From a virus, in the IMG/VR virus record IMGVR_UViG_3300033149_002817, positions 1 to 64,000 of that record: a DNA stretch of 64,000 nucleotides, one strand, 5' to 3'. The notes below the pieces were generated by a model, which did no database searches, was not told the DNA's origin, and was given only the letters and a program-made list of their open reading frames with translations. Of this stretch, positions 1 through 64,000 are shown piece by piece. How positions within the stretch are numbered: position 1 is the first letter of the stretch; each line of letters opens with the position of its first letter. The translations under genes and the position numbers were made by a program.

Positions 1-543
1 ACGCATCTGCGCTGCGCGGAGATCGCGGGGCAGAAGACCATCCTGCTCAAGCCGACCACGGACAGCCGGGCGTTGCAGCTCGTGAGCACGCACGATGGGC
101 TCACGAAGCCGGCGACCGAGGTGGACCCCACCGAGGCGCTCTCTCCGACTGCGCTCGCGAAGTACGACGTCATCGGCATCGACGAGGGGCAGTTCCTCGA
201 CGGGATGTGGATCGACGTCATCGAAGACCTCGCCGACGGTGGTACCGAGGTCATCGTCGCCTGTCTCAATCAGGACTTCCGTGGTAACCCCTTCGGTATC
301 GCACCGCACTTGATGGCGATTGCGGACCGCATCGAAGCGCTTCGCGCGGTGTGCGTGGACTGCGGGAAGAAGGACAGCGCGACGCGCAGCTATCGCACGT
401 CCGAGGGTGATGATCAGGTAGAGGTCGGTGGCTCGGAGCGCTACATTGCGTTGTGCCGTCCGTGTTGGGTGGACAGGTGGGCAGAGCGACAGCGGGATGG
501 CGAGGCCGCCCCGCGCGCGACACAAGCTCAGGCGGCTGTGTAG
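1..543 (+). CDS. tk: Thymidine kinase, class II, 5' end outside window
   Basis: Phosphorylates thymidine to dTMP for phage DNA synthesis. The frame is open from base 1, so the N-terminal P-loop lies outside the window; about 180 residues are visible. Seen: the Walker B-like DEGQFLDG, the lasso/substrate region LNQDFRGNPFG, and two Cys pairs (CVDCGKK and CRPCW) that form the structural zinc site typical of type II enzymes. The last 20 residues are a polar, Ala/Arg-rich tail. The family identification is firm. It lies about 30 bases upstream of the large acidic protein gene and is the only nucleotide-metabolism gene in the window. Confidence 0.93.
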   Translation, partial: THLRCAEIAGQKTILLKPTTDSRALQLVSTHDGLTKPATEVDPTEALSPTALAKYDVIGIDEGQFLDGMWIDVIEDLADGGTEVIVACLNQDFRGNPFGIAPHLMAIADRIEALRAVCVDCGKKDSATRSYRTSEGDDQVEVGGSERYIALCRPCWVDRWAERQRDGEAAPRATQAQAAV

Positions 544-574
544 AATAGGCGTACCGCTTGAGAAGGAGCACACG

Positions 575-3500
575 ATGGTCAACCTCGCGCAGTACCTCGC
601 CGGCAGTGTATCGCTCGAAGAGCTTGAGGAGTCGCTGCCCGTCAGCGGGGCCGGCGGCTTGATGCTGCCGAAGCCGATGACGACGCGGCACGAGAGGCTG
701 CAGCTCGCATGGCAGGATTTCAGCACGAAGCTGGAAGCCCTGTGGCTCGACGTGATGGAGACGTCCGAAGAGCTGTACATCGATGCCGCGCAGACCATCG
801 ACGAGCTGCGCAACGTCGGCTTTCAGAACCCGCGGCACGGGGTGCCAATCTTCAAGCGCTTGCAGCAGAAGGTCGCTGCGTACGCGATGAAGCCGAGCGA
901 AGAGCAGAATGCCATCCAGGTGATTGCCGCACGTCTCGGAGCGCTGAACGCTGAGCTTCTCTACATCTGCGACGAGCACGACCCGCAGATGCCGAAGCCT
1001 CCGGAGCTGCCCGCCCGCGACATGAAGACGTGGCAGAAGGATAGCGGCGTGGAGCGCTTCCCCGGCGAGCTGGGGATGTCTGATCCCGGCATCGAGGGGA
1101 TGGAACCGGAGCCCGACGACGAGGATTTGCCTCAGGATCAGCAGGTTATCTCGGCGGAGCCCGGCGAGGAGCCCGAGGGGGAGATGCCGCCCGAAGGCGA
1201 AGAGGTGCCGGGCGAGGAGCCCGACGAAGACGAGGTGCCCTACGATGCCGCCGAAGAGGAACCACAGGATGCGGAGGGAGAGCTTGCAGGAGAGGATGGA
1301 GAGGATCCGCTGGCTCCTGGGGACGAAGAGGAAGGCGCCCCGGTCGAGCCTGGTATGGAGGATCCTGACGGTGGTGAGGTGGCTCCTGAGGATGGAGAAG
1401 AGGAAGCCCCCGACGTCGAACCCGGCGAAGCACCCGACGAGGTTCCCGGAACAGAGCCCGAGCTTGCGCCTGAGCCCGGAACAGAGCCCGAGCCCGGAGT
1501 AGAGCCCGACGCCGAAGCTCCGCCCGGGGCCGAGCCCGGCGAAGAGGAGCCCGAGGCACCTCCCGAGAAGGCGGCACCGGATGGTGAGGAGCCCGAGGCG
1601 CCTCCTGAGAAGCTGAAGCCGGAGGATGGAGCGCCCGAGCCACCGTCGGGCATGGAGCCCGAGGGGATGGAGCCCGAGGGGATGCCGAAGGAGAAGCCCG
1701 AGGTACCGCCGAAGGAGAAGCCCGAGGTACCGCCGAAGGAGAAGGGCGACGAGAAGGGCGAGAAGCCCGACATAGCTCAGGTCGCGGACAAGGAACGGGG
1801 AGACGCGGACGACGCGAAGCAGGACTTCGCCGACGCGGCAGCGAAGACCGACGACGAGGAAGGGGAAGCAGAGGAGGTCGAGGGCGACCCGAAGGCTTCC
1901 CCGGAGAAGAAGGCGGACGAGAAGGACGACGTCGAGCGCGCGAAGGGTGAGGAGGTCGACGCTGCGGCGGAGGTCGAGGGTGAGGACGACGAAGCCGACT
2001 CGGCGGAGCGGTCGCTCGGGCAACAGCCGCGTGACTGGGACACCGACCGCCTGAAGAAAGCCTACGATCAGGTCAAGTCGGACCTCGGGGGCAAGGTGCC
2101 CGCGGACGAGATGCCGAAAACACCTGAGGAGCTGATCCAGCTCATCGCGCCCGACGACGGCGACGCCGGCATCATGCAGCAGGGAGCCGACGCGGACACG
2201 GGGAAGGTTGACCCGCAGCTCGCGCAGTACCTGCAGCGCGAGATCAAGAAGGGCACGCTTGGGAAGGAGCCCGACGAGGATGAGCAGCTCGGGGCTCCGC
2301 CGTCGAAGCCGAAGTCGAAGATGCCCCCGCCTGGGAAAGACATCAAGGCGGCGATGAAGATCAAGGCGAAGCGCAAGCCGGGTCGCCGGATGGAGGGGGA
2401 GCCGAAGCTCGGGGAGACGGTGAAGGCAGCTGACCCCGCGAAGGTGGATCAGGACGAGCTGGCGATGGGCACGAAGGAGGAGATGGAGCACACGACCGAC
2501 GTGAAGGTCGCGGAGCGCATCGCCTTGGAGCACCTCGCTGAAGACCCGAGCTACTACAGCAAGCTCAAGAAGGCCGGACTTGCGGAGTTCTACCGCTCTC
2601 CCGACTACTTCGGGCCGAAGGCGGAGCAGTACCTCGACGAAGTAGCGCTCGACGAGCGGGGCCTGCCCGGGGCCATGAAGGCAAAGAAGGTGCTCAAGCG
2701 TCTGCTCAAAGCCGGATGGGAGATCATTCGACAGACCGGATCGCACAAGATCCTGAAGAAGGCCACGAAGACCATCATCTTCGCGTTTCATTCAGGCGTC
2801 GAGATCGGCCGCCGGATGCTCGCGAAGCTGCAGAAGCAGACCGGCGTGAAGTTCATGGAGAACTACGCGGCGGTTGACGCTCTGCGCTACGCCATCGTCG
2901 AAGAGCAGGGTGACGTGGAGGCGTCTTTCCAGCTGGCAGCGGAGACGATCGCGGAAGCCGTGCGGCGCTACACTGACGCGAGTGATGTTCGTGGGGAGTT
3001 GGGCGTGGTTGCTCCCGGGCGTCCACCGTCCATCAACGTGTTCGCGGAGTGGCGGAGCAACGGCCGCCCGAGCGACAGCTTCGGCTTCACGCGTGTCATC
3101 CCGATCGAGGGGGCGGTGTACTTCGCGAACGCAGACGGCGTGGTCAGCGAGTCGTGGGATATCGACGAACACATCACGAACACGGAACTCGCGAACCGCG
3201 TATATGGCGCTATGAGCGAGGTTTACGACGTCTGCCCGACGCGCGTGACAGAGGATGAGAGGGTCGTACCGGCGCTCTACCGCGTCATGGAGCGAGAGCA
3301 GCGCGGAGAGAGCATCTCCGGCTACGCCTACGGTGGACTCCTTAACAGCCTTCGTTCGTCGCTGAGCATCGCAGAGGGTGTGGCTACCGCGCCTCAGCGC
3401 ATCCACGTGACGATGGCAGGCCCGCGCCGCTACTACTTCGAGTGGACGGTCCCGGCCCCCAAGAAGATCCCCGCTGTTGTGGGGACACCGGACGGCATGC

Positions 3501-4243
3501 TTGCTGAGATGCAGGACGTGCTTGGCGCTGGAAAGCTGGCGCTCAACGAGGACGCGACGGTCACGCTCGGCGGCGCGAGGGTGGGCCTCCTGAAGCATCG
3601 CCCGATGACGCCGGAGACCGTGCGGCAGGTCGCGATGTTCAAGACGCCGACCCGGGCTCAGTTCGCTGCGGGGAAGCTCGGAAGCGACTGGACTCCGGTT
3701 CACGTCTACGTTGACGACGGGTCGGAGGGCTGGGTCGTCGGCGACAAGCGGAAGGACGCGCTGTCGAAGATCGGAGCCCGGCGTATGGGTGTTGAGGAGG
3801 GGGTCATCGGGCTCTCTGCAATAGGTGGTGCCGCGTCTACGGTGTGGTGCTCACCGCCGATCAGCATCTCTCCGTCAGAGGGCTCCGTGCTGATCGGCGA
3901 CTCCGTGCTCGACAGGGACTGCTCCGATAGGGCGTTTGCCGATATCATCTCGACGCTCTCCGAGCAGCAGGACGACACGGCACACGGCTACCTGTTCGAG
4001 GACGGCCCCACCGTCCAGGTGGATCGCAAGACGCGCCTACGTGTGCAGGAGACGGGTGTGGGCGATGTGCTGGTGTCGCCGCTCGACGAGGACGAGGACG
4101 AGAGGATCCGGGAGGCGAAGGCGGCGAAGCAGAAGCTCGACCCGTACGACGTCATTCGTGCAATCGCGAACATGGAGTTCATCCCGCGTGGGCCGTTTGC
4201 GGTCCTGAGGGTGAAGCGTCACGGGACGGGACAAGGGAAGTAG
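575..4243 (+). CDS. Large acidic virion-associated protein with embedded HicA-like domain
   Basis: 1222 residues, function unknown. The ATG at 575 follows AGAAGGAG, and is preferred to an upstream in-frame GTG at 428 that overlaps the kinase gene. Seen in order: a helical N-terminal part (1-160); a Pro/Glu/Gly-rich acidic low-complexity region (about 170-400); a charged region to 600; the motif KLGE (611-614); LDE (692-694), followed at once by a module (about 701-765) resembling HicA/YcfA mRNA interferases, with KRLLKAGW, then GSHKILKK, then a FHSG strand; and a long C-terminal region of unknown fold. HicA is normally a free toxin of about 60 residues. The LxE motifs fit T4-type prohead protease sites. 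Inference: an internal or head-associated protein processed during assembly. Confidence 0.85.
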   Translation: MVNLAQYLAGSVSLEELEESLPVSGAGGLMLPKPMTTRHERLQLAWQDFSTKLEALWLDVMETSEELYIDAAQTIDELRNVGFQNPRHGVPIFKRLQQKVAAYAMKPSEEQNAIQVIAARLGALNAELLYICDEHDPQMPKPPELPARDMKTWQKDSGVERFPGELGMSDPGIEGMEPEPDDEDLPQDQQVISAEPGEEPEGEMPPEGEEVPGEEPDEDEVPYDAAEEEPQDAEGELAGEDGEDPLAPGDEEEGAPVEPGMEDPDGGEVAPEDGEEEAPDVEPGEAPDEVPGTEPELAPEPGTEPEPGVEPDAEAPPGAEPGEEEPEAPPEKAAPDGEEPEAPPEKLKPEDGAPEPPSGMEPEGMEPEGMPKEKPEVPPKEKPEVPPKEKGDEKGEKPDIAQVADKERGDADDAKQDFADAAAKTDDEEGEAEEVEGDPKASPEKKADEKDDVERAKGEEVDAAAEVEGEDDEADSAERSLGQQPRDWDTDRLKKAYDQVKSDLGGKVPADEMPKTPEELIQLIAPDDGDAGIMQQGADADTGKVDPQLAQYLQREIKKGTLGKEPDEDEQLGAPPSKPKSKMPPPGKDIKAAMKIKAKRKPGRRMEGEPKLGETVKAADPAKVDQDELAMGTKEEMEHTTDVKVAERIALEHLAEDPSYYSKLKKAGLAEFYRSPDYFGPKAEQYLDEVALDERGLPGAMKAKKVLKRLLKAGWEIIRQTGSHKILKKATKTIIFAFHSGVEIGRRMLAKLQKQTGVKFMENYAAVDALRYAIVEEQGDVEASFQLAAETIAEAVRRYTDASDVRGELGVVAPGRPPSINVFAEWRSNGRPSDSFGFTRVIPIEGAVYFANADGVVSESWDIDEHITNTELANRVYGAMSEVYDVCPTRVTEDERVVPALYRVMEREQRGESISGYAYGGLLNSLRSSLSIAEGVATAPQRIHVTMAGPRRYYFEWTVPAPKKIPAVVGTPDGMLAEMQDVLGAGKLALNEDATVTLGGARVGLLKHRPMTPETVRQVAMFKTPTRAQFAAGKLGSDWTPVHVYVDDGSEGWVVGDKRKDALSKIGARRMGVEEGVIGLSAIGGAASTVWCSPPISISPSEGSVLIGDSVLDRDCSDRAFADIISTLSEQQDDTAHGYLFEDGPTVQVDRKTRLRVQETGVGDVLVSPLDEDEDERIREAKAAKQKLDPYDVIRAIANMEFIPRGPFAVLRVKRHGTGQGK
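1655..1744 (+). repeat. Short in-frame tandem repeats in the acidic region
   Basis: A 15-base unit (GAGCCCGAGGGGATG) occurs twice, at 1655-1669 and 1670-1684. It is followed by a 24-base unit encoding KEKPEVPP that occurs twice (1684-1707 and 1708-1731) with a partial third copy to 1744. All are multiples of three, so length changes by slippage would keep the frame. Confidence 0.85.
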
Positions 4244-4347
4244 TGCTGACAGCAGTCGCGGTGCTACTCGCCGCCTCGACGGGCGCGATGTCGATGCTCG
4301 TCGTGGTGGTGGTAGCCGATCAGAAGAGGGCGCGCAGGTGCAGATAA
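4243..4347 (+). CDS. Very small membrane protein (34 aa)
   Basis: Starts with GTG overlapping the last base of the upstream stop (TAGTG), which suggests translational coupling. The 34 residues form one hydrophobic stretch (LTAVAVLLAAS through VVVVVA), ending in a basic tail (QKRARRCR). This is a single transmembrane segment with positive-inside character. It overlaps the next gene by 10 bases. Function unknown; lysis accessory or membrane-anchored early protein are possible. The short length makes this tentative. Confidence 0.45.
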   Translation: MLTAVAVLLAASTGAMSMLVVVVVADQKRARRCR

Positions 4348-4613
4348 GACAGCGGACCGAACCGGAGGACCGCTCGCAGCAGCTGAAGCTCGCCATCATG
4401 TCCGGCAACGTGTGGAGCGACGAGAAGCGTGCAGCCTTTGCGGAGGTACAGCAGGAGATGGCTGAACAGCACCTACCGCAGAGACGGCCGCCGACGTTCA
4501 TCTCCGTCGTGCTCTTTTTGGTCGTTCCGATTCTGGCGCTCATAGGTGTGGGCGTCACCATCACTTCCATAATGCGTGTGATAGCTTCATGTAGCGGCGC
4601 TCCGGGTCTGTAG
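4338..4613 (+). CDS. Small C-terminally anchored membrane protein (91 aa)
   Basis: A hydrophilic, charged N-terminal half of about 50 residues is followed by one hydrophobic segment (FISVVLFLVVPILALIGVG) near residues 55-75 and a short tail. The GTG at 4338 follows a GAAGAGGG ribosome site; an internal ATG at 4398 is an alternative with a poorer site. It directly follows the 34-aa membrane protein, and the two may work as a pair. No enzyme motif is visible. A spanin- or holin-like role cannot be shown from sequence. Confidence 0.6.
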   Translation: MQIRQRTEPEDRSQQLKLAIMSGNVWSDEKRAAFAEVQQEMAEQHLPQRRPPTFISVVLFLVVPILALIGVGVTITSIMRVIASCSGAPGL

Positions 4614-4653
4614 GCCCACATCGCCGATTGCTTGTTTGCTCTCAATTTTCCAC

Positions 4654-4681
4654 TTGATTCTGTGGCCCCATGTGGTAGTAT
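4654..4681 (+). promoter_or_regulatory. sigma70-type promoter, repeat copy 1
   Basis: -35 TTGATT (4654-4659), 16-base spacer, -10 TAGTAT (4676-4681). The flanking CACTTGATT and the downstream TATGGAGCAAGTGAGT box are shared with copies at 6006 and 6969. It serves the 4720 gene. Confidence 0.8.
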
Positions 4682-4719
4682 TCTTATGGAGCAAGTGAGT
4701 CAACCACGGGGGCAAAACG

Positions 4720-5952
4720 GTGCTGGTAACAAGAAAGAACCTGTCGGCTGCGGACGTCGCGGAAGTCGAAAAGCGTGTCAAGCGCTTCGCGAAGGCCGCC
4801 GCGAAGGCAGGCCGTCCGGAGGACGCGCCGGCTGTCGAGTCGGTTGTCGAGGGCACGCGGGAGAAGTCCCCGGGCCGGCTGGTCAGGGTCTTCACCGTCA
4901 CGTTGAGCGTGCCGGCCGAGAACATGTGCCGCGAAGGGTACGCGCTCGGCGGGCTGGTTCAGACGGCCTTCAACGAGGACGTGAACTCGGGCGACGCTCG
5001 GATTGTCACGATTCTGGCGGCAGGGGAGAAGGTGGGGCTCGCCTCCGCGGACTACCGCGAGGGTAACCTGCGCTGCGACGGCTGCGGCAAGAAGCGTCGC
5101 CGCAAGACTGTCCTGCTCGTGATCGAGGAAGCGACAGGCCGCGTCCTGACGCTCGGCACCGAGTGCGCCGCGGAGTTCGTTCCCTCCCTCAAGAACAGCA
5201 CGAAGGTGCTGGAGTATGTGGCCTTCACCTTCCTCGACCGCAACCCGGAGACGGACGGCTACGAGCGGTACGAGGACGTGCTCGAACTGGGTCACGTGCT
5301 CTCCCTCGCTCTCTTCGTCTTCGGCGAGGACGGCGGTTACCGCCCGAAGGGCAGTCCGGACGGCTCGACCGCGAGCAGTGTCCTCTATATGCTGCACCCG
5401 CCCGGCGTCTCCGCCAACCCCGAGTCGAAGCGGGCCTACCGCGAAGCAGCGGCGCGCTACGAAGTGAAGGTTGACGCGCTCAACGAGGAAGCCGCCAAGG
5501 TCACGACCTGGGTGCGGGACGGCAGCGCCGGCACGAGCGACTACGCGCTGAACCTCGCCGCTGCCTTCACCCGCGACGAAGTGAGCGACCGGACCTTCGG
5601 CCTGGTCGTCTCCGCGACCTACGCCTGGAAGCGGGAGCTGGTCAAGGCTGCTGAGCGTAAGGCTGGTGCCGGGTTCGGAACCGCCTACGTCGGCGCGAAA
5701 GGCGAGCGGAAGACCTGGAAGGGCACGCTCCTCCGGCAGGCGGGACACGAAGGTTACTACGGCCTGACGACACGGGTCGAGGTCGCAACGCCCGAGGGCG
5801 GACTGCTCGTCTGGTGGAAGTCCGGCTCCGCGCTCGACCTCGACGAGGGCACCGAGGTCACGCTGACCGGCCGCGTCAAGAAGCTCGACAGCTTCAACGA
5901 CAAGAAGCAGACGGTCGTCACCCGCTGCACAGTCAAGAAGGTCGCCGCGTAA
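4720..5952 (+). CDS. Zinc-motif protein with OB-like C-terminus, function unknown
   Basis: 410 residues. The GTG start lies after ACGGGGGC and about 30 bases behind a recognisable promoter. Seen: a Lys/Ala-rich N-terminus; a Cys cluster (LRCDGCGKKRRRKTV near residue 120, then TLGTECAAEF) that may bind zinc; a helical middle; and a C-terminal beta-rich segment (about 335-405) whose EGTEVTLTGRVKKLDSF pattern resembles an OB-fold strand set used in nucleic-acid binding. The gene is monocistronic: it has its own promoter and ends in a strong terminator. Inference: an early protein acting on nucleic acid. I do not recognise a named family. Confidence 0.85.
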   Translation: MLVTRKNLSAADVAEVEKRVKRFAKAAAKAGRPEDAPAVESVVEGTREKSPGRLVRVFTVTLSVPAENMCREGYALGGLVQTAFNEDVNSGDARIVTILAAGEKVGLASADYREGNLRCDGCGKKRRRKTVLLVIEEATGRVLTLGTECAAEFVPSLKNSTKVLEYVAFTFLDRNPETDGYERYEDVLELGHVLSLALFVFGEDGGYRPKGSPDGSTASSVLYMLHPPGVSANPESKRAYREAAARYEVKVDALNEEAAKVTTWVRDGSAGTSDYALNLAAAFTRDEVSDRTFGLVVSATYAWKRELVKAAERKAGAGFGTAYVGAKGERKTWKGTLLRQAGHEGYYGLTTRVEVATPEGGLLVWWKSGSALDLDEGTEVTLTGRVKKLDSFNDKKQTVVTRCTVKKVAA

Positions 5953-5965
5953 GCGACTCGCTCCG

Positions 5966-6001
5966 GCGCCCCGGGCTTCAACGCTCGGGGCGCTTCCTTT
6001 T
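5966..6001 (+). terminator. Rho-independent terminator
   Basis: An 11-bp stem (GCGCCCCGGGC with GCTCGGGGCGC, one G-U pair), a 6-base loop (TTCAAC), then TTCCTTTT. It lies directly after the 4720 gene and before the next promoter. Confidence 0.88.
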
Positions 6002-6005
6002 GTAC

Positions 6006-6034
6006 TTGATTATGTGACCTCAATATCGTAGTAT
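6006..6034 (+). promoter_or_regulatory. sigma70-type promoter, repeat copy 2
   Basis: -35 TTGATT (6006-6011), exact 17-base spacer, -10 TAGTAT (6029-6034). Transcription should start near 6041, so the ATG at 6039 cannot be the start of the next gene. The downstream box TATGGAGCAAGTGAG matches copy 1. Confidence 0.85.
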
Positions 6035-6071
6035 TCTTATGGAGCAAGTGAGCGACTCGAAGGAGACAAGG

Positions 6072-6281
6072 ATGCTGGGTCGGAAGGAACGAGAAAAGGC
6101 GGAGCGGTGGGCGAAGCGCCTATGGGACGGACTCGGCAACTCGGAGCGGCACCAGCTCGGGGACGACCTCGTGTTCGGGTGCTTCGACTGGGGCGAGTGG
6201 TATACGCGCAAGCCCCCGCCCGGGACGTTGAACGCACTCGATAAAATGCGCTTGCACTGGGAGATCATGACGGGTGGGTGA
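6072..6281 (+). CDS. Small charged protein (69 aa), early cassette
   Basis: Starts at ATG 6072 after a good ribosome site (GAAGGAGACAAGG). An in-frame ATG at 6039 is rejected because it lies at the predicted transcription start. The protein is Lys/Arg/Trp-rich (KEREKAERWAKRLWDGLG) and has no recognised domain. It overlaps the sigma-like gene by 8 bases, so the two are probably co-translated. Confidence 0.7.
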   Translation: MLGRKEREKAERWAKRLWDGLGNSERHQLGDDLVFGCFDWGEWYTRKPPPGTLNALDKMRLHWEIMTGG

Positions 6282-6951
6282 GAAGCAACCGCAGGGGAGC
6301 AAGACCCTACGGAACATACAAACGATGGCGGCTGCGATGCTGCCATCGTTCGCGCTTGTAGGTGGCAAGCGCGGTACGAAGGCCGTCACCGACCGCGTCT
6401 TCACCTGTCAGTACCCGAAATGCGCGGCGAGGGCAGCTCACTCGTGCGGCATTGGCAAAAGCTACCAGAGTGATCGCTACTTGGACGGGTGGCTCCTGTG
6501 CCGGAGTCACTACATGACCGTTAGGAGCATGTACCTCTACGACAGGAATTTGAAGCGCAACCGATGGTGGAAGAGCTGCGTGTCGCTCTCTGATGACGTC
6601 GTTCGTGAGGAGGCGGAGAGCATCGGTTTTTCTGACGAGCGGTTTCGCGAGATAGACTGCGACGACGTCATGAACGCCGTTGATGAGGCCCTACTCGACT
6701 GCTTATCTCGGCGGGACGCGTTCATCGTGTCCGAGCGCCTGTTCGGTAGCTTGAAGCTATGGCAGGTTGGCAACAGGACAGCCATAAGCCGTGAGCGGGT
6801 TCGACAGGTCGAGATCGCGGGGTACGAGAAGCTCAAATGGTGGCTGCGGAGCCATCGGCCGGACCTCTACTTGGTGCTTTGCGAGCCGGGCATGGAACGA
6901 GATCGCATGGAGGATCAGATCGTGCGGAGGCGGGTGCCTGAACTTGAGTAG
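6274..6951 (+). CDS. Zinc-motif protein with sigma-70 region 4.2-like HTH
   Basis: 225 residues; probable transcription factor. Seen: an N-terminal Cys/His cluster (C45, C50, C58, C76, H79) that may form a zinc site, a helical middle, and at about 140-195 a helix-turn-helix with ISRERVRQVEIAGYEKLKWW, which closely follows the recognition helix of sigma-70 region 4.2 (SRERVRQIE...ALRKLR). Region 2 of a full sigma factor is absent, so it is not a complete sigma. The GTG at 6274 overlaps the previous gene; ATG 6325 is an alternative. Inference: it redirects host RNA polymerase or recognises a -35-like element, perhaps the repeated promoter here. Confidence 0.75.
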   Translation: MGEKQPQGSKTLRNIQTMAAAMLPSFALVGGKRGTKAVTDRVFTCQYPKCAARAAHSCGIGKSYQSDRYLDGWLLCRSHYMTVRSMYLYDRNLKRNRWWKSCVSLSDDVVREEAESIGFSDERFREIDCDDVMNAVDEALLDCLSRRDAFIVSERLFGSLKLWQVGNRTAISRERVRQVEIAGYEKLKWWLRSHRPDLYLVLCEPGMERDRMEDQIVRRRVPELE

Positions 6952-6968
6952 ATTTCATGCTTTTCTAC

Positions 6969-7000
6969 TTGATTTCGTGGCCTCAACATCGTACTATAAT
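6969..7000 (+). promoter_or_regulatory. sigma70-type promoter, repeat copy 3
   Basis: -35 TTGATT (6969-6974), 17-base spacer, -10 TACTAT (6992-6997). A perfect TATAAT overlaps at 6995-7000. The box TGGAGCGAGTGAGT follows. It shares CTACTTGATT and CCTCAANATCGTA with copy 2. Confidence 0.85.
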
Positions 7001-7030
7001 AGTGGAGCGAGTGAGTTACGGGGGCAAGAA

Positions 7031-7273
7031 ATGAAGCGAGCGGTTGTTCTGGTTCTGGTTGCGCTGGCGGCGGTGCTCGGTGAGACGAGCTATCGCATCG
7101 TGGTGCAGGGACCGGTTGCGCTTCAGGTGTTCGTGCTCGTCACGGTTGTCCGGTACGCTGTGGAGCGTGTCAGGTTGGAAGTTACTGTTCGTGGTTCGTT
7201 CGGGGCGGTTCTCGCCGCCGAGTGGGCGAAGACGGTTGGGCGGGAGCCGGAGCCGGTTCTCACCGTGGCATGA
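7031..7273 (+). CDS. Small membrane protein (80 aa)
   Basis: ATG 7031 follows GGGGGCAAGAA, about 25 bases after promoter copy 3. The N-terminus has a short basic start (MKR) and a hydrophobic run (VVLVLVALAAVLG), then a second hydrophobic run (VALQVFVLVTVV) near residues 30-42. This suggests two membrane passes or a signal anchor plus one pass. The C-terminal part is charged. No known family. It lies 11 bases before the next small gene. Confidence 0.6.
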   Translation: MKRAVVLVLVALAAVLGETSYRIVVQGPVALQVFVLVTVVRYAVERVRLEVTVRGSFGAVLAAEWAKTVGREPEPVLTVA

Positions 7274-7284
7274 GAAGGTGCAAA

Positions 7285-7509
7285 ATGAGTGACGCTAAGG
7301 ACGACAAGGTTTCTTTCGCGGGGGCCGCGGAGCTGGCTGCGGAGCTGGCAGACGAAGCAGTCTTCGGGCACTGCGACGGCCCGCCGCCGACTGAGGAGGA
7401 CAAGGCGAGACGGCAGAAGCTGGAAGCAGAAGTGAGGGCGCGCGGGCTGTCTGCGTACGACGAAATGGTCGTGGAAGCCGAGAAGAACAGGCCGCGGTAC
7501 GGGTTTTAG
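7285..7509 (+). CDS. Small acidic protein (74 aa)
   Basis: ATG 7285 lies after GAGAAGGTG. Acidic and Ala-rich (AAELAAELADEAV), soluble, with no recognised domain. It is last in the third-promoter transcript. An upstream GTG at 7222 is rejected because it overlaps the previous gene and lacks a ribosome site. Confidence 0.65.
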   Translation: MSDAKDDKVSFAGAAELAAELADEAVFGHCDGPPPTEEDKARRQKLEAEVRARGLSAYDEMVVEAEKNRPRYGF

Positions 7510-7617
7510 GGCGTGTAGTGTGATAGACCGAAGCATTCCTGCGTGGTACGCTACGATCTGACGGTAGTACGGCATCCCGACACATACGTGTGTGGTCATA
7601 AGGTGCGTGTCTGTATG

Positions 7618-7626
7618 TGTTAGAGT
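7618..7626 (+). promoter_or_regulatory. Weak candidate extended -10 promoter
   Basis: The gap 7510-7654 holds no gene. TGT-TAGAGT at 7618-7626 resembles an extended -10 (TGn-TATAAT) about 30 bases before the ATG at 7655; no clear -35 is seen. The GTGTGT-rich stretch before it is unexplained. Confidence 0.25.
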
Positions 7627-7654
7627 AGGGTGACAACCACGTAGGGGGCTTTCC

Positions 7655-10141
7655 ATGCGACCGGAGCATCTCGACGTCATTCTTGAGCGTGTCGGTGCGG
7701 CGATGCAGGGCAACGCTGTAGCCGAAGCGCAGCAGAGCGTCGATGAGGTAGACAGAGGCTTCGAGTCGTTTGAGGAAGGCACGCGGGCGGAGCAGTTTCG
7801 CTGCAAAGCGCTGTTTTCTGGGGGTGGGTCTGGCTCTGGTAAGGGTTTTGTTCTGGACAACACCGTCCGCGGCCTCGGGCTTCGTATCCTCAACTCCGAT
7901 GACGTCCTTGAGGCGCTTGCGGCAAGCCCGGTCACGCGTGAGCGCTTGCAGAAGAAGCGCGACGCGAAGGGTGCAGAGGGCGACATCACCGGGAAAGGCT
8001 ACGGTCGTCGTGGCGCCGTGATCGACCTCAAGACCGAGCTGATGGGCAAGTTCGTCCAGAAGGAGCTGCGCCCCTACTCGAAGCGTCGGTACAAGAACAA
8101 AGCGCATATGACGATGGACCGCCGCAACGGTCTCGTCTTCGACGTGACCGGTGCCAACCTCGGGACCATCCAGAAGTTCTATAAGGAGCTTACTGAGCGG
8201 GGTTACGACTGCGGGATGATCTTCGTCAGTGTGAAGATTCCGACTGCGCAGACGCGTGACCTCAAGCGTAAGCGTTCGCTCGGCCCGGAAGAGGTCGAGA
8301 AAGTTCACATCAAGGCTAACGCCAACGTCTCGAAGCTGGCTCAGCTGTTCGGTGCGGAGAATTTTCGCATCGTGGTGAACGAGAATGTCAGGGGTACGAA
8401 GCGGCCGACGGCGAAGAAGGACCGCTCCCTTCCCGAGGCAATCCGTAGCGGCGCGACGATGATGCGTGCTGTCAAAGGGCGGAAAGCGCAGCAGCAGGCT
8501 ACGGTCAGCTCCGACCAGTGGACCATCAACCAGCAGCTCATACTGCAGAAGTTCAAGGACGCTCGTAGTTGGGCGACGAAGTGGCTCAAGAGGCCCATCC
8601 GGAACCCCGTCGGCAAGGCGTACCTTGCGAGCCTGAAGGAGGCGGTTGCCGCGGACGCGGGGCTCGTCGAGAAGGCGGAGATGTACGTCGTCTACCGCAA
8701 GGACGGCACCGGCTTCATCTACGAGCAGATGTTCTACGACCAGCTGACTGCTCGGGCGTTCGCACGTCGCATCAAGGGCTCCGTCATCATGGACCCGGCG
8801 AAGGTGCCCGACAGGATCGGCAACCTCTCGCAGCTCGGCGGGAGCGTGGTCGAGGGGGCGGGGGTGCTCAACGAGTGGGGGTATCGGCAGCAGCGTCGCA
8901 CGAAGACCCTCAGCCGTCCGGCCGACGAGATCGCGAAGGCTCTCTCGTTTGAGGCCGCTGTCGTGTTGTTCGGGAGCACGCAGTTCAAGTCTCCCAAGTA
9001 CAAGCTCGCGCAGGAAAGCTTTCGTCTACGCATCTCGAAGGCTGAGTGGGAGAAGGGTCGTAAGGAGCTGACGGGTCACGGCATAGCCAACAAGGCGGGG
9101 AACGTCACCTACAAGCTCGCAACTCCGGTGCGCACCGAGTTGGAGAAGATCGTCGGGGCGCGGACGGACTTCCGGCTTGGGATGGCGCTGACGAAGCACT
9201 ACAACCGCTCGAAGGCGTTCATGGGCGACCCGTGGGATAATGCCGAGAAGCGTCGGTTCGACCTGAGGGACGGTCACTGGTACAGCACCGGCGACTACAA
9301 GCCCCTCCCGGAGGCGGCCGACATCGACGAGCGCGGCTACAAGGCCAACCCGAAGGCATACGCGCAGGCGATGGCGAAGGCCGGAGCGAAGCCTTCCCGT
9401 GTTTGGTTGACCGTCGCAAACCTCGTGCAGTCGGCGGCGAAGAAGATGGGGAACGCTGTTCGCAACATGTCAGACGAGAAGGAGCGTGCCGCGTCGCTCG
9501 GACCCCTGAACACGATTCTGGACCTGACCGATGTTTCTATGGCTACTCAGGCATCGCGCTCGCATCGTGCTGAGACGGTCAAGCAGGTAGCTGCAGCGCG
9601 GGACGCAGCGCAGCGTAGTGGTTCACCGCTCTACTCCGCGCTCAACGACCTCTATCGCAAGATCCGCGCGACGACGTACAACGAGTCGGCCGAAGACCTC
9701 GACGAGTTCTTCTGGCGGAAGCGCGACAAGGGCAAGTTCGCGGCGAAGGGGCAGGGTCAGGAGCCCGCGCCACGCAAGAAGGTACGCTCGAACATCGCCA
9801 GCGACGACTACGCGAAGGCGCTTGCTCAGGCGAAGTCCGACCCGCGCTACAAGGACGAGCTGAAGCACAAGCTCGCGAAGGCGGAGAGCGCGAACGACCG
9901 CACCGGCGTCGAGCTGACGGAGCCGGCGGGACTCGTCAAGCCCGGTCAGGAAGGCGAGTGGAAGCGCGCGAAGGCGGCAGCTTCCCAGCAGTACCCGGGC
10001 ATGGAGGCGAAGGACAAGGACCGCTTCTACGCCGTCACGAACACGATCTTCGGATCGATGACCGGGCGGAGGAAAGAGGAGAGCATGACAGAGCGCACTG
10101 CCAACCTCCTCACCGAGCGGATGACCGGCATCCGGGGGTAG
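7655..10141 (+). CDS. Zeta-toxin-like P-loop kinase with C-terminal assembly module
   Basis: 828 residues. Residues 50-240 look like a zeta-toxin/AAA_33-type kinase: Walker A GGGSGSGKG (56-64), ILNSDD (79-83) and a later FDVTGAN. Such kinases phosphorylate UDP-sugars or other small substrates; the substrate here is unknown. The C-terminal part (about 557-700) carries IDE-RGYK followed by PKAYAQAMAKAG and YSALNDLYRK, a module also present in the prohead protease-scaffold at 28674. The N-terminus HLDVILERVG also contains an (I/L)xE motif. Four bases separate it from the next giant gene. Inference: packaged or head-associated kinase processed at I557-D-E559. Confidence 0.8.
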   Translation: MRPEHLDVILERVGAAMQGNAVAEAQQSVDEVDRGFESFEEGTRAEQFRCKALFSGGGSGSGKGFVLDNTVRGLGLRILNSDDVLEALAASPVTRERLQKKRDAKGAEGDITGKGYGRRGAVIDLKTELMGKFVQKELRPYSKRRYKNKAHMTMDRRNGLVFDVTGANLGTIQKFYKELTERGYDCGMIFVSVKIPTAQTRDLKRKRSLGPEEVEKVHIKANANVSKLAQLFGAENFRIVVNENVRGTKRPTAKKDRSLPEAIRSGATMMRAVKGRKAQQQATVSSDQWTINQQLILQKFKDARSWATKWLKRPIRNPVGKAYLASLKEAVAADAGLVEKAEMYVVYRKDGTGFIYEQMFYDQLTARAFARRIKGSVIMDPAKVPDRIGNLSQLGGSVVEGAGVLNEWGYRQQRRTKTLSRPADEIAKALSFEAAVVLFGSTQFKSPKYKLAQESFRLRISKAEWEKGRKELTGHGIANKAGNVTYKLATPVRTELEKIVGARTDFRLGMALTKHYNRSKAFMGDPWDNAEKRRFDLRDGHWYSTGDYKPLPEAADIDERGYKANPKAYAQAMAKAGAKPSRVWLTVANLVQSAAKKMGNAVRNMSDEKERAASLGPLNTILDLTDVSMATQASRSHRAETVKQVAAARDAAQRSGSPLYSALNDLYRKIRATTYNESAEDLDEFFWRKRDKGKFAAKGQGQEPAPRKKVRSNIASDDYAKALAQAKSDPRYKDELKHKLAKAESANDRTGVELTEPAGLVKPGQEGEWKRAKAAASQQYPGMEAKDKDRFYAVTNTIFGSMTGRRKEESMTERTANLLTERMTGIRG

Positions 10142-10145
10142 TGCG

Positions 10146-13100
10146 ATGCCCGAGCTGACCGAACGACAGGAAGTTCTCGACGACGCCGCGATCAAGCGGA
10201 TGCGGAAGGACTACCTGATGCTGATGCGGAACATCGACCGCGTCACGTCTCCGCGGGCGCACGCGGTCCTGAAGAAAGGCGCGAAGACCTTCGCTCAGCA
10301 CCTCGTAGAACTCATCGTCGGTGACTGGTTCGACACGGCCGACGCGCCTATCAAGACGATCCTCCTGAAGCACAACGTCCCGGAGCGGGAAGCGAAGGCG
10401 GTGCAGCAGCTTGCTCAGAAAGCGCTGTACATGCTGGAACACGAGCTGACGATGATCCCGGATTGGCAGGATTGGGGGGAGGCGTCGCGCAAGGGGGCGA
10501 AAGCGTCAGACTCAGTCCGATGGCGGAAGCGGGTCGATAAGCACGCTCGTCAGGTCTGGAAGGACTTGGACTACGTCTCCAAGTACGTCAAGCGCGTCAG
10601 CGGGTCCACGCCGGTCGTCGGGAAGGCAGAGACGAGCTTCGACGTCGCGGGCATCCCGGTTCGCGTCACGGGGACGCTGAAGTACCCGGATGCGTTCCGT
10701 ACGGGGATGAAGGACGCGGTTCAGCGGATCAAGAAGGTACTCCCGTGGGCGATGCGGTACCGCCTCCCGGTACAGATCATCGACATGGACATGAGGGCAG
10801 ACGGCACGTACAACCGTGCAACGAAGCTCATCCGTATGTCGCACTGGTTGCACGAACCGCGCCGCGTGTCTCAGGTGTACGTTCACGAGATGGGGCATCA
10901 CCTCTGGCAGCAGCTCGGGCAGGACGCGAAGGACTACTACCGCGCGGCCGGGAACGCGAACGCGAAGAAGCTGAGCGTCCGCAAGCTGCTCGATGAGTGG
11001 CCCGAGGGCGCTCTCGGTCTGCTCGGGTACGCGAGGCAGCTTGAGAACTCTGATCCCATCCTCTCCGTGCAGCTGCAGTCGATCGAGATGGGTTACGCGT
11101 CGCGCTCTGCGTCGGACAAGACAAGCCTATTGACGCTTCTCGATCGTGGTGTAGAGCACATTACGGTCGACGGGCACCCGGTGACGTACTACGCCGCAAA
11201 GAACTCGGAAGAGAACTTCTGCGAGGTACTCGGGGCGCTCATCTCGTTCGGTCCGCGCACCGTTCACCCGCTCGTCAAGGCGCTCATGAAGCACGTACTC
11301 GGCTCCCGCTTGAAGCTCTCGGAGGCGACGATGGACACAACCGCGCCCACGAAGGCTCCGTGGCATTCCTGCACGGATTGCGACTACGGTATTCCCAAGT
11401 ACGTGGGCCGCTACCCCCAACATTGCCCGAACTGCGGATGCAAGCTCGGGGGCCAGTCGGGCTACCCGAGCATGAAGCGGCGCCTCCCGACGCGCACCGC
11501 GGACCCGGGGCCGGGCATTCCCCTTGAGGAGCGCGCAGCCTTCGAGGCGTGCATGCACGACGTAGCGCGTGGGGTGAGCTTCCCCGGCGTCACTTACACG
11601 CTCACGGAGGGCGGCGTTGCGGCGTTCCGCTACGCGCCCGACCACCTCGCGATCACGCCGACGGTCATCCGCGTCTCGCTCGACGAGGTCAGCATCCCGG
11701 CAGTCGAGGCGGAGGTCATCAAGCTCGCCGAGACGGTCGACACGCTGATGGTTGATAGCGCCATCGATGAGGGCACGCTGTCAGAGAGAAGGCAGGCCGT
11801 ACTGTCGACGAAGCACTTCGACAAGATGCGCACCGAGTGGAAGCGTATGTTGAAGCCACTCTTCACGAAGGGGCGCGGTACGCTTGAGACCGAGGCGGCG
11901 GACTCCGTCTACGCGGGAAAGTTCGAGGAGTTCGTGCGGGCGTCGTTCGAGTTTCTGGCGCACGAAGTTCCGGTTCTCCCTTCGTTGATATGGTGGTACG
12001 AAAAAGCCGACAACATCACGGGGCCGGCGAAGGCGATAGCGGATAAGTTCGCGGGCGCTTACCTGTGGTCCGAGACGTTCTACAAGCGCAAGTCTGTTCG
12101 TCCCGCGGAGGACTACAAGAAGTTCTACGGAGGCAAGGCGGAGAAGTTCCTGGAGATGTTCGTGAAGCTCCGCAGGGCTGTCGAACACTCGGGGTTTACG
12201 CTCGACAGCTGTAGGCTTATGGGAAAGGCTTCGACCCGCAACATCGATCTCGACATCAAGTACAACAACGTCTTTCGTGAGCACCTTTGGAAACTGTGGC
12301 AGGAACGCGACCCGAGCAGCTTCGATAAGAACGTGAAGAACTTCTTCGCCGGCCCGCACGACGAATCTGCACGTGAGCCGATGGCGGAGTACGCGAAGAC
12401 GCTACCTCGCGAGCTGACCGACTTGAAGTACCAGGACGTTGAGACGAGGCACGTAGACCTTGAGCACGCGGGGAAAGCGGTTCTCGCGAAGCTCGACAAG
12501 GTTCTCAAGTTCTTGAAGGGTGGCGTTGCGACTGCGAGCTATCCCGAGTACATGATGAAGCAGATCGCTACGCAGAACCTCGGTCGTGAGAAAGTGCGTG
12601 GTGAGAAGCTTGCGGTAACGGCGGACGTCGTGCGCGGGAACGACAACGTCGCCGGCTTCCGTGTCGAGAACGACATAGGGCTTCCGCGTCACGCTTGGGA
12701 GAGCTTTGCGAAGGTAGTAGCTCTCGTAGCACGTGGGTTGAAGCGTAAGGGTCTCGGCTTCCTCATCAAGCGCGTGGTCGTTCACGTCAAACCAAAAACC
12801 ATGCGCACGTTCACCGTCAAGGATACTGGAGAGAAGAGCCTGTATGGTGGCTCCTACAACCTGTCTCCCGGGTACGACATGTTGGATCTCAAGTATGGAA
12901 TGAGAACAGATCCGAGTTCAAAGCAGAAGCTCAGTAAGAGCACGCCGACGGCGAAGGGCAAGGGCGTCGTCGTCATGAACTACGACACCGCCAGCATACC
13001 GTCTGAGCAGGACGTGGCGCGCATCTTCACACACGAGATCGGGCATCACTACTACTTCGCTTTCCTGCCGCCGAAGGCTCGCGCCGCCTACCGGCACTTC

Positions 13101-16100
13101 TTTGGTTTGGCAACCAGCTTCCCGTCAGCCTACGCGAAGAGCCAGGCGATCGAGGACTTCGCCGAAATCTTCACGGCATGGGTGCTGAAGGGCACTGGGC
13201 TGATGAAGACCGGCGAGTACAAGCCGCTCGACGACGACATGATGCAACGCTTCCGCGGTGCGATTCGTCTCGATCCGGCCGCGAAGGGCGTCAAGCTCGC
13301 CGAAACGGTCGGCACGCTGATGGTGGACGACGTCACCGATGAGGACATGCTGCTCGACCCGCGCACGAAGCTGCCGGTCCCGTCGGCGGAGCCGCTTGCA
13401 GAGAGGGCGGCGCTGTCGACCACGTTCTTCAACAAGGTGCGGACCCTGTGGAAGCAGGAGCTGAAGCCGCTGCTCATGAAGGGGCACGGCACGACGCACA
13501 CCGCGGACGAAGATGACGCGGCGGCATCCGGCTTGAAGTCGTTCTCGGCGACGGCGTTTGCGTTTCTCACGCATGAGGCTCCGATCCTGCCTACGCTTTC
13601 ATGGTGGTACGACGACTACACAAGCAAGGCTGCGCTGACGGCCATCCATGACAAGTTCGCCGGGGAGAACCTGTGGTACACCAAGATGCGTGGCGATGCG
13701 GACAAGTTCTACGCGGATAAGGCGAAGCGCTTCACCGAGCTATTCCAGCAGTTCCGCGAGGCGCTCAACAGCGGGTTGACGCAGCTGCAGTATGCGAAGG
13801 GCTCGACGCGTCCGCAGGTACTCGCTTACTTCGCGAAGCAGGCGATGAGCGACAACGAGCAGCGCAAGAAGGCATGGGCGTTTTGGAAGCGGGCGCATCC
13901 GAAGCGCTTCGCGCGAGAGACTGCCGTCTTGGACGGACCGATGGATGAGACGCAGGATCATCTGTTCATCGACTACATGATCGAGATGTTCAGGGAGCAG
14001 ACACGCTCTGCACTCGACGACTCCGATCGCCGGCACACAGAGCTGAAGACCGCGGGCGACGTCATCCTCAGCTCGATCGACGTGCTCTTCAAGTTCCTGA
14101 AGGACGGCATCGCTACGTCCGGCTATCACACGGGCGCGCAGGCGGAGATCGCGCAGAAGTTCCTGGGCCGGGACGTGAAGAAGGGCGAGAAGCTCGCGGT
14201 TACGAGCGACGTCGTGCGTGGGAACGACAACGTCGCCGGCTTCCGTGTCGAGAACGACGCCGGTTTGGAGAAGTCCACTTGGGAGGGCTTCTCCAAGGTG
14301 TTGGCTCTCATCGCTCGCGGGCTGAAGCGCAGAGGGCTGGGCTTCTTGGTGAAGCGCGCGACCGTGACCGTTCGCCCGCGCAAGGGGAAGACGGTCAACG
14401 TGATGGCGACCGGCGATGACTCGGCTCAGGGGGGCTCCTACAAGTTTGGCGGGCTTGACGCTCCTTCGGCAACGGCTCCTGCGAAGGCGCGGCCGTACCG
14501 TCCGAGCAGCCCGACGACTACGGGGAAGGGCGCCATCTCGCTGTTCGTTGACGAGGTGTACCGGATGCCCGCGCGCGACATAGCGGTCGTCTTCACGCAT
14601 GAGCTTGGGCACCACTACTACTTCGCCTTCCTGCCGCCGAAGTCGCGTGAGGCGTACAAGGTCTTCTTCCAGCGTGCGACGAGCTTCCCGACCGCGTACG
14701 CGAAGAACAACGCAGGCGAGGACTTCGCCGAAATCTTCACAGCGCTGGTGCTGAAGGGCACCGGATTGATGAAGACGGGTCACTACAAGCCGCTCGACAA
14801 CGACATGATGCAGCGCTTTAAGGCTGCCATCGACATGGACCCGAAGGCGAAGAGCGTCAAGCTGGGCGAGTCCTTCGAGGAAAGTCTCTGGGAGCGCGTG
14901 AAGGATTCGCTTGGGATGCCGCGCTCCAAGATGCCGCAGATTCGCTCGGATCTCGTGCCGGAGTTCCTGGAGTTCCTGGGCGGGAACGACGTCAAGGTCA
15001 CGCGCAGGACGATGCCGGCAAACCGTCTCAAGCCGACGCAGAACGAGCTGAACAAGTCGAAGCTCGACTACATGGTGACGAAGGGGGTGAAGCAGCTTCT
15101 CAAGCCGATGATCGTGTCGTCTGACCACTACGTCCTTGACGGACACCATCGGCTTGGCGCTCTGCGGGTGAAGAATCCGAAGGCAGAGGTGCCGGTCATC
15201 GTGGTCGACCTGCACATCATGCGGCTGCTTCAGGTCGCGCACAAGTTCGCGAAGGTCGGGTACAAGAAGCTTAGCGAGGCGATCGGCGGACCGAACCCGG
15301 TTCCGACGGTGAACCCGAAGGCGGACTCGGCGGACGTCCCGGTTGCTCCGACGGACAGCACCGGCGTCGGCTCGTCGTTCAACGCAGCGCTTGGCGTGAA
15401 CGAAGCGGAAGGCATCTTGCAGAGGCTCAAGAGCAAGACGAAGTTCGTGCTCAAGGTGCTCCGGAACGCGAAGATCGGCTTCGCGAGTGTGACGCCGACG
15501 GCTCGCGCCGACAACCCGGCCGACAAACCGCTGCAGCTCAACTTCTTCAGCCCGCAGATGAAGCCGAACCCGATCCCGCACATCTACGTCGCGAACGCGG
15601 CCGACGCTTTCCGTCAGCTGCTCGGGCTGGGCATCCGGGAGCCGCAGCTCGCCGTCCACATGGTGACGGAAGCGGCGACGATGGCGTTCCTTCGTGACGC
15701 GTGGCTGCTGGAGAGCAAGCGTACGAAGTACAAGTCGGCCATCGCGGTCGTCGTGAAGAACCGCGTGAAGGGGCCGGCGGAAGTGCTCATCGGCAAGGCG
15801 TCGGACACCGGAGACGACCGCACCGGTACGTGGTGTCTCCCTGGCGGGGGCATCTCCCCGGACGACGATGACGAGCACGACGCCGCCGCGCGCGAGGCGT
15901 GGGAAGAGATGGGTGTCACGGCAACGCCCACCGGCAAGAGCGTCGAGATGCCGGGGCGGCCGGGCATCATCTTCTGCTACCTCGATTACGTCGAAGGCGA
16001 CCCGAAACCGAACGCGGAGTTCACGGCGGCGAAATGGCTGCCGGTCGCGGACGCGTGGAAGACGAAGGGGCTCTACAGCACGACGGAGCCCCTCATTCAG

Positions 16101-16640
16101 CGCCTCAGCGGCGAGATGAAGGTGACGGAAGCTTTCCCGACACGTAAGAGCAAGCCGGCGAACACGGGCGGCCGGTCGCTCGTCGGCGGGGAGCCGGCTG
16201 CGACGGAAAAGAAGCCCGGCAACAGCTTCGAGACGGACGACAAGAAGGACAACGCCTTCGACCCCGCGGACCGCGACAAGACGGGGACCGTATCGCAGGA
16301 CGACGCGCGTGCGGAGAAGAAGCTCGACATGCCGGATCAGGCGAGCGACGAGCTTGACCCGGCGGAGAGCGACGAGATGCAACAGGACGGACAGCAGCCC
16401 GGCGAGGAAGGACCGCCGCAGCCGGGGCAGCCGGCGACTCCGACCGGGCCGAAGAGCATCATGTTGCGCTTCCCTGACATGTCGATGGCGTCTGACGCTG
16501 ACCAGTGGTTCAAGTCAATGAACGTCGATACGCAGCTTGACGGTATCGAACTCACGGCCACAGCTAAGGATGCGACCGATCTGGAGGTCATTTCTCGTAC
16601 TGCGACAGCGTACGGGTTGGAGCTTTCGGACGCGGCGTAG
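10146..16640 (+). CDS. Giant multidomain protein: three metalloprotease-like modules, ParB-like, Nudix
   Basis: 2164 residues. Seen in order: HEMGHH zincin motif (247-252); zinc ribbon with CTDC and CPNC (409-430); two tandem copies of a module of about 520 residues (530-1053 and 1054-1575), each with a zincin motif (HEIGHH 963-968, HELGHH 1485-1490) followed by YYFAFLPPK; a ParB/sulfiredoxin-like segment with VLDGHHRLGALR (about 1663-1674); and a Nudix domain (about 1855-1975) with GGGISPD and REAWEEMGV. In the Nudix box Asp replaces the usual first Glu. The module borders coincide with KLAE (526-529), KLAE (1050-1053) and KLGE (1572-1575), possible prohead-protease sites. An acidic tail follows. 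Inference: a virion-packaged polyprotein cut into several enzymes. The combination is unfamiliar to me. Confidence 0.88.
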   Translation: MPELTERQEVLDDAAIKRMRKDYLMLMRNIDRVTSPRAHAVLKKGAKTFAQHLVELIVGDWFDTADAPIKTILLKHNVPEREAKAVQQLAQKALYMLEHELTMIPDWQDWGEASRKGAKASDSVRWRKRVDKHARQVWKDLDYVSKYVKRVSGSTPVVGKAETSFDVAGIPVRVTGTLKYPDAFRTGMKDAVQRIKKVLPWAMRYRLPVQIIDMDMRADGTYNRATKLIRMSHWLHEPRRVSQVYVHEMGHHLWQQLGQDAKDYYRAAGNANAKKLSVRKLLDEWPEGALGLLGYARQLENSDPILSVQLQSIEMGYASRSASDKTSLLTLLDRGVEHITVDGHPVTYYAAKNSEENFCEVLGALISFGPRTVHPLVKALMKHVLGSRLKLSEATMDTTAPTKAPWHSCTDCDYGIPKYVGRYPQHCPNCGCKLGGQSGYPSMKRRLPTRTADPGPGIPLEERAAFEACMHDVARGVSFPGVTYTLTEGGVAAFRYAPDHLAITPTVIRVSLDEVSIPAVEAEVIKLAETVDTLMVDSAIDEGTLSERRQAVLSTKHFDKMRTEWKRMLKPLFTKGRGTLETEAADSVYAGKFEEFVRASFEFLAHEVPVLPSLIWWYEKADNITGPAKAIADKFAGAYLWSETFYKRKSVRPAEDYKKFYGGKAEKFLEMFVKLRRAVEHSGFTLDSCRLMGKASTRNIDLDIKYNNVFREHLWKLWQERDPSSFDKNVKNFFAGPHDESAREPMAEYAKTLPRELTDLKYQDVETRHVDLEHAGKAVLAKLDKVLKFLKGGVATASYPEYMMKQIATQNLGREKVRGEKLAVTADVVRGNDNVAGFRVENDIGLPRHAWESFAKVVALVARGLKRKGLGFLIKRVVVHVKPKTMRTFTVKDTGEKSLYGGSYNLSPGYDMLDLKYGMRTDPSSKQKLSKSTPTAKGKGVVVMNYDTASIPSEQDVARIFTHEIGHHYYFAFLPPKARAAYRHFFGLATSFPSAYAKSQAIEDFAEIFTAWVLKGTGLMKTGEYKPLDDDMMQRFRGAIRLDPAAKGVKLAETVGTLMVDDVTDEDMLLDPRTKLPVPSAEPLAERAALSTTFFNKVRTLWKQELKPLLMKGHGTTHTADEDDAAASGLKSFSATAFAFLTHEAPILPTLSWWYDDYTSKAALTAIHDKFAGENLWYTKMRGDADKFYADKAKRFTELFQQFREALNSGLTQLQYAKGSTRPQVLAYFAKQAMSDNEQRKKAWAFWKRAHPKRFARETAVLDGPMDETQDHLFIDYMIEMFREQTRSALDDSDRRHTELKTAGDVILSSIDVLFKFLKDGIATSGYHTGAQAEIAQKFLGRDVKKGEKLAVTSDVVRGNDNVAGFRVENDAGLEKSTWEGFSKVLALIARGLKRRGLGFLVKRATVTVRPRKGKTVNVMATGDDSAQGGSYKFGGLDAPSATAPAKARPYRPSSPTTTGKGAISLFVDEVYRMPARDIAVVFTHELGHHYYFAFLPPKSREAYKVFFQRATSFPTAYAKNNAGEDFAEIFTALVLKGTGLMKTGHYKPLDNDMMQRFKAAIDMDPKAKSVKLGESFEESLWERVKDSLGMPRSKMPQIRSDLVPEFLEFLGGNDVKVTRRTMPANRLKPTQNELNKSKLDYMVTKGVKQLLKPMIVSSDHYVLDGHHRLGALRVKNPKAEVPVIVVDLHIMRLLQVAHKFAKVGYKKLSEAIGGPNPVPTVNPKADSADVPVAPTDSTGVGSSFNAALGVNEAEGILQRLKSKTKFVLKVLRNAKIGFASVTPTARADNPADKPLQLNFFSPQMKPNPIPHIYVANAADAFRQLLGLGIREPQLAVHMVTEAATMAFLRDAWLLESKRTKYKSAIAVVVKNRVKGPAEVLIGKASDTGDDRTGTWCLPGGGISPDDDDEHDAAAREAWEEMGVTATPTGKSVEMPGRPGIIFCYLDYVEGDPKPNAEFTAAKWLPVADAWKTKGLYSTTEPLIQRLSGEMKVTEAFPTRKSKPANTGGRSLVGGEPAATEKKPGNSFETDDKKDNAFDPADRDKTGTVSQDDARAEKKLDMPDQASDELDPAESDEMQQDGQQPGEEGPPQPGQPATPTGPKSIMLRFPDMSMASDADQWFKSMNVDTQLDGIELTATAKDATDLEVISRTATAYGLELSDAA

Positions 16641-16663
16641 TGGGGACTCTTTTTCGAGAGTAT

Positions 16664-16692
16664 TTGACAAGTCCTGGCGGGTGCAGTAACTT
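16664..16692 (+). promoter_or_regulatory. sigma70 promoter
   Basis: Consensus -35 TTGACA (16664-16669), 17-base spacer, -10 TAACTT (16687-16692), 24 bases after the giant gene stop. It drives the 55-aa gene, which a terminator closes. Confidence 0.8.
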
Positions 16693-16725
16693 AGGAGTGT
16701 AAGGCACCTGTAAGGAGGGCTTGTC

Positions 16726-16893
16726 ATGGAGCTACGTCAGGAGGTCGAAGCGCTACGGGAGAAGCTCGAAGCGATGCAAGGCGTGTACGCGCGGACCATC
16801 GTTGAGAACAAGTTCCTCAAGCAGGAGTTGACGTTCCGTCGGCAACAGCGTACGAACGCTGTCCCCACGTCGGTGCGGCTGAGCGCAGCGTAG
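16726..16893 (+). CDS. Small coiled-coil protein (55 aa)
   Basis: ATG 16726 lies after a strong ribosome site (AAGGAGGG). Residues 1-40 are a heptad-patterned helix (LRQEVEALREKLEAMQG) of coiled-coil type; the tail is short and basic. The gene sits alone between its own consensus promoter and a terminator, so it is probably made in large amount. Function unknown; a small regulator or scaffold-type peptide are both possible. Confidence 0.75.
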   Translation: MELRQEVEALREKLEAMQGVYARTIVENKFLKQELTFRRQQRTNAVPTSVRLSAA

Positions 16894-16918
16894 AAAAGCA
16901 TTGTTCCCTCTCTCCTCG

Positions 16919-16956
16919 GCCCTCCCTCACCTAACGTGGGGGAGGGCTTTCCTTTT
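16919..16956 (+). terminator. Rho-independent terminator
   Basis: A 12-bp stem (GCCCTCCCTCAC with GTGGGGGAGGGC, one G-U), loop CTAAC, then TTTCCTTTT. Confidence 0.88.
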
Positions 16957-16981
16957 CACCCTTGTCGCAGTCGGCTATGAT
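16953..16981 (+). promoter_or_regulatory. Candidate sigma70 promoter for fibre group
   Basis: TTTTCA (16953-16958), 17-base spacer, TATGAT (16976-16981). It begins in the T-run of the terminator. The transcript start near 16988 would leave a leader of about 24 bases, with GAGGAGG, before the 17012 gene. Confidence 0.5.
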
Positions 16982-17011
16982 CGGAGGTAACCCCGACCGA
17001 GGAGGAACCCC

Positions 17012-17422
17012 GTGGCCGCCGGAAACATGACGCTTGTCGATACCGGGAAGCCTATTCTCAACAACCTCGTCTTCAAGGGGTTGTCTGAAGCCTTCACGAT
17101 GCACTTGTTCACCGTGGTCGCGGGCGGTACCGTCACGGAGGCGACGGCGCTCGGCGATCTCACCGAGGCAGACTTCCCTGGCTATGTCGCTCAGGCGATG
17201 GTCTCCGGCGACTGGACCGTTGCGGCTGCTTCGGTGTCGTCAGCTACGATGACGTTCACACACTCCGGCGGCGCTCCTCCCAACACTATCATCGGGTTCT
17301 ACCTCGTCGCGACCAGCGGCGGGGAGCTTGTGTGGATCGGTGAGCTTTCGTCGTCGGTGACACTGACGAACATCGGGGACAAGCTGGAGGTGCTCGCGAA
17401 TCCGACGGTGGACAACATTTGA
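17012..17422 (+). CDS. Small beta-rich structural protein (136 aa)
   Basis: GTG start after CGAGGAGGAACC. The sequence alternates hydrophobic and Thr/Ser/Gly residues over its whole length, as in beta-sandwich virion proteins, with no membrane segment and no catalytic motif. It heads a run of fibre-like genes downstream of a promoter. Inference: minor tail or decoration protein. No named family is recognised. Confidence 0.65.
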   Translation: MAAGNMTLVDTGKPILNNLVFKGLSEAFTMHLFTVVAGGTVTEATALGDLTEADFPGYVAQAMVSGDWTVAAASVSSATMTFTHSGGAPPNTIIGFYLVATSGGELVWIGELSSSVTLTNIGDKLEVLANPTVDNI

Positions 17423-17551
17423 GCGAGACGGGCGTGAGACGTGGGCTGTCATCCGATTCAGCTGGTGGCTCGGCGTTGCTAATCTGGTCCTCTGGTTCCT
17501 GATGTTGTTGCTGCTGTTCGATGCCATCCGTGCTTGTGCAGGAGACCCACT

Positions 17552-18883
17552 GTGACGATCTACTACGTCAACAAGTCAGGTGATGATGCAAACGGCGGGA
17601 CGAACGCGACGACAGACGCGAAGCTGACGATCAAGTCGGGGGTGCCTCTTTGCAGCGATGGAGATACGCTGAAGGTCGGCAGCGGCGTGTACGAAGAGGA
17701 TACTATCCCCTGGACGGGCTATAGTGGTGTCACTGTTGAGGGAGATCGGAACGTCATCATAGACGGTGGTGGGGCCAACATTTTCTCGCAGTCCGCCATC
17801 GAGATGGCCGACTACTTCACTATCAAGAATGTACGCTTCCGCGACTGTAGTTATGCGGTCTATTACAGCGGTGAATTCACTACCCGCATCAGTTTTGAGC
17901 GATGTTGGTTCGAGGCTTGCCGCTACGCGACCGGTGGGTCTCAGTCGAACAACAACCAGCGTCGGTATGTCAAGGCACACGAGTGTGTACTCATCGGTTT
18001 GGTTCATCTTTGCACCTACGGCAGCACAGGTTCTCCTATCTTCTACATGACCAACAACCTCTTCTATGACTTCTCCGGCGAGGTATATTATTCTGTTACC
18101 GGCGATAGCTATATTGGACTGGCACTGCACAAGGGTAACATCTACCACACGATAGGCGGCGCTCAGGGTCTGTGGGATCAGGCGGACGCGAATGCCAATG
18201 GTATGGGTTCAGCCCTCAGCATCGGGGATAATTACTACTACAACTTTGCGGGCAACTTCTTCAAGTGGAAGAATATCGTCTACGCTACGCTCGCTGACTT
18301 CAAGGCTGCGTTCCCTGGCTACGAGGCGGGTAGCTACGAGGGCGTGGACCCGCTCCTGGCAGACATACCGAATGGCATCTACTACCCGCGTGCGGACTCT
18401 CCTGTCGTCGGGCCTGGCACCTATGTCGAGAAGGTCGGCCCGTGGGCTCGCGTTCTCAATTTCAGCGATGGCCAGCAGTTCTTCGGTACGTGGGATATCG
18501 TCTCTTCTCCAGCCGCCGACGCAGGAACAGCATGGGCTCGCACAGCTGGGAGTGTGTCCAAGGTTGGGACGACATTCTTAGGAAACGGGACGATCGTCTC
18601 GCCTGTTATACCGTTGGCTGGCGGCAGCGTAGTACGCCTGACGCGTGTCATGCTGCGATCGAAGGAGTCCTACCCGCTCGACGTCATCGACTACGACAAC
18701 TCCGACAGCGCGCCTAACCGGAAGAACTACAGGTACCGTATCTCAGACACACCGTTCAACCAGGACGGTACTGGAGGTGGTCCTACGTGGTCATCGTACG
18801 AGATCGAGGAAGAGCTGGTAGGGCAGACAGGCGCATACGTCCAGCTTGAGTTGACGTTCCGCATTGACGGCGTTGCAGCATAG
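17552..18883 (+). CDS. Right-handed beta-helix protein, tailspike/fibre-like
   Basis: 443 residues. GTG 17552 after GGAGA is preferred to 17534. The N-terminus (YYVNKSGDDANGGTNATTDA) is the common start of pectate-lyase-fold proteins. It is followed by repeated strand turns of about 22-25 residues (DGDTLKVGSGVYEED, VTVEGDRNVIIDGGGANIF, FTIKNVRFRDCSYAVYY), typical of a parallel beta-helix. The last 120 residues look like a beta-sandwich. Such proteins bind or depolymerise surface polysaccharide. No catalytic residues can be assigned by eye. It has few close neighbours in composition, being slightly richer in A and T, as receptor-binding genes often are. Confidence 0.75.
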   Translation: MTIYYVNKSGDDANGGTNATTDAKLTIKSGVPLCSDGDTLKVGSGVYEEDTIPWTGYSGVTVEGDRNVIIDGGGANIFSQSAIEMADYFTIKNVRFRDCSYAVYYSGEFTTRISFERCWFEACRYATGGSQSNNNQRRYVKAHECVLIGLVHLCTYGSTGSPIFYMTNNLFYDFSGEVYYSVTGDSYIGLALHKGNIYHTIGGAQGLWDQADANANGMGSALSIGDNYYYNFAGNFFKWKNIVYATLADFKAAFPGYEAGSYEGVDPLLADIPNGIYYPRADSPVVGPGTYVEKVGPWARVLNFSDGQQFFGTWDIVSSPAADAGTAWARTAGSVSKVGTTFLGNGTIVSPVIPLAGGSVVRLTRVMLRSKESYPLDVIDYDNSDSAPNRKNYRYRISDTPFNQDGTGGGPTWSSYEIEEELVGQTGAYVQLELTFRIDGVAA

Positions 18884-18892
18884 GTTGCCATC

Positions 18893-20134
18893 ATGCCGAT
18901 GCTAACTGATCCTACGCCCGTAAGTTCGTCATACGCTGTCAAGGGGACTGACGGTCCGACGCTGGCGTTGATGCACAGCACGCCGGTCAGCACCACTCCC
19001 ACCTACTTCTACAGTCCCGCCTATTCAAACCGGCTGCTTGTTCTCGTTGTGCATTCTGTACAGCCGGAGACGGAGGAATGCGCCTTCAGTGTTAAATGCG
19101 ACGGTGACTGGATGTCTTTCGCATGCCAGGCTCGCTACGTTATATGGGGTTACGTAGTAGTCACGCAGATTCACTATAAGGCGAACCCTAAGGAGGGCGG
19201 AAACGCAATCCTGATTAGCTCTGCTCCTGATATGAGGGCTCAACGCACCATCGCGATGGCTGCCTCCTTTGAGGGGGTTTCGGCACTAAACGACACGAGA
19301 TTCGGCCACGTCTACAATACTACCGGCATAAATCCAAGAGCTGACGTCACCTTCAGGGGTAACTGCCTGAACGTGCAAGCTGCTACGCGGTTCAATGCAG
19401 CCGGTTACTGGCGAGAGATACACGACCAGCTGGAGATCATGGAGGTGGCCTCTACCGCTACCCGTGGTGTCCTGGGATCGAAAATCTACGGTGCGGGAAT
19501 CAATCAGGATGCTGGTTGGTATGCTAATACAAAAACGCACCTGACAGCGGCCACCGCGACGTTCGAGCCAGCAGATTTTGACGACGGCCTGTACGGAGTC
19601 GTCATCGAGACATCGGCTTTTTCCGTTCTTGGTGGTGTATCGGTTGAGACATCGGCTCCGCCCGTCGTCGGCGGAATTGCGATCGAGACGTCTCTTCCTC
19701 CCGCGCTCGTCACTGGGCGTTGGGGCTACTCAGGCACGGTCACTGGGTCGCTTGTGGTCCCGACGACTTCGACGCGTTCGGTGTCCGGGCGGTGGGGCTA
19801 TTACGGACGCGCGTCCGGCCTGCTCGCTCCGTACGTCGTCACGACCTACGACTACTATGTCGGGTGCTCATACTGCCGCACCGGCATCTTGCTGGAGACG
19901 GACATTGCAGCGCTCCGTGCGCAGGGCTTCCGTGTCGAGCTGATCGACACGGCCGCGGGACACACGTGGGTGACGATTTCCGGTCCGCTGTCCGCGACCA
20001 TCGCCGCGCGCGAGTCGATTGTGTGGCATTCTCGCCCGACGTGGTTCTTCGGCCCAGTGCCCAACGGCACGGTGTTGACGGAATCGTTCCTGCGTCAGTG
20101 GGCGCCTCGTGGTCGGGTGATGGGCATATGGTGA
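18893..20134 (+). CDS. Fibre-like protein with C-terminal CxxC thioredoxin-like segment
   Basis: 413 residues. The first 230 are beta-rich, of a type seen in phage fibres. Next comes a Gly/Ser/Thr region with two RWGYxG repeats (GRWGYSGTVTG, GRWGYYGRASG) and repeated IETS motifs. The last 90 residues begin with YDYYVGCSYCRTG (C325, C328) and continue with an alternating alpha/beta pattern and a WHSRPTWFFG segment. This resembles a thioredoxin/glutaredoxin fold with a CxxC active site. The function of a redox-like domain on a fibre is unclear; metal binding is an alternative. ATG 18893 lacks a strong ribosome site and is 9 bases behind the previous stop. Confidence 0.65.
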   Translation: MPMLTDPTPVSSSYAVKGTDGPTLALMHSTPVSTTPTYFYSPAYSNRLLVLVVHSVQPETEECAFSVKCDGDWMSFACQARYVIWGYVVVTQIHYKANPKEGGNAILISSAPDMRAQRTIAMAASFEGVSALNDTRFGHVYNTTGINPRADVTFRGNCLNVQAATRFNAAGYWREIHDQLEIMEVASTATRGVLGSKIYGAGINQDAGWYANTKTHLTAATATFEPADFDDGLYGVVIETSAFSVLGGVSVETSAPPVVGGIAIETSLPPALVTGRWGYSGTVTGSLVVPTTSTRSVSGRWGYYGRASGLLAPYVVTTYDYYVGCSYCRTGILLETDIAALRAQGFRVELIDTAAGHTWVTISGPLSATIAARESIVWHSRPTWFFGPVPNGTVLTESFLRQWAPRGRVMGIW

Positions 20135-20136
20135 GC

Positions 20137-20166
20137 TTGAGGTAGTATAGCCTGACCGACTATACT
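20137..20166 (+). promoter_or_regulatory. sigma70 promoter
   Basis: -35 TTGAGG (20137-20142), 18-base spacer, -10 TATACT (20161-20166). The leader (about 20174-20250) contains a possible GACCTT/AAGGTC hairpin before the ribosome site of the 20251 gene. Confidence 0.6.
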
Positions 20167-20250
20167 GGTGCGTTGAGCATCAGCACAAGCCGTTGCAGCA
20201 ATAGACCTTCGCAAAATGTCCGTTGCTGTAAGGTCGAAAACGGGGGCGTC

Positions 20251-20427
20251 ATGGAAGTTCTGGAGAACGGGGACTACCGACTTGCCGACGGGCGGGTCAT
20301 CAACAGGGCAGACGTCGCCGGCCTTCACCGGACGGTTCCGGTGGACGAGAGCATGAAGAAGCAGACAGCGGACCGGCCGCCGCTGAAGGAAGGGCACAGC
20401 AGCGGTCCCATGACCCTGCTCGGTTAG
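20251..20427 (+). CDS. Small protein (58 aa), unknown
   Basis: ATG 20251 follows ACGGGGGC. A short N-terminal beta motif (MEVLENGDYRLADGRVINRAD) is followed by a charged, flexible tail. It lies first in the transcript from the 20137 promoter, 9 bases before the next gene. No family recognised; it may be a small head protein because its neighbours are. Confidence 0.6.
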   Translation: MEVLENGDYRLADGRVINRADVAGLHRTVPVDESMKKQTADRPPLKEGHSSGPMTLLG

Positions 20428-20436
20428 GAGATACCG

Positions 20437-21699
20437 ATGGAAGACCTTCGCGAGGCGGTTGTGGGTGCGCTGGCGCACAAGACGGAGTGCTACGAGAGCG
20501 TGCAGGTGGAGCGGTCGCTTCTCGACGAGTCCGACATCGAAGCGCTTGCTGCGGTGAAGCGTTCGCCGATGTTCGAGGGGTACAAGGGGGACATGGACTA
20601 CCACGTGCTGCGCGGTCTGCTCAGCAGCACGAACCACGATCCCATCTCGGTGAACGAGGTGCGTGCGCGTCGCTACGCTCGTCTCATCCTGGAAGGGCGG
20701 ATCACCGAGGACTTCGAGATCGACACCGACATCCTCGCGGAAGACGGCGACCCGTGCCTCCACGACGGGATGAAGGCGATGGGCAGCTTCCCCAACGTCG
20801 ATCCCTCCATGCCGAAGGGTGACGCGGACAGCGGCGTGAGCCAGAACCAGAACGGTCACGGCGACACCGCGGAGAAGCCCGGCAAGGGGTACATGGAGGA
20901 GCACCTCGACCGCGTATTCGCCATCGAGGCGTTGCTGCTCGGTGAAGAGGTCGGCACGACCCCGAAGGAGAAGTTCGGCAACTCGATGCCTTCCGGCGTC
21001 GACACTTCGGCCGACACCTCCGACGTGACCGAGGACGACAAGAAGCTCCCGAACGAGACGCACGTCGCCGCGGGTTCTCCCGACTACGACAAGATCGAGA
21101 AGAACGATGGCGGCGACCTCGACGTCGGCCCCGGTCCGATCTTCGATGAGTCGAGGCTCGCCGAGAAGGACTGGAAGCCGAAGGCGGAAGACCCGGGCGA
21201 GGGCAGTCAGGGACAGGAAGGCCGCATCCCGAAGGACAACCCCGCGCTCGACAACGTCCGTGAGGCGGAGTGGAAGCCGCAGGCGCAGGATCCGGGTGAG
21301 GAGTCTCCCGCGATGTCGCTGCCGACCGAGGATGGGTTCATCGGCGATGACGGTGTCAAGCAGCACGAAGCTCTGCAGCCCTACGAGCGGGACGCCATTC
21401 GCTACCTGGAGGCATGCGGCTACACCCCGGGCACAACTGAGTGGCGCAAAGCCTTCGCCGGCTACCTGCACGAGGTCGGCAGCTTCACCGAGAAGGCCGA
21501 CCCGGGCGGCTCCGTCTTCGTGCCCAAGGGTGGCACCGGCATCAAGACGGACAAGGACGCGGCGAAGCGGTTCGGCAAGGGTGCGACCGTGTGTGGCGCA
21601 TGCAAGGGCTCCGGCAAGGGCTCCGGCGGCAAGGGCTGTCAGCAGTGCTGGGGTGCTGGTGCGCTCGATGCACGCGGTGACAGCCCCTACTCGGATTAG
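20437..21699 (+). CDS. Acidic protein with DnaJ-type zinc motif and LxE site
   Basis: 420 residues; ribosome site TAGGAG. The N-terminal 110 residues are helical (SLLDESDIEALAAVKR). The middle is acidic and flexible (Asp/Glu/Pro/Lys), with RLAE at 240-243 followed by KDWKPKAEDPGE and an imperfect repeat AEWKPQAQDPGE. The C-terminal 35 residues hold CGACKGSG (C386, C389) and CQQCWGAG (C401, C404), the CxxCxGxG pattern of the DnaJ zinc domain, here as one half-site pair. Role unknown. Inference: a head-internal or scaffold-associated protein processed after RLAE. Confidence 0.7.
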   Translation: MEDLREAVVGALAHKTECYESVQVERSLLDESDIEALAAVKRSPMFEGYKGDMDYHVLRGLLSSTNHDPISVNEVRARRYARLILEGRITEDFEIDTDILAEDGDPCLHDGMKAMGSFPNVDPSMPKGDADSGVSQNQNGHGDTAEKPGKGYMEEHLDRVFAIEALLLGEEVGTTPKEKFGNSMPSGVDTSADTSDVTEDDKKLPNETHVAAGSPDYDKIEKNDGGDLDVGPGPIFDESRLAEKDWKPKAEDPGEGSQGQEGRIPKDNPALDNVREAEWKPQAQDPGEESPAMSLPTEDGFIGDDGVKQHEALQPYERDAIRYLEACGYTPGTTEWRKAFAGYLHEVGSFTEKADPGGSVFVPKGGTGIKTDKDAAKRFGKGATVCGACKGSGKGSGGKGCQQCWGAGALDARGDSPYSD

Positions 21700-21707
21700 G
21701 GGTACTC

Positions 21708-22112
21708 ATGTTCATCGACGTACTTCAGCTGGCGGAACGTCGCGAGGTTTCGGACAAAGAGAAGCGCCAAGGCGCAGCTCTCGCGAAGCGTGCGGCCTAC
21801 GCCGGCTTTGGTGGTGGTGACGAAGAGAGTGACGCCCCCGGTCTGCGTCGTCAGGCGTCGAAGCAGTTTGGCCGCGAGCGCTACGAGTCCGAAGAGTCGC
21901 TCGACGAGAAGGGTCTTCCCAAGGGCAAGTGGTGGGCATCGCAGGGGAAGACCCCCTGGGGCGCGAAGCCTTCGTCCGGTTCATCGAAGGGCGACGCTGC
22001 GAAGACAGCCGCTCAGACCAAAGCGGTGAACAAGGCGATGCGCAAGGGCTTCAAGGAGGCACGCTTCGTCGCTGTCGAGACGCTTGAGGCTCGCGCGAGT
22101 CACAAGAGCTGA
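21708..22112 (+). CDS. Candidate internal protein with N-terminal targeting motif
   Basis: 134 residues, basic and soluble. The N-terminus MFIDVLQLAERRE ends in L-A-E at residues 8-10, like the cleavable capsid-targeting peptides of T4 internal proteins, which are cut after (L/I)-x-E. A second motif, SLDEKGLPKGKWW, is in the middle. The rest is Lys/Ala/Ser-rich, as expected for a DNA-associated internal protein. It shares the FIDV..L.E start with the 24181 gene. The function after cleavage is unknown. The packaging role is inferred. Confidence 0.65.
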   Translation: MFIDVLQLAERREVSDKEKRQGAALAKRAAYAGFGGGDEESDAPGLRRQASKQFGRERYESEESLDEKGLPKGKWWASQGKTPWGAKPSSGSSKGDAAKTAAQTKAVNKAMRKGFKEARFVAVETLEARASHKS

Positions 22113-22145
22113 GAAAAGCAGAAACTCTGTGAGGGAGTGAGATAG

Positions 22146-22913
22146 ATGGCAACGACAGCGGTTCTCGCGCGGCAGCGCCTCAACCTTGGGCAGTACGTAA
22201 CTTCGGCGGAGGTCGACGTCTCGCTCTCGCGTCAGGAGACGTACCATCTCGTCGTCACGAAGCAGAACGCGAACGACGGCCTCGGCGACCCGCAGGTGCA
22301 GATGCTCGTCTTCAACAGGTCCAACGCGGAAGACGACATCCGCATGGACGGCACCGTGCTGAACGGTGTGGGCACGCACGCGGTGCGCTTTGGCAAGCTG
22401 CCGAATGCGATCTCGCTTCAGGTTGCGGCTGTCTACGGCAACGTGTGGATCACGGTCAACCGCGTCAGTGGTGGCGAGTCGGTCGACCTTGTCGGTGGGG
22501 TTCAGACCGTTGACCTCGCGGACGACGCGGTGACGACCGCGAAGATCCTCGACGCGAACGTGACGGCGGCGAAGCTGGCTGCCACGGTCAACCAGCTGTC
22601 CAACGTCATCGCTGACCCCGGCACCGGCGTCGCCATCCCGGTGACGGCCTCCGGCAGCATCATGATCGAGACGGCGGCGGCTGAGACGAACACGATGGCC
22701 ATCCCGACCTTCCAGGGTCAGATGATCATGCTGTACTGCGACACCTACGCAGTCGGTGATCGTGTCGTCACGGTGGCCTCGGCAATCAACGTCGCTGGCA
22801 ACACGCAGATCACCATTCCGGCTGCGAGGGCGCACATCACGCTCCTCGGTGTCACCGTGGGCGGCACGCTCGCGTGGGAAGTCTACGTGAACGTCGCCTG
22901 CACCTTGGCGTAG
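22146..22913 (+). CDS. Fibre-like structural protein
   Basis: 255 residues. A beta-rich N-terminal half of about 110 residues is followed by DLADDAVTTAKILDANVTAA, the DAVTTAKI/NVTAAKL repeat common in phage tail and head fibres that forms a triple-stranded stalk, then a C-terminal Ala/Val/Thr beta domain. The start lies after GAGGGAGTGAGATAG. It sits among candidate head genes, so it may be a head fibre or decoration rather than a tail fibre. Confidence 0.7.
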   Translation: MATTAVLARQRLNLGQYVTSAEVDVSLSRQETYHLVVTKQNANDGLGDPQVQMLVFNRSNAEDDIRMDGTVLNGVGTHAVRFGKLPNAISLQVAAVYGNVWITVNRVSGGESVDLVGGVQTVDLADDAVTTAKILDANVTAAKLAATVNQLSNVIADPGTGVAIPVTASGSIMIETAAAETNTMAIPTFQGQMIMLYCDTYAVGDRVVTVASAINVAGNTQITIPAARAHITLLGVTVGGTLAWEVYVNVACTLA

Positions 22914-22925
22914 TCGAGGGATCGT

Positions 22926-24188
22926 ATGCCCGACATCATCGCCTTCCGGGCCGGCCGCACGCTCCTGCGGGGGACACTCCGCGAGACGCGGGGAAGCGTG
23001 CATCGCGTCGAGATGCCGGAGGGCGATGTCGTCGAGGTCGATGACCGTTTCCGCCTTCGGGCTCCGGCAATGCTGCACGAGGTGACGCAGCGTAGCCTCT
23101 TCACCGCTCTGACGGACAGCATCATTCCCGCACTTCTCGCGGGTCAGAAGCTGCGCACGGAGTCGGTTTGGCTCCGTGGTCTCGACCGTACGAACAACGG
23201 ACCGCGTCTCCGTCTTCGTGAGGGGAACCGCGACCTCTCCGCATCGCTCTTCTCCGTGCTGTCGGAGCACGCGCAGCTTGGGGAGCACATGGCGCTCGAC
23301 GCGCATCGTCCGATGCTCACGCGTCTCGGTTTCATCGAGGGTGAAGGCTCGCCTCTCATCGACGGCGACGGCGTGCTCACACGGCCCGTCAACGTCTATC
23401 TCAAGCGTGACCTGTTCCGCGACGTCGGCCGCATCCACGAAGGTACCTCGGTCAGCGTGATGGGCTACTTTCGCGGGTGCGCGGTTGTTGAAGCGGACGG
23501 CGAGGAGTGCTGGCTTCCCGTCGAGCACAACTACTTCATCGAGTCGCTCGTGAAGGATCCCGACTACTATTTCAACCTCGACGCGGATGGGAACCTTGTG
23601 CCCGACCCGCTCGACTTCTTACCCAGCAAATCAGGGCTGGCGATGAAACCTGGCGACACATCGGCGGACGACAACTGGAACGCGCAGCCTGAGCTGACAC
23701 ACGTCTCGGGACACTTCGCGCCGTTGCCACAGCTCGGCGACCCGATGCATGATTTCCTGCACGGGAAGAAGGGCAGCATCGGGGAGAGCTACGCACCGCT
23801 CTTCTACCACCACGACTACCAGCACGCGTACCCCGAGCTTCATGGGCTTGGCGGCAGGGCAGTTCATCATCGCGATTTCAGCTCGCAGGAGCACGATGAC
23901 GCGGACGTGGAACAGCTCGTGAAGGGCGCGCCGTTGGGAGTGCGACCGGGGCGGCCGGCGGTGGAGTGCATGAAGCACGATTTCAGCCCGCAGGAGCAGG
24001 GCGCGATGGACCTCGCCTCGCTTTCGTCGGGCGCACCACTCGGGAGCGTCTTCGACCGCGCACCATCGATGGACAACTTCGCGGAGGTTTTCCGCGAAAT
24101 GTACGAGCGCATCGTCGGCATGCCGCCTACGGAGGCGGTCGTTCGCGCGTGCTACGCGGATGCATCACGGAGGCACGACTGTGGGTGA
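22926..24188 (+). CDS. Unknown protein with internal repeat (420 aa)
   Basis: No known family. Seen: a beta-rich N-terminal segment (IIAFRAGRTLLRGTLRETRG), a mixed alpha/beta middle, and a His/Asp-rich C-terminal third with two copies of a motif: HHRDFSSQE...VKGAPLG and MKHDFSPQE...SSGAPLG, about 60 residues apart. The stop overlaps the next gene by 8 bases. Position suggests a head or packaging-region protein. Confidence 0.65.
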   Translation: MPDIIAFRAGRTLLRGTLRETRGSVHRVEMPEGDVVEVDDRFRLRAPAMLHEVTQRSLFTALTDSIIPALLAGQKLRTESVWLRGLDRTNNGPRLRLREGNRDLSASLFSVLSEHAQLGEHMALDAHRPMLTRLGFIEGEGSPLIDGDGVLTRPVNVYLKRDLFRDVGRIHEGTSVSVMGYFRGCAVVEADGEECWLPVEHNYFIESLVKDPDYYFNLDADGNLVPDPLDFLPSKSGLAMKPGDTSADDNWNAQPELTHVSGHFAPLPQLGDPMHDFLHGKKGSIGESYAPLFYHHDYQHAYPELHGLGGRAVHHRDFSSQEHDDADVEQLVKGAPLGVRPGRPAVECMKHDFSPQEQGAMDLASLSSGAPLGSVFDRAPSMDNFAEVFREMYERIVGMPPTEAVVRACYADASRRHDCG

Positions 24189-24546
24189 GTTCATCGACGT
24201 CTTCGATCTGATCGAAGCGAAGAAGGGTGGCCTTCATAAGCTCACGGCGAAGGAGCGGAAGGCCGTCAATGCTTCGTTCAGGAAGGGCGGACTCGACGGC
24301 AATACCGTCTTTCGTTCGCCCAACGAGGGCGTCAGTGTAGCCGCGGAGGTTATGGAAAAGCACGGGTTCGAGTTCATGGCGTCCGGTGGTTTCAGGCCGA
24401 AGAACAACGGTCGGACGAATTACGACTTCGATCGCTCGAACAAGGCGGATGCGTTCTCGCCAGCGTACATTGAGAACTCGTCCATCTGGTTCAGCTGGTA
24501 TCAGCATCGCGAAGGCGCTTTCGAGTGCCTTGCATATCTGTCGTAG
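24181..24546 (+). CDS. Candidate internal protein with N-terminal targeting motif
   Basis: 121 residues. GTG 24181 is chosen because GGAGG lies 8 bases before it; the ATG at 24160 has no such site. The N-terminus MGEFIDVFDLIEAKKGG contains L-I-E at 10-12 and parallels the FIDV..LAE start of the 21708 gene, again like a T4 capsid-targeting peptide. The remaining part has a small alpha/beta appearance (EVMEKHGFEFMASGGF). Function unknown; packaging is inferred from the motif. Confidence 0.65.
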   Translation: MGEFIDVFDLIEAKKGGLHKLTAKERKAVNASFRKGGLDGNTVFRSPNEGVSVAAEVMEKHGFEFMASGGFRPKNNGRTNYDFDRSNKADAFSPAYIENSSIWFSWYQHREGAFECLAYLS

Positions 24547-24584
24547 TGGCCTTGGCAGGCACTGCTACGACGGAGGGAGAGGAC

Positions 24585-25148
24585 ATGATCGACAGCTACG
24601 GAGGAGACTGGCAAGCGATTCAGGGTATGACCTGGGAGGAGATCCAAGCGCTTCAGACCGAGTACGGACGGCCGGTCAGCGCATTCCGCATGACGAACGG
24701 GAACAACCTCGTCATGAAGGTCGAGATCGAAGCGATGACGGACGGGACGCATGGGGAGTCGATTGCCTTGGCAGGCACGACGATGAGGAAGAGCGTAGGC
24801 AACCTGCACGCGGTGCGAGGTCTCGTATTGCGTAACTCGGCGCCGTTCGTCGTGAAGAGTGCTCGGAAGAAGCATCGGTGGAAGTGGGGCTGGGCCGGGA
24901 AGATGCACGTGCGGGAGAAGCGCGAGCACTACTGGGTACCCTACCGGATCGCGGTAACGGAGCCAGCGTTGCACGAGAACGAAGGGATCGTTTACACCTC
25001 GTACAACGTCGGCAAAATTGCCGTCGAAGGACTTCGTGATCCGCTTGTCATCGTGCGCGAGATGGATGTGGTTGCCGCGTTCGACCGCGAGTACATGGCT
25101 GACGTAGACTTGACGGACTTGGCGATGAGGGAATCAGCCGCGGCATGA
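24585..25148 (+). CDS. Unknown protein (187 aa)
   Basis: ATG 24585 follows GGAGGGAGAGG; an upstream ATG at 24525 overlaps the previous gene and is rejected. N-terminal helix with many acidic and aromatic residues (DWQAIQGMTWEEIQALQ), then a mainly beta protein rich in Lys/Arg/Trp (KKHRWKWGWAGKMHVREKRE). No known family. The end overlaps the next start (ATGA). Confidence 0.6.
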   Translation: MIDSYGGDWQAIQGMTWEEIQALQTEYGRPVSAFRMTNGNNLVMKVEIEAMTDGTHGESIALAGTTMRKSVGNLHAVRGLVLRNSAPFVVKSARKKHRWKWGWAGKMHVREKREHYWVPYRIAVTEPALHENEGIVYTSYNVGKIAVEGLRDPLVIVREMDVVAAFDREYMADVDLTDLAMRESAAA

Positions 25149-25855
25149 AGTCGGTGACGTACGAGTTTGCACCCGCTCCGACGCGCCACGACGCCATATG
25201 TGCGCGGCAGCGCTGGTTGTGCGACTACACCGGCATGCCGGAGGCGCCCATCCATCTGCTGTGGGAAGACGAGGACACGCTGCAGAAGGAGCGCACGGAG
25301 CTGGCGGACCTTAGCGACGCTGCCTTCTTGCAGGTGTCTGCGCAGCTCGGTACGTTTCTCCTCCGCCGCGAGACGGAGAGCTACGACTACTACGGTGGGT
25401 TGTGCCGCGCGCTTCGTCTCTGCAAGGGTGTGCAGAAGGGCGCGCCGGTTCTCTTCCTCGGGCCGACTGCGGGCTCAGAGGTCGAGGTCATCGCGGCAGC
25501 AGGCGGCACACCGCATCTGTGCATGCCTCACGGAAGCGCACGGCTACTGTGCGAAGAGCGCCTCTTCGACAGTCGCGTCGACTGGACGAGCGTGCGGTAC
25601 GAGACGGACGTCCGGTCTGGGGCATACTTCTATGTCGTCGTGTCGGATGCCTCGCTTGACCATTGCGGAGAGGCACGCGACGCTCGCCGCTTCGTCGCGC
25701 CGGGTGGGCTCATCTTCGGGCGCAAGGGCAGCGCGGTGAGCCGGATGCTGGAAGAGCTGAACCTGCTGCGGCGGAACGTCAACTCGCAGCACGTCGATGT
25801 CTGGGGACGTCTGCCCGAACACGCTGAGAGCGAGGAGCATCATGTTCAGGTTTGA
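25145..25855 (+). CDS. Methyltransferase-like (Rossmann) protein, possibly degenerate
   Basis: 236 residues. Helical N-terminal part of about 90 residues, then a pattern matching class I SAM-dependent methyltransferases: VLFLGPTAGSEVEVIAAAGG in place of motif I (VLDLGCGTG), YFYVVVSDASLDHC at the motif IV position, and ARRFVAPGGLIFG like motif V/VI (LKPGG). Motif I lacks the acidic and G-x-G features, so activity is doubtful. ATGA overlap with the upstream gene. An assembly protein that reuses the fold is an alternative. Confidence 0.5.
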   Translation: MKSVTYEFAPAPTRHDAICARQRWLCDYTGMPEAPIHLLWEDEDTLQKERTELADLSDAAFLQVSAQLGTFLLRRETESYDYYGGLCRALRLCKGVQKGAPVLFLGPTAGSEVEVIAAAGGTPHLCMPHGSARLLCEERLFDSRVDWTSVRYETDVRSGAYFYVVVSDASLDHCGEARDARRFVAPGGLIFGRKGSAVSRMLEELNLLRRNVNSQHVDVWGRLPEHAESEEHHVQV

Positions 25856-26177
25856 GGTAGAGCCAGAGATCGCGGCCGGCGTTTCCGAGGCGACGCTCTT
25901 CACGCTGATCGGCACCGACGCCATCGGCAAGATGGTCATCGTCGAGAACTTGGACCAGGCCAACACGCTGACCTACAAGTGGCAGTGGTCCAACGATCAG
26001 GTGACGTGGACGGACATCGCCGCTGCGACGACGCTTTCGGCGGGCGACTCCATCGGCTTCTTGCGGACGGAGGTCTATCAGTACCTCCGCCTGCGCGGTT
26101 CCGGCAACCTCAACGTCGCGGTTGCGGTGTTGAGGGTGCAGTCGTTCTCCGGGAACTTCTCACACGCGGTGCTGTAA
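25842..26177 (+). CDS. Small beta-sandwich structural protein (111 aa)
   Basis: ATG 25842 lies after CGAGGAGCATC and overlaps the previous gene by 14 bases. The sequence is beta-rich with YKWQWSNDQVTWTDIAAATTL, a pattern found in phage Ig-like or decoration proteins. Its stop overlaps the next start (TAATG). Confidence 0.65.
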   Translation: MFRFEVEPEIAAGVSEATLFTLIGTDAIGKMVIVENLDQANTLTYKWQWSNDQVTWTDIAAATTLSAGDSIGFLRTEVYQYLRLRGSGNLNVAVAVLRVQSFSGNFSHAVL

Positions 26178-26692
26178 TGCTAACGCTGCACGTGACATCG
26201 GGACGGGAGCTGCGCGAGAGCGACGTAGTGCGTGTCCCCTCGTCGGGGCGTGTCGGGACCGTGGTCGGCATAGACTACGGCTCGGCGGATACGCTCGTCG
26301 TGCAGTACCCCGGCGACGGCACACGTGAGCAGGTCGGCGTGAACGAGGTCGAGCTGCTCAGGACGGAGCACTACGAGCTACCTCAGCCTGCGCCATCAGT
26401 ACAAGCGCTCGCTGAGTCCATCACGTCCGGGCCGATCAGGTGTGGGGCGATGGCGTGCTACGTGTCGCGCGACGGGAGCCGGATCACCTTCGTCCCGAAG
26501 AATGGTATCGCGGTCGACCAGCTGGCGGAATCGTGGTCGAAAGGCACGACACGCGAGGCGGTCGAGAGGCTGGTCGAGGTCGCGTACGTCACACGGCTGC
26601 CACACCTCGTGCGGGTAGGCAGCCCGTGGTTGGAAGTCACGGTACTTGAGAGACTTAGTCCCGAGGCGGTAGCACGCTGCCTCGACGAATAG
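26177..26692 (+). CDS. Unknown protein with SH3/KOW-like N-terminus (171 aa)
   Basis: TAATG-coupled to the upstream gene. Residues 15-60 (SDVVRVPSSGRVGTVVGIDYG) form a small beta-barrel-like pattern as in SH3 or KOW domains. The second half is alpha/beta. No named family. The position suggests a head accessory protein. Confidence 0.6.
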   Translation: MLTLHVTSGRELRESDVVRVPSSGRVGTVVGIDYGSADTLVVQYPGDGTREQVGVNEVELLRTEHYELPQPAPSVQALAESITSGPIRCGAMACYVSRDGSRITFVPKNGIAVDQLAESWSKGTTREAVERLVEVAYVTRLPHLVRVGSPWLEVTVLERLSPEAVARCLDE

Positions 26693-26707
26693 ATGGAGGA
26701 GTGAGAG

Positions 26708-27820
26708 ATGGCAACTGTTTCGACTCTCTACGAGGCGGCCACCGGCATCGAGGTCGGCAAGGTCGATGAGGGCGACGGTCTCCGGCAGAAGACGTGGCTC
26801 GACGAGCTGTCTCGCTGGGCGATGGAGATGGCGACCGAGCGCGGTCTCGGCAGCGCCGGAACCGGAATCCTCGCCAACTTCCCCTCCATCGTCGAGGGGG
26901 CGGTCCCGTACATGGGCTCGAAGGCCATCGGCGAGACCTATTCGGCTCCGGCCTTCTTCGGCTGGGAGCTGTACGAGGCGTCGCAGCAGAGCGGTTCGCT
27001 CGGCACCGGCGACGCGGCGATTCTGGAGTGGGGCGACGTCGTGCTCGCGGAGCCGGACCCGACGCATCAGGACTTCTACAACGCCACGACCGATCCCGAC
27101 GACGCGGTCAACCCGCTCGGTGCGACGGCTCCGGCCTTCCTGCAGACCGTCGTCGACGCCTGGAACCTCACCGGTCTCCTGACGCTGACCATCGTGGTCA
27201 ACGGCGCGACGCACGCCATCCCGGTCACGACGGCCAACGCTGCTGCGGTCACTGCGGAGGAGCTGCAGGAGTCGATCCTCGCGGCAGGCGCTCCGGTGAA
27301 CTGCTTCCTCGAAGGCGGCGACACGATCCGCCTCATGGCGATCGGCAACGGCGTCAGCAGGAACATCATGGCGGTCAACGCGAGTGCCGCGACCGTTCTC
27401 TTCACGGGTGCTGGTCAGTCTTCGCAGCCGGGCGTCATGTACTACGGTACCGGCGGCCCCCTCGGGCAGATGGACAACACCAGCAACGTCGTCGGCGCCA
27501 AGCCGCAGCGGCGCATCCTGCCGGGGTCCATCAGCATCGACATCACGATGGGCGGCGAGGTCGTCGTCGTCACGGACAGCACCATCACGACCGGTAACAC
27601 GGGTGTGCTCGCCGGGCAGAACGCGGCCGGCACCGCGACCGTCAACGGCACCATCAACTACGTGACTGGTCTCATCAGCGTCACGACCGTGGGTGATGCG
27701 GCCGACGCTGCGACGAACCTCGTCGCTTCGTGGCGGGCTCTCGTGCCGATCAACCTGCACGAGCCTGTTCGGCGTTCGCCGGCAGGTCGTCACTACGCGC
27801 TGCTGCTCGCGAGCGCGTAG
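26708..27820 (+). CDS. Structural protein with sheath-type and capsid-type beta inserts
   Basis: 370 residues; ribosome site GGAGGAGTGAG. The helical N-terminal 60 residues are followed by LTLTIVVNGATHAIPVTT and a TAEEL..SI helix, a small module also seen in the tail sheath (52606). A later region (GTINYVTGLISVTT) matches the beta insert of the major capsid protein (VNTVNYSTGAFDVTF). Abundant virion protein is likely; capsid decoration or accessory capsid protein is inferred from its place just before the protease and capsid genes. Confidence 0.7.
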   Translation: MATVSTLYEAATGIEVGKVDEGDGLRQKTWLDELSRWAMEMATERGLGSAGTGILANFPSIVEGAVPYMGSKAIGETYSAPAFFGWELYEASQQSGSLGTGDAAILEWGDVVLAEPDPTHQDFYNATTDPDDAVNPLGATAPAFLQTVVDAWNLTGLLTLTIVVNGATHAIPVTTANAAAVTAEELQESILAAGAPVNCFLEGGDTIRLMAIGNGVSRNIMAVNASAATVLFTGAGQSSQPGVMYYGTGGPLGQMDNTSNVVGAKPQRRILPGSISIDITMGGEVVVVTDSTITTGNTGVLAGQNAAGTATVNGTINYVTGLISVTTVGDAADAATNLVASWRALVPINLHEPVRRSPAGRHYALLLASA

Positions 27821-27835
27821 GCGAAGGAGACTGAC

Positions 27836-28222
27836 ATGGGCGTTCGGCGTATTCTTCAGCGGTTTGTCGGCAGCGGCTCGGCACGCATCGAAGAGTGCGT
27901 CGATCAGCTCATTGACGGGCACTGGACGGTTGACGACCTCATCGAAACCTGTGTCGACGAGGTCTCAACCGCTTCTTCTGCAGGCTCCGGGCTCGACCGT
28001 GGGCTCGGGGGAGATCGCATAGGGGCGGGCGCACAGCCGCCGCTCACGACGAAGAAGCGTAAACGGGAGCAGAATGAACGACTGCTTCAGCGCTTCGAGG
28101 AATGGAGACGACGCAAGGGTTCAGGGAGCATCAGTGCTTTCCTTGAGGACTATGCGCCCGACCTTACACCGCCACAGCTGCGTCACTTTCGGCGGGTTGT
28201 GTTGAGGGGACTGGCAGGATGA
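27836..28222 (+). CDS. Small basic protein (128 aa)
   Basis: Ribosome site AAGGAGA. Two helical parts joined by a basic, flexible linker (TTKKRKREQNERLLQRFEEW). No recognised domain. The stop overlaps the next start (ATGA). Probable head-region accessory protein by position. Confidence 0.6.
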   Translation: MGVRRILQRFVGSGSARIEECVDQLIDGHWTVDDLIETCVDEVSTASSAGSGLDRGLGGDRIGAGAQPPLTTKKRKREQNERLLQRFEEWRRRKGSGSISAFLEDYAPDLTPPQLRHFRRVVLRGLAG

Positions 28223-28674
28223 TCGGCCGACGCGCGGCACGACCGGCGACTGCGTTCATCGACCCGAAGGCGAAGAGCCAAGGTCGCCGACCGCATCAGA
28301 GGCATGAAGGGGTGTATCTTTTCAAGCGTGCTGCGCACGACACGACCATCGACATGTACGAGCCTCCGACGGCGGACGGCTTTGTCGAGAGCTACGTGCT
28401 GGAGCACTTCGACGCGGAGCTGCTTCTGGCGATCGTGCTCAAGCTGACAGAGCAAGAGATCATCGACTTGATGGACCGCTTGTACAACTTCCGCGCGGTC
28501 ACGTTCAACACGCGGACACGGGCTATCGTCGTGCGACGTGACACGTGGGCGCGGCCCCACAACGAGGACTTGCTCGCTCTGCCTCCGGTTGACGTGTCGG
28601 AGCGTCTCGATCGGTCGCTTACCGGACTTGTGAGTCACATGCAGGCGCTCGCGCCACAGAAGGAGACAGCGTGA
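28219..28674 (+). CDS. Small protein upstream of prohead protease (151 aa)
   Basis: ATGA overlap with the previous gene. Basic N-terminus, then a helical acidic stretch (SYVLEHFDAELLLAIVLKL, EQEIIDLMDRLY). No enzyme motif. In T4 the gene before the protease is a small core protein; a similar role is possible here but rests only on position. Confidence 0.6.
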   Translation: MIGRRAARPATAFIDPKAKSQGRRPHQRHEGVYLFKRAAHDTTIDMYEPPTADGFVESYVLEHFDAELLLAIVLKLTEQEIIDLMDRLYNFRAVTFNTRTRAIVVRRDTWARPHNEDLLALPPVDVSERLDRSLTGLVSHMQALAPQKETA

Positions 28675-31298
28675 TGCAGGTGCTCGACGGTCGCAACCTC
28701 TACGAGAACGGGACGAGCCTCGGGCTGCTTCAGCTCGAAGAGGGTCAGCGCTCCAACAAGATGATCATCATCGAGCGCTTCTCGGGCGAGTGGTGCGATC
28801 TCAAGCAGGTCGAGCTGACGGAGATGGACCGGACGAACGCGTCGCAGCTCTTCGAGGCCGGCGGAAACAAGGCCCCTCGCATCCTCATGGCGATGGAGGG
28901 GCGTTTTCAGGCGTCGGACATGAAGAACGCGAACGGGCGGATCTACCCCGGGACCATCTGGGAGAAGATCATTCCGAACGCCGGCACGTCGCCGGTACTC
29001 GGCCGCATCGCTCGCGGGGAGATGCTCGGCGAGGTCGATCACCCCGGCGACGGGCAGACGCTGCTCAAGCGCGTCGGGTGCATGACGACGAACATCCTGC
29101 GCGAAGGCAGCGACGTCCGCGGGCGGATGATCGTGTTCGACACCGCGGTCGGCCGGGATGTGAAGGCCATCGTTGAGGGCGGCGGACGTGTTGGCGTCAG
29201 CTCGCGGGGACAGGGGAGCGTCGTCCGGCTCGAAGGTACGGACGTCGTGCAGGACGATTACCAGCTCGAAACGTGGGATGTCGTCCACAATCCGAGCACG
29301 CCGGGAGCCTACCCGGACATCACGATACAGGAGAGCGCGGCGCCGTCGCAGCCGCAACAGGAGGAGCGGATGGGCATGCTGGCGGACCTCCGGGAGCGGT
29401 TCGAGAGGCTGAAGAAGCATATCGAGGGGCCGGATGCTGACCTCACGGAGAGCGTCTTCACGATCCTCAACGACGAAGCGAAGGGGATGGCGACGGAGCT
29501 GACGGAGGGCAAGTTCGGGGGCTCGCCCGCGGAGGTCGCCGCCATCGCTGCCGACGTGCAGTATTTCCTCAACCGCATCGGGCAGCTGCGCGCGAACCCG
29601 ATCAAGGGCATCCCGCTCGGCGAGGAGGACGACCCGCTGCCGACGGCCGCCGCGACGGGCGGAACGGTGCAGCTCGCGGAGAGAGACTACAAGGGCGACC
29701 CGAAGGCGTACGCGAAGGCGATGGGAAAGGCGCAGAAGAGGGCGGGCATCAAGACGCTGAGCACCGACGTGAGCACCGGGCCATTCTCGGACGCTCGGTC
29801 GAACGCTATTTGGGACGCGCGGATGGAACTGGAGGATGTGCTTGGTCTATGGCACCCGATCACGAAGAAACTCAGGGTGATCTACGACGCCTTGAAGATG
29901 CAAGGCGGTTCGTCCTCGAAGAAGGAAAAGGCGCTGAAGGATTTGGCGCGACTCCGTGATAGTGCACAGCGTGCTGATGGCGACGAGGGTAAGGTTTACT
30001 CTGCTCTCCGTGATGCCTACCGCCGGGCTCGCGCGTCGATGTACAACGAGGCTCGCATGGGGGCTCACGCGGGGCAGAACGAGCCGGGGCGGGACTGGGA
30101 TGACGCAGGTGACGTCGAGGACGTCCGCGCCCGCTTCAAGGGCAAGCCGAAGCGTACGCCCGGTCGCCACAAGGCGGACAAGGCGCTCGTGAAGGGCGCA
30201 GCGAAGCAGCTTGCTCGGTACAACGAGAACGACGACGACGATGACGATACGGAAGAGGAGTGCAACGAGACTTTCCAGCGTGCAACGACCGCGGGTGAGA
30301 CGGTCGAGGTTCTGGAGAACGTCGCCGGCCTGCGCGAGAAGGCGCTGACCGTGCCGATGACCCGCTTCGTTCATGAGGCGCGCAAGGCGTACCGGGACGC
30401 GGCGCAGGTCGATGGCATGATCCATCGGCACGAGCTGGACGGCATCTCTTCCTTCGTGCGGGACACCTACGAAGCGGTCGAGAAGGACGAGATCACGGAG
30501 ACGATGGAGACGCCCGCCGGACGGCGGCGCTTGGAGATCATCGTTCCCAACGCGGGCAAGCTCGACGAGAACACGAAGCAGCTGGTGGCCCCCATCGGCG
30601 GACTCACGCAGACGGCGCCGGGCCGCTACCACACCTCGGTGCCCATCGACAAGGTCAGCGACGTGCTGGAGAGCCTTGCGCGTGGGGGCATGTCTCTCGT
30701 GTACACCGAGTCGACCGAGGCTTTCGACGACGCGGCGGAGCGCTTTCAGCCGCTGCTCGACAGGCAGATGAGCCTCACGCAGGCAGCGCTCACCGAAGCA
30801 GCGACGGGTAAGGCGTGGGTCACGGAGATGTCCGCGATCATCGCCAACGTGAAGCAGGCGATGCAGATGCTCACGGAGAAGGCTCGCGAGCGCGGTGCGG
30901 CGCTGCAGGAGACGGAGAAGAAGGTCAGCGCAGCTACGGCTCTCATCGAAGCGTTCGCTCGTGAGTTCGGCGTTGAGCGGGTTCGCGGTGCGGTGCAGGC
31001 GGTCGCTCAGCTTCATCCGAGCGCCAACGCGCTGCCGGAGAAGCTCTCGGAGGCCCGTAGCGTCGAGGACTGTGTCAGGCTGACACGTGGGGAGGTGTAC
31101 CTGGAGAACCTGCCCATCGTCGAGCGGAACGAGACGCGCATCACGGAAGCGGTGCAGACGTCTCAGCGCGCGAGACAGAAGCGCATCGAGGAGAGCGCGA
31201 AGAAGCCCGGAGCGGGCAGCTTCAAGCGCAGCATCGTCGAGACGACCGAGCAGGTTGTCGGAGCGATGGACAAGAAGTACGGCCGGAAGGATCGGTAA
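28674..31298 (+). CDS. Prohead protease (T4 gp21-like) fused to scaffold core
   Basis: 874 residues; start ATG 28674 or GTG 28671 after AAGGAG. Residues 1-235 are a gp21-type serine protease: NANGRIYP, then GEVDHP with the catalytic His (123), then GRVGVSSRGQGS with the catalytic Ser (176 or 177), then WDVVHNPSTPGAYP. Residues 236-874 form a scaffold: charged, helical, with a run of Asp (DDDDDD) and a long C-terminal coiled coil. VQLAE (332-336) is followed by RDYKGDPKAYAKAM, the same module as in the 7655 kinase, and may be a self-cleavage site. In T4 the protease and scaffold are separate genes (21, 22). The capsid gene follows. Confidence 0.9.
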   Translation: MQVLDGRNLYENGTSLGLLQLEEGQRSNKMIIIERFSGEWCDLKQVELTEMDRTNASQLFEAGGNKAPRILMAMEGRFQASDMKNANGRIYPGTIWEKIIPNAGTSPVLGRIARGEMLGEVDHPGDGQTLLKRVGCMTTNILREGSDVRGRMIVFDTAVGRDVKAIVEGGGRVGVSSRGQGSVVRLEGTDVVQDDYQLETWDVVHNPSTPGAYPDITIQESAAPSQPQQEERMGMLADLRERFERLKKHIEGPDADLTESVFTILNDEAKGMATELTEGKFGGSPAEVAAIAADVQYFLNRIGQLRANPIKGIPLGEEDDPLPTAAATGGTVQLAERDYKGDPKAYAKAMGKAQKRAGIKTLSTDVSTGPFSDARSNAIWDARMELEDVLGLWHPITKKLRVIYDALKMQGGSSSKKEKALKDLARLRDSAQRADGDEGKVYSALRDAYRRARASMYNEARMGAHAGQNEPGRDWDDAGDVEDVRARFKGKPKRTPGRHKADKALVKGAAKQLARYNENDDDDDDTEEECNETFQRATTAGETVEVLENVAGLREKALTVPMTRFVHEARKAYRDAAQVDGMIHRHELDGISSFVRDTYEAVEKDEITETMETPAGRRRLEIIVPNAGKLDENTKQLVAPIGGLTQTAPGRYHTSVPIDKVSDVLESLARGGMSLVYTESTEAFDDAAERFQPLLDRQMSLTQAALTEAATGKAWVTEMSAIIANVKQAMQMLTEKARERGAALQETEKKVSAATALIEAFAREFGVERVRGAVQAVAQLHPSANALPEKLSEARSVEDCVRLTRGEVYLENLPIVERNETRITEAVQTSQRARQKRIEESAKKPGAGSFKRSIVETTEQVVGAMDKKYGRKDR

Positions 31299-31343
31299 CG
31301 CAGGCGCGTAAGCGCTCAACTTGAGATAGATAGGAGTTGCAAC

Positions 31344-32735
31344 ATGGGTGACAACCCGTACGCCACGATGGAGGACGTCGTTGCGAAGGGGGAGATGCTT
31401 GCCGAGAGCAAGTGGGCTCCGCTCGTCAAGGGGCTCGAAGGGCTCGACAAGGCGCACACGGCGGTGCTGCTGGAGAACACCGCGAGGTGGGTCAACAGCA
31501 TCGACGAGACCACGCGCGCTGTCAACGTGGGCAACTTCGACCGCTTCGCCTTCCCGCTCGTCCGCGCCGTCGTCCCGAGTCTCGTCTCGCAGGATCTCGT
31601 CAGCGTCCAGCCGATGGACGGACCTGTCGGGCTCATCTTCTACTTCGACCTGATCTACGGGTCCAACAAGGGCCGCATCCGCGCCGGCACCCCCGTCTTC
31701 AGCTCGCTGACGGGACACCCCGGTGACGATTTCTACAGCTCGCCGCGGATCGAGGAGGAGGCCATTGCCACGGGCAACGGCGCCACCGCGAACTACACCG
31801 GCACGCTCGACTACACCCCGTGTGTCCCCGGAACGCTGCAGATCACTGACGGCGCGCTCAGTGCGCAGGACGACGGTCAGGGCAACCTGATCGGCGACAT
31901 CGTCGCTGGCGGCGTGAACACCGTCAACTACAGCACGGGCGCCTTCGATGTCACCTTCTCGGCGAACATCGCGGCCAACAACCCGATCGTCGCGAACTAC
32001 GAGTACGACAACGAAGCGAACAGCCAGGTTCCCGAGATCGACTTCCAGCTGACGTCGGCCCCGGTCGTCGCCAAGATTTTCAAGCTCCGCACCCGCTACA
32101 GCCTGGAGGCTGCTCAGAACCTCCGCGCGCTGCACGGGCTCTCCGCGGAGACCGAGCTGGTCGTCGCGCTCGCGCAGGATCTCCGCTTCGAGATCGACCG
32201 TACCATCATCAAGGAAGTCAACCAGTTCGCGCAGGCCACCTCGGTCAGCTGGCCCCTCACCCCGTCGGCGGGCGTGTCGTGGACGGAGCACAAGCTCAGC
32301 TTCGTCGACAAGCTCATCGAGGGCTCGAACAACGTGTTCGAGCTGACGCGGCGCGGCAACCCGAACTGGTGCGTGGTCGGGCTCAAGGTCTCCAACGTCA
32401 TCGAGAGCCTCCCCGGCTTCAAGCCCTCGGGCGCGATGTCGAACCCGGTCGGCGTCATCTACGCGGGTGACCTCAACGGCCGGTGGAGGATCTACAAGGA
32501 TCCGTACAACATCGACGGCACCGCGACGCAGCGCAACTTCCTCATCGGCTACAAGGGCTCGACGTTCCTGGAGGCCGGCTTCGTGTACGCGCCCTACATC
32601 CCGTTCTACACGACGCCGACCGTCATCCTCGACGACTTCCTCGCGAGGAAGGGCATGGCGACGCAGTGGGCGCGCCGGAAGGTCAACGGGCGCTTCTACT
32701 GCCGCGGCACCGTCTCCGGCAACTTCGCCCCGTAG
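31344..32735 (+). CDS. Major capsid protein (T4 gp23-like)
   Basis: 463 residues; ribosome site ATAGGAG. HK97-fold capsid protein of the gp23 family: N-terminal helix with MLAE-SKW (L19-E21), the likely prohead-protease cut; VGNFDRFAFPLVRAVVPSL; VSVQPMDGPVGLIFYFDLIY, a strong family signature; a beta insert (about 150-225) with VNTVNYSTGAFDVTF; and C-terminal WRIYKDPY and FVYAPYIPFYTTPT. The propeptide of about 21 residues is shorter than in T4 (65). A terminator follows, and the protease-scaffold is directly upstream. No gp24-type second capsid gene was found. Confidence 0.95.
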   Translation: MGDNPYATMEDVVAKGEMLAESKWAPLVKGLEGLDKAHTAVLLENTARWVNSIDETTRAVNVGNFDRFAFPLVRAVVPSLVSQDLVSVQPMDGPVGLIFYFDLIYGSNKGRIRAGTPVFSSLTGHPGDDFYSSPRIEEEAIATGNGATANYTGTLDYTPCVPGTLQITDGALSAQDDGQGNLIGDIVAGGVNTVNYSTGAFDVTFSANIAANNPIVANYEYDNEANSQVPEIDFQLTSAPVVAKIFKLRTRYSLEAAQNLRALHGLSAETELVVALAQDLRFEIDRTIIKEVNQFAQATSVSWPLTPSAGVSWTEHKLSFVDKLIEGSNNVFELTRRGNPNWCVVGLKVSNVIESLPGFKPSGAMSNPVGVIYAGDLNGRWRIYKDPYNIDGTATQRNFLIGYKGSTFLEAGFVYAPYIPFYTTPTVILDDFLARKGMATQWARRKVNGRFYCRGTVSGNFAP

Positions 32736-32782
32736 TTCGGGGATCGTAGCCCGACGAGAGGTTGGGCACGCTATGCCGATTG

Positions 32783-32821
32783 AAGCCCTCCCGCCCTCTC
32801 TCGGAGGGTCGGAGGGCTTTT
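32783..32821 (+). terminator. Rho-independent terminator after capsid gene
   Basis: A 9-bp outer stem (AAGCCCTCC with GGAGGGCTT) enclosing a smaller CCCTC/GAGGG hairpin, then TTTT. It separates the capsid transcript from the 32838 gene. Confidence 0.85.
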
Positions 32822-32837
32822 CAGTAGGGGACAGACA

Positions 32838-33992
32838 ATGGCGCGTATACGCCGCGCAGACATTGAAGCGCTGCTTAGCAAACCGTCGCCGAAGGCAGCG
32901 GTTTGGGGCTTTCAAGCGAACGCACTTGGGCAAGGGCTCGACTCAGCGCTCGCCGGAAACCATAGCAAACGTCAGAGATGGGTGCGGGGTCTTCTGAAGA
33001 CTTCATCTGCGGACACCTTCACGACCCGGCAGCAGTCCGTATGGTACCGCGGCATACCGCGTAAAACCCACAGGGTAGTGATTATCTCCGAGCTGAACGG
33101 CGCAGACGTCTACCACTACTTTCCGAAGGGCGGAGAGCACGGACCGATTGCTAAGCTCTGGAAGTCCTACGGCGAGGGCACAACGCCTCCGCTTAAGAAG
33201 GGGAAGAAGCACGCGAGGACGAACTCACGTCCGACGATGGAAGCGACAATGAGCGAGCGGCGTAGCGCGAAGGAGCTTCTCGGCGCGACGCACGCTATGA
33301 CGGGCATTTCGTGGTACCACAAGGAAACCGACAAGAAGCTTGCGCATCTATCCTACGCGACGCTCAAGCTCACGGTCATGCCACGCGTGTCCAAGGCGTT
33401 CGAGAAACTCATCCGCGCCGACGCGACGCAGTACAAGAAGGGTCAGGTTCACACGAACCCGAGCGGGCAGTCGACCACGTGGGGCCACGAGCTGAAGGAG
33501 GCGACACCCGATCGGCAGGTTCAACTCATAGAGACGCTCGTCTCTCACCTCGACGAAGCACGGATGAGTAAGTCCGAGTTCGCGAAGGAGTGCCGGCGTC
33601 GTCGGGACCACGGGCTCGTGCTGTCGGGCAACACGTACCCCATCAAGGAAAAGATCAAGGCGCAGGGTGGTATCTGGGATTCTCGTCTGCGGGCGTGGTT
33701 GGTTCCGGACGTCACCGTGATGAACAAGCTCGACAGCTTGATGTCTGGCTCGTCTCGCAGCTCGTCCCGTACTTCTTCGTGGGATGCCAGCGACGCCGCT
33801 GCTACCAGTGTCGCCGCTGGCAGCGGTGCATCTCGCAGCACGATAAAAACTCGTGCTGGAGGTTGCGCAGAATGCGGGGCAAGCCTTCAAGGTCGCGGTC
33901 GCAGCACGTTACGTCACGACTCGTCCGGCCTCCCGGGCTACGTGTGCAGGCGCTGCTCGTCAACTTCAAGCTACGAACTGAGCTTTGCATAG
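32838..33992 (+). CDS. Unknown protein with VQLIE motif and C-terminal zinc ribbon
   Basis: 384 residues; ribosome site AGGGGAC. Seen: a basic N-terminal 220 residues; RQVQLIETLV with L-I-E at 230-232; GNTYPIKEKIKAQGGIWDSR and AWLVP (about 265-295), a short motif (…K..ikalGg.Wd...kaW.vP) that occurs in many phage and plasmid proteins; a Ser/Ala linker; and a zinc ribbon (CAECG...CRRC) at the end. The VQLIE..V.H.DEAR segment recurs in the next gene. Inference: head-internal protein cut after LIE. No function can be given. Confidence 0.7.
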   Translation: MARIRRADIEALLSKPSPKAAVWGFQANALGQGLDSALAGNHSKRQRWVRGLLKTSSADTFTTRQQSVWYRGIPRKTHRVVIISELNGADVYHYFPKGGEHGPIAKLWKSYGEGTTPPLKKGKKHARTNSRPTMEATMSERRSAKELLGATHAMTGISWYHKETDKKLAHLSYATLKLTVMPRVSKAFEKLIRADATQYKKGQVHTNPSGQSTTWGHELKEATPDRQVQLIETLVSHLDEARMSKSEFAKECRRRRDHGLVLSGNTYPIKEKIKAQGGIWDSRLRAWLVPDVTVMNKLDSLMSGSSRSSSRTSSWDASDAAATSVAAGSGASRSTIKTRAGGCAECGASLQGRGRSTLRHDSSGLPGYVCRRCSSTSSYELSFA

Positions 33993-34001
33993 GAGCTTGT
34001 G

Positions 34002-34292
34002 ATGAGCGTCGCCAAAGACTACGAAATGTACCTTCAGGGTAAGGATGGCGACCGTCCGATGAAGGAGTCAACATCCGTGGAGAGCGCGCCCGACCGGCAG
34101 GTTCAGCTCGCAGAAGCACTCGTCGAGCATTTCACGCATTTCGACGAGGCGCGCAAGCCGAAGCCGAAGAAGAAGAAGCCGTTCGCGAAGTGCATGGAGT
34201 GCGGTCGCGGCTTTGCGTCTGTGCGGGCGGCGGAGCGGGCGATGTCTGTAGGTTGTCCGGGCTGCGGTGGGTCTGACATCGACATGGCGTAG
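34002..34292 (+). CDS. Small zinc-ribbon protein with VQLAE motif (96 aa)
   Basis: ATG 34002 after TAGGAG; an adjacent GTG at 33999 is possible. DRQVQLAEALVEHF (L36-E38) parallels DRQVQLIETLVSHL of the preceding gene. Then come a Lys-rich linker (KPKPKKKKPFAK) and a zinc ribbon (CMECG...CPGCGG). If cut after LAE, a basic zinc-ribbon peptide of about 58 residues would be released, a plausible DNA-binding internal protein. The role is inferred. Confidence 0.65.
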   Translation: MSVAKDYEMYLQGKDGDRPMKESTSVESAPDRQVQLAEALVEHFTHFDEARKPKPKKKKPFAKCMECGRGFASVRAAERAMSVGCPGCGGSDIDMA

Positions 34293-34301
34293 GAGAACAC
34301 G

Positions 34302-34646
34302 ATGGATCGGCAGAGTCGTCTTGCATCTTACCTCCGCGAGTCGCGGCAGCCGCAGCAGCCGGTCGAGGAGGCGAAAGATCCGAACGACGTCGCCGTTCGG
34401 ATGCTGCAGAACCCGAAGAGGCCGCTCGATCTGATCCGAAAGCGGCTGTCCGCGCTGGAGAAGGCGTTCAAGGCTCGGGCGCAGGAGTTGGAGGGGCTCA
34501 AGAAGCTCGGGTCGGCCAACATCTCAGCTCCTGACCTTTTGGGCCGTATCGAAGCGGAGGAGCTGTACGACCTGGGCGTTGCGGTGAAGGACATGGAGTA
34601 CGGCGTGTCGCAAGTGCTCAGCGCTGCGCGGCGCAGTAGAGGATAG
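34302..34646 (+). CDS. Small helical protein (114 aa)
   Basis: Follows the previous gene by 9 bases, with AGGAGAACACG as ribosome site. Almost all helix: KRLSALEKAFKARAQELEGL suggests a coiled coil. Acidic to neutral, with no catalytic motif. A strong hairpin follows the stop. Confidence 0.6.
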   Translation: MDRQSRLASYLRESRQPQQPVEEAKDPNDVAVRMLQNPKRPLDLIRKRLSALEKAFKARAQELEGLKKLGSANISAPDLLGRIEAEELYDLGVAVKDMEYGVSQVLSAARRSRG

Positions 34647-34662
34647 GGGGAGTCCTCTCCCC

Positions 34663-34704
34663 GGGTGGCTCTCCCGCCTGCCCTTGTCACGGGGAGAGCC
34701 ACCC
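34663..34704 (+). terminator. Strong hairpin, terminator or mRNA end
   Basis: GGGTGGCTCTCCC pairs with GGGGAGAGCCACCC (13 bp). The loop is about 15 bases. Only ACCTTTC follows, so intrinsic termination is weak; an RNA-stabilising role is possible. Confidence 0.6.
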
Positions 34705-34726
34705 ACCTTTCACGGAGGAGCGAGCG

Positions 34727-35095
34727 ATGTCAGGGATCACGCCGGATAAGCCTGTGGCGCGGCCGACGAGCGGGCTTGCGCAGCGCGTCACTGAGCTGGA
34801 GGAGCAGGTCGAGAAGCTGCAGTCTGACGTTGCTCGGCTCGCGAATGCAACCGCGCAGCAGCAGGCGAACATCATCGACCTCGACACGCGCGTTGAGAAG
34901 CTGGAGGGTGCCCCTCCGACACCGATCCCGCCCATCGAGCTGCCGGGCATGGTGAAGTGCGACCACAAACCCTTCAGCTACCCGGACGGGCAGCCTTATG
35001 TCGTACCCGCTCCGTTGGCAGGAACGCGAGCAGCACCGGTGTCGCACCTCTACATGTGCTCCATGTGTGGGGTACTCTACGGGGGGAATGCGTGA
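34727..35095 (+). CDS. Coiled-coil protein with Cys pair (122 aa)
   Basis: ATG after GGAGGAGCG. Residues 18-60 are a clear coiled coil (VTELEEQVEKLQSDVARLAN). A Pro-rich hinge (APPTPIPPIE) is followed by a small domain with C-D-H and CSMCG that may bind zinc. The end overlaps the next start (TGATG). Unknown function; a small trimeric connector or chaperone would fit. Confidence 0.65.
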   Translation: MSGITPDKPVARPTSGLAQRVTELEEQVEKLQSDVARLANATAQQQANIIDLDTRVEKLEGAPPTPIPPIELPGMVKCDHKPFSYPDGQPYVVPAPLAGTRAAPVSHLYMCSMCGVLYGGNA

Positions 35096-35358
35096 TGCCG
35101 TTCGTCCCGGTCGAGAGGCTCGTGGAGAAGAAGGCGAGCTATCGCGCGGTCGTTCGCGGACGCGGGGATGGGTTGCAGTCCGCGGACGTGTTCAAGGGTG
35201 ACGTCATTCACGACGGTACGCACGGCTCGCAGGGGGCCGTGCAGGCATGGCTGCTGCGCCACTACCCGAGCGTTGACGTCGAGGATCACTCTCGCTTCGC
35301 GTCGCCCGAGGTTGACGACGATGACGACGGGGAGATGGTCGAGGAGGGATTGGCGTAG
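35095..35358 (+). CDS. Small acidic-tailed protein (87 aa)
   Basis: TGATG-coupled to the upstream gene. A basic N-terminal half and an acidic C-terminus (EVDDDDDGEMVEEG). No recognised family. Confidence 0.55.
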   Translation: MPFVPVERLVEKKASYRAVVRGRGDGLQSADVFKGDVIHDGTHGSQGAVQAWLLRHYPSVDVEDHSRFASPEVDDDDDGEMVEEGLA

Positions 35359-35415
35359 ACCCGGATACGATTGAGCGTTATCTTCAACCAGGACTTGTGA
35401 CTGTCGAGTAGCAAC

Positions 35416-35442
35416 GTGCGGCCCGTTGGCAGGCAACCGCAC
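35416..35442 (+). other. Hairpin in the gap before the 35461 gene
   Basis: GTGCGG...GTTG pairs with CAACCGCAC over about 9 bp with a small bulge. There is no T-run after it. The gap 35359-35460 has no gene; GAGGAGAGGAC at its end is the next ribosome site. Confidence 0.4.
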
Positions 35443-35460
35443 ACACTCTGAGGAGAGGAC

Positions 35461-36003
35461 ATGGACCAGAAGGAAATCACGCCGGACCAGGAGACGGACC
35501 TGTTCTACTACTGGAACCCGCACACGAACAACATCGACCTCACGCTGCCGCAGCCGATCGGTACCGTTCGCGTCGGGCCGCGCGGTAGCGGGCATGAGTT
35601 CATCCCGACGCCGCACCACAAGGAAGACGGCGTCACGGCGAAGATGCTGCGGGACTTCGAGGGGCCGTCATTCCTCTCGCCGACTCCGCCCGAAGTCCGG
35701 AGGTCGCTTCTTGAGAAGGCAGGCAAGGGGGTGCCTTCGTGGATGGCTGATCGTACGCGACATCTTCCTCAGTTTCAGGTTGATGCTGGCGTGCTGGCGC
35801 AAGCGGCGACAGCTGCAGCGGGCGCGCCTCTCACGCCTCGCGCGGGAAGCCTCGACGGCGCAACGCGTGCATCGGTGGATGGAAGCGCGAAGGTCGGAGC
35901 GGTAAAGGGCACGGAAGGACCGAGTTCAGGCCAGTCGATGGCGGAGTCGCTGCAGGTCATCGCTGACGCGCGGTGTAGCGGACGGTCCGTCAAGAAGGGC
36001 TAA
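35461..36003 (+). CDS. Unknown protein before the neck genes (180 aa)
   Basis: Ribosome site GAGGAGAGG. N-terminal 100 residues with FYYWNPHTNNIDLTLPQPIG and a Pro-rich mid part; the last 80 are Ala/Ser/Gly-rich and flexible. No enzyme motif. It sits between head and neck genes and may be a head-completion protein. Confidence 0.6.
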   Translation: MDQKEITPDQETDLFYYWNPHTNNIDLTLPQPIGTVRVGPRGSGHEFIPTPHHKEDGVTAKMLRDFEGPSFLSPTPPEVRRSLLEKAGKGVPSWMADRTRHLPQFQVDAGVLAQAATAAAGAPLTPRAGSLDGATRASVDGSAKVGAVKGTEGPSSGQSMAESLQVIADARCSGRSVKKG

Positions 36004-36018
36004 CCGCGGGGGAACCTC

Positions 36019-36816
36019 ATGTCAGGCGAGAACGTCAACCGGCATGCCTCCAACTACCGGCGGAACGAGAGCGAAGGCGTTCGTCGGCGGGGACTGACCG
36101 AGGACGAGGTTTACGCGTACGTTCTCACCGCTATGGGGTTCCCCAACGTCGATGTCGAGACCTCACGTGAGCAGCTTCGTATCTTCTGGCAGAAGACGCT
36201 TGATGTCTACAACACGTACCTCCCGCACCAGAAACGCGGCGTCCTGGATATCCAAGCGCAAGCGCACGAGTACGACTTTGAACAGCTGAACAAGGCGTAT
36301 GGGCGCGGTGTCGTTGACGTGCGGCTCGCCCCGCGACGTGACTTCTTCTCGCCCATCTCCGGCGTCTTCGCGCTCGGCATCCCGCATCCGATCTCACCGC
36401 TCAGCCCAGACCAGTACGACCTTGCGTTGCGGTACATCGACATGGCGAAGCGGGTCTACAGCGCGGGCTTTGACTGGGAGTGGCATGAGCCCGTGCTGTG
36501 GGTCTTCGCTCCGCCCGGCTACGGAGGACCATACATCGCAGCGTACACGTACTTTGTCGAGGCGACAGAGGCGAACGACATCCCGAGTCATGACATCCGC
36601 TGGATCAAGGACTACATGCTCAACATCGTGCGCATTGCTGTTGGTGAAGCGCGAGGTAAGTTCGGCATCGTTCCCGGTCCGTCGCAGGCGAACCTCAACG
36701 GCTCTGAGCTGATTCAGCGGGGTGAGGCGCAGATCGAGAAGCTGGAAGAAGAGCTGCGGATGCGGTCGTTCGCTCTCACGCCGCCTCTCGGACCGGGTGC
36801 GAGGGCCAGCGGATGA
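36019..36816 (+). CDS. Neck / head-tail connector protein (T4 gp13-like position)
   Basis: 265 residues. N-terminal helices (TEDEVYAYVLTAMGFP, EQLRIFWQKTLDVYN); then a Gly/Pro-rich part with PPGYGGPYIA; then IRWIKDYMLNIVRIAVGEAR and RGKFGIVPGPSQANLNG, a pattern shared by neck proteins of T4-superfamily phages; and a C-terminal helix (GEAQIEKLEEELRMRS). It is coupled by ATGA overlap to the next gene and followed by tail-completion genes, as in T4 (13-14-15). The family is judged from pattern and order, not a search. Confidence 0.65.
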   Translation: MSGENVNRHASNYRRNESEGVRRRGLTEDEVYAYVLTAMGFPNVDVETSREQLRIFWQKTLDVYNTYLPHQKRGVLDIQAQAHEYDFEQLNKAYGRGVVDVRLAPRRDFFSPISGVFALGIPHPISPLSPDQYDLALRYIDMAKRVYSAGFDWEWHEPVLWVFAPPGYGGPYIAAYTYFVEATEANDIPSHDIRWIKDYMLNIVRIAVGEARGKFGIVPGPSQANLNGSELIQRGEAQIEKLEEELRMRSFALTPPLGPGARASG

Positions 36817-37433
36817 CGGACGTCCACCAGGACATTCTCATCGAGTTCGAGGCGCGACGGGCGCGCGCAAACCCGCAGCTCTTCCAGGGCATGCGGGATC
36901 AAGACCGTCAGGACGCTTTCGTTAAGGAGTTCGTCCTGCGGCAGGGCGCTGCCGTCATCCTCGCGCCACGCGTGAACCGTTTGCATCCCGAGGGCGAGAA
37001 CATCTTCGCAGGTGTCGATCCGATCGACGTGGATCGCCTCGATATCGAGTACATAGACGGGATGCTGCAGGTCAACGTGCGGGCGCTCATCGAGCACGAG
37101 CCATCGCGGCAGCTGCTGACGAAGTACGGCGTTGAGGAGGAGCGCGACGTTGTCTTTTACGTCCCGTTCTCGGAGCTGAACCGGCTCGGGCTCGTCAACG
37201 ACGACCGCTTCCGTGGGCTCATACTCGGCGACCTCTTCGAGTGGGATGGGACGTGGTACATCGTCCGCGAGGCACATCGCACGAGCTACCACGGGCTCAC
37301 AGACCGCTATCACCTCACGGCGGGGTTCTGCACACGGTACTACCACACTGCAACACCTCGGGACTGCGATGGGGCGAACTCGGATCTCGTACCGATGGCG
37401 CCGCCTCCGAGTCCGTCAACGAGCGGAGCGTAG
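36813..37433 (+). CDS. Neck protein (T4 gp14-like position)
   Basis: 206 residues; ATGA overlap with the gp13-like gene. Mixed alpha/beta with DVVFYVPFSELNRLGLV, RGLILGDLFEWDGTWYIVRE and YHLTAGFCTRYYH, of the kind seen in neck/head-completion proteins that form the ring between portal and tail. The Pro/Ser tail is flexible. Assignment rests on order and general pattern. Confidence 0.6.
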   Translation: MTDVHQDILIEFEARRARANPQLFQGMRDQDRQDAFVKEFVLRQGAAVILAPRVNRLHPEGENIFAGVDPIDVDRLDIEYIDGMLQVNVRALIEHEPSRQLLTKYGVEEERDVVFYVPFSELNRLGLVNDDRFRGLILGDLFEWDGTWYIVREAHRTSYHGLTDRYHLTAGFCTRYYHTATPRDCDGANSDLVPMAPPPSPSTSGA

Positions 37434-37434
37434 C

Positions 37435-37947
37435 ATGTCACTGCAGCACATGGAGATCGGCGGTCTCAGCTTTGAACGCTACGGGCAGGGCTTAGCAGCA
37501 CGGAAGCCGATCCTGCACGGCGAAGTACACGGTCGGGGTCCGATAGAGGATCCCGTACCGCCGACGACGTCGCTGGAGGCGTTGAAGGAGGGCGCCGGCT
37601 CTGCGCTCTCCGCGTGGCGTGACATCGAGGCGTCATACGGCATCGTCGGGAGTCCCTTCCCGAACAAGGGCACGGGTACGCCGGACCAGGTCGAGCCGAT
37701 GATCAGGTCGGCCCCGGCTCCTGTCATGCAGACGGCGGAGAGCTATGTGCCGCCAGCTGCTGGGTTGCGGTACTCGGACGGCTCGCCGATGCAGGTGGGC
37801 GACGTGGTCGTGCTCGACGAGGTTCTCTACGAGGTGAAGGGTCGCGACTTCGCGGGTGGCATCATCGTCGAAGGGCCGGGCGTCGGTACGCGGACAGTCC
37901 CGATGGTAGCGTTGGGGCAGTGCCGGGTTCTCAAGCGGAAGGTTTAG
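37435..37947 (+). CDS. Unknown protein in neck cluster (170 aa)
   Basis: Starts 2 bases after the upstream stop. Flexible N-terminal 110 residues (Gly/Pro/Ala), then a small beta-barrel-like C-terminal part (GDVVVLDEVLYEVKGRDFAGG) resembling an SH3-like or hexameric-ring fold. It may bridge neck and tail. No family recognised. Confidence 0.6.
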   Translation: MSLQHMEIGGLSFERYGQGLAARKPILHGEVHGRGPIEDPVPPTTSLEALKEGAGSALSAWRDIEASYGIVGSPFPNKGTGTPDQVEPMIRSAPAPVMQTAESYVPPAAGLRYSDGSPMQVGDVVVLDEVLYEVKGRDFAGGIIVEGPGVGTRTVPMVALGQCRVLKRKV

Positions 37948-38637
37948 GTGCAAATCAAGCCTGGCAAACGCTTTTGGCAGGCACAGCACTTCATCGAGAC
38001 ACTCCCCGACGAGGTCGCGGAGATCGCGCGAGACGAAGTGTTGGGGGTCTCCGTGTCGATCGCGGCGGAGATCAAGAAGCGCATCTCCCTGCAGCAGTAT
38101 GCCCACCAGCCGCTGAGCCCGCGCTACCTCGCGTGGAAGAAGCGCCGGAAGCTCGACGAACGCATCCTCATCGCCACCGGGCACTACATAAACGCCATCG
38201 GTATTCAGCCGGTCACGCGGCAGGTGCGGACATATAAGCCGGGCACCCCAGTCGGCATGCCGGAAGAGTTCAAGCGCGAAGCGTCGATGAGTAGTGCGAA
38301 GACGAAGGTCGTCGGCTACCGCGTAGGGCTCCCGGACAAGGTTCACCCGCCTTCGGGTCTTCGCTACCATGTCCTGGCGATGATCCACGAGTACGGGTCT
38401 CCGCGGGCGCACATACCGGCACGACCTCACTGGTACCCGGCATGGCGGGACTTCCTTCGCGCCGACAAGCGGAAGACTGTTCGTAATGTGTTCGACCGTA
38501 TAAAGAAGCGTCAATTGAAGCCGAAGCACAGGCTCTCACCGTCGGGTGGCGTCCCTGCGAGCGCAGTTAGGGCTCCGACGCCTCAGCCTTCAGCGGTGCG
38601 GCGGTTCTTCAAGCGCTTCCTCGGTCTCGGGGGATAG
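37948..38637 (+). CDS. Tail completion protein, HK97 gp10-like
   Basis: 229 residues; GTG start directly after the previous stop. N-terminal helices with EVAEIARDEVLG and IAAEIKKRISLQQY, then LSPRYLAWKKRRK..ERILIATGHYINAI. The 'L-x-P-x-Y-...-K...-I-A-T-G-x-Y' pattern is typical of HK97 gp10/virion morphogenesis proteins, which complete the tail end at the neck. HEYGSPRAHIPARPHW is the matching late motif. A basic Ser/Pro tail is extra. Good pattern agreement and consistent position. Confidence 0.7.
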   Translation: MQIKPGKRFWQAQHFIETLPDEVAEIARDEVLGVSVSIAAEIKKRISLQQYAHQPLSPRYLAWKKRRKLDERILIATGHYINAIGIQPVTRQVRTYKPGTPVGMPEEFKREASMSSAKTKVVGYRVGLPDKVHPPSGLRYHVLAMIHEYGSPRAHIPARPHWYPAWRDFLRADKRKTVRNVFDRIKKRQLKPKHRLSPSGGVPASAVRAPTPQPSAVRRFFKRFLGLGG

Positions 38638-38638
38638 G

Positions 38639-40225
38639 ATGAAGCTCTCCGGCGATCTGGAACTGGACTACGGCTCGCTCAAGAACGCCATCGTCGATCC
38701 TGTGTCGTCGTTGCCGGCGTTCGTTCCCGGGCAGGATGAAGGCCGTCTCATCTACGTCACGACGGGCGTCAACGTCGGGATATGGATCGGCGCGAACGAC
38801 GGTACTGCATCCTACACGCGGATCATCATGGGCGCGGTCATCGGCACGTACAGCACCGTCCAGGTCATCAACAACGGGGTCACGTTCCAGGGCGTGCTCA
38901 CACCAGCGGCGTCTGCACCTCAGCGGGGCTTCCTTGCGCGTGTCTCTCTGTCCGCCGCTGCGATTGGTGCGGGTAAGGTGGTAGTCGAGATCCATGAGGA
39001 CGCAGGACGTTCCAGCCGCGTCTACAAGCGCGTCATCGACCTCGCCGACAACAGCCGCGACGACTATCCCGCGTACTACGAGTCCGACAGCGGAGCAGGC
39101 AACCTCTACATCTCCATCACGAACCTCACCGGGTTCTCCGACACTTTCACCGCCACGCTCAAGTCGATGGCGGTCATTCCCGTCACACCGCCGGCACCTC
39201 CCGGCGCGGGCACGGGGATCAACGCGGGCGTCGCCGGAGACGGTGTTGCTTACGACGGCATCAACGTGCGGTTGGAGGTGGATCTGCTCTCGACCGGCGG
39301 CTTGCAGACGACAGGCGTGACGCCGGATGCAGAGCTGGGCATCAAGCTCGCCCCCAGCTCGGGGCTTGCAGTCGGTGGTACGGGCCTCGACGCCACCGGG
39401 TGCGTGAAGACGACGACGGCCCAGAGCATTGCGGGCATCAAGCGCTTCACGGGCTACGCCATCGCCATTGACCCGGCAGCGGGGACCGGCCCGCCGGCAG
39501 CCGGAACGTGGACGAAGGGGGCCATCTACCAGGACTCGGCGCAGAACTTCTGGCTCTGCTCCGTGGCAGGCACGCCGGGCACGTGGATTCCGTGGTCGTC
39601 TCGGAGCGACAAAGCAGGAGGCGGCGCGATCGGGACGTATACCGGCACGGTGACAGCGGGCAACTCCCTTGACGTCCCGTTGACGACACCCTTCTCCCGG
39701 CGCGGTCGGATCGAGAAGCTCATCGTGTGGGCAGCAGCTCCCACCTTCACGGCGACGCCGATCGACTCACCCTTCCGTGTCGGGATCTACCCGAACAGCA
39801 ACTATGAGGGGCGCGAGCGCATTGGCTACTTCCAGGGTCAGGCTCGCACGGAATTGGTAGTCGCCCCCGGTGCCGCGATCAATGCGACTGTTATCCCCGT
39901 AGCGTCGGTGGACTTCATCAACCTCGACGATCTCGTCAGGCTTCGCGCGCTCGCGGGACCGACGGAGGAGTACGCTGCGGTGACGGTGCGCGCGACTGGC
40001 CCGCCCACGATCGCCGTGGACGAGAACATCGACAACGCGCTCGCAGTGGACGACCTCGTGATGGCCGCGACGGAGTTCACGGGCTTGCCGTGGTGGAACG
40101 ACGACACGACGCCCGCGAACTACTACAAGCTCTACCTGAGGCTCTTCAACGACGACCCCGCACAGGATCTCGTCTTCGGCTATGAGGTCTGGCTTGAGCA
40201 GTCCGGTGGAGGCCAGTCGGTCTAA
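38639..40225 (+). CDS. Fibre or collar structural protein (528 aa)
   Basis: ATG 38639 overlaps the previous stop by one base (TAGGATG region). Beta-rich throughout; residues 195-290 are Gly/Thr-rich with GINVRLEVD and TTGLDATGCVKTT-like stretches typical of fibre shafts; the C-terminal domain is a jelly-roll-like beta sandwich. A short segment WTKGAIYQDSAQNFWLCSVAG is common in fibre attachment domains. It lies first in a long fibre block after neck genes, so collar fibre or whisker is also possible. Confidence 0.65.
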   Translation: MKLSGDLELDYGSLKNAIVDPVSSLPAFVPGQDEGRLIYVTTGVNVGIWIGANDGTASYTRIIMGAVIGTYSTVQVINNGVTFQGVLTPAASAPQRGFLARVSLSAAAIGAGKVVVEIHEDAGRSSRVYKRVIDLADNSRDDYPAYYESDSGAGNLYISITNLTGFSDTFTATLKSMAVIPVTPPAPPGAGTGINAGVAGDGVAYDGINVRLEVDLLSTGGLQTTGVTPDAELGIKLAPSSGLAVGGTGLDATGCVKTTTAQSIAGIKRFTGYAIAIDPAAGTGPPAAGTWTKGAIYQDSAQNFWLCSVAGTPGTWIPWSSRSDKAGGGAIGTYTGTVTAGNSLDVPLTTPFSRRGRIEKLIVWAAAPTFTATPIDSPFRVGIYPNSNYEGRERIGYFQGQARTELVVAPGAAINATVIPVASVDFINLDDLVRLRALAGPTEEYAAVTVRATGPPTIAVDENIDNALAVDDLVMAATEFTGLPWWNDDTTPANYYKLYLRLFNDDPAQDLVFGYEVWLEQSGGGQSV

Positions 40226-41562
40226 TGCAAGGACCAGCACACGCTTGCGTCAATTTGCTCTCGCGGAACGCTCCGATCTGGACGAAGGGCGCAGTGCTGT
40301 ACTGGGACATCAGGGGTGGTGCGAAGGCTTCAGTCCGAGGGGCGTCTGCATATAGCACTGTGCGGGTACAGTTGGGAAGCGGAGAGTACTGGACGTTCGA
40401 CAGAGGTAAGGGGCAGTACGTTCAGATCACCGCTGCCTCCGGCTCGTTTCCGCTTGACGGGCACTTCGCGGAAGCACGAGCCAACTACTTCAATGACACG
40501 ACGAACGTCATGCGTGGCCCATTTTCGGTAGAAGCCGGGGCGGTTGGCTCGAATCCCGTGCTCGACGCCACCTACATCGTGGACATCTCGACCATTCCGA
40601 TGGCGAACGGCTTCCGTGTTACAAACATGACCGGATCGCTGCGCCGCTTCTACCGCTTGGAGTCGACCTCGGGCACTTACCGCCGCTACTTCTCCCTCCT
40701 GGCGAAGCGGACAGATGGCGGGGTCATTGATGGAACGGTGCTGTCTCTCTACACAGCGTCGTCAGCTGATCCGCTCGGCTCGAACCTCATGGAGGCTGCG
40801 ACAAGGTACAAGAAGATTCGTAGCGACGGGTGGTACCAGCTGTGGGCGGTGCATCCCATCGACGGCGCGAGCGTCTACTTCGGTGGGCTTCTGACCAGTG
40901 GCTTCCCGGTCGACATCGAAGCGCCGATGACCGAGGGGGTTGGGTCGAGTCTTGGCGCTCCGGGGCAGTTCACGGAAAGCCCCGCTGGTGCGCCCACGCC
41001 GCCACTGAGCTACATCGAGATGGCGCGGACGAGCGGAATTGCAGAGCCTTACCCCGCGTGCGGATGGTTCGGTGCGGCCTTCACGAACCGTTGGGCACAC
41101 GACGAGCCTCACGATCAACCCGGGCCACGTTGGAAGACTGCTTACATCGCGAACTGGCAAGTAGACGGGAGCAACAAGGTCTCCATCTACATGAGCCAGA
41201 CGTCACAGGTGTGGGTTGGCTGGATGAGGAAGGCGGGCACGTCAGAGTTGTTCCTGACCGGTCCTGCAACGTGGGCAGAGAACGAAGCGATGGGGATTGT
41301 GATGACGTGGGGCTCGCGCAAGGGCTCGCAGTACGGTGTGCTCGCGGTAAACGGGAAGCAGTACGACGTCGAGACCTTGTTCTCACTTCCGACCGGTACT
41401 CCGAACTTCATCGAGGTCGGGGACATCGGGGGTCTTGGGTACGCGCAGTCGGCGAACTGCCACGTTGAGGCGATGGCGGTCGGACGGCAGGCGCTCACGC
41501 GCCTCGACGCGCGTCATCTCTCCCTGTGGTTCAAGGATCAGGCAGTGGGGGTCATCCGGTGA
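40225..41562 (+). CDS. Fibre protein with lectin-like domains (445 aa)
   Basis: TAATG-coupled to the gene before. The N-terminal part has NLLSRNAP and FDRGKGQYVQITAASG, and the rest is beta-sandwich; the C-terminal 180 residues (KTAYIANWQVDGSNKVSIYM, WGSRKGSQYGVLAVNGKQYD) look like a concanavalin/laminin-G type sugar-binding domain. No catalytic motif. GTGA overlap with the carboxypeptidase fibre suggests co-production. Confidence 0.65.
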   Translation: MQGPAHACVNLLSRNAPIWTKGAVLYWDIRGGAKASVRGASAYSTVRVQLGSGEYWTFDRGKGQYVQITAASGSFPLDGHFAEARANYFNDTTNVMRGPFSVEAGAVGSNPVLDATYIVDISTIPMANGFRVTNMTGSLRRFYRLESTSGTYRRYFSLLAKRTDGGVIDGTVLSLYTASSADPLGSNLMEAATRYKKIRSDGWYQLWAVHPIDGASVYFGGLLTSGFPVDIEAPMTEGVGSSLGAPGQFTESPAGAPTPPLSYIEMARTSGIAEPYPACGWFGAAFTNRWAHDEPHDQPGPRWKTAYIANWQVDGSNKVSIYMSQTSQVWVGWMRKAGTSELFLTGPATWAENEAMGIVMTWGSRKGSQYGVLAVNGKQYDVETLFSLPTGTPNFIEVGDIGGLGYAQSANCHVEAMAVGRQALTRLDARHLSLWFKDQAVGVIR

Positions 41563-44500
41563 CGACGAGCGGACTCGCAACCGGTGGAGCGGGCTCCATC
41601 CTCGTTCCGTTCGGGGACGGCGCGACATCGCGCAACAGCGCAGCGTGGAACCCCTACGACGGCAAAGCCTATCGCAACAACAAGCCGCGCCTCACGGATG
41701 GTCTCCTCTTCAACTGCTCGGTGAAGCCGAAGCTGTTCGACACCTTCCCCGAGCCGACAGCCTTCATGTACTACCATCCGACGCAGGGCACGCCGAATCT
41801 GATCGACCGGGAAGCGATCTTCGAGGCGAACTACCCCGAGTTTGACAAGGTCGCGCTCGGGCAGTCCTACCAGGGGCGGGACATCATCGCGTACCGGCTC
41901 GGTCCGGTCACGCGGAAGCACTTCGTCGTGGACATGGTGGTCCACGGGAACGAAGCGGACGGCGCTCAGGGCACCTTCCGGGCGATGGAGATCCTCGCGC
42001 GCGACCCGATCTTCGCAGCGTTTCGGGCGGAGTGGACGATCTTCTTCATCCCGGCGTTGAACCCCGATGGGTGGTACCTCGACACGCGTAATCTCGCGGA
42101 GATCGGACCCGGCGGGGTGACGATCAACCTAAACCGCAACTGGGATTGGTTTTGGGATGAGTATGTCTCTTCGTCGTACGAGTCAAAAGGCTCGGCGCCG
42201 GAGAGCACACTGGAAGCACAGGCGTTCCTCAACTACTACCGCGACCCGCAGGTGACGTTTGGCTTCCTGCTCGATCAGCATGCGGACCGCGGTGTTGGCG
42301 CGCGATACATGAGCCGCGACCGCATATGGCGAGGTTTGGCATCGGCCCCGGGCGTCGCTGGAGAGGTACCGAACAACTACCGGTCACTGTGGCTTGACTG
42401 GATCATCTGGCGCTATGTTGGGCAGGTGACTCACATCCGGGCTCGGGACGCGGGCGGCTTCGACAATTACTGCCGGTACTACCGCAGCCGTTTCCGTCCG
42501 CACCTTCACAGCTACTTCAGCTCTCTCGGCATCGTGTCGATGGCGATGGAGGACGAGAAGGTCAGCGACGCGGGCGGTCTGGAGACCGTCGCGAGCGCGT
42601 GCAACTTCCGTCTTGACGCGACGCTCGCCGCCGCGTTGTGCTGCACCGAGTCGCTGTGGGTGCACCAATACGAAGAGGGCATCCTCCTCGAAAACGACGC
42701 GGTGACACAGCAGCTACAGAACGCGAGCTTCAACAGCTGGCAGGACGACGAGTACCGCCCTGGCTACTACACGATGAGTCGTATGACGACAGCGCGCGCG
42801 GCGAAGGCGGACAGCTACGTTGAAGACGGCGGCCGGGCGGTCGAGATGACCTCGCAGACGCTTATCGAGCTGTCGCAGGCGGCGGAGTTCAACGCGGGCG
42901 CGATGACGGGCTACACGAGTTTTCTGTTGGTTACCAGCAAGGGGCAGCTGTTCAAGATCCCGACCGCTTCGGCATCTTCGTCAGGTGACGTCATCGACCC
43001 GCTGACGAGCTTCACGAGTTGGGTGGGGGCGGCAGCCTTCCCGGGCAACGTGGATGGCGGCATTCAAGTGTTCGGCGGCGGTTCCTCGGAGAAGGACGCA
43101 GCGCCGACGACGCAATACTACCTGCTCGATGACACGACGGAGACGCCGCTGACGGGCTTCGGTGCGGTCCCGGTCGGGACGCAGCACGCGGGTTTCTGCG
43201 ACAACATGCTGTCGGATCCGCCTTCGCCTTTCCTTCCCGGGCGCGAAGGCTACCTCGTCGGCGGATGGACTGGCATCGCTCCGACGGCAGCGATGTACAC
43301 GCTCGACATTCCGAGCTTCATCTGGACGCTTTCCGCGGCGACGATGCCGACTCCGACGTATGGCGCGCTCGCGGTCTACGATCCGATCAGGGGCTACGTG
43401 TGGATCATCGGGGGCTTCAACGCCGCCGGCACACCGCAGAGCACGGTGGGATATTGGAATCTGGTGGCGGACACCTACACGCCATCGACTCCGCTCCCGC
43501 TCGCTTTGGGTTACGTGGCGGGCGTCTACGCGCGTGTTGACAATCGCATTTACATCTACGGTGGGCAGCTCAACACGGGGAACATGGCGCCGACCATCTA
43601 CCAATTCGACCCGAGCAGCGCGACGTGGGTTCTGCTGGAGGTGACGGCGAACCTCGACGACGACGAGGATCAGCAAGAGCCGGAAGACCCGGTATGGAAC
43701 GTCTTGCTCGGGCGGGCGCAGGCCATTCTTCCGGTCGAGAACGCAACGGACGACGGGGTTATCTACCTGCTCGGCGGACGGCAGACAAGTACTGTGGGGG
43801 CGCTCGCGGACGACTTCTACAAGCACGATCTATTCGACGAAATTATCGGGCGCGTGGCAGATTCCGAATACGGCTACCTTCGCTACTCGTCATCGATCCA
43901 ATCGGGATGGATAGCGTATGTGCTCTCGCAGCAGCCGAGTATCACGGGAGGCGCCTTCGCGGGTACGTGGACGGATACGACACCCGGAAACTGGACCGCG
44001 TACGCGGGCGCTCCGGCAACGGGGACGAAGACGGGCGCGGCACACAGCGCGCTGACGCATAGCGAAACGGCCCCGAACTACGCGAGCCATCGCATGAAGG
44101 TGGACCTCTTCAAGGACGGCGCTGGGACGCTCCTGCTCTTCAGCGCGGTGCTGCGCGGGAGCTACATCGGGGCGAACATTCAGACCGGCTACCGGGTGCG
44201 GAACAACATCGGCGGAACGACATGGGTGTTGGAGCGCTTCGTCGGTGCAGCGGGTACGACGCTCGACACGACGACTGCGGACACCATCGCCGACACGACT
44301 GCTCGCGAGCTTGACTTTCGCGTGCTTGGACAGAGTCCGGTGCGCATCGTCGTCTACTACAATGACGTCGAAATCTTCAACTATGTTGACGCCTCATCTG
44401 CACGACGCCGCAACCCGGGCGTCTCTGGGTTCGAGGGGCAGAGCGGAACGGCGAATCTCGTCGTGTCGAACTACTGGGCCACGGAGACGGCGGCAGGAGA

Positions 44501-46079
44501 AGAGAAGTTCAGCGGTTCGGCGCTCGTGAAATCGAAGCTCGCGTCTTCTACAGGGTATGTGCGCCTCGCCCTTCAACCAGGCGCGCAAGAGGTAGCTGAT
44601 AGCGAGTTCGTCACGCGACGCGTGCGCAACTACTACACCATTCCGCCGTCGGGGTACTGGTTCAACTACCGCGTGCGCGCGTTCCTCCGGCATGGCCCTC
44701 GGGCGTATGTTGAGGACCGTGTTCGCTACTATCACCGTGTGTACAAGGACTCGCAGACGGCGGTCATCGACGGCATCGTGCTCACGAGGGGTACGTTGCT
44801 CGGGCAGACGTTCCTCGACACGGGGCAAGCTCGTGTGGGCGAGAGTCATACCTTCGCGACGCCCGTGCAGATGAATCGCCTTCACGCCTCCTTCACATGG
44901 ATGCCGACCTTCGGCTACCCGGACATAGTTGACGCGGACCTTGAGATCGCGCGCTTCGCGGTCGACGGCAGCAACTACATCCGCGTCATCCTGCTCGCGG
45001 GGAACGACGAAGAGCGCGAGTTCAACCGCGACGACCTCTACGCGCAGCACGACCCGATCATCCGCCTCGACAAGGTGCGCGGCGGGGTTCAGGTCGCGTA
45101 TATCGACCTTGTCTGTTACTACAGCTACATAATGCGAGAGCCGGGGTGCGAGCGTGTTGACGAGTCGCTCCGCTTCACGATCGTTCACATCGAGGACCAG
45201 CTGTTCCGCTTCTCCATCGAGCGCTTCGGCTTCGAGGTCCACAAGTCGCAGGCAGTCGACCTCATCGGCTTCGTGACGACCGCGGGAACGCTGGCGTACA
45301 ACGGGCAAGGGGTCTACGGTAAACCAACTATCAGCTATGACGGCATGCACGCGAACGGTATGCGCGCCATGCTCGGGCGCCGCGACATCGATCAGCGGCT
45401 TGTTGAGCTTGAGAGGACCGGGTTGTTCGTTTCGGGTGAGCGCGACCCGACGCAGGGCGCCATCTCGACCTACAACAAGTACCGTCCCTTCCTCGACGGT
45501 GACGACTTCATCCGCCCGGACGACAGCAACCTCGGGAGCGGGTGGGACGTCATCAAGCAGACCGGGAACGGGTGGGATGTCGTATCCAGCCAGGCCCGAT
45601 GCGTTGAGCTTGGCTTTGAGAGTCGGGAGGGCGACCCGCGGCACGCCGACTACATCATGGCGGCCGACGTCACGGTGCAGAACAACAACGACGTCGTCGG
45701 CCTCATGGGGCGGGTAGATCGCTTCCTGTCGGGGTCATACTCAAGCTACGAACCTCACGGGTACGGGTTTGAGCTGATTCAGACCTCGCCGACGGCGGCG
45801 ACGTTGCGCATCGTCACGTACTGGAACGGCGTACGGGAGATCCTCAACACACAGGCGCTATCATCCTACACTGCGGGTGAGACGCTGCGGATTCAGGTGA
45901 CGCTGACGAACACGACGCTCCGAGCCGAAATCTCGGGGCGGGCGGTCGTTACGACGACGGACTACCTCTTCAAGAGGCCGGGCCGTGCGGGGATCATGGG
46001 AGAGACGGGCGGACCGGCGCAGTACGTCACGGTCGACAACTGGTCGATGACCGAAAACTTCGAGTCGAGCACGGTTTAG
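41559..46079 (+). CDS. Fibre protein with M14 zinc carboxypeptidase and kelch-like domains
   Basis: 1506 residues; GTG 41559 overlaps the previous stop. Residues about 90-345 form an M14 metallocarboxypeptidase: HGNE (H129, E132), NPDGW (168-172), NLNRNWD with the substrate Arg (R193), QH (H241) and MEDE with the catalytic Glu (E331). All zinc ligands and the catalytic Glu are present. Residues about 480-760 hold kelch/beta-propeller-like repeats (GGWTGIAPTAAMYTLD, VWIIGGFNAAGTP, IYIYGGQLNTGN, IYLLGGRQTS). The C-terminal 700 residues are concanavalin-like beta domains. Family members cleave C-terminal residues or peptidoglycan stem peptides. Inference: cell-surface peptide or peptidoglycan cleavage during adsorption. 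Confidence 0.85.
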   Translation: MTTSGLATGGAGSILVPFGDGATSRNSAAWNPYDGKAYRNNKPRLTDGLLFNCSVKPKLFDTFPEPTAFMYYHPTQGTPNLIDREAIFEANYPEFDKVALGQSYQGRDIIAYRLGPVTRKHFVVDMVVHGNEADGAQGTFRAMEILARDPIFAAFRAEWTIFFIPALNPDGWYLDTRNLAEIGPGGVTINLNRNWDWFWDEYVSSSYESKGSAPESTLEAQAFLNYYRDPQVTFGFLLDQHADRGVGARYMSRDRIWRGLASAPGVAGEVPNNYRSLWLDWIIWRYVGQVTHIRARDAGGFDNYCRYYRSRFRPHLHSYFSSLGIVSMAMEDEKVSDAGGLETVASACNFRLDATLAAALCCTESLWVHQYEEGILLENDAVTQQLQNASFNSWQDDEYRPGYYTMSRMTTARAAKADSYVEDGGRAVEMTSQTLIELSQAAEFNAGAMTGYTSFLLVTSKGQLFKIPTASASSSGDVIDPLTSFTSWVGAAAFPGNVDGGIQVFGGGSSEKDAAPTTQYYLLDDTTETPLTGFGAVPVGTQHAGFCDNMLSDPPSPFLPGREGYLVGGWTGIAPTAAMYTLDIPSFIWTLSAATMPTPTYGALAVYDPIRGYVWIIGGFNAAGTPQSTVGYWNLVADTYTPSTPLPLALGYVAGVYARVDNRIYIYGGQLNTGNMAPTIYQFDPSSATWVLLEVTANLDDDEDQQEPEDPVWNVLLGRAQAILPVENATDDGVIYLLGGRQTSTVGALADDFYKHDLFDEIIGRVADSEYGYLRYSSSIQSGWIAYVLSQQPSITGGAFAGTWTDTTPGNWTAYAGAPATGTKTGAAHSALTHSETAPNYASHRMKVDLFKDGAGTLLLFSAVLRGSYIGANIQTGYRVRNNIGGTTWVLERFVGAAGTTLDTTTADTIADTTARELDFRVLGQSPVRIVVYYNDVEIFNYVDASSARRRNPGVSGFEGQSGTANLVVSNYWATETAAGEEKFSGSALVKSKLASSTGYVRLALQPGAQEVADSEFVTRRVRNYYTIPPSGYWFNYRVRAFLRHGPRAYVEDRVRYYHRVYKDSQTAVIDGIVLTRGTLLGQTFLDTGQARVGESHTFATPVQMNRLHASFTWMPTFGYPDIVDADLEIARFAVDGSNYIRVILLAGNDEEREFNRDDLYAQHDPIIRLDKVRGGVQVAYIDLVCYYSYIMREPGCERVDESLRFTIVHIEDQLFRFSIERFGFEVHKSQAVDLIGFVTTAGTLAYNGQGVYGKPTISYDGMHANGMRAMLGRRDIDQRLVELERTGLFVSGERDPTQGAISTYNKYRPFLDGDDFIRPDDSNLGSGWDVIKQTGNGWDVVSSQARCVELGFESREGDPRHADYIMAADVTVQNNNDVVGLMGRVDRFLSGSYSSYEPHGYGFELIQTSPTAATLRIVTYWNGVREILNTQALSSYTAGETLRIQVTLTNTTLRAEISGRAVVTTTDYLFKRPGRAGIMGETGGPAQYVTVDNWSMTENFESSTV

Positions 46080-46087
46080 GGGGCGAC

Positions 46088-46564
46088 ATGGCAGAGCCAT
46101 ACGGGTTCGCAGTGCGGACGGACGGTGCGACGGAGCTGCGCAGCGCCCTCGCTCAGCATGAGGCAGAGTTGGTCATCCTCACGCAGGAGGACCACGGCGT
46201 ACCGATCGCGTCCTTCGACATCGTGCGCGTGTCAGTCCTGAGCGCGGAAAACCTTGCGTGGGATGTCTACTTCTATGACAGTGCGCCCGGGGCGCTCACG
46301 GCGCACGACGACAACCCGGTCGTGGATTGGATCGAGTTCGACGCCACGCAGGGGAAGCAGATCAACGCGACCGGTCCGTTCATCTACTCCCTGTCGGCCT
46401 TCAAGACGCGCTACATCAACCGTAATGGGGAGCCGACCATCTACGTCCGCCTCTGTCAGCGGGACGCAGCGGGGAAGACGGCGAACGATCCGGGGCGGGT
46501 GGTCGTCATCGTCGAAGGCACCTCAACGGGTAACGACTACCCGGCGCAGCATCCGGAGACGTAG
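46088..46564 (+). CDS. Small structural protein (158 aa)
   Basis: Ribosome site AGGGGGCGAC. Beta-rich with an alternating pattern (ASFDIVRVSVLSAENLAWDV, FIYSLSAFKTRYINR), no catalytic motif. It lies between the carboxypeptidase fibre and a tiny membrane protein. Possibly a fibre-tip or assembly protein. No family recognised. Confidence 0.6.
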   Translation: MAEPYGFAVRTDGATELRSALAQHEAELVILTQEDHGVPIASFDIVRVSVLSAENLAWDVYFYDSAPGALTAHDDNPVVDWIEFDATQGKQINATGPFIYSLSAFKTRYINRNGEPTIYVRLCQRDAAGKTANDPGRVVVIVEGTSTGNDYPAQHPET

Positions 46565-46566
46565 GC

Positions 46567-46704
46567 ATGAGTGGTTGGTGGAATTGGTATGACAGGACAC
46601 CGGGGAAGCAGCTGAGCGACATGGACGTAGGGCTGAAAGTACTCTACGTCTCCGTCGGTCTGATGGTTCTTCTCGTGTTGCTCGTGACTATCGACGTCTG
46701 TTGA
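46567..46704 (+). CDS. Very small membrane protein (45 aa)
   Basis: ATG two bases after the previous stop. The N-terminal 20 residues are polar with aromatic residues (SGWWNWYDR); residues 24-43 are one hydrophobic helix (LYVSVGLMVLLVLLVTIDV). Single-pass membrane protein in the fibre region; a holin-like role is possible but cannot be shown. Confidence 0.5.
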   Translation: MSGWWNWYDRTPGKQLSDMDVGLKVLYVSVGLMVLLVLLVTIDVC

Positions 46705-46713
46705 GGGGACAAC

Positions 46714-47214
46714 ATGCCGCCTGCAGGATCAGTAGTCGTTGGTGGTAGTGGTGGTGGTACCACGCCATCGACAGCTGCGGAGGACACAAACGTGTGGGTC
46801 ATCACGGGATCGAAAGCGCTTCAGACCTACGGCACGTCCGGGCAGACGTACACGCCGATGGACGTGGCCGACACGCTTCGCATGCAGAAGCGCGTGCTGA
46901 CGGCCGGTGACTACACGGTCAGCATCAACTACGCGATGGCGTCTGCCTCCGCCAACGCGGTCAAGCTGCAGTGCGACTACCTCGTGACCGACGACGGTGA
47001 CGACCCGGATGCTGCTCTCGGCGCGGCAACTCCGGCGACGTCCGAGTTCTCGCCCGGCAACGACACCGACATGCACCAGCACGAGACTTTCGTGGTGACG
47101 GTCGCCGCCGACGGTGAGAACCTCGTCATCGTGCTGACCCGGATCGCCCCCGGTGCTGCTGCTCACCCGGGCCTGCTGCGCGTCATCGACGTCAACCTCG
47201 ACCCCGTGCCGTAG
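46714..47214 (+). CDS. Small beta structural protein (166 aa)
   Basis: Ribosome site GAGGGGAC. Gly-rich N-terminus (VVVGGSGGGTTPST) that may be an attachment linker, then a beta-sandwich domain (AGDYTVSINYAMASASANAV, FVVTVAADGENLVIVLTR). It precedes the tandem paralog array, and its Gly-rich leader resembles that of the 50735 gene. Confidence 0.6.
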   Translation: MPPAGSVVVGGSGGGTTPSTAAEDTNVWVITGSKALQTYGTSGQTYTPMDVADTLRMQKRVLTAGDYTVSINYAMASASANAVKLQCDYLVTDDGDDPDAALGAATPATSEFSPGNDTDMHQHETFVVTVAADGENLVIVLTRIAPGAAAHPGLLRVIDVNLDPVP

Positions 47215-47222
47215 GAGCTGAC

Positions 47223-47990
47223 GTGGCCTTCAACACTGCTGTCATCGCTGGCGTCGAGGAGTACACCTCGTGGGATGACGTGCTTGCTCGTCCCGCCTCG
47301 GACGGCGACAAGGTCATGTTCATGGGATTGAAGTGGCGGTACGACGGTACCGCTTCAATATGGGTTCCTGCTTGGGTCTACGGGGAGACCATATTAGACA
47401 AGCTGTTGGTTGATGGCGACGAAGCTAACGACGCTGCACTTGTCGCGAAGGGCTGGACTGTCAACAAGGCAGCCGGTGGCACCGTCACGTATGACGGCGT
47501 GCGGGTGAGGTTCAAGGGCGATTCCGCAGATGCCGACATCAGCAACGTAGCATTTACTCATACGGGCGACCAGGACGATAAGTACTTCTTCTATGGTCGG
47601 GTGCGAGCTGACAACTGGAGGGGTACTCCCTACTGGGCCGGATGTATAGCTGGTCTTGACGATGGCACGCACTCCAGACAATTCAGTTTTCTCTACACGT
47701 CTGCCACCGACTATGCTGGGTTCATTGGCAACATGGCAAAGAAGGGGGAGGCGGACGTATCAATTGATTTCACGACTGAGCGGTTCGTGCTGATCTTCTG
47801 GAGAAAGACGACCGGAGAAAAAGCAAGCTATGCGTGGGTGCAAGGCGGAGCATGGCTGCCTGCTCCAAACTACGCTTACACGGGAACGACCTTTACGGGC
47901 ACGGCCTCAAAGCGGCTCGGTATTGGTGTTTTGAGTAGCGGAGCCGGTAGTGACGTTCACGTTCGTGACGTAGTATTCGCGAGGTATTGA
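47223..47990 (+). CDS. Tandem fibre paralog, copy 1 (255 aa)
   Basis: GTG start after AGGAGCTGAC. N-terminal 60 residues (EEYTSWDDVLARP, DKVMFMGLKWRYDG, WVYGETILD) are the conserved module; then a beta-sandwich of lectin type (DDKYFFYGRVRADNW, FVLIFWRKTTGEKASYAWVQ) ending in VRDVVFARY. Of the copies it is the most divergent in the middle from copies 2 and 3. No catalytic motif. A carbohydrate-binding tip protein is inferred. Confidence 0.75.
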   Translation: MAFNTAVIAGVEEYTSWDDVLARPASDGDKVMFMGLKWRYDGTASIWVPAWVYGETILDKLLVDGDEANDAALVAKGWTVNKAAGGTVTYDGVRVRFKGDSADADISNVAFTHTGDQDDKYFFYGRVRADNWRGTPYWAGCIAGLDDGTHSRQFSFLYTSATDYAGFIGNMAKKGEADVSIDFTTERFVLIFWRKTTGEKASYAWVQGGAWLPAPNYAYTGTTFTGTASKRLGIGVLSSGAGSDVHVRDVVFARY

Positions 47991-48760
47991 TGGCCGCCAA
48001 CACAACGTACCCATCGCTCGGTGTTGAGGAAGTTACTTCCTGGGACGACATGCCCTCCAGCCCCCTGGATGGTCAGGCTGTCATGTTCATGGGGATGAAA
48101 TGGCGGTACAGCACTACAGACGGGCTCTGGCTCCCGGCATGGGTCTACGGAGAGACTCTACTCGACGTCGGACAGATTGTTGGGGATGAGTCGAACGATG
48201 CAGCCCTCGTGGCGAATGGCTGGGGCGTCACCAAGTCCGGGAGTGGCGCTACGTACTATGACGGGACACGGGTCAAGCTCGATGGTGGCAGTATAAATGC
48301 GAACTTCGCGAGTGCAAACTTTGTTCACGGTGGGAATCAAGCAAGTCATTACATCGCCTATGGACGTGTGACTGCTCATAGCTACACCAGCGGTGGTGCG
48401 CAGGCCGCTTGTGTCCTCACAAATCAGGACGGGACGGAAGACAGAGCCTTCATGTTCCGCTACGATCCCGCGCATACGTACAACGCCTTTGGTGGTTTCG
48501 GTGGCATCTACGGGCAAGTCAATGACCTTGCTTCTTTCGCTACCGAGAGGTTTTTTCTTGTGTACTGGCACCCTCATGCTGGGAGCGGTATCGCTCAAAG
48601 CGCTTGGGTGGAAGGTGCTGCATGCATCCCATCGCCTACGTCCTTCTACGCCGGAACGGCGATGCCTGCATCTGCTTCGCAACGCTGGTATATCGGTGAC
48701 TGGACCGGTAATGCTGGTGGTTCGTTGTCCGTTCGCAATCTCGTCGTCGCGAGGTACTAA
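47990..48760 (+). CDS. Tandem fibre paralog, copy 2 (256 aa)
   Basis: TGATG coupling to copy 1; a TTG at 47987 is possible. Conserved N-module, then HYIAYGRVTAHSYTSGGAQA and ERFFLVYWHPHAGSGIAQSA; ends VRNLVVARY. Very close to copy 3 in the C-terminal two thirds, with differences clustered in surface-loop-like stretches. Confidence 0.75.
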   Translation: MAANTTYPSLGVEEVTSWDDMPSSPLDGQAVMFMGMKWRYSTTDGLWLPAWVYGETLLDVGQIVGDESNDAALVANGWGVTKSGSGATYYDGTRVKLDGGSINANFASANFVHGGNQASHYIAYGRVTAHSYTSGGAQAACVLTNQDGTEDRAFMFRYDPAHTYNAFGGFGGIYGQVNDLASFATERFFLVYWHPHAGSGIAQSAWVEGAACIPSPTSFYAGTAMPASASQRWYIGDWTGNAGGSLSVRNLVVARY

Positions 48761-49533
48761 TGGCAGCCAACACGACCTACCCATCGCTTGTCGTGGAAGA
48801 GGTCACCTCGTGGGACGACATGCCCGTCAGCCCTCTCGATGGGCAGGCTGTCATGTTCATGGGGATGAAATGGCAGTACGACGGTACCGCTTCAATATGG
48901 GTGCCTGCTTGGGTCTACGGAGAGACTCTACTCGACGTCGGACAGATTGTTGGGGATGAGGCGAACGACGCGGCCCTCGTGACGAATGGTTGGGCCATTA
49001 CTAAGGCAGGCGCTGGTGCTACGTCCTATGACGGGACGCGAGTCAAGTTCGATAGTAGCGGCGCGAATGCGAACTTTTGCAATGCGCTCTTCCCTCACGG
49101 TGGGAATCAAGCAAGCCATTACATCGCCTACGGTCGTGTAAATTCTCACAGCTACACCGGCAGTGTCAAGCAATCCGCTTGTGTTCTTGCAAATCAGGAC
49201 GGGACGGAAGACAGAACCTTCATGTTCCGCTACGATCCCGCGAATGCATACAACTCCTTCGCGGGTTCAGGTAGTACCTTTGGACAAGTCAATGCTCTTG
49301 CCACCTTCTTCGCTACCGAGCGTTTTTTCCTCGCATATTGGCGCCCTCATGCTGGTAGTGGAATCGCCCAAAGTGCTTGGGTGGAAGGTGCCGCGTGTCT
49401 CCCGTCACCCACGTCCTTCTATGCCGGTACAGGGATGTCTGGAACTGCGGTGCAGCGCTGGTATATCGGTGACTGCACCGGCAATGCCGCCGGTTCGCTG
49501 TCTGTTCGCAATCTCGTCGTCGCGAGGTACTAA
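48760..49533 (+). CDS. Tandem fibre paralog, copy 3 (257 aa)
   Basis: TAATG coupling to copy 2. A mosaic: the segment encoding WQYDGTASIWVPAWVYG matches copy 1 DNA, while the following 50 bases and the rest match copy 2. C-terminal HYIAYGRVNSHSYTGSVKQS, ERFFLAYWRPHAGSGIAQSA, VRNLVVARY. Clear sign of recombination between copies. Confidence 0.75.
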   Translation: MAANTTYPSLVVEEVTSWDDMPVSPLDGQAVMFMGMKWQYDGTASIWVPAWVYGETLLDVGQIVGDEANDAALVTNGWAITKAGAGATSYDGTRVKFDSSGANANFCNALFPHGGNQASHYIAYGRVNSHSYTGSVKQSACVLANQDGTEDRTFMFRYDPANAYNSFAGSGSTFGQVNALATFFATERFFLAYWRPHAGSGIAQSAWVEGAACLPSPTSFYAGTGMSGTAVQRWYIGDCTGNAAGSLSVRNLVVARY

Positions 49534-50330
49534 TGGCCTTCAACACCGCCGTCATTGCTGGGGTTCAGGAGTACCTCTGGGCTGACCGTCCTCTTGTGGG
49601 GGCGGTGGATGGGGACATGGCTGTTATCAGGGAGTTCGGCACACGTCCCTACCTGCGGATCTACGACGCCTCGCTTGGGGAGTTCGTACCTGCTGTAGTC
49701 CACGGGCGCTTCTCTGATTGGGTGCAGACAGCGCAAGTGGTGGGGACAGAGGTGGACGCTGCCGCTCTGCTTGCAAACGGGACCAGCGTCAACGCTTACG
49801 CTGGTACGCCTACCATTGGCTACAACGATAGCGGCAAGCTGCACCTTACCAATACCGGCGGCTCGGACGGTATTGCTATCGAGGCAAACACTGCTCCATC
49901 CAATGGCTTCTCAGCCTACTTCCGTGGTCTGATTAGAGTCATTCAGATCGGCGGCAAGGAAGACATCTACTTCATTGCGAGCGACGGTTCGCATGAGGCG
50001 TCGAAGGCGGCCTTCGCATTGCACGGCGGGAACCTCTACCCATTCCCGATGACGGGTACGGCACACGCCGGGACACAGACCGCTGTCAACAGCGGCATCG
50101 CAACGCTGTATGCTGCTGAAGGTCTGTTGGAAATCTTCTACATAGGCAACAACGATGACCGGTCCCTACCTGACGCTGCAATGATGTTCTGGCTCAATGG
50201 GGTCTTTGCGGGATTCCAGACTAAGAGTGAGATGACGGGTGGTAGCTCGAATTACTGCAACCTCGTCCAGCTCATCAGCAGTACGAACGAGATCACGATG
50301 CGTAATGTGTCGCTGTGGGTGAGGGACTAA
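49533..50330 (+). CDS. Tandem fibre paralog, copy 4, divergent (265 aa)
   Basis: TAATG coupling to copy 3. The start (MAFNTAVIAGVQEYLW) matches copy 1, but the rest of the N-module differs (DGDMAVIREFGTRPYLRIYD) and the C-terminal beta domain is different (EDIYFIASDGSHEASKAAF, NEITMRNVSLWVRD). It appears to be an older or exchanged member of the array. Confidence 0.7.
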   Translation: MAFNTAVIAGVQEYLWADRPLVGAVDGDMAVIREFGTRPYLRIYDASLGEFVPAVVHGRFSDWVQTAQVVGTEVDAAALLANGTSVNAYAGTPTIGYNDSGKLHLTNTGGSDGIAIEANTAPSNGFSAYFRGLIRVIQIGGKEDIYFIASDGSHEASKAAFALHGGNLYPFPMTGTAHAGTQTAVNSGIATLYAAEGLLEIFYIGNNDDRSLPDAAMMFWLNGVFAGFQTKSEMTGGSSNYCNLVQLISSTNEITMRNVSLWVRD

Positions 50331-50331
50331 C

Positions 50332-50913
50332 ATGGCAGCCAACACGACCTACCCCAGCCTCGGCGTTGAGGAAGTCACCTCGTGGGATGACATGCCGGCG
50401 TCTCCCCTGGATGGGCAGGCTGTCATGTTCATGGGGATGAAGTGGCGGTATCAAACAGCCGATTCTATTTGGCTCCCTGATTGGATCTACGGGGAGACGC
50501 TGGTCGAGAAGCACACCATCGATGGCGATGAGGCCAACGACGGTGCTCTGACCGGCAAGGGTTGGACGATTCAGGAGGCCGGATCCGGGAACATCACATA
50601 TGATGGTACTCGTGTCGGGTGCACCACGACAGCCAACGCTGACCGCGCCCAGATTGGGTATCTCCACACAGGGGACGAGGACGACAGCTACTTCCTATAT
50701 GGCCGATTCGACTTGGCAGCTCTAAGGAGATCGCATGCCTCCCTTGAAGCAAGTCATCGCAGCCGGCGGTGGTGGCGCTACGCCCGCGACGTACTCGTGG
50801 TCGAAGAACCTCGTCACCGATCAGACCTTCACGGACATCTTCGGTTTGCTCGACATGACGACCGCATGGGCGTTCGACGCGGTGGAGGGGCTCGGCAACG
50901 GTGCGGTCGCTGA
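50332..50913 (+). pseudogene. Tandem fibre paralog, copy 5, 3'-truncated
   Basis: The first 125 residues follow the family (EEVTSWDDMPASP, GQAVMFMGMKWRY, DEDDSYFLYGRFD). After about 50710 the homology stops, and the frame runs into Arg/His-rich sequence that is out of frame with the following gene (50735), which starts inside it after its own ribosome site. This is best explained by a deletion or recombination joint. A short functional protein cannot be excluded. Confidence 0.7.
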
Positions 50914-51367
50914 CTCGGCGGTAGCGGTGTTGCCGACCGTCGCCCCCAACTCGACGCTCAAGGATCAGAAGATCATCGTCGAGCTGAAGGCTCCGAACGC
51001 GACGCTTGAGTGTGGCGTCATCCTTCGTATGACAGGCTTCAGCTCACCCGATGCGAATTACTACTGGGCTCGCATCACCGGCGGTCGTGCGCGCATCACC
51101 AAAACGCTCGCAGGTGTGTCGACGACTATTGCTGGTGGAGCGAACCCTGCTGATCTCTTTCCGCACAACGCAGGAGAGGTCATCAAGATCACGTTTCAGG
51201 TCGTGGGTGGCGACCTCACTGCCGATTTCGAGAACTTGACTACCCCGGACACGCACAACCTGACCGTTACCGACACGGACATCGCCGGTCCGGGGCAGGT
51301 TGGTATGCGCACAGGCTTCACGAACTCGCAGATTTGGTGGCGCAGCGTCAGCATTCAGTCGCTGTAG
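50735..51367 (+). CDS. Lectin-like fibre protein (210 aa)
   Basis: ATG after TAAGGAGATCGC, inside the truncated copy 5. Gly-rich N-terminus (IAAGGGGATP), then a concanavalin-like beta sandwich (DFENLTTPDTHNLTVTDTD, MRTGFTNSQIWWRSVSIQS) like the C-terminal domains of the carboxypeptidase fibre (YWARITGGRARITK). Probably a sugar-binding structural protein. It closes the fibre block. Confidence 0.7.
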   Translation: MPPLKQVIAAGGGGATPATYSWSKNLVTDQTFTDIFGLLDMTTAWAFDAVEGLGNGAVADSAVAVLPTVAPNSTLKDQKIIVELKAPNATLECGVILRMTGFSSPDANYYWARITGGRARITKTLAGVSTTIAGGANPADLFPHNAGEVIKITFQVVGGDLTADFENLTTPDTHNLTVTDTDIAGPGQVGMRTGFTNSQIWWRSVSIQSL

Positions 51368-51376
51368 GGGCAGAGC

Positions 51377-52201
51377 ATGCCGAACATCCCGCAAGGTCCA
51401 ACGAAGAACGAGAGCTTCGCGGGGCTCTCGGAGCACGCGCCGGCATACTCCGACATCGCACCGGAGACGTGCCTGCGGATCATGGACAAGGCGATGCTGG
51501 AGTGGCTGCAGAGCCTGCGCTTCCGCGGGCAGAAGCCGACCGTAGTCGCGGGGTGGAAATCACGCTACTTCAGCTCCGTGAAGGAGATGCATGGCGACAA
51601 GCGGCTTGGCGACAAGCAGCAGGTGCCGTTGCCGATGATCGCGCTCCTCAACCAGGGACTCGCGGTCGATCCTTCGCGATTCGTCTTCGGGAACGTGCGG
51701 CGTCTCGGACCTGGCGCTGCGAGCGAAACGAACACCATCTACCACGGCACACCACCGAACGAGGATGGCGTGCTCTTCCTCCCGTGGCCGATGCCGGTCG
51801 ACATCACGTACCAGATCGAAATGTGGACGAAGGAGATGCAGGATATGCGGTACCTCCGCACTGCCCTCCTCATGCAGTGGTCTACGCACCCGACAGAGGC
51901 ATACCTCCGGGTTGTCTTCCCCGCGCCGTACGGAGAGAAGCTCATCCCGCTGCTCATCGAGCGGGACGACAACATCAGCGACTTGGAGCCCGGGGATCAG
52001 GAGCGACGTCTTCGGCATGCGCTCACGGTGACGATGAAGGGCTGGATCTTCCGCATGCCCATCCTGCAAAAGACGATCAAGAACGCTCACGCCGTATTCA
52101 TTGAAGGCAACTACGACGAGCTGGTGGACTGGTACTGCGACATCGATCACTACCACTTCAACGAGGACTATTCGGTGCTCGAAAGCATCGACGAGCCGTA
52201 A
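51377..52201 (+). CDS. Tail sheath stabiliser / tail terminator (T4 gp15-like)
   Basis: 274 residues, almost the length of T4 gp15 (272). Seen: KQQVPLPMIALLNQGLAVDPSR; VDITYQIEMWTKEMQDMRYL, like the 'Y-E-L-x-I-x-T-x...D-M' core of gp15; and RRLRHALTVTMKGWIFRMP, like the 'RR..W.LTF...GW' motif. It lies just before the sheath gene. In T4, gp15 caps the tail and joins it to the neck. Assignment by pattern and position. Confidence 0.7.
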   Translation: MPNIPQGPTKNESFAGLSEHAPAYSDIAPETCLRIMDKAMLEWLQSLRFRGQKPTVVAGWKSRYFSSVKEMHGDKRLGDKQQVPLPMIALLNQGLAVDPSRFVFGNVRRLGPGAASETNTIYHGTPPNEDGVLFLPWPMPVDITYQIEMWTKEMQDMRYLRTALLMQWSTHPTEAYLRVVFPAPYGEKLIPLLIERDDNISDLEPGDQERRLRHALTVTMKGWIFRMPILQKTIKNAHAVFIEGNYDELVDWYCDIDHYHFNEDYSVLESIDEP

Positions 52202-52209
52202 GGTGACAC

Positions 52210-52587
52210 ATGGCAGCCCCGACCGTACCCCCGCAGCTGCTCGCTTCGACGCAGGACGAGTCGAGCGTCACGGTGACACACATCCCGCCCGTCGGAGACG
52301 CGGAGTATGTCCTGAGTCGGGTGTACTACGGGCTACCAGGGGAATCGGGTACACTGTGGGGTACGTCGGACGCGCATGAGGCGCTGGCTATCACAGGTCT
52401 TGAGGCGTCCACGACCTACTTCGTGTACGCGGTCCCTGAGGACGTGGCAGGGATCTTAGGGCCTGCAAGCGAGGTCGTCGTCATGGAGACGACGGTAGAG
52501 ACGCCGAGTGTCGTGAGCGACCCGCAGACGCGGATTCTTCTGACGCTGAGCTTTTCAGACGGAGCGCTGACGAGGGTCGGCCCATAG
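52210..52587 (+). CDS. Small fibronectin type III-like protein (125 aa)
   Basis: Ig/FN3-like beta sandwich: GLEASTTYFVYAVPEDVAG is the typical 'L-x-A/P-x-T-x-Y-x-V-x-A' strand. Single domain of about 90 residues with a short tail. FN3-type domains are common decorations of phage tails. It sits between sheath stabiliser and sheath. Confidence 0.65.
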   Translation: MAAPTVPPQLLASTQDESSVTVTHIPPVGDAEYVLSRVYYGLPGESGTLWGTSDAHEALAITGLEASTTYFVYAVPEDVAGILGPASEVVVMETTVETPSVVSDPQTRILLTLSFSDGALTRVGP

Positions 52588-52605
52588 ATAGGGAGGAGCG
52601 GGAGC

Positions 52606-54879
52606 GTGGCAGTCTACATCTCTGCTGGTGTCTACATTCAGGAGCGTGATAACTCCCTGTACGCCCCCGCGATTGCTCCGACGGTCATGGGACTCGTCGG
52701 TACCGCGACGAAGGGGCCTCTCAACACTGCGACCCTCGTGACGACCGAGGCGCAGATGACCGACATCTTCGGCGTCCCGCGCACGAAGGACATGGGCATG
52801 CACACGGCGCTCGAAGCGCTGAAGGAGTGCAGGCTCATGTACTACTGCCGGATCGCCGGTGCGAGCGCCGCGAAGGGTGTCATCACTGTCGCGGACGACG
52901 GCTCCGGGGCGACCTCGGGATGCACACCACAAGCTGCGAATAACGAATACTACAACTTGGAGCCGAACGCGACGATCGTCTTCACGGACAGCGTCACCGG
53001 CACCGCGACCTTCACGGCGACGGCAGCGAACATCACGTCGGGTAGCGCGGAGACGTACAACCTGACCGCCATTGCAGCTGCTGCTCCGGTCACGCTGACC
53101 ATTAGCGTCGATCAGGGGCCGACGCAGACCTGTACGATCGCGTCCGGTGACGTCTCGAACTTCGCCGCGGTGACAGCGCTGGAGGTCATAACCCTCCTGA
53201 ACGCCCAGATTTTCGGTATCCAGGCGACGGTCTCCGCGACCTCGGTGAAGATTGCGAGCGACACACGCGGTACCGGCAGCTACGTCGAGATCACCGGCGG
53301 TACGGCGAACGACGTTGTCAACGGCCTCAACTTCTCGACGACGCCTGTGCAGGGTACCGGCAACGTCGTCAGCATCGACGCGGTGACGGGCGCAGAGATC
53401 AAGACGATCGTCGAGCTTGCCATCGCGACGATTTCGGTCAGCCTCAGCGTCAACGGCGCGCCGACCTTCTGTACCGTTGCCGTCGGCATAGCGGCGGACA
53501 TCGGCATCAGCGCGACCTCGACGGCGATCGGAGCAGCTCCTCTCATCTCCGTGCCGACAGGAATCACCTACACGGGCCTCGCGGCAGCGCTGTCGCAGAA
53601 CACCATCAGCTTCACGGCGTCGTCGGAAGGCTCTCATTCCAGCGAGATCGACGTCGTCATCTCGACCTCGACGGTTCACGCGAGCCTCAAGAAGATCGTC
53701 GTCATGTACCGGGACGCGGTCGTCGAGACGTACGACGCTCTGTACAAGGGTACGGACCCGGCTCCGTCAGGCGTCACGTACTACGAGATGATCACGACGC
53801 TCAACGCCGGTTCGACGGACGGCGCCTTTCCCGCGTCGGAGTACATCGTTGCGGCGGACCTCAACGCGGCGGCCGAAGACCCGACGGACGGCACGAACAC
53901 GCTCTCCGCAGGTGACGACGGTGACAACTGGACGACCGGCACCGTCATCGGCACCGTCATCGGCCAGACTCGCACCGGCATGCAGGTGTTCGGCGACCCC
54001 GAGCTGATCTACATCACGCTGCTCGCGACGCCGGGAATCGCCTACCCCGCGGTCATCGCTGAGGGGCTCAGCATGTGCGCAGAGCGCGCGGACTGCTTCT
54101 ACATCGCGGACCCGCCGCAGAGCCTCACGCCCGCGGAGGTGGTCGACTGGCACAACGGCAACGCGGGCGGCGCCTACGTGGTCGATCAGGAGGGCCGGAG
54201 CGAGGCTGGCGCGAACACGACGTACTTCAACAGCTCGTACGGTGGGCTGTGGCACGACTACTTCACCGCGTTCGACGCCTTCAACGACGCGAACATCACG
54301 CTACCACCGTCGGCGACCGTGCTGCGCACCGTCGGCTACACCGACAACGTCGCGGATCCGTGGTGGGCGCCGGCCGGGCCGAACCGCTCACAGACGAGCG
54401 CCGTCATCGCGCTGGCTTCCTCGCCGACGCAGGGCGAGCGTGACCTCATGCAGATGCAGGGGAACAACGTCAACCCGATCGCGCTCATCAGCGGAGCGGG
54501 CATCGTCATCATGGGGCAGAAGACGATGCAGAAAGCGCCGACGGCGCTCGACCGCGTCAACGTCCGCCGGCTCATGCTCTACGCGGAGAAGATCGTCGCG
54601 ACGACGGTGCTCTTCCTGACGTTCGAGCCGAACGACCCGACGATGTGGCGGCGCTTCATCAACCTCGTGCAGCCCGTCTTCGATGACATCGCGGCGAGAC
54701 GTGGTCTCGAAGACTTCCGCGTGATCGCGGACAGCTCGACGAACACGGATGTGCTCATCAATCAGAACACCTTCCTGGGCAAGATATTTCTCACGCCAAC
54801 CAAAAGCGCAGAGAAGGTAATCGCCGAGTTCAATCTTTTGCCTTCAGGAGCGGATTTCACAGAGTACGCGCAGGCTTAG
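52606..54879 (+). CDS. Tail sheath protein
   Basis: 757 residues; GTG after GGGAGGAGCGGG. N-terminal YISAGVYIQERDNS, GLVGTATKGPLNTATLVTT and AQMTDIFG are typical sheath starts. The middle (about 110-390) carries inserted beta modules (LTISVDQGPTQTCTIASGD, IASDTRGTGSYVEITGGTAN) seen in many phage sheaths. The C-terminal core NVNPIALISGAGIVIMGQKT, VRRLMLYAEKIVATTVLFL and EPNDPTMWRRFINLV forms the polymerising domain. It contracts to drive the tube through the envelope. A GIY-YIG endonuclease gene follows before the tube gene. Confidence 0.93.
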   Translation: MAVYISAGVYIQERDNSLYAPAIAPTVMGLVGTATKGPLNTATLVTTEAQMTDIFGVPRTKDMGMHTALEALKECRLMYYCRIAGASAAKGVITVADDGSGATSGCTPQAANNEYYNLEPNATIVFTDSVTGTATFTATAANITSGSAETYNLTAIAAAAPVTLTISVDQGPTQTCTIASGDVSNFAAVTALEVITLLNAQIFGIQATVSATSVKIASDTRGTGSYVEITGGTANDVVNGLNFSTTPVQGTGNVVSIDAVTGAEIKTIVELAIATISVSLSVNGAPTFCTVAVGIAADIGISATSTAIGAAPLISVPTGITYTGLAAALSQNTISFTASSEGSHSSEIDVVISTSTVHASLKKIVVMYRDAVVETYDALYKGTDPAPSGVTYYEMITTLNAGSTDGAFPASEYIVAADLNAAAEDPTDGTNTLSAGDDGDNWTTGTVIGTVIGQTRTGMQVFGDPELIYITLLATPGIAYPAVIAEGLSMCAERADCFYIADPPQSLTPAEVVDWHNGNAGGAYVVDQEGRSEAGANTTYFNSSYGGLWHDYFTAFDAFNDANITLPPSATVLRTVGYTDNVADPWWAPAGPNRSQTSAVIALASSPTQGERDLMQMQGNNVNPIALISGAGIVIMGQKTMQKAPTALDRVNVRRLMLYAEKIVATTVLFLTFEPNDPTMWRRFINLVQPVFDDIAARRGLEDFRVIADSSTNTDVLINQNTFLGKIFLTPTKSAEKVIAEFNLLPSGADFTEYAQA

Positions 54880-54914
54880 GGTTACGCAAGATGTGCGTTA
54901 TATGACTGTCTCGA

Positions 54915-54923
54915 TGCTATACT
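54915..54923 (+). promoter_or_regulatory. Extended -10 promoter for GIY-YIG gene
   Basis: TGC-TATACT at 54915-54923 matches the extended -10 (TGn-TATAAT). It lies 28 bases before the ATG, with GGGAGGAAGG as ribosome site. No strong -35 is seen, as is usual for this promoter type. Confidence 0.6.
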
Positions 54924-54950
54924 CTCCCTATTGCTTGAAGGGAGGAAGGT

Positions 54951-55733
54951 ATGATCGAGATGGTCGTAGTGTATGGTCTGTCGGAGACGCCGGAGCGAGC
55001 AGGGATTCACTATGTTGGAGTCACATCCGATCCGCGTCAGCGCCTGTATCAACACCTAAGCGAGGCTCGCTGTACAACACACCGCGGGTACGACAGCCGA
55101 AAAAGTCAATGGCTCAGAGGTCTAACGCAGTCGCCGCACATTTTGTCCTTGGAGCGTGTGTCTGCCGAAGACGGGCGGGATGCGGAGCAACGTTGGATCA
55201 TGTTCTTGCATACGAAGGGGAACGCACTCTTCAACAAGCTTTGGTTCGCAGCAACGTGCCCGTGGACGCGCGAAATTCGTGCGAATATGTCGTTTGCTGC
55301 CAAGAAGCGGTATCAGGATCTTGGGCAGCGGCAAGCGTTGTCTTTGCGCGCGCAAGAACGAGCGAAGACAGACGAAGGGCGCGCTCATCTCAAGCGCATC
55401 AGCGCGCTCGGCGTCGCAACGATGAAGAACGACGAGAGCGCGCGTCAGCGGCAACGGGCGGGGCTCAAACACTCGTGGAACGAGATGCCCCCGGAGCAAC
55501 GCGCCGCCCGCGTCGCGAACGCGACAGCGGGTCTGAACGCTCCGGGCGTTCAGGAGCGGAAGGGAGCAGCCATCTCAGCTGCGAAGTTCCGACGTTGGGC
55601 ACGGAAGGGATGGACGAAGGGGCACGTCGAGGTGATTATCAGTGAGAGTCGGAACCTCGACAGCGCTGCGGCGATACTTGGTTGTACTCGACCAACCCTT
55701 CGCCAGCTCCGCAAGCACTACGGTATCGGTTGA
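54951..55733 (+). CDS. GIY-YIG homing endonuclease
   Basis: 260 residues. The N-terminal 90 residues are a GIY-YIG nuclease: VVYGLSETPERAGIHYVGVT (GIY and YxG strands), RQRLYQHLSEAR with the catalytic Arg, and a later Glu-bearing helix. The rest is basic, with a NUMOD3-like segment (SARQRQRAGLKHSWNEM) and a C-terminal HTH (SAAAILGCTRPTLRQLRKHYG) that would bind the target. Such free-standing genes spread by cutting phage genomes that lack them. It splits the usual sheath-tube pair and has its own promoter, both signs of insertion. Confidence 0.88.
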   Translation: MIEMVVVYGLSETPERAGIHYVGVTSDPRQRLYQHLSEARCTTHRGYDSRKSQWLRGLTQSPHILSLERVSAEDGRDAEQRWIMFLHTKGNALFNKLWFAATCPWTREIRANMSFAAKKRYQDLGQRQALSLRAQERAKTDEGRAHLKRISALGVATMKNDESARQRQRAGLKHSWNEMPPEQRAARVANATAGLNAPGVQERKGAAISAAKFRRWARKGWTKGHVEVIISESRNLDSAAAILGCTRPTLRQLRKHYGIG

Positions 55734-55747
55734 CGGGATGATGAAGC

Positions 55748-55781
55748 GCCTCCTGTCCGGGGGCAGACGATAGAAGGAGGC
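55748..55781 (+). promoter_or_regulatory. Hairpin masking the tube gene ribosome site
   Basis: GCCTCCT (55748-55754) is a perfect complement of AGGAGGC (55775-55781), which is the ribosome site of the tube gene (ATG 55786). Folding would hide it; translation may depend on unfolding or on which transcript carries it. Confidence 0.5.
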
Positions 55782-55785
55782 AGCA

Positions 55786-56349
55786 ATGACGCTCATCAAT
55801 GCTCAGCACCTCGCCCCGGCGCTCGGCTTCTTCGAGCCGCAGCGCACGTTCTCGTGGGTGCTGGAGATCGGCCTCGACGATGTTGGGGATCAGATCCTCA
55901 TCATGCAGTCGTTGGAGTCGTTCGGCGCCCCGAAGGAGTCGAACGAGACCATCGAGTTGCACCACGGTAACGAGGTGCGGAAGGTCGCGGGTAAGGTGTC
56001 GTTCGAGGACATCACCCTCGTCCTGAAGGACTTTGTCGACTCCAAAACGGCGCAGGCGGTCGCGAAGTGGAGGAGGCTTGTCTACAACCCCGAGACGGGC
56101 TCCGTCGGTCTCGCACGCGACTACAAGAAGTCCGCCGACCTCATCATGTTTGCACCCGACTTGTCGAGTGCACGTGTCTGGAAGCTCTTCGGCGTGTGGC
56201 CGAAGGATGTCGACTACGGCACGCTTGACATGACGTCATCCGACAAGGTGACGCTCTCGCTCACTCTGAGCATCGACCGGGTTATGCCGGGCTTCGCCAT
56301 CGCCATTCCGGCGGGCATCAATCAGGGGATGTCGCAGCTCCCGATCTGA
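55786..56349 (+). CDS. Tail tube protein (T4 gp19-like)
   Basis: 187 residues, near the usual tube length (about 160-190). Seen: FSWVLEIGLDDVGDQILIMQ, ESNETIELHHGNEVRKVAGK and FEDITLVLKDFVD, the order of strands shared by gp19-type tube proteins; then NPETGSVGLARDYKKSADL and the late strand LFGVWPKDVDYGTLDM, followed by VTLSLTLSID. It forms the inner tube through which DNA passes. A hairpin may control its translation, and another follows it. Confidence 0.92.
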   Translation: MTLINAQHLAPALGFFEPQRTFSWVLEIGLDDVGDQILIMQSLESFGAPKESNETIELHHGNEVRKVAGKVSFEDITLVLKDFVDSKTAQAVAKWRRLVYNPETGSVGLARDYKKSADLIMFAPDLSSARVWKLFGVWPKDVDYGTLDMTSSDKVTLSLTLSIDRVMPGFAIAIPAGINQGMSQLPI

Positions 56350-56366
56350 TCTACGGTTGGACAATG

Positions 56367-56404
56367 AGCCTACCGCGCCTGTGGCAGGGGATGCGGTAGG
56401 CTTT
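56367..56404 (+). terminator. Hairpin after tube gene
   Basis: AGCCTACCGC pairs with GCGGTAGGCT (10 bp), loop 16 bases, then TTCGC. Weak T-run: partial terminator or transcript-stabilising end of the abundant tube mRNA. Confidence 0.6.
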
Positions 56405-56423
56405 CGCACAGGAGGAGAGGACA

Positions 56424-57257
56424 GTGCTTGAGCAGCTCCAGGCTATGCAAGCGGACGTGCTGCGGGAGTGGATGCCCGTCACGCTACCGTCTCGTGGGTT
56501 CTACTACGGCGACAAGTGTCCGATGGGCGAGGTGCATATCACCCCGTGGACGACTGCGCAGGAGGAGGCCATTGCGCGACACACGAGCGGGAAGGCAAGT
56601 CTGCTCATCCAGCAGCTCATGACTGGCAACATCAAGCTGGGCGAAGGCGGGTTGGCATACGACGACCTTCTTGTCACGGATCACTTCTATCTGCTGTTTC
56701 AGCTTCGACGTGTCAGTCTCACGTCGCACTACACCATCGAGCGGAATTGCTCGTCGTGCGGGTTCGCGCACAAGATCAGCGTCGACCTCGGCACTGACCT
56801 CCCCATCAAGGATCTCTCCGACGAACCGGTGATAGAGCCGTTCGAGGCGTTTCTTCCGCGTGCGAAGCAGACCGTCACGTTGCAATTTCTGCGCGTCAGG
56901 GACGAAGCGGCCATGAACAACTACGCGGAGCGGAAGCTGCGGGAGGTGACAGAGACAGGTTCTCCGGCGACGCGTTTCCGTCACGCGCGCCGCATCGTTG
57001 CCATCGACGGGAAGGATGAGCCGTTTCAGGAGCGTATGCAGTTCGTGGCAGGCTTACGGATGCTCGATCTGCAGGTCATGGACATGGTGATTGAAGAGCA
57101 CGAGACGGGACTCGTTCCCGAGATGACCAGCACGTGCCCCCGCTGCAACCATGTGGACGAGTGGGGCGTGCCGATGTCGGCGGAGTTCTTTCGTCCTTCA
57201 GCAGATGACATCAGAGCAGAGATCGCAGCTGCTAAGCTCGCTCATGGCGGAGACTGA
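56424..57257 (+). CDS. Baseplate hub assembly protein (T4 gp26-like)
   Basis: 277 residues; GTG after GGAGGAGAGG. The N-terminal part has PVTLPSRGFYYG and VHITPWTTAQEEAIARHTSG, the start pattern of the T4 gp26/baseplate assembly family (LPS.G..Y......I...T..EE). Two Cys pairs (CSSCG near 110, CPRC near 238) may bind zinc. Placed between tube and tape measure, it may act as the tail chaperone. It overlaps a small ORF in another frame by 14 bases. Confidence 0.75.
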   Translation: MLEQLQAMQADVLREWMPVTLPSRGFYYGDKCPMGEVHITPWTTAQEEAIARHTSGKASLLIQQLMTGNIKLGEGGLAYDDLLVTDHFYLLFQLRRVSLTSHYTIERNCSSCGFAHKISVDLGTDLPIKDLSDEPVIEPFEAFLPRAKQTVTLQFLRVRDEAAMNNYAERKLREVTETGSPATRFRHARRIVAIDGKDEPFQERMQFVAGLRMLDLQVMDMVIEEHETGLVPEMTSTCPRCNHVDEWGVPMSAEFFRPSADDIRAEIAAAKLAHGGD

Positions 57258-57396
57258 TTTTCTCGTAGGCGAAGGTTACAGCTTCACCGAGGTCATGCTC
57301 ATGTCGTCGTCACGACGACGCCGGATCTGTCAGGCGAAAATTGAGCGCGCTCGTAAGCGTGACGAGCAGATAAAGCACCAGCGAAAGGGCCGATAA
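57244..57396 (+). CDS. Small basic protein overlapping the gp26-like gene (50 aa)
   Basis: ATG 57244 lies inside the end of the gp26-like gene, in the +1 frame; its stop overlaps the tape measure ATG (TAATG). No ribosome site is evident, so it is coupled or made by frameshift from the upstream gene, like tail chaperone pairs before tape measure genes. Residues 20-50 are a basic helix (SSRRRRICQAKIERARKRDE). This frame stays open upstream to about 57151. Confidence 0.55.
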   Translation: MAETDFLVGEGYSFTEVMLMSSSRRRRICQAKIERARKRDEQIKHQRKGR

Positions 57397-59189
57397 TGGG
57401 TGCTGAAGTCGGCGGCTTCAACTTCGTCATCGGTGCGGACATCGAAGAGTTCCGCAAAGGGATTCAGCAGGTCCAGAAGGCGATGAACGGGCTGGCGGGC
57501 CTTGCCGCGAAGCTGACCGAGGACTTCGCGAAAGCAGCTGGAGGTGACGCCCCGGCCAAAGGCTCGGGTGGCGGCAAGAAGAAAAAAGGGAAGTCGACGG
57601 GCGGCCTCATCGGGGCGTGGTTTGGTGATATCGGCGCCAAAGCGCTCGCAGAGGAGACGATCCCGGGGCTGGGCAAGGCGCTAACTGGCCTTCGTTCACC
57701 GATCGTCGGGCTTGGCATGGTAGCCGTCGCGATGACGCGCGAGTGGATGGCGTTCCACAACGAAACCGACAAGTTCCGTCGCTCCGTTGGCATGACACGC
57801 GAGGAGATGTTCGAGACGCAGCAGGACTTGCTCGACGTGTCCATGCGCTATGGCACCAGCGTCAGCAAGCTCGCGAGCATCTTCACGTTCGTTGCTACAG
57901 GTGCAGCGCGCTCCTCCAAAGAGATGGCAAAGATGGCGGGGCACTTCGCGGAGCTGGAGAAAGCCACCGGATCGTCACAGAAGACCATCGTCGACTTCGG
58001 CCTTGCGCTGCGGCAGTCGCTGGAGATGTCTGAGGATCAGGCGAGAGCAACTGAGCTTGCGATCATCCGGTACTCGGGCATGTCGATGATGACTGACGAG
58101 GCGGCTCGCCAGTCAGCTACCGAGTTCATCGGCCAGACGAAGCAGTTCGGAGCAGACAAGCGGAGAAAGCTGTTCGAGCAGTACATCGCGCTCACTCACG
58201 CGGGTAAGCAACTCGGCGGGAAGGAGGAGAGTGAAGCGCTTGGCGCTGCTGCTATTGCTATGTTGACGAAGTCCGGTGGGCTCACTGGCTTGGAGGTTCT
58301 TGAAAAACACGCGTTTGACTTGCAGAAGGCTCTTGAGCCGGTGTTCCTGCGGTTGGATGAAGCTGATAAGGCAGGTAAGGAGCTTGTCTTCGGTGAAATA
58401 GCGCGCGGAGCTGGAATGGAGGGCTTTGCGCGTCAGGCGCTGGAGGGTTGGAGGAAGATCAACGCGGGCATCAACGAGGGTACGAGTGCCCTTCAGAAGT
58501 ACAAGAAGGCGCTCGTAGACACGCAGGGTATGACACCTGAGCAGGTACAGCAGGCGCTCGAAGGCATGAAAGGCCCGTGGCAGAAGGTGGACGACTCTAT
58601 TGGTCGCATCAAGGGCCTCCTGTTCGACATCGTGACTGGACCTCTTCTGCCTGCGATCGAGGGTACGTTCAAGCTCGTTGAGACTGCGCTCTCTGGTATT
58701 CTCAAGCTTGCGGCCTGGTTCAAGGGATCAGACAAAGCGGACGCTGAGACTACGCGCAAGGCTACGCAGGCGAAGCAGTGGAAATCGGGTATCGCTGGTG
58801 AGGTTCAGGTGATCGACGCGCTCATGGAACAGATGCAGGGGCGGTGGGGTGGCCCCTCCGACAAGATGGTGACCGACGCGTTCGCGGACGTGCGACGGGA
58901 TACGGTGCTTACGGCGGGCGACCCGTTCATGACGGGAACGAACGAAATGACGTCGCAGTTCGCTGGTGGTTTTGAGGAGACACCTCTCGAAGCTTTCCCT
59001 TCGTACAACCCTGCCGCTTACAAGCGGGGTACCGAAAGCACGATGCTTCACGCGTACGAGTCCAAGGCGCGAGCGAAAGAAGTCACGAGCGCTATGGATC
59101 GGTTGACGGCAGCGCTCAATGAGGCGAATGCGGTCGATCGTGCTCGCGTGCGGCACGACGAAACTACAGCTGTACTCGGGGGACCGTAG
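57396..59189 (+). CDS. Tail tape measure protein
   Basis: 597 residues, long and mostly helical. The N-terminus GFNFVIGADIEEFRKGIQQVQKA is typical of tape measures. Then come a Gly/Lys linker; a hydrophobic segment (LTGLRSPIVGLGMVAVAM); a helical core with repeats of Ala/Lys/Glu; and hydrophobic regions near 415-440 (GLLFDIVTGPLLPAIEGTFK). It sets tail length and may help DNA pass the membrane. At about 1.5 A per residue it suggests a tube of about 90 nm. It is immediately downstream of the chaperone-like pair. Confidence 0.85.
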   Translation: MGAEVGGFNFVIGADIEEFRKGIQQVQKAMNGLAGLAAKLTEDFAKAAGGDAPAKGSGGGKKKKGKSTGGLIGAWFGDIGAKALAEETIPGLGKALTGLRSPIVGLGMVAVAMTREWMAFHNETDKFRRSVGMTREEMFETQQDLLDVSMRYGTSVSKLASIFTFVATGAARSSKEMAKMAGHFAELEKATGSSQKTIVDFGLALRQSLEMSEDQARATELAIIRYSGMSMMTDEAARQSATEFIGQTKQFGADKRRKLFEQYIALTHAGKQLGGKEESEALGAAAIAMLTKSGGLTGLEVLEKHAFDLQKALEPVFLRLDEADKAGKELVFGEIARGAGMEGFARQALEGWRKINAGINEGTSALQKYKKALVDTQGMTPEQVQQALEGMKGPWQKVDDSIGRIKGLLFDIVTGPLLPAIEGTFKLVETALSGILKLAAWFKGSDKADAETTRKATQAKQWKSGIAGEVQVIDALMEQMQGRWGGPSDKMVTDAFADVRRDTVLTAGDPFMTGTNEMTSQFAGGFEETPLEAFPSYNPAAYKRGTESTMLHAYESKARAKEVTSAMDRLTAALNEANAVDRARVRHDETTAVLGGP

Positions 59190-59190
59190 C

Positions 59191-59973
59191 GTGAAGCACC
59201 TCGACCGTACTCGGTTCCGTATCAGCCTTGAGCCGGAGTCGCTCATCGCGAGGAACAAGTACGACGCGCGTCTGTTTCTCGCGTTCCCCGAGCTACCGGA
59301 GACGATGAGCATCGCCAAGTCGGTGAACTACGCGGACGAGGTCATTCCGGGCTGGTCTGAGCCGCTCGTCGGATGGTCGAGCTGCGCGGCGACGACCATC
59401 GACTTCACGGTCAAGTTCGTCGCTACAGGTGAGAATACACCGAAGAAGAAACAGGTCAGCCCGCCCGGATCGTTTGAGACAACGGCGGCAGAAGACGTGG
59501 GGCAGGGTGTACTCGATGCTCTGCAGAACTTCCCTCTTGCCGTCCCGATGGTGGGGCAGGACGGCTACCCCTACGACAACACGCAGCCGCTCAGCGATCT
59601 GTCTGCAGTCGTTATCGACGAGGTGCTGACGAAGGCAGAGTGGCTGCTGGCGCTCACGCACCCACAGTATGACAACTCTGGAAAGCCATTCCCGCCGCCG
59701 ATCGTCTGGCTGGAGTACGGGCAGAACTTCCGGCGTCGTGGCGTCCTCAAGAGTGTAACCCTTACGCTGCAAGGCCCCTGGCATCCCGTGACGCTGCTAT
59801 GTCAGCGCATCGACGCTGCTGTGTCGTTTCAGGAGATCAACCGCGGCCCGGTTGGTTACAGCAACGTCAGGCGGGGCATTCATTACCCTGAGTCTAATCT
59901 CAACCAGTCCATCTATGCCGCGTCGCGCCCGAACAAGGACATTTTGGCACTGGCACGGTACAGTCAGGGGTAG
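59191..59973 (+). CDS. Baseplate / tube-initiating protein (260 aa)
   Basis: GTG 59191 directly follows the tape measure stop; an upstream ATG at 59119 is rejected as overlapping. Beta-rich, with SIAKSVNYADEVIPGWSEPL and TLTLQGPWHPVTLLCQRIDA. Position between tape measure and gp53-like/hub genes is that of T4 gp48/54 or the LysM tube-cap protein of simpler contractile tails. The exact family cannot be settled by eye. Confidence 0.65.
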   Translation: MKHLDRTRFRISLEPESLIARNKYDARLFLAFPELPETMSIAKSVNYADEVIPGWSEPLVGWSSCAATTIDFTVKFVATGENTPKKKQVSPPGSFETTAAEDVGQGVLDALQNFPLAVPMVGQDGYPYDNTQPLSDLSAVVIDEVLTKAEWLLALTHPQYDNSGKPFPPPIVWLEYGQNFRRRGVLKSVTLTLQGPWHPVTLLCQRIDAAVSFQEINRGPVGYSNVRRGIHYPESNLNQSIYAASRPNKDILALARYSQG

Positions 59974-59976
59974 TGC

Positions 59977-60351
59977 ATGGCAACATCGGACGCTACGACG
60001 GTCCGCGTCTCACCGAGGTCGCGGCACCGCTCGACTCCGCTCTTTTTGGAGCGCTACGACGTTTCATCGGGAAGCACTACCGAAACACGCTCTCGTACTT
60101 TTTACGGTACGTGGGAGCCTCCGACGGTGTTCGAGACGCGACAGCCAACTCTCTGGAAGGTGGAGGCGGACGAGGCGGGGCGACCGGACCTGCTCGCGTA
60201 TCGGCTCTACAAGGACTCCACGCTGTGGTGGGCGATCTGCATCCGCAACAACCTCTTCTTCCCTCTCATCGATCTCCGTGCAGGCATGACTGTCATCTGT
60301 CCGCATGTTGAGGATGTCATTGCGGGGCTCAACTCGGCAAAGCGCACATGA
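59977..60351 (+). CDS. Baseplate wedge protein (T4 gp53-like)
   Basis: 124 residues. The segment GRPDLLAYRLYKDSTLWWAI followed by CIRNNLFFP and LRAGMTVICP is the gp53 family signature (W-x-V-x...G.pdliaY..ygd..LWW.I...N). The last strand resembles a LysM-like fold. It joins wedge to hub. ATGA overlap with the hub gene. Confidence 0.85.
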   Translation: MATSDATTVRVSPRSRHRSTPLFLERYDVSSGSTTETRSRTFYGTWEPPTVFETRQPTLWKVEADEAGRPDLLAYRLYKDSTLWWAICIRNNLFFPLIDLRAGMTVICPHVEDVIAGLNSAKRT

Positions 60352-61739
60352 CCGATCGTACAATCGACGTTGGAAACCTGCGCTATCCCTTCGTGGAGCT
60401 GCACGCAGAGACAGGCGACCGGAAGCGTGTACCGATCACGGTCGTGAACACTGCCGAAGAGGCGTTCGCGCAGAACACGCCGAACAAGCTCGCCGTGGCG
60501 GTAGTGGACTTCTCATACACGACGGTGACGGGCGGCGCTGGCAGCACGATTTCCATGCGTGTTATTGACCCGTCATTCGACGGTTTGGAAACTCATTTCC
60601 TTCAAGCTGCAGGTATGCCTGTAGTGTGGTTCCGCTACGGTTGGCGGTTCAGCGACGGCACAGAGATGGCGTCTGAGCTGGCTCCGATGCGGGTCACGAA
60701 CTGGGAAGGCGAGTTCATTGGTAACGCGACCTTTACGGCGGCGGCGCTCACCATCACCGCAATGGACGACTCGGCGCTGCTGGGTTCGCAAGCGACGCAA
60801 ATCGGGCTGAAGTCTACCGACAGCATTACTGCTGGCATCTCTGACATCGTGAACGCAGCAAAGGGGGCAACGGCCGGCAAGAAGCTTGTCGTCGAGGTGC
60901 GCGCACCCACGACGACAACGATGACCGACGCTCTCAACAAGGCGCACGGCCGCACGCCGATCCGCTACATCAGGGATCTTCTCGCATATGCGTCAACAGA
61001 CGAGCTGTTCTTGACCTACTACATGGAGTACAAGGACGGTGCTTGGCATCTGGTCATAGACGCGGTGAAGCCGACAGCCAAGCCGCAACGCGTCTACGTG
61101 TTCTCTCGTGATCGTCAGGGAGAGATGCTGAACTTCCGCCCGAAATACAGCGGACTCCTCATTCGCGGGATTGGGGGCGGGCAGGTGGACAGCGTAGCGA
61201 CGGACTCATCTACGCTGACGGCAACGCCGAAGTCGTCTTCTGCCTCAACTGACGACGATCCGGCACATGGGAACTACTTCCCGCGCGACGACGAGATCGG
61301 CGCTCCGTCACGCATCGTCGCGCTCGCATCCCGGGAGCAGCAGCTCATAGACGCATACATTCGGTCCCGGAGGCGTCGGGCCGACTTGGCGACGTACCCG
61401 GCGACGGCGGACATCGTCGGCGACCCGTTCATTCGTCCTATACGCAACGTGCTGGTCATCGTCTCCAAGGGGGCGCATGCGCTTCAGGCGGCGCAGGATC
61501 TGTTCCGCGAGGGCGACTACCATCACAGCACCGGGCTCTACACCGTCATGCAGATAACCCATTCGATCACGCCGGGCGTCTACCGCACGCAGCTGAACCT
61601 GCAGAGGGGCTCAACCAACGTCGGCGGGATCAAGGCTAAGGTGACGTCAGGAGATGGACCGAAGGGCTGGGTGCGAGAGAGAACAGCGAAGACGGAGAGC
61701 GAAGTGGAACGCGGTGTGAAGTCTGTGGGGGCGGACTGA
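60348..61739 (+). CDS. Baseplate hub protein (gp27/GpD-like)
   Basis: 463 residues. Beta-rich N-terminal domain (FVELHAETGDRKRVPITVVN, LAVAVVDFSYTTVTGGAGS), then VWFRYGWRFSDGTEMASELA, HGRTPIRYIRDLLAYASTDE and YYMEYKDGAWHLVIDAVK. This is the domain order of hub proteins (two tube-like beta barrels plus insertions) that sit between the tube and the spike. TGATG coupling to the spike gene supports a hub-spike complex. Confidence 0.8.
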   Translation: MTDRTIDVGNLRYPFVELHAETGDRKRVPITVVNTAEEAFAQNTPNKLAVAVVDFSYTTVTGGAGSTISMRVIDPSFDGLETHFLQAAGMPVVWFRYGWRFSDGTEMASELAPMRVTNWEGEFIGNATFTAAALTITAMDDSALLGSQATQIGLKSTDSITAGISDIVNAAKGATAGKKLVVEVRAPTTTTMTDALNKAHGRTPIRYIRDLLAYASTDELFLTYYMEYKDGAWHLVIDAVKPTAKPQRVYVFSRDRQGEMLNFRPKYSGLLIRGIGGGQVDSVATDSSTLTATPKSSSASTDDDPAHGNYFPRDDEIGAPSRIVALASREQQLIDAYIRSRRRRADLATYPATADIVGDPFIRPIRNVLVIVSKGAHALQAAQDLFREGDYHHSTGLYTVMQITHSITPGVYRTQLNLQRGSTNVGGIKAKVTSGDGPKGWVRERTAKTESEVERGVKSVGAD

Positions 61740-62782
61740 TGGAACCTCTCATGAAGCGGCTGCTGGAAGACGGCCCGGGGAGTCAGACGAGCTTCGGACT
61801 CTTCCGCGGCGACGTCATACGCAACGACGACCCGGAGAAGCGTGCTCGTGTGCAGGTGCGTATCGTCCAGGTTCACGGTGACGGGCTCGACCCGAGTCAG
61901 ACGGTGGCGTCTGACCGCCTGCCGTGGGCGGAGCCATGCTTCCCGATGTCAGGGTTCGCCGACGGCGGGGTCTACTTCGTGCCTCCGGTGCCGTCGACGT
62001 TGTGGTGTGCCTTCGAGAACGGAGACCCGCATCGCCCGGTCTACCTCGGTGGGTGGTGGAAGAACGACGAACCTCCGGCAGAGGTGACGGACCCGGACGA
62101 GCAGCGCGTCATCAAGACTCCGGCCGGGCATGTCCTGCTCTTCGACGACGCGCCTGACGGGATCATCCGCCTCTCGCACGAGGACGGGGACCGTGAGATC
62201 ATCCTCGACGGGAACACCGGCACGACGACGATCAAGAACAAGTCGGGACAGACAATCGTCCTGAACGAAACAGCACAGTCCGTCACCGTTACGAACGGAA
62301 CACAGGTCATCACGCTTGACGGCGCGTCAGGTACGATCAACATTCAGAACGGCGCGACGCAATCCGCGACGATGAACGAGACGGCGCAGACGATCAACAT
62401 CCAGAACGGACCGTTGCAGACCGTGCTCATGAACGCGCTGCTCTCGCAGGTCGTACTGACGAACGGTGTGCTTCAGGTGCTCACGCTCGACGGGCTCCTG
62501 CAGACGACGCTGCTCATCAATGGTCTCGTGCAGGTGCTCACGAACGGTATCCTCGGCAAGGTGCAGATTAACACGCTGACGGTGGACGGGATCGAGCTTG
62601 GAACCGGGGCGGCGGCGGAGACATACGGAATCGTCGTTGGGGCGTTCAAGACGCTGTTCGATGGGCATACGCACGCGAAACCTGCGGGGTGTGCTGGTGG
62701 TGCGGCTACAGGTCCACCAGCTGCTGGAATGGTTGTAGGCACGGACATTTCGACCATCGTCAAGGCGAAGGCGATGCCGTAG
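61739..62782 (+). CDS. Baseplate spike protein (gp5/VgrG-like)
   Basis: 347 residues. Residues 20-125 form an OB-fold (GLFRGDVIRNDDPEKRARVQ, VQVRIVQVHG, VPSTLWCAFENGDPHRPVYL, GGWW) as in gp5 and VgrG. Residues 150-290 are a repetitive beta-helix (TIVLNETAQSVTVTNGTQVI, TINIQNGATQSATMNETAQ, VLTNGVLQVLTLDGLL) forming the needle. The C-terminus has GHTHAKPAG, common in spike tips. No lysozyme domain is inserted, unlike T4 gp5. Confidence 0.88.
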   Translation: MEPLMKRLLEDGPGSQTSFGLFRGDVIRNDDPEKRARVQVRIVQVHGDGLDPSQTVASDRLPWAEPCFPMSGFADGGVYFVPPVPSTLWCAFENGDPHRPVYLGGWWKNDEPPAEVTDPDEQRVIKTPAGHVLLFDDAPDGIIRLSHEDGDREIILDGNTGTTTIKNKSGQTIVLNETAQSVTVTNGTQVITLDGASGTINIQNGATQSATMNETAQTINIQNGPLQTVLMNALLSQVVLTNGVLQVLTLDGLLQTTLLINGLVQVLTNGILGKVQINTLTVDGIELGTGAAAETYGIVVGAFKTLFDGHTHAKPAGCAGGAATGPPAAGMVVGTDISTIVKAKAMP

Positions 62783-62791
62783 GGGGCAGAC

Positions 62792-63178
62792 ATGCCGTTC
62801 GTACGGGGTTCGCAGTCGCGCGGGTGCGCTTTCCCTATCATCAAGGGGCGGGAGGGCTACTGGCCGCGTCGGAACAGCGCGGCGCTCCGGCGGTCGAGCA
62901 TCATGATGATCCTCGGCACGTACCCCGGCGAGCGGGTCGGAGAGCCCGAGTTTGGTTCGCGCCTGCCTGAGCTTCTGTTCGAGCAGAATGATGCCCGCGC
63001 GATGGAGCTGGCTCGGCGGTACACTGTAGAGGCTATACAGCGGTGGGATCCGCTCGTCGGCATCGTCGGGGTGGTTGCGGAGCGTAGAGATTACGCCTTG
63101 CGCATCTACATCGACTACATCGACCGGGCTGACGAGAACACGAACGTCCGCCGTGCGACGTTCACTGTGCGGAAGTAG
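62792..63178 (+). CDS. Baseplate wedge protein, gp25/W-like
   Basis: 128 residues. IIKGREGYWPRRNSAALRRS then IMMILGTYPGERVGEPEFGS and RLPELLFEQND is the gp25/GpW pattern (...I..il.T..GeR...p.fG...). It nucleates wedge and sheath assembly. Its last 17 bases overlap the 3' end of the antisense HNH gene, so it survived the insertion intact. Confidence 0.92.
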   Translation: MPFVRGSQSRGCAFPIIKGREGYWPRRNSAALRRSSIMMILGTYPGERVGEPEFGSRLPELLFEQNDARAMELARRYTVEAIQRWDPLVGIVGVVAERRDYALRIYIDYIDRADENTNVRRATFTVRK

Positions 63179-63878
63179 GGGCAGGGACATGCTTCCAGGT
63201 GCGACCTGTGACGGCCGCGTAGACCGTGCCGGTGGAGACACCGTAGCGCTCGGAGAGCTGCCGTACGGGTACACCGTCAGCATGGCAGGCGCGCATCTCT
63301 GCGACGAGGAAGTCGGTGAGCTTGGCGACGGCGGAGCGGGTGCCGGCGGGACCGCCCGGCATCGGGACCGGGCCGGGCAGATGCTTCCAGGTCTTGCCGA
63401 CGATGGCACAGTGGATGGCATCCTTGGAGACGTCGTAGCGCTTGGCGAGTTCGGGGAGCTGAGCGCCGGAGCGGAAGGCGTCGCGGGCAGCGAGAACGTC
63501 GGTAGCGGTGAGCTTCGCGCTCCCGTTGTGGGAGCCGACGTTGCGATGTGGACTCATCCTCGCAGCATGCTCCGCGTTCTCTTTGCGCGTGCAGTATTCG
63601 AGATTGTCGAGATGGTTGTTGAACGGCCGTCCGTCCCGATGGTTCACTTCGCGCCCGTCCGGTCGTGGACCGACGAACGCCTCCATCACGAGATGGTGGA
63701 CGAGCGCCTTGCGCTTCTTTCCTTGGTAGCACAGTGTGACCCTTCGGTACCCGCTGATATCCTCCAGCTTCAGGAGATCACGTCGCGTGCCGTTGGCGCG
63801 CGCGTCGCGGCGTACGCGACCGTGATCGGAAATAGAGTAGGCACCTTCCCATCCAGGGACGTTCTTCCAATTCTCCAC
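63162..63878 (-). CDS. HNH homing endonuclease with NUMOD4, antisense insertion
   Basis: 238 residues on the minus strand; GTG start after CGGAGGTACTC. N-terminal NUMOD4 (WKNVPGWEGAYSISDHGRVR), then an HNH nuclease (VHHLVMEAFVGPRPDG, VNHRDGRPFNNHLDNLEYC), then two tandem repeats of about 55 residues with HTH character (LPELAKRYDVSKDAIHCAIV, VRQLSERYGVSTGTVYAAVT), each ending KTWKHLPGP / RTWKHVPAP, for DNA recognition. It is the only minus-strand gene and lies between gp25- and gp6-like genes that are normally adjacent, a sign of insertion. It has its own promoter. Confidence 0.92.
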   Translation of the reverse strand: MENWKNVPGWEGAYSISDHGRVRRDARANGTRRDLLKLEDISGYRRVTLCYQGKKRKALVHHLVMEAFVGPRPDGREVNHRDGRPFNNHLDNLEYCTRKENAEHAARMSPHRNVGSHNGSAKLTATDVLAARDAFRSGAQLPELAKRYDVSKDAIHCAIVGKTWKHLPGPVPMPGGPAGTRSAVAKLTDFLVAEMRACHADGVPVRQLSERYGVSTGTVYAAVTGRTWKHVPAPTSAQ

Positions 63879-63904
63879 GAGTACCTCCGTTTCTGGTATA
63901 CTCC

Positions 63905-63933
63905 ATTCTGCGTGAAGGTGTAGCTCATGTCAA
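63905..63933 (-). promoter_or_regulatory. sigma70 promoter for the HNH gene
   Basis: On the minus strand: -35 TTGACA (63928-63933), 17-base spacer, -10 CAGAAT (63905-63910), about 27 bases before the HNH GTG. The -35 overlaps the start of the baseplate gene (ATG 63927) on the other strand. Confidence 0.7.
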
Positions 63934-64000
63934 GCACGCTGCCGCCAATAGATTACACAGCCAGAAGTTACGCTGAGATCAAGGCAGCCCTCGAACGCCA
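63927..64000 (+). CDS. Baseplate wedge protein (gp6 / baseplate J-like), 3' end outside window
   Basis: ATG 63927 follows GAAGGTGTAGCTC; only 24 complete codons are visible. The visible start (LPPIDYTARSYAEIKAALER) matches the beginning of gp6/baseplate J proteins ('...YT.RDY..I...L...'). It would form the wedge ring with the gp25- and gp53-like proteins. The identity rests on this short start plus gene order. Confidence 0.7.
   Translation, partial: MSSTLPPIDYTARSYAEIKAALER

What the first reader, a model, noticed from the sequence alone, without database searches (positions are those of the whole stretch)
575..34292. Many proteins carry V(K/Q)L-x-E motifs fitting the phage's own prohead protease
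Seen: KLGE and LDE in the 575 protein (612-614, 692-694); IDE in the 7655 kinase (557-559); KLAE, KLAE, KLGE in the 2164-aa protein (529, 1053, 1575); RLAE in the 20437 protein (243); LAE at 8-10 in 21708; LIE at 10-12 in 24181; VQLAE in the protease-scaffold; MLAE in the capsid protein (19-21); VQLIE in 32838 (232); VQLAE in 34002 (38). Known: T4 gp21 cuts after (L/I)-x-E. The sites fall at N-termini or at domain boundaries. Inference: a large set of internal proteins is packaged with the scaffold and cut into separate enzymes during maturation. LxE is frequent by chance, so the shared context matters more than single sites.
Basis: partly seen in the sequence, partly recalled or inferred. Interest (0 to 1): 0.88.

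Follow-up and report, generated by a model that had tools for sequence, protein, structure and literature searches.

The report
Protease-trimmed protein cargo in phage heads
This uncultured T4-like phage marks most of its head-interior proteins, including long chains of joined enzymes and a toxin-like domain, with the short cut signal of its own head-maturation protease, so it probably packs them with its DNA, trims them inside the head and injects them into the host cell.

Summary
In the gene block around the protease and capsid genes L/I-x-E occurs 149 times against 92 expected; in the tail genes 75 against 76. T4 shows the same contrast (66 against 42; 71 against 70.5). "V(K/Q)L-x-E" is too narrow: the motif is T4's L/I-x-E. 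The strongest evidence is N-terminal: many of these proteins begin with a short T4-like capsid-targeting peptide ending in L/I-x-E, and relatives carry batteries of them. The kinase of the 7655 protein begins MKTFxELQE|G in marine T4-like phages. Packaging with N-terminal trimming is well supported. Cutting of the long proteins into separate enzymes is plausible but unproven: sites lie just before DUF5661, HicA and NUDIX and between metallopeptidase units, and V-x-L-x-E after the metallopeptidase is kept in another phage, but the statistics are moderate and partly post hoc and no virion data exist. The capsid maturation site is probably IDE55, not MLAE21.

The parts
575..4243 (+). 1222-aa multidomain protein: N-terminal LEE16/LEE19, acidic low-complexity region, DUF5661, HicA, unknown C-terminal part
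2408..2416 (+). LGE614, candidate cut site just before DUF5661
2438..2572 (+). DUF5661 domain; stand-alone versions elsewhere often start MKYxDFFINE|
2648..2656 (+). LDE694, candidate cut site 9 residues before HicA
2684..2848 (+). HicA-type toxin domain (E 1.4e-11) with GSH motif; no HicB match in the record
7655..10141 (+). 828-aa protein: N-terminal MRPEHLDVILE|, zeta-toxin-like kinase, unknown part, shared module
7679..7687 (+). ILE11, candidate N-terminal propeptide end
7781..8419 (+). P-loop kinase region; homologues in marine T4-like phages begin MKTFxELQE|GVYDPNIFKA
9323..9331 (+). IDE559, candidate cut site at the start of the shared module
9332..9688 (+). Module shared with the protease-scaffold protein (34% identity, E 1e-12)
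10146..16640 (+). 2164-aa protein: three HExxH metallopeptidase units, zinc ribbon, ParB-like domain, NUDIX
10155..10163 (+). LTE6, candidate N-terminal propeptide end (compare T4 Alt MELITE|)
11316..11324 (+).
11724..11732 (+). VIKLAE529, start of metallopeptidase unit 2
13296..13304 (+). GVKLAE1053, between metallopeptidase units 2 and 3; V-x-L-x-E kept in another phage
14862..14870 (+). SVKLGE1575, between unit 3 and the ParB-like domain
15705..15713 (+).
15729..16100 (+). NUDIX domain (E 3e-15)
20437..21699 (+). 420-aa protein with MEDLRE| N-terminus, RLAE243 and six other LxE
21708..22112 (+). 134-aa protein with MFIDVLQLAE| N-terminus (capsid-targeting-like)
24181..24546 (+). 121-aa protein with MGEFIDVFDLIE|AKK N-terminus
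26708..27820 (+).
28671..31298 (+). Prohead protease (S77) fused to scaffold-like region; 28 LxE against 9.8 expected
28857..29327 (+). Peptidase_S77 domain (E 8e-17)
29673..29681 (+). VQLAE337, junction of protease part and shared module
29682..30332 (+). 217-aa stretch with no LxE inside the LxE-rich protein; holds the shared module
31344..32735 (+). Major capsid protein, Gp23 family (E 1.3e-57)
31398..31406 (+). MLAE21, conserved LxE in close relatives; role unclear
31500..31508 (+). SIDE55|TT, most likely capsid maturation site by conservation
32838..33992 (+). 384-aa protein with VQLIE232 before a weak DUF5710 match
34002..34292 (+). 96-aa protein with VQLAE38; shares APDRQVQLxE segment with 32838
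34302..34646 (+).

Best explanation
This is a T4-type head-maturation system with an enlarged internal cargo. The fused prohead protease-scaffold protein builds the prohead core. A set of cargo proteins joins the core through short N-terminal capsid-targeting peptides. On activation the protease cuts after L/I-x-E: it removes the targeting peptides, trims the capsid protein at IDE55, shreds the scaffold, and cuts the long cargo proteins (575, 7655, 10146 and the module in 28671) at several domain junctions. The released domains (zeta-like kinase, HicA-type toxin, NUDIX, three zinc metallopeptidase-like units, ParB-like domain) stay in the head and enter the host with the DNA. Shown by sequence: the protease and capsid families, motif excess in the head block, N-terminal propeptide pattern, homologues with such propeptides, sites near domain starts. 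Inferred: packaging, actual cleavage, retention of the pieces, injection and enzyme activity.
For: S77 protease and Gp23 capsid. L/I-x-E 149 against 92 in the head block, 75 against 76 in the tail. T4 calibration gives the same contrast, and 10 of 11 T4 head proteins tested against 2 of 19 tail proteins have an N-terminal LxE. N-terminal LxE in head blocks: G007 16/24 against 3/22 tail genes (P 0.0003), G002 8/13 against 4/26 (P 0.005), this phage 14/33 against 8/34 (P 0.08). Kinase family in marine T4-like phages starts MKTFxELQE|G, with E at P1 in 79/79 and L/I at P3 in 72/79. DUF5661 alone starts MKYxDFFINE| in several phages. The G007 ParB-like protein starts MNAKELIRRFLFE|. V-x-L-x-E after the metallopeptidase unit is kept in G001, which also has S77. 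The metallopeptidase-1 homologue of LR745208, a record in which no S77, Gp23 or phrog_207 match was found, lacks LxE at both matching ends. The same module follows an L/I-x-E in two otherwise unrelated proteins. Domain starts follow sites closely.
Against: No virion proteomics. The 2164-aa protein has no overall excess. In the head block beyond the first 25 residues, LxE (128) exceeds the reversed motif (104) only modestly, and the scaffold supplies much of that. T4 Alt keeps several internal LxE, so a motif inside a fold need not be cut. At the kinase position aligned with the marine LQE|G, this phage has FEE|G. In L033 the 24181 homologue keeps E|AKK but not LxE. The stand-alone zinc ribbon of relatives has VME, not LxE. 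N-terminal excess in this phage alone is not significant (P 0.08). Blocks and boundaries were set after inspection.
Confidence: 0.6

Rival explanations
1. The long proteins are packaged 'polyvalent' proteins that only lose a short N-terminal propeptide and otherwise stay full length; internal L/I-x-E are chance or structural.
For: N4 virion RNA polymerase and several plasmid polyvalent proteins are transferred unprocessed (PMC5512222). 13 of 14 SPN3US cuts are N-terminal propeptide removals (PMC10052503). The 2164-aa protein has 18 LxE against 15 expected. T4 Alt keeps internal LxE.
Against: Sites fall near domain starts, V-x-L-x-E after the metallopeptidase is kept across phages, five bodies of the 2164-aa protein hold no LxE where 8.4 are expected in sum (boundaries post hoc).
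Confidence: 0.28
2. The motif excess reflects only scaffold proteolysis and amphipathic-helix composition; the multidomain proteins are not head proteins.
For: The largest single excess is the protease-scaffold protein; coiled-coil proteins are rich in L and E.
Against: Local shuffles keep composition; the reversed motif is far less frequent in the scaffold (8 against 28); the tail block shows no excess; N-terminal propeptides occur on non-scaffold proteins in relatives.
Confidence: 0.08
3. The long proteins are processed, but by their own metallopeptidase units, as suggested for phage P1 DdrB, not by the prohead protease.
For: Three HExxH units lie in the 2164-aa protein; auto-processing was proposed for the metallopeptidase of P1 DdrB (PMC5512222).
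Against: Does not explain why the same L/I-x-E motif marks scaffold, capsid and small proteins; proteins without HExxH also carry it.
Confidence: 0.06

Closest known systems
Phage T4 prohead protease gp21, capsid-targeting sequences and internal proteins (IPI-III, Alt)
   Same: S77 protease, Gp23 capsid, L/I-x-E motif, short N-terminal propeptides, heavily cut scaffold (PMC9026906)
   Different: Protease and scaffold-like region are one protein; cargo includes proteins of 828-2164 aa with several domains and candidate internal sites. T4 cargo proteins are single enzymes or small proteins trimmed at their ends.
phiKZ / SPN3US prohead proteases and ejection proteins
   Same: Head proteins trimmed after x-E before ejection (PMC10052503, PMC5694885)
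   Different: Motif is A-x-E in SPN3US and S-x-E in phiKZ; cuts remove N-terminal propeptides; no release of several enzymes from one chain was found in the passages read.
Polyvalent proteins of phages and conjugative elements (Iyer et al. 2017, PMC5512222)
   Same: Long multidomain proteins with metallopeptidase, ParB-like and other effector domains, predicted to be packaged
   Different: No prohead-protease sites between domains were described in the passages read; HicA is not mentioned in that paper.
Phage P1 Dar proteins (DarA, DarB, DdrB)
   Same: Internal head proteins, an N-terminal packaging signal in DarB, DarA trimmed by protease Pro (PMC9024508, PMC12810830)
   Different: A different phage head system; no series of L/I-x-E sites between domains was described in the passages read.

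Membership tests
T4-type prohead protease (Peptidase_S77) | Significant S77 domain match | tested here: met
   E 8.2e-17, residues 63-219 of the 28671 protein; PHROG head maturation protease E 4e-37
T4-type prohead protease (Peptidase_S77) | Catalytic His and Ser motifs | tested here: inconclusive
   GEVDHP and GVSSRG seen in sequence; not mapped residue by residue to T4 gp21
T4-type prohead protease (Peptidase_S77) | Cuts after L/I-x-E | not testable with these tools
   Motif excess in the head block is consistent; no biochemistry
T4-like capsid | Gp23 major capsid protein with conserved LxE upstream of the shell domain | tested here: met
   Gp23 E 1.3e-57; S-I/L-x-E|TT conserved in nearest relatives
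T4 capsid-targeting sequence | Short N-terminal propeptide ending in L/I-x-E | tested here: met
   MFIDVLQLAE|, MGEFIDVFDLIE|, MRPEHLDVILE|, MPELTE| and others; head-tail contrast in this phage alone P 0.08
T4 capsid-targeting sequence | Directs the protein into the prohead | not testable with these tools
   Needs a fusion-packaging assay
Polyvalent proteins | Several effector-type domains in one phage protein | tested here: met
   DUF5661 + HicA; three HExxH + ParB-like + NUDIX
Polyvalent proteins | Packaged and delivered with DNA | not testable with these tools
   Only gene context and propeptides support it
HicAB toxin-antitoxin system | HicB antitoxin partner | tested here: not met
   No HicB (PF05534, PF15919) match in the 95.6-kb record, which may be a fragment

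The most novel reading that the evidence does not exclude
A tailed phage makes polyproteins for its head interior: chains of distinct enzymes, including an orphan HicA toxin domain, enter the prohead through one targeting peptide and are cut by the prohead protease into separate enzymes that are all retained and injected.
Probability: 0.45. Interest if true: 0.82.

Novelty: new variant of a known kind. Interest (0 to 1): 0.64.

Why it matters
If true, the head-maturation protease is also a cargo-processing enzyme, and a short motif plus gene position lets one read a phage's injected protein payload from sequence. It also gives a testable list of early-acting proteins: a zeta-like kinase family found in hundreds of marine T4-like stretches with a T4-type targeting peptide, DUF5661, and an orphan HicA. 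Processing of one chain into several retained enzymes inside a bacteriophage head was not found in the literature searched here.

Tried and rejected
AlphaFold2 on residues 596-1006 of the 575 protein and 1503-2002 of the 2164-aa protein, single sequence: mean pLDDT 36 and 34, unusable for finding linkers. PDB sequence search: only NUDIX relatives. Search for the shared module elsewhere: only this phage. HicA homologues in annotated phages: none at E 0.05. Close relatives by single-protein search: only a contig carrying the same sequence. Portal_T4 search in this record: no match, but the control rang nowhere, so uninformative. Idea that MLAE21 is the capsid maturation site: less likely than IDE55. 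Idea that every LxE is a site: rejected, since DUF5661 has a conserved internal LxE and T4 Alt keeps internal LxE.
Full report
WHAT IS THERE. The window is the first 64 kb of a 95,584-base IMG/VR virus record. It encodes a Gp23-family major capsid protein at 31344-32735 and, just before it, an 875-aa protein whose N-terminal part is a T4-type prohead protease (Peptidase_S77, E 8e-17; PHROG head maturation protease). In Bacillus phage SP-15, Listeria phage LIS04 and Streptococcus phage GXN1 a single ORF before the capsid gene likewise holds the protease followed by a long tail rich in charged residues, so a protease-scaffold fusion is the likely reading. Upstream lie three long proteins: 1222 aa with DUF5661 and HicA; 828 aa with a zeta-toxin-like kinase; 2164 aa with three HExxH units, a ParB-like region and NUDIX.

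THE OBSERVATION. All listed motifs are present at the stated residues. Against local shuffles, L/I-x-E is in excess in genes before 35.5 kb (149 against 92.3, z 6.5) and not in the tail genes (75 against 76.2). The excess comes mostly from the protease-scaffold protein (28 against 9.8), 26708 (9 against 2.5), 7655 (12 against 5.9) and 575 (18 against 12.0). The reversed motif is much less frequent in the scaffold (8). The narrow form [VI][KQ]L.E is 6 against 0.41 in the listed proteins, but these include a tandem duplication and a shared segment, so the count overstates the independent evidence. Outside head and tail a weaker excess remains (64 against 45.6), partly from one short gene at 94408 of the record (9 against 2.9). 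Gene calls are my own codon-based calls, partly corrected by hand.

CALIBRATION ON T4. T4 gp21 cuts after L/I-x-E (PMC9026906). With the same method, a set of 11 T4 head proteins (ten cleaved or core proteins plus the portal) gives 66 against 42.3 (z 4.1), 19 tail proteins give 71 against 70.5, and gp22 gives 16 against 5.8. An L/I-x-E ending at residues 6-25 occurs in 10 of the 11 head proteins and 2 of the 19 tail proteins. So the signature in this phage is what a T4-type protease leaves. T4 Alt also contains several internal L/I-x-E, so internal motifs alone prove nothing.

N-TERMINAL PROPEPTIDES. T4 internal proteins enter the prohead through a capsid-targeting sequence; that of IPIII is its first ten residues, MKTYQEFIAE (PMC9026906; sequence). 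Here MFIDVLQLAE|, MGEFIDVFDLIE|, MRPEHLDVILE|, MPELTE|, MEDLRE|, MATVSTLYE|, MQVLDGRNLYE| and MDRQSRLASYLRE| look alike. In this phage alone the head-tail contrast is 14/33 against 8/34 (P 0.08). In two relatives with the same protease and capsid families it is strong: G007 16/24 against 3/22 (P 0.0003), with MSRRTRRIIEDYLFE|, MGREAKKLIDAYLAE|, MPGSVRRIIEGGLSE| and MSKNENAKSMIERYIAE|; G002 8/13 against 4/26 (P 0.005). The head blocks of the relatives were delimited after looking at the genes.

DOMAINS THAT TRAVEL WITH A PROPEPTIDE. Of 79 N-termini read, all have E at P1 and 72 have L or I at P3: MKTFxELQE|GVYDPNIFKA. In this phage the aligned position reads FEE|G, with a further ILE| at residue 11. 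DUF5661 occurs in 519 matched stretches; small or N-terminal copies often follow MKYxDFFINE| or similar, but many copies have no L/I-x-E before them. A stand-alone ParB-like relative in G007 starts MNAKELIRRFLFE|. In G001, one ORF holds two copies of the peptide, MGHFDERAGLVE| and, inside, MGQFDKLAGLTE|, which shows how a propeptide can become an internal site.

INTERNAL SITES. In the 2164-aa protein, units 2 and 3 are a tandem duplication (50% identity), each closed by VKL[AG]E. G001, which also has S77, has VDLRE at the same place after its metallopeptidase. The homologue of unit 1 in LR745208 is a stand-alone protein without L/I-x-E at either matching end, and it stops about 30 residues after the position of KLSE393; no S77, Gp23 or phrog_207 match was found in that record, though two of those searches rang in no control genome. 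LLE1856 lies 5 residues before NUDIX, LDE694 9 before HicA, LGE614 7 before DUF5661, and the module shared by 7655 and 28671 follows IDE559 and VQLAE337. Circular-shift tests over seven domain starts in two phages give P 0.001 (upstream distance) and 0.03 (absolute distance). Site clustering gives P about 0.03 for the 2164-aa protein and the scaffold and 0.001 or less for 575; for 575 this is dominated by the acidic region, which has no sites. This is moderate, partly post hoc evidence.

COUNTER-EVIDENCE. The 24181 homologue in L033 keeps E|AKK but not L/I-x-E. The stand-alone zinc ribbon of relatives has VME in its N-terminal part, not L/I-x-E. LAE656 in DUF5661 is a conserved internal motif, not a likely site. 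Structure predictions failed.

MECHANISM. Most likely the proteins join the scaffold core through N-terminal peptides, the protease trims them, and at least some long proteins are cut at domain junctions before injection. I put packaging with N-terminal trimming at about 0.8 and internal cutting into retained pieces at about 0.45; the combined best explanation is scored 0.6 because its core would stand if only some of the internal cuts occur.

COMPARISON AND NOVELTY. It works like T4 gp21 with its internal proteins, and family membership of protease and capsid is met by sequence. The domain content resembles polyvalent proteins (PMC5512222). In the papers read, prohead proteases remove propeptides or shred scaffold (PMC9026906, PMC10052503); cutting of one chain into several retained enzymes was not found. 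Hence: new variant of a known kind.

Noticed in passing
L154:5992-6660, L155:5722-6384, L159-L238: A zeta-like P-loop kinase family in marine T4-like phages (Melnitz, HTVC008M and many contigs) carries a T4-type capsid-targeting N-terminus MKTFxELQE| and is annotated only as hypothetical in the two isolates.
   Followed up: partly
G007:C1 79651-90937 (L128, L129): A battery of small, mostly unrelated proteins with similar N-terminal peptides ending in L/I-x-E, upstream of the protease and capsid genes.
   Followed up: partly
L121, G001:C1 84937-85470 minus strand: One ORF with two copies of a targeting-like peptide, the second internal with its own Met.
   Followed up: no
window 2684-2848: Orphan HicA toxin domain inside a long phage protein; no HicB match in the record.
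   Followed up: partly
L002:8561-13678: DNA polymerase ORF with matches to HNH and LAGLIDADG endonucleases, probably inteins or similar insertions.
   Followed up: no
L121, G001:C1 83076-83909 minus strand: Kinase homologue that starts with intein-like sequence just before the P-loop.
   Followed up: no
window 47223-50330: Four tandem related genes, two of them 79% identical, in the tail region.
   Followed up: no
window 26708-27820: 370-aa head-block protein with 9 LxE against 2.5 expected and a C-terminal stretch similar to part of 63927.
   Followed up: partly
L002:14408-14881 (94408-94881 of the record): 157-aa protein outside the head block with 9 LxE against 2.9 expected.
   Followed up: no

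What the first reader, a model, noticed from the sequence alone, without database searches (positions are those of the whole stretch)
10146..16640. 2164-residue protein joins three zincin motifs, a zinc ribbon, a ParB-like and a Nudix domain
HEMGHH, HEIGHH and HELGHH, the CxxC pairs, VLDGHHR and the Nudix box are all visible in one open frame. I know of no described phage protein with this set. With KLAE/KLGE at the module borders it could be a polyprotein giving several enzymes, possibly delivered to the host to degrade proteins and sanitise or alter nucleotides.
Basis: partly seen in the sequence, partly recalled or inferred. Interest (0 to 1): 0.85.

Follow-up and report, generated by a model that had tools for sequence, protein, structure and literature searches.

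The report
Phage head cargo polyprotein with cut sites
A giant virus-of-bacteria gene strings together at least five enzyme-like modules, and every module border carries the short signal that head-building proteases of T4-type phages cut, so the protein probably works as one precursor that is chopped into a cargo of effectors inside the phage head and injected with the DNA.

Summary
The 2164-aa frame is real, and so are all the motifs named. Modules: a phage-specific zincin (1-392), a zinc ribbon (~394-529), two zincin modules that are 47% identical tandem copies (530-1053, 1054-1575), a ParB/Srx-fold module (1576-1711), an unassigned stretch, a Nudix domain (~1860-1985) and an acidic tail.

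The strongest new fact: [LI]xE followed by A/S/T occurs exactly six times, and all six lie at module borders (shuffles average 0.15 there, maximum 3 in 20,000). L/I-x-E is the published cleavage rule of the T4 prohead protease gp21. The window encodes a gp21-type protease (Peptidase_S77, 8e-17) and a gp23-type capsid protein.

Related phages carry ParB, zincin or kinase modules in other giant proteins, with border tags of their own (ES[LVI][DE]E, 17 versus 0.25-0.35 expected). The tag follows the phage, not the module. In Dickeya phage LIMEstone1 the stand-alone ParB orthologue is a mass-spectrometry-confirmed virion protein.

Best explanation: a polyvalent head-cargo polyprotein cut by the prohead protease. 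Polyvalent proteins (2017) and T4 internal proteins/Alt are known; segmentation of a multi-enzyme cargo by prohead-protease-type sites was not found in the papers searched. Cleavage, packaging and activities are inferred, not shown.

The parts
10146..16640 (+). 2164-aa multi-module head-cargo polyprotein gene
   Evidence: ORF list and translation; coding GC3 throughout
10146..10163 (+). MPELTE, possible N-terminal propeptide ending in LTE at residue 6; compare T4 Alt, cut at ITE-6
   Evidence: sequence; Alt sites from PMC5694885; one relative (L033) has LTE-R at the aligned place; inference, residue after the cut is R not A/S/T
10164..11324 (+). zincin module 1 (residues 7-393), HEMGHH 247, candidate third ligand E356 or E360
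   Evidence: model pLDDT 84.5; best PDB matches are gluzincin aminopeptidases, E 0.011 and above
11325..11732 (+). zinc-ribbon module (residues 394-529), CxxC at 409 and 427
   Evidence: 58% identity over 26 aa to a 102-aa protein of related phage G009; no significant Pfam hit
11733..13304 (+). zincin module 2 (residues 530-1053), HEIGHH 963, E1003 / E1007
   Evidence: 47% identical to module 3; relative in a 1670-aa polyprotein
13305..14870 (+). zincin module 3 (residues 1054-1575), HELGHH 1485, E1525 / E1529
   Evidence: invariant HExGHHY and E..AE among 6 relatives; fold not resolved (pLDDT mostly below 50)
14871..15278 (+). ParB/Srx-like module (residues 1576-1711), DGHH 1665
   Evidence: pLDDT about 86-98 over the module core; PDB ParB-N, Noc and sulfiredoxin, probability 0.98-1.0
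15279..15713 (+). unassigned stretch (residues 1712-1856)
   Evidence: no Pfam hit
15714..16637 (+). Nudix domain with REAWEEMG box and acidic tail (residues 1857-2164)
   Evidence: Pfam NUDIX 3.1e-15; pI 4.5
11313..11324 (+). border site KLSE|A
11721..11732 (+). border site KLAE|T
13293..13304 (+). border site KLAE|T
14859..14870 (+). border site KLGE|S
15267..15278 (+). border site KLSE|A
15705..15713 (+). border site LLE|S just before the Nudix domain
28671..31298 (+). 875-aa prohead protease fused to a long C-terminal region; predicted to do the cutting
   Evidence: phrog_207 4e-37; Pfam Peptidase_S77 8e-17; aligns with T4 gp21, GVSSRG and HP motifs kept
31344..32735 (+). major capsid protein, gp23 type
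   Evidence: phrog_138 1e-59; aligned with T4 gp23
7655..10141 (+). 828-aa protein with Zeta-like kinase domain, 4 bases upstream; shares a 140-aa segment with the prohead protease; the same kinase is fused to the ParB module in three relatives
   Evidence: Pfam Zeta_toxin 5.8e-6; 34% over 140 aa, 5e-11; fusions
428..4243 (+). 1271-aa protein with DUF5661 and HicA domains and one KLGE|T site
   Evidence: Pfam about 1e-11 each; site at 661

Best explanation
The gene encodes a precursor of head cargo. The chain is taken into the prohead; the phage's gp21-type prohead protease cuts it after [LI]xE at the module borders (391-393, 527-529, 1051-1053, 1573-1575, 1709-1711, 1854-1856, perhaps also after LTE-6), releasing about seven products of 44, 15, 59, 58, 16, 15 and 33 kDa. 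These stay with the packaged DNA and are ejected into the host, where the zincins act on proteins, the ParB/Srx domain on DNA or nucleotides, and the Nudix on a nucleotide-type substrate. Shown here: the frame, modules, duplication, ParB fold, sites at all borders, protease and capsid type. Inferred: cleavage, packaging, ejection and activities.
For: Exactly six [LI]xE|[AST] sites, all at module borders. Five KL[AGS]E versus 0.20 expected. L/I-x-E is the published gp21 rule, and T4 Alt is cut at ITE-6 and LTE-619 (PMC9026906; PMC5694885). gp21-type protease and gp23-type capsid protein encoded in the window. Related phages G009 and G010 (capsid protein 33% identical) carry pairs of giant proteins (1987+2503 and 2314+2619 aa) with 17 ES[LVI][DE]E-type tags per phage against 0.25-0.35 expected, nearly all in those giant proteins and one in the G010 protease; ends of local alignments between them lie within 8 aa of a tag in 32% versus 11% of random positions. 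ParB flanks are enriched in [LI]xE on contigs with gp23-type capsid genes (p 0.03 outside the domain) and not on contigs without. Some stand-alone ParB relatives start with sequences like MKKFKSYISE or MKFSQFLTE, similar to T4 IPII/IPIII MKTYQEFIAE. The ParB orthologue of LIMEstone1 (149 aa, 17.30 kDa) matches the 17.31-kDa virion protein found by MS with 35.57% coverage = 53/149. The kinase-gene neighbour shares a segment with the protease. Most predicted products are basic, as described for T4 internal proteins (PMC9026906).
Against: No peptide evidence for this phage. The [LI]xE rule is short: 18 copies occur in the protein and many in other proteins; the raw number of [LI]xE|[AST] is not unusual (6 versus 3.3 expected, P 0.11), only its placement is. 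Borders were set by hand with the sites known, and two borders stem from one duplication. The N-terminal LTE has R at P1'. The ParB flank effect is modest, and the IxE at the end of the ParB domain in T4-type phages may be part of the domain. No KL[AGS]E in the capsid protein (its candidate sites are MLAE|S and SIDE|T). About half of the short stand-alone ParB relatives, the LIMEstone1 one included, lack a clear targeting-like start.
Confidence: 0.62

Rival explanations
1. Packaged and ejected as one uncut chain (as phage N4 virion RNA polymerase), with the KLxE borders being plain linkers spread by duplication.
For: N4 vRNAP and plasmid polyvalent proteins travel uncut (PMC5512222). Two of the six borders come from one tandem duplication.
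Against: The same small-residue-after-E rule recurs at non-duplicated borders and before the Nudix domain; relatives have independent repeated tags with the same LxE logic; a dedicated LxE-type protease is present.
Confidence: 0.15
2. The zincin modules themselves process the chain (self-cleavage), as proposed for polyvalent proteins such as P1 DdrB.
For: Iyer et al. propose zincin-driven processing (PMC5512222); three zincins in the chain.
Against: The borders carry a glutamyl motif that is the known rule of the prohead serine protease; in the ESxDE-tagged chains of G009/G010 that were scanned no zincin hit appeared, although the search was limited.
Confidence: 0.1
3. Intracellular multi-enzyme protein made during infection for host takeover, not a virion part.
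For: ParB-like genes of Aeromonas phage 65 and Vi01-type phages lie among non-structural genes; Nudix and Zeta-like enzymes are often cytoplasmic.
Against: Located in the same-strand region leading into the head genes; the orthologous ParB protein is in LIMEstone1 virions; capsid-targeting-like starts in some relatives.
Confidence: 0.13

Closest known systems
Polyvalent proteins of phages and conjugative elements (Iyer et al. 2017, PMC5512222), e.g. P1 DdrB, N4 vRNAP
   Same: Several unrelated activities in one chain, zincins (up to five per chain), ParB/Srx domain, phage late-gene context, predicted transfer with DNA.
   Different: There processing is ascribed to the zincins; here each border carries a prohead-protease-type site and the phage has the matching protease. 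This exact domain set was not listed in the passages read.
T4 internal head proteins IPI-III and Alt (gp21 substrates)
   Same: gp21-type protease, gp23-type capsid protein, L/I-x-E sites, basic modules, predicted ejection; Alt is cut at both ends.
   Different: T4 cargo is made as separate genes with one targeting peptide each, not as a chain of many modules.
SPN3US / phiKZ ejection proteins processed by AXE-type prohead proteases
   Same: Large packaged cargo cut by the head protease after x-x-E motifs.
   Different: Mostly N-terminal propeptides are removed; no chain of distinct enzymes freed from one precursor in the passages read (PMC10052503, PMC5694885).
LIMEstone1 17.3-kDa virion protein
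   Same: 35% identical to the ParB module over 127 aa; MS-confirmed virion component.
   Different: Stand-alone gene, no fused modules.
1670-aa protein of contig IMGVR_UViG_3300017971_000201
   Same: Zincin like modules 2/3, RLAE, SLTE and GLTE sites, gp23/gp21-type head genes; DUF5661 as in the window's 1271-aa protein.
   Different: UvrD helicase and 2H phosphoesterase in place of ParB, Nudix and ribbon.

Membership tests
Polyvalent protein | Two or more domains of unrelated activity in one phage chain | tested here: met
Polyvalent protein | Zincin of one of the 12 polyvalent clades or DdrB-type ParB | not tested
   published alignments not available; only fold and motif level checked
Polyvalent protein | Transferred into the recipient cell | not testable with these tools
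   needs virion MS or an injection assay
T4-type internal head cargo (IP/Alt-like) | gp21-type protease and gp23-type capsid protein in the same genome | tested here: met
T4-type internal head cargo (IP/Alt-like) | L/I-x-E cleavage-type sites flanking mature parts | tested here: met
   actual cleavage not shown
T4-type internal head cargo (IP/Alt-like) | N-terminal capsid-targeting peptide ending in L/I-x-E | tested here: inconclusive
   MPELTE|R, only six residues, no MKTYQEF-like sequence
T4-type internal head cargo (IP/Alt-like) | Present in the virion | not testable with these tools
   orthologue of one module is in LIMEstone1 virions
Zincin metallopeptidase | HExxH plus downstream Glu ligand | tested here: met
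   invariant in relatives; metal binding not shown
Zincin metallopeptidase | Zincin fold | tested here: inconclusive
   module 1: pLDDT 84.5, gluzincins top the list but best E 0.011 and low TM-scores; module 3: low confidence
ParB/Srx superfamily | ParB/Srx fold and conserved DGHH(R) core | tested here: met
Nudix hydrolase | Profile above cutoff and REUxEExG box | tested here: met
   56.8 bits versus cutoff 21.1; REAWEEMG in sequence, first Glu of the box is Asp
Zinc ribbon | Two CxxC knuckles and ribbon fold | tested here: inconclusive
   both CxxC present; no significant profile hit
Peptidase S77 (T4 gp21), for 28671-31298 | Profile above cutoff and catalytic motifs | tested here: met
   61.8 bits versus cutoff 27; HP and GVSSRG motifs aligned with T4 gp21

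The most novel reading that the evidence does not exclude
T4-superfamily phages of several uncultivated lineages keep large head-cargo polyproteins (about 1700-2600 residues, up to roughly 20 modules) whose modules are framed by a lineage-specific prohead-protease tag. Tag and module are independent, so any effector can join the cargo by landing between two tags, and huge phages without a gp23-type capsid run a parallel system with another tag (VVARY).
Probability: 0.45. Interest if true: 0.82.

Novelty: new variant of a known kind. Interest (0 to 1): 0.62.

Why it matters
How phages load and release many injected effectors is known from only a few models. If borders of giant head proteins are protease tags, then (1) the products of otherwise unreadable giant phage genes can be predicted, (2) many unknown small domains between tags become candidate anti-defence or takeover effectors, and (3) the prohead protease gains a new role as the maturation enzyme of injected cargo, like animal-virus polyprotein proteases.

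Tried and rejected
Whole-protein search for relatives with the same full architecture: only an identical contig was found. Bacterial chromosomes: no relative of zincin module 1. PDB sequence searches gave nothing significant. Combining rows of the second zincin family with ParB rows misaligned them, so module 3 was folded with few relatives and came out low-confidence. The idea that the acidic C-terminal ~65 residues are a shared head-targeting domain was not supported. Raw frequency of [LI]xE|[AST] is not enriched (P 0.11); only placement is, so frequency was dropped as an argument for this looser pattern. The capsid cleavage site of T4 (FLTE-65) does not align exactly with the window's SIDE|T, so that correspondence is not claimed. 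Literature searches for a head polyprotein cut by a prohead protease found none, within an open-access library only.
Full report
1. Observation. The ORF at 10146..16640 (+) is 2164 aa with coding-type third-position GC along its length. Modules 2 and 3 (530-1053 and 1054-1575) are tandem duplicates, 47% identical over 544 columns, each ending in KL[AG]E; module 2 follows a KLAE|TV and module 3 follows another KLAE|TV.

2. Modules. Module 1 (1-392) belongs to a phage-specific family: 18 further viral loci, 22-29% identical over most of the module in nearly all of them, mostly on large contigs. In a 14-row alignment HEMGHH and K-N-x-EE-x-FCE are invariant. Its model has mean pLDDT 84.5, and the PDB list is headed by gluzincins (aminopeptidase N family, IRAP, LTA4 hydrolase, M61), but weakly: best E 0.011, low TM. 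No relative was found in GTDB genomes. Modules 2/3 share HE[IL]GHHYY and ED-FAE with a few viral proteins; a profile comparison with module 1 aligns only the HExxH helix, and the fold of module 3 stayed unresolved. The ParB-like module has more than 500 viral relatives and is modelled with high confidence; its PDB matches are ParB-N, Noc and sulfiredoxin with probability 0.98-1.0. The Nudix domain is above the Pfam cutoff. The zinc ribbon rests on CxxC spacing and one short match. Residues 1712-1856 and the acidic tail are unassigned.

3. Borders. KL[AGS]E occurs five times against 0.20 expected, and none of 5000 shuffles reaches five. More generally, [LI]xE followed by A, S or T occurs at 391, 527, 1051, 1573, 1709 and 1854, all six within 8 residues of a module border; shuffles average 0.15 such border hits, maximum 3 of 20,000. 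The other twelve [LI]xE have R, L, P, W, G or V next. L/I-x-E is the published rule of T4 gp21 (PMC9026906); T4 Alt, an ejected enzyme, is cut at ITE-6 and LTE-619 (PMC5694885). The window protein begins MPELTE|R, and a relative (L033) has LTE|R at the aligned place. Caution: the borders were set by hand with the sites known, and two come from one duplication.

4. The protease and the head. 28671-31298 encodes a Peptidase_S77 (8e-17) alignable with T4 gp21; 31344-32735 is a gp23-type capsid protein; tail sheath, tail tube and baseplate genes follow. The upstream 828-aa gene has a Zeta-like kinase domain and shares a 140-aa segment with the protease (34%, 5e-11).

5. The same design elsewhere. 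Contigs G009 and G010, whose capsid proteins are 33% identical to the window's, encode adjacent giant proteins of 1987+2503 and 2314+2619 aa. The first of each pair holds the ParB module (43-44% identical to the window's) and a Zeta-like kinase. In each phage 17 [ED]S[VLI][DE]E tags are found against 0.25-0.35 expected, nearly all in the giant proteins (plus a 575-aa protein in G009) and one in the G010 protease. The ends of alignments between the G009 and G010 chains fall within 8 aa of a tag in 32% versus 11% of random positions (the tag definition there was slightly wider). Contig G001 has a 1670-aa chain (UvrD helicase, 2H phosphoesterase, zincin of the module 2/3 kind, DUF5661) with RLAE|G, SLTE|D and GLTE|A, and gp23/gp21-type genes. 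An 802-aa chain (L067) joins ParB, a cytidylyltransferase-like domain and the kinase, with TITE|A and LLSE|G between them. ParB-module flanks carry more [LI]xE than the rest of the same proteins on contigs with a gp23-type capsid gene (20.6 versus 11.0 per 1000, p 0.03, domain end excluded), but not on contigs of 30 kb or more without one (5.0 versus 9.1). Window-type KL[AGS]E is not enriched in G009, and the ES-tag hardly occurs in the window (2 versus 0.6): the tag goes with the phage and not with the module.

6. Virion location. Several stand-alone ParB relatives begin with sequences such as MKKFKSYISE and MKFSQFLTE, close to the T4 IPII/IPIII leader MKTYQEFIAE read from the T4 record. In Dickeya phage LIMEstone1 the orthologue (35% identical over 127 aa) is annotated 'confirmed structural protein'; its computed mass of 17.30 kDa and 53/149 residues fit the published MS row 17.31 kDa, 35.57%, five peptides (PMC3296691). 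The paper's ORF number for that row is off by one from the record.

7. Mechanism. The best-supported reading is a cargo precursor cut by the prohead protease (0.62). Cleavage, packaging, ejection and catalysis are inferred. Rivals are intact packaging (0.15), an intracellular enzyme chain (0.13) and self-cleavage by the zincins (0.10).

8. Known or new. Polyvalent proteins (PMC5512222) already combine zincins, ParB and other domains and are thought to be injected; T4 IPs, Alt and SPN3US ejection proteins are cut by head proteases. I found no paper in the open-access library that joins the two ideas. Hence: new variant of a known kind, with a wider reading (tag-framed cargo polyproteins as a general system) at about 0.45.

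Noticed in passing
G006:C1:30001-70000 (L141, L142) and G007:C1:45001-85000 (L139, L140): Large-phage contigs with no gp23-type capsid hit carry another repeated peptide, V[VL]AR[YF] (for example RVVARYLEAA, QKVLARYTQ), at N-termini, C-termini and module borders of neighbouring genes around the module-1 zincin: 10 versus 1.2 expected in G006, 5 versus 1.9 in G007. Possibly the tag of another head-processing or targeting system.
   Followed up: partly
L127 and L136 (G009, G010), giant ORFs of 1987, 2503, 2314 and 2619 aa: Chains of many small unknown domains separated by ES[LVI]DE|A, with modules in partly different order in the two phages.
   Followed up: partly
window 428-4243: 1271-aa protein with long acidic Pro/Glu-rich N-terminal half, one KLGE|T, then DUF5661 and a HicA toxin-like domain; DUF5661 also sits at the end of the 1670-aa chain of L012.
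   Followed up: no
window 7655, 21708, 24160 (N-termini): Three head-region proteins start with similar short stretches HLDVILE|R, FIDVLQLAE|R, FIDVFDLIE|A, perhaps this phage's capsid-targeting sequence.
   Followed up: no
window 7655-10141 and 28671-31298: The kinase protein and the prohead protease share a 140-aa segment (34%, 5e-11); function unknown, possibly core binding.
   Followed up: no
L108 and L100: Multi-domain phage proteins with KYSEDQERDDHGRF-like repeats (L108) or HPRAxNGQF-like repeats (L100) between modules, another inter-module tag in phages without gp23-type capsid hits.
   Followed up: no
L034 7883-11236; L029 9737-11884: Module-1 zincin fused to Nudix plus eukaryotic-type topoisomerase IB (1118 aa), and to Nudix plus a second zincin-like segment (716 aa): zincin and Nudix recur together.
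   Followed up: partly
window 41526-46079: 1517-aa protein with M14 zinc carboxypeptidase and Kelch repeats in the tail region.
   Followed up: no
window 47223-50330: Tandem paralogues of about 255-265 aa, three of them 45-79% identical.
   Followed up: no
L004 8483-13681 (genome 88483-93681): UDG domain fused to family A DNA polymerase, with intein-type insertions carrying LAGLIDADG and HNH endonucleases.
   Followed up: no
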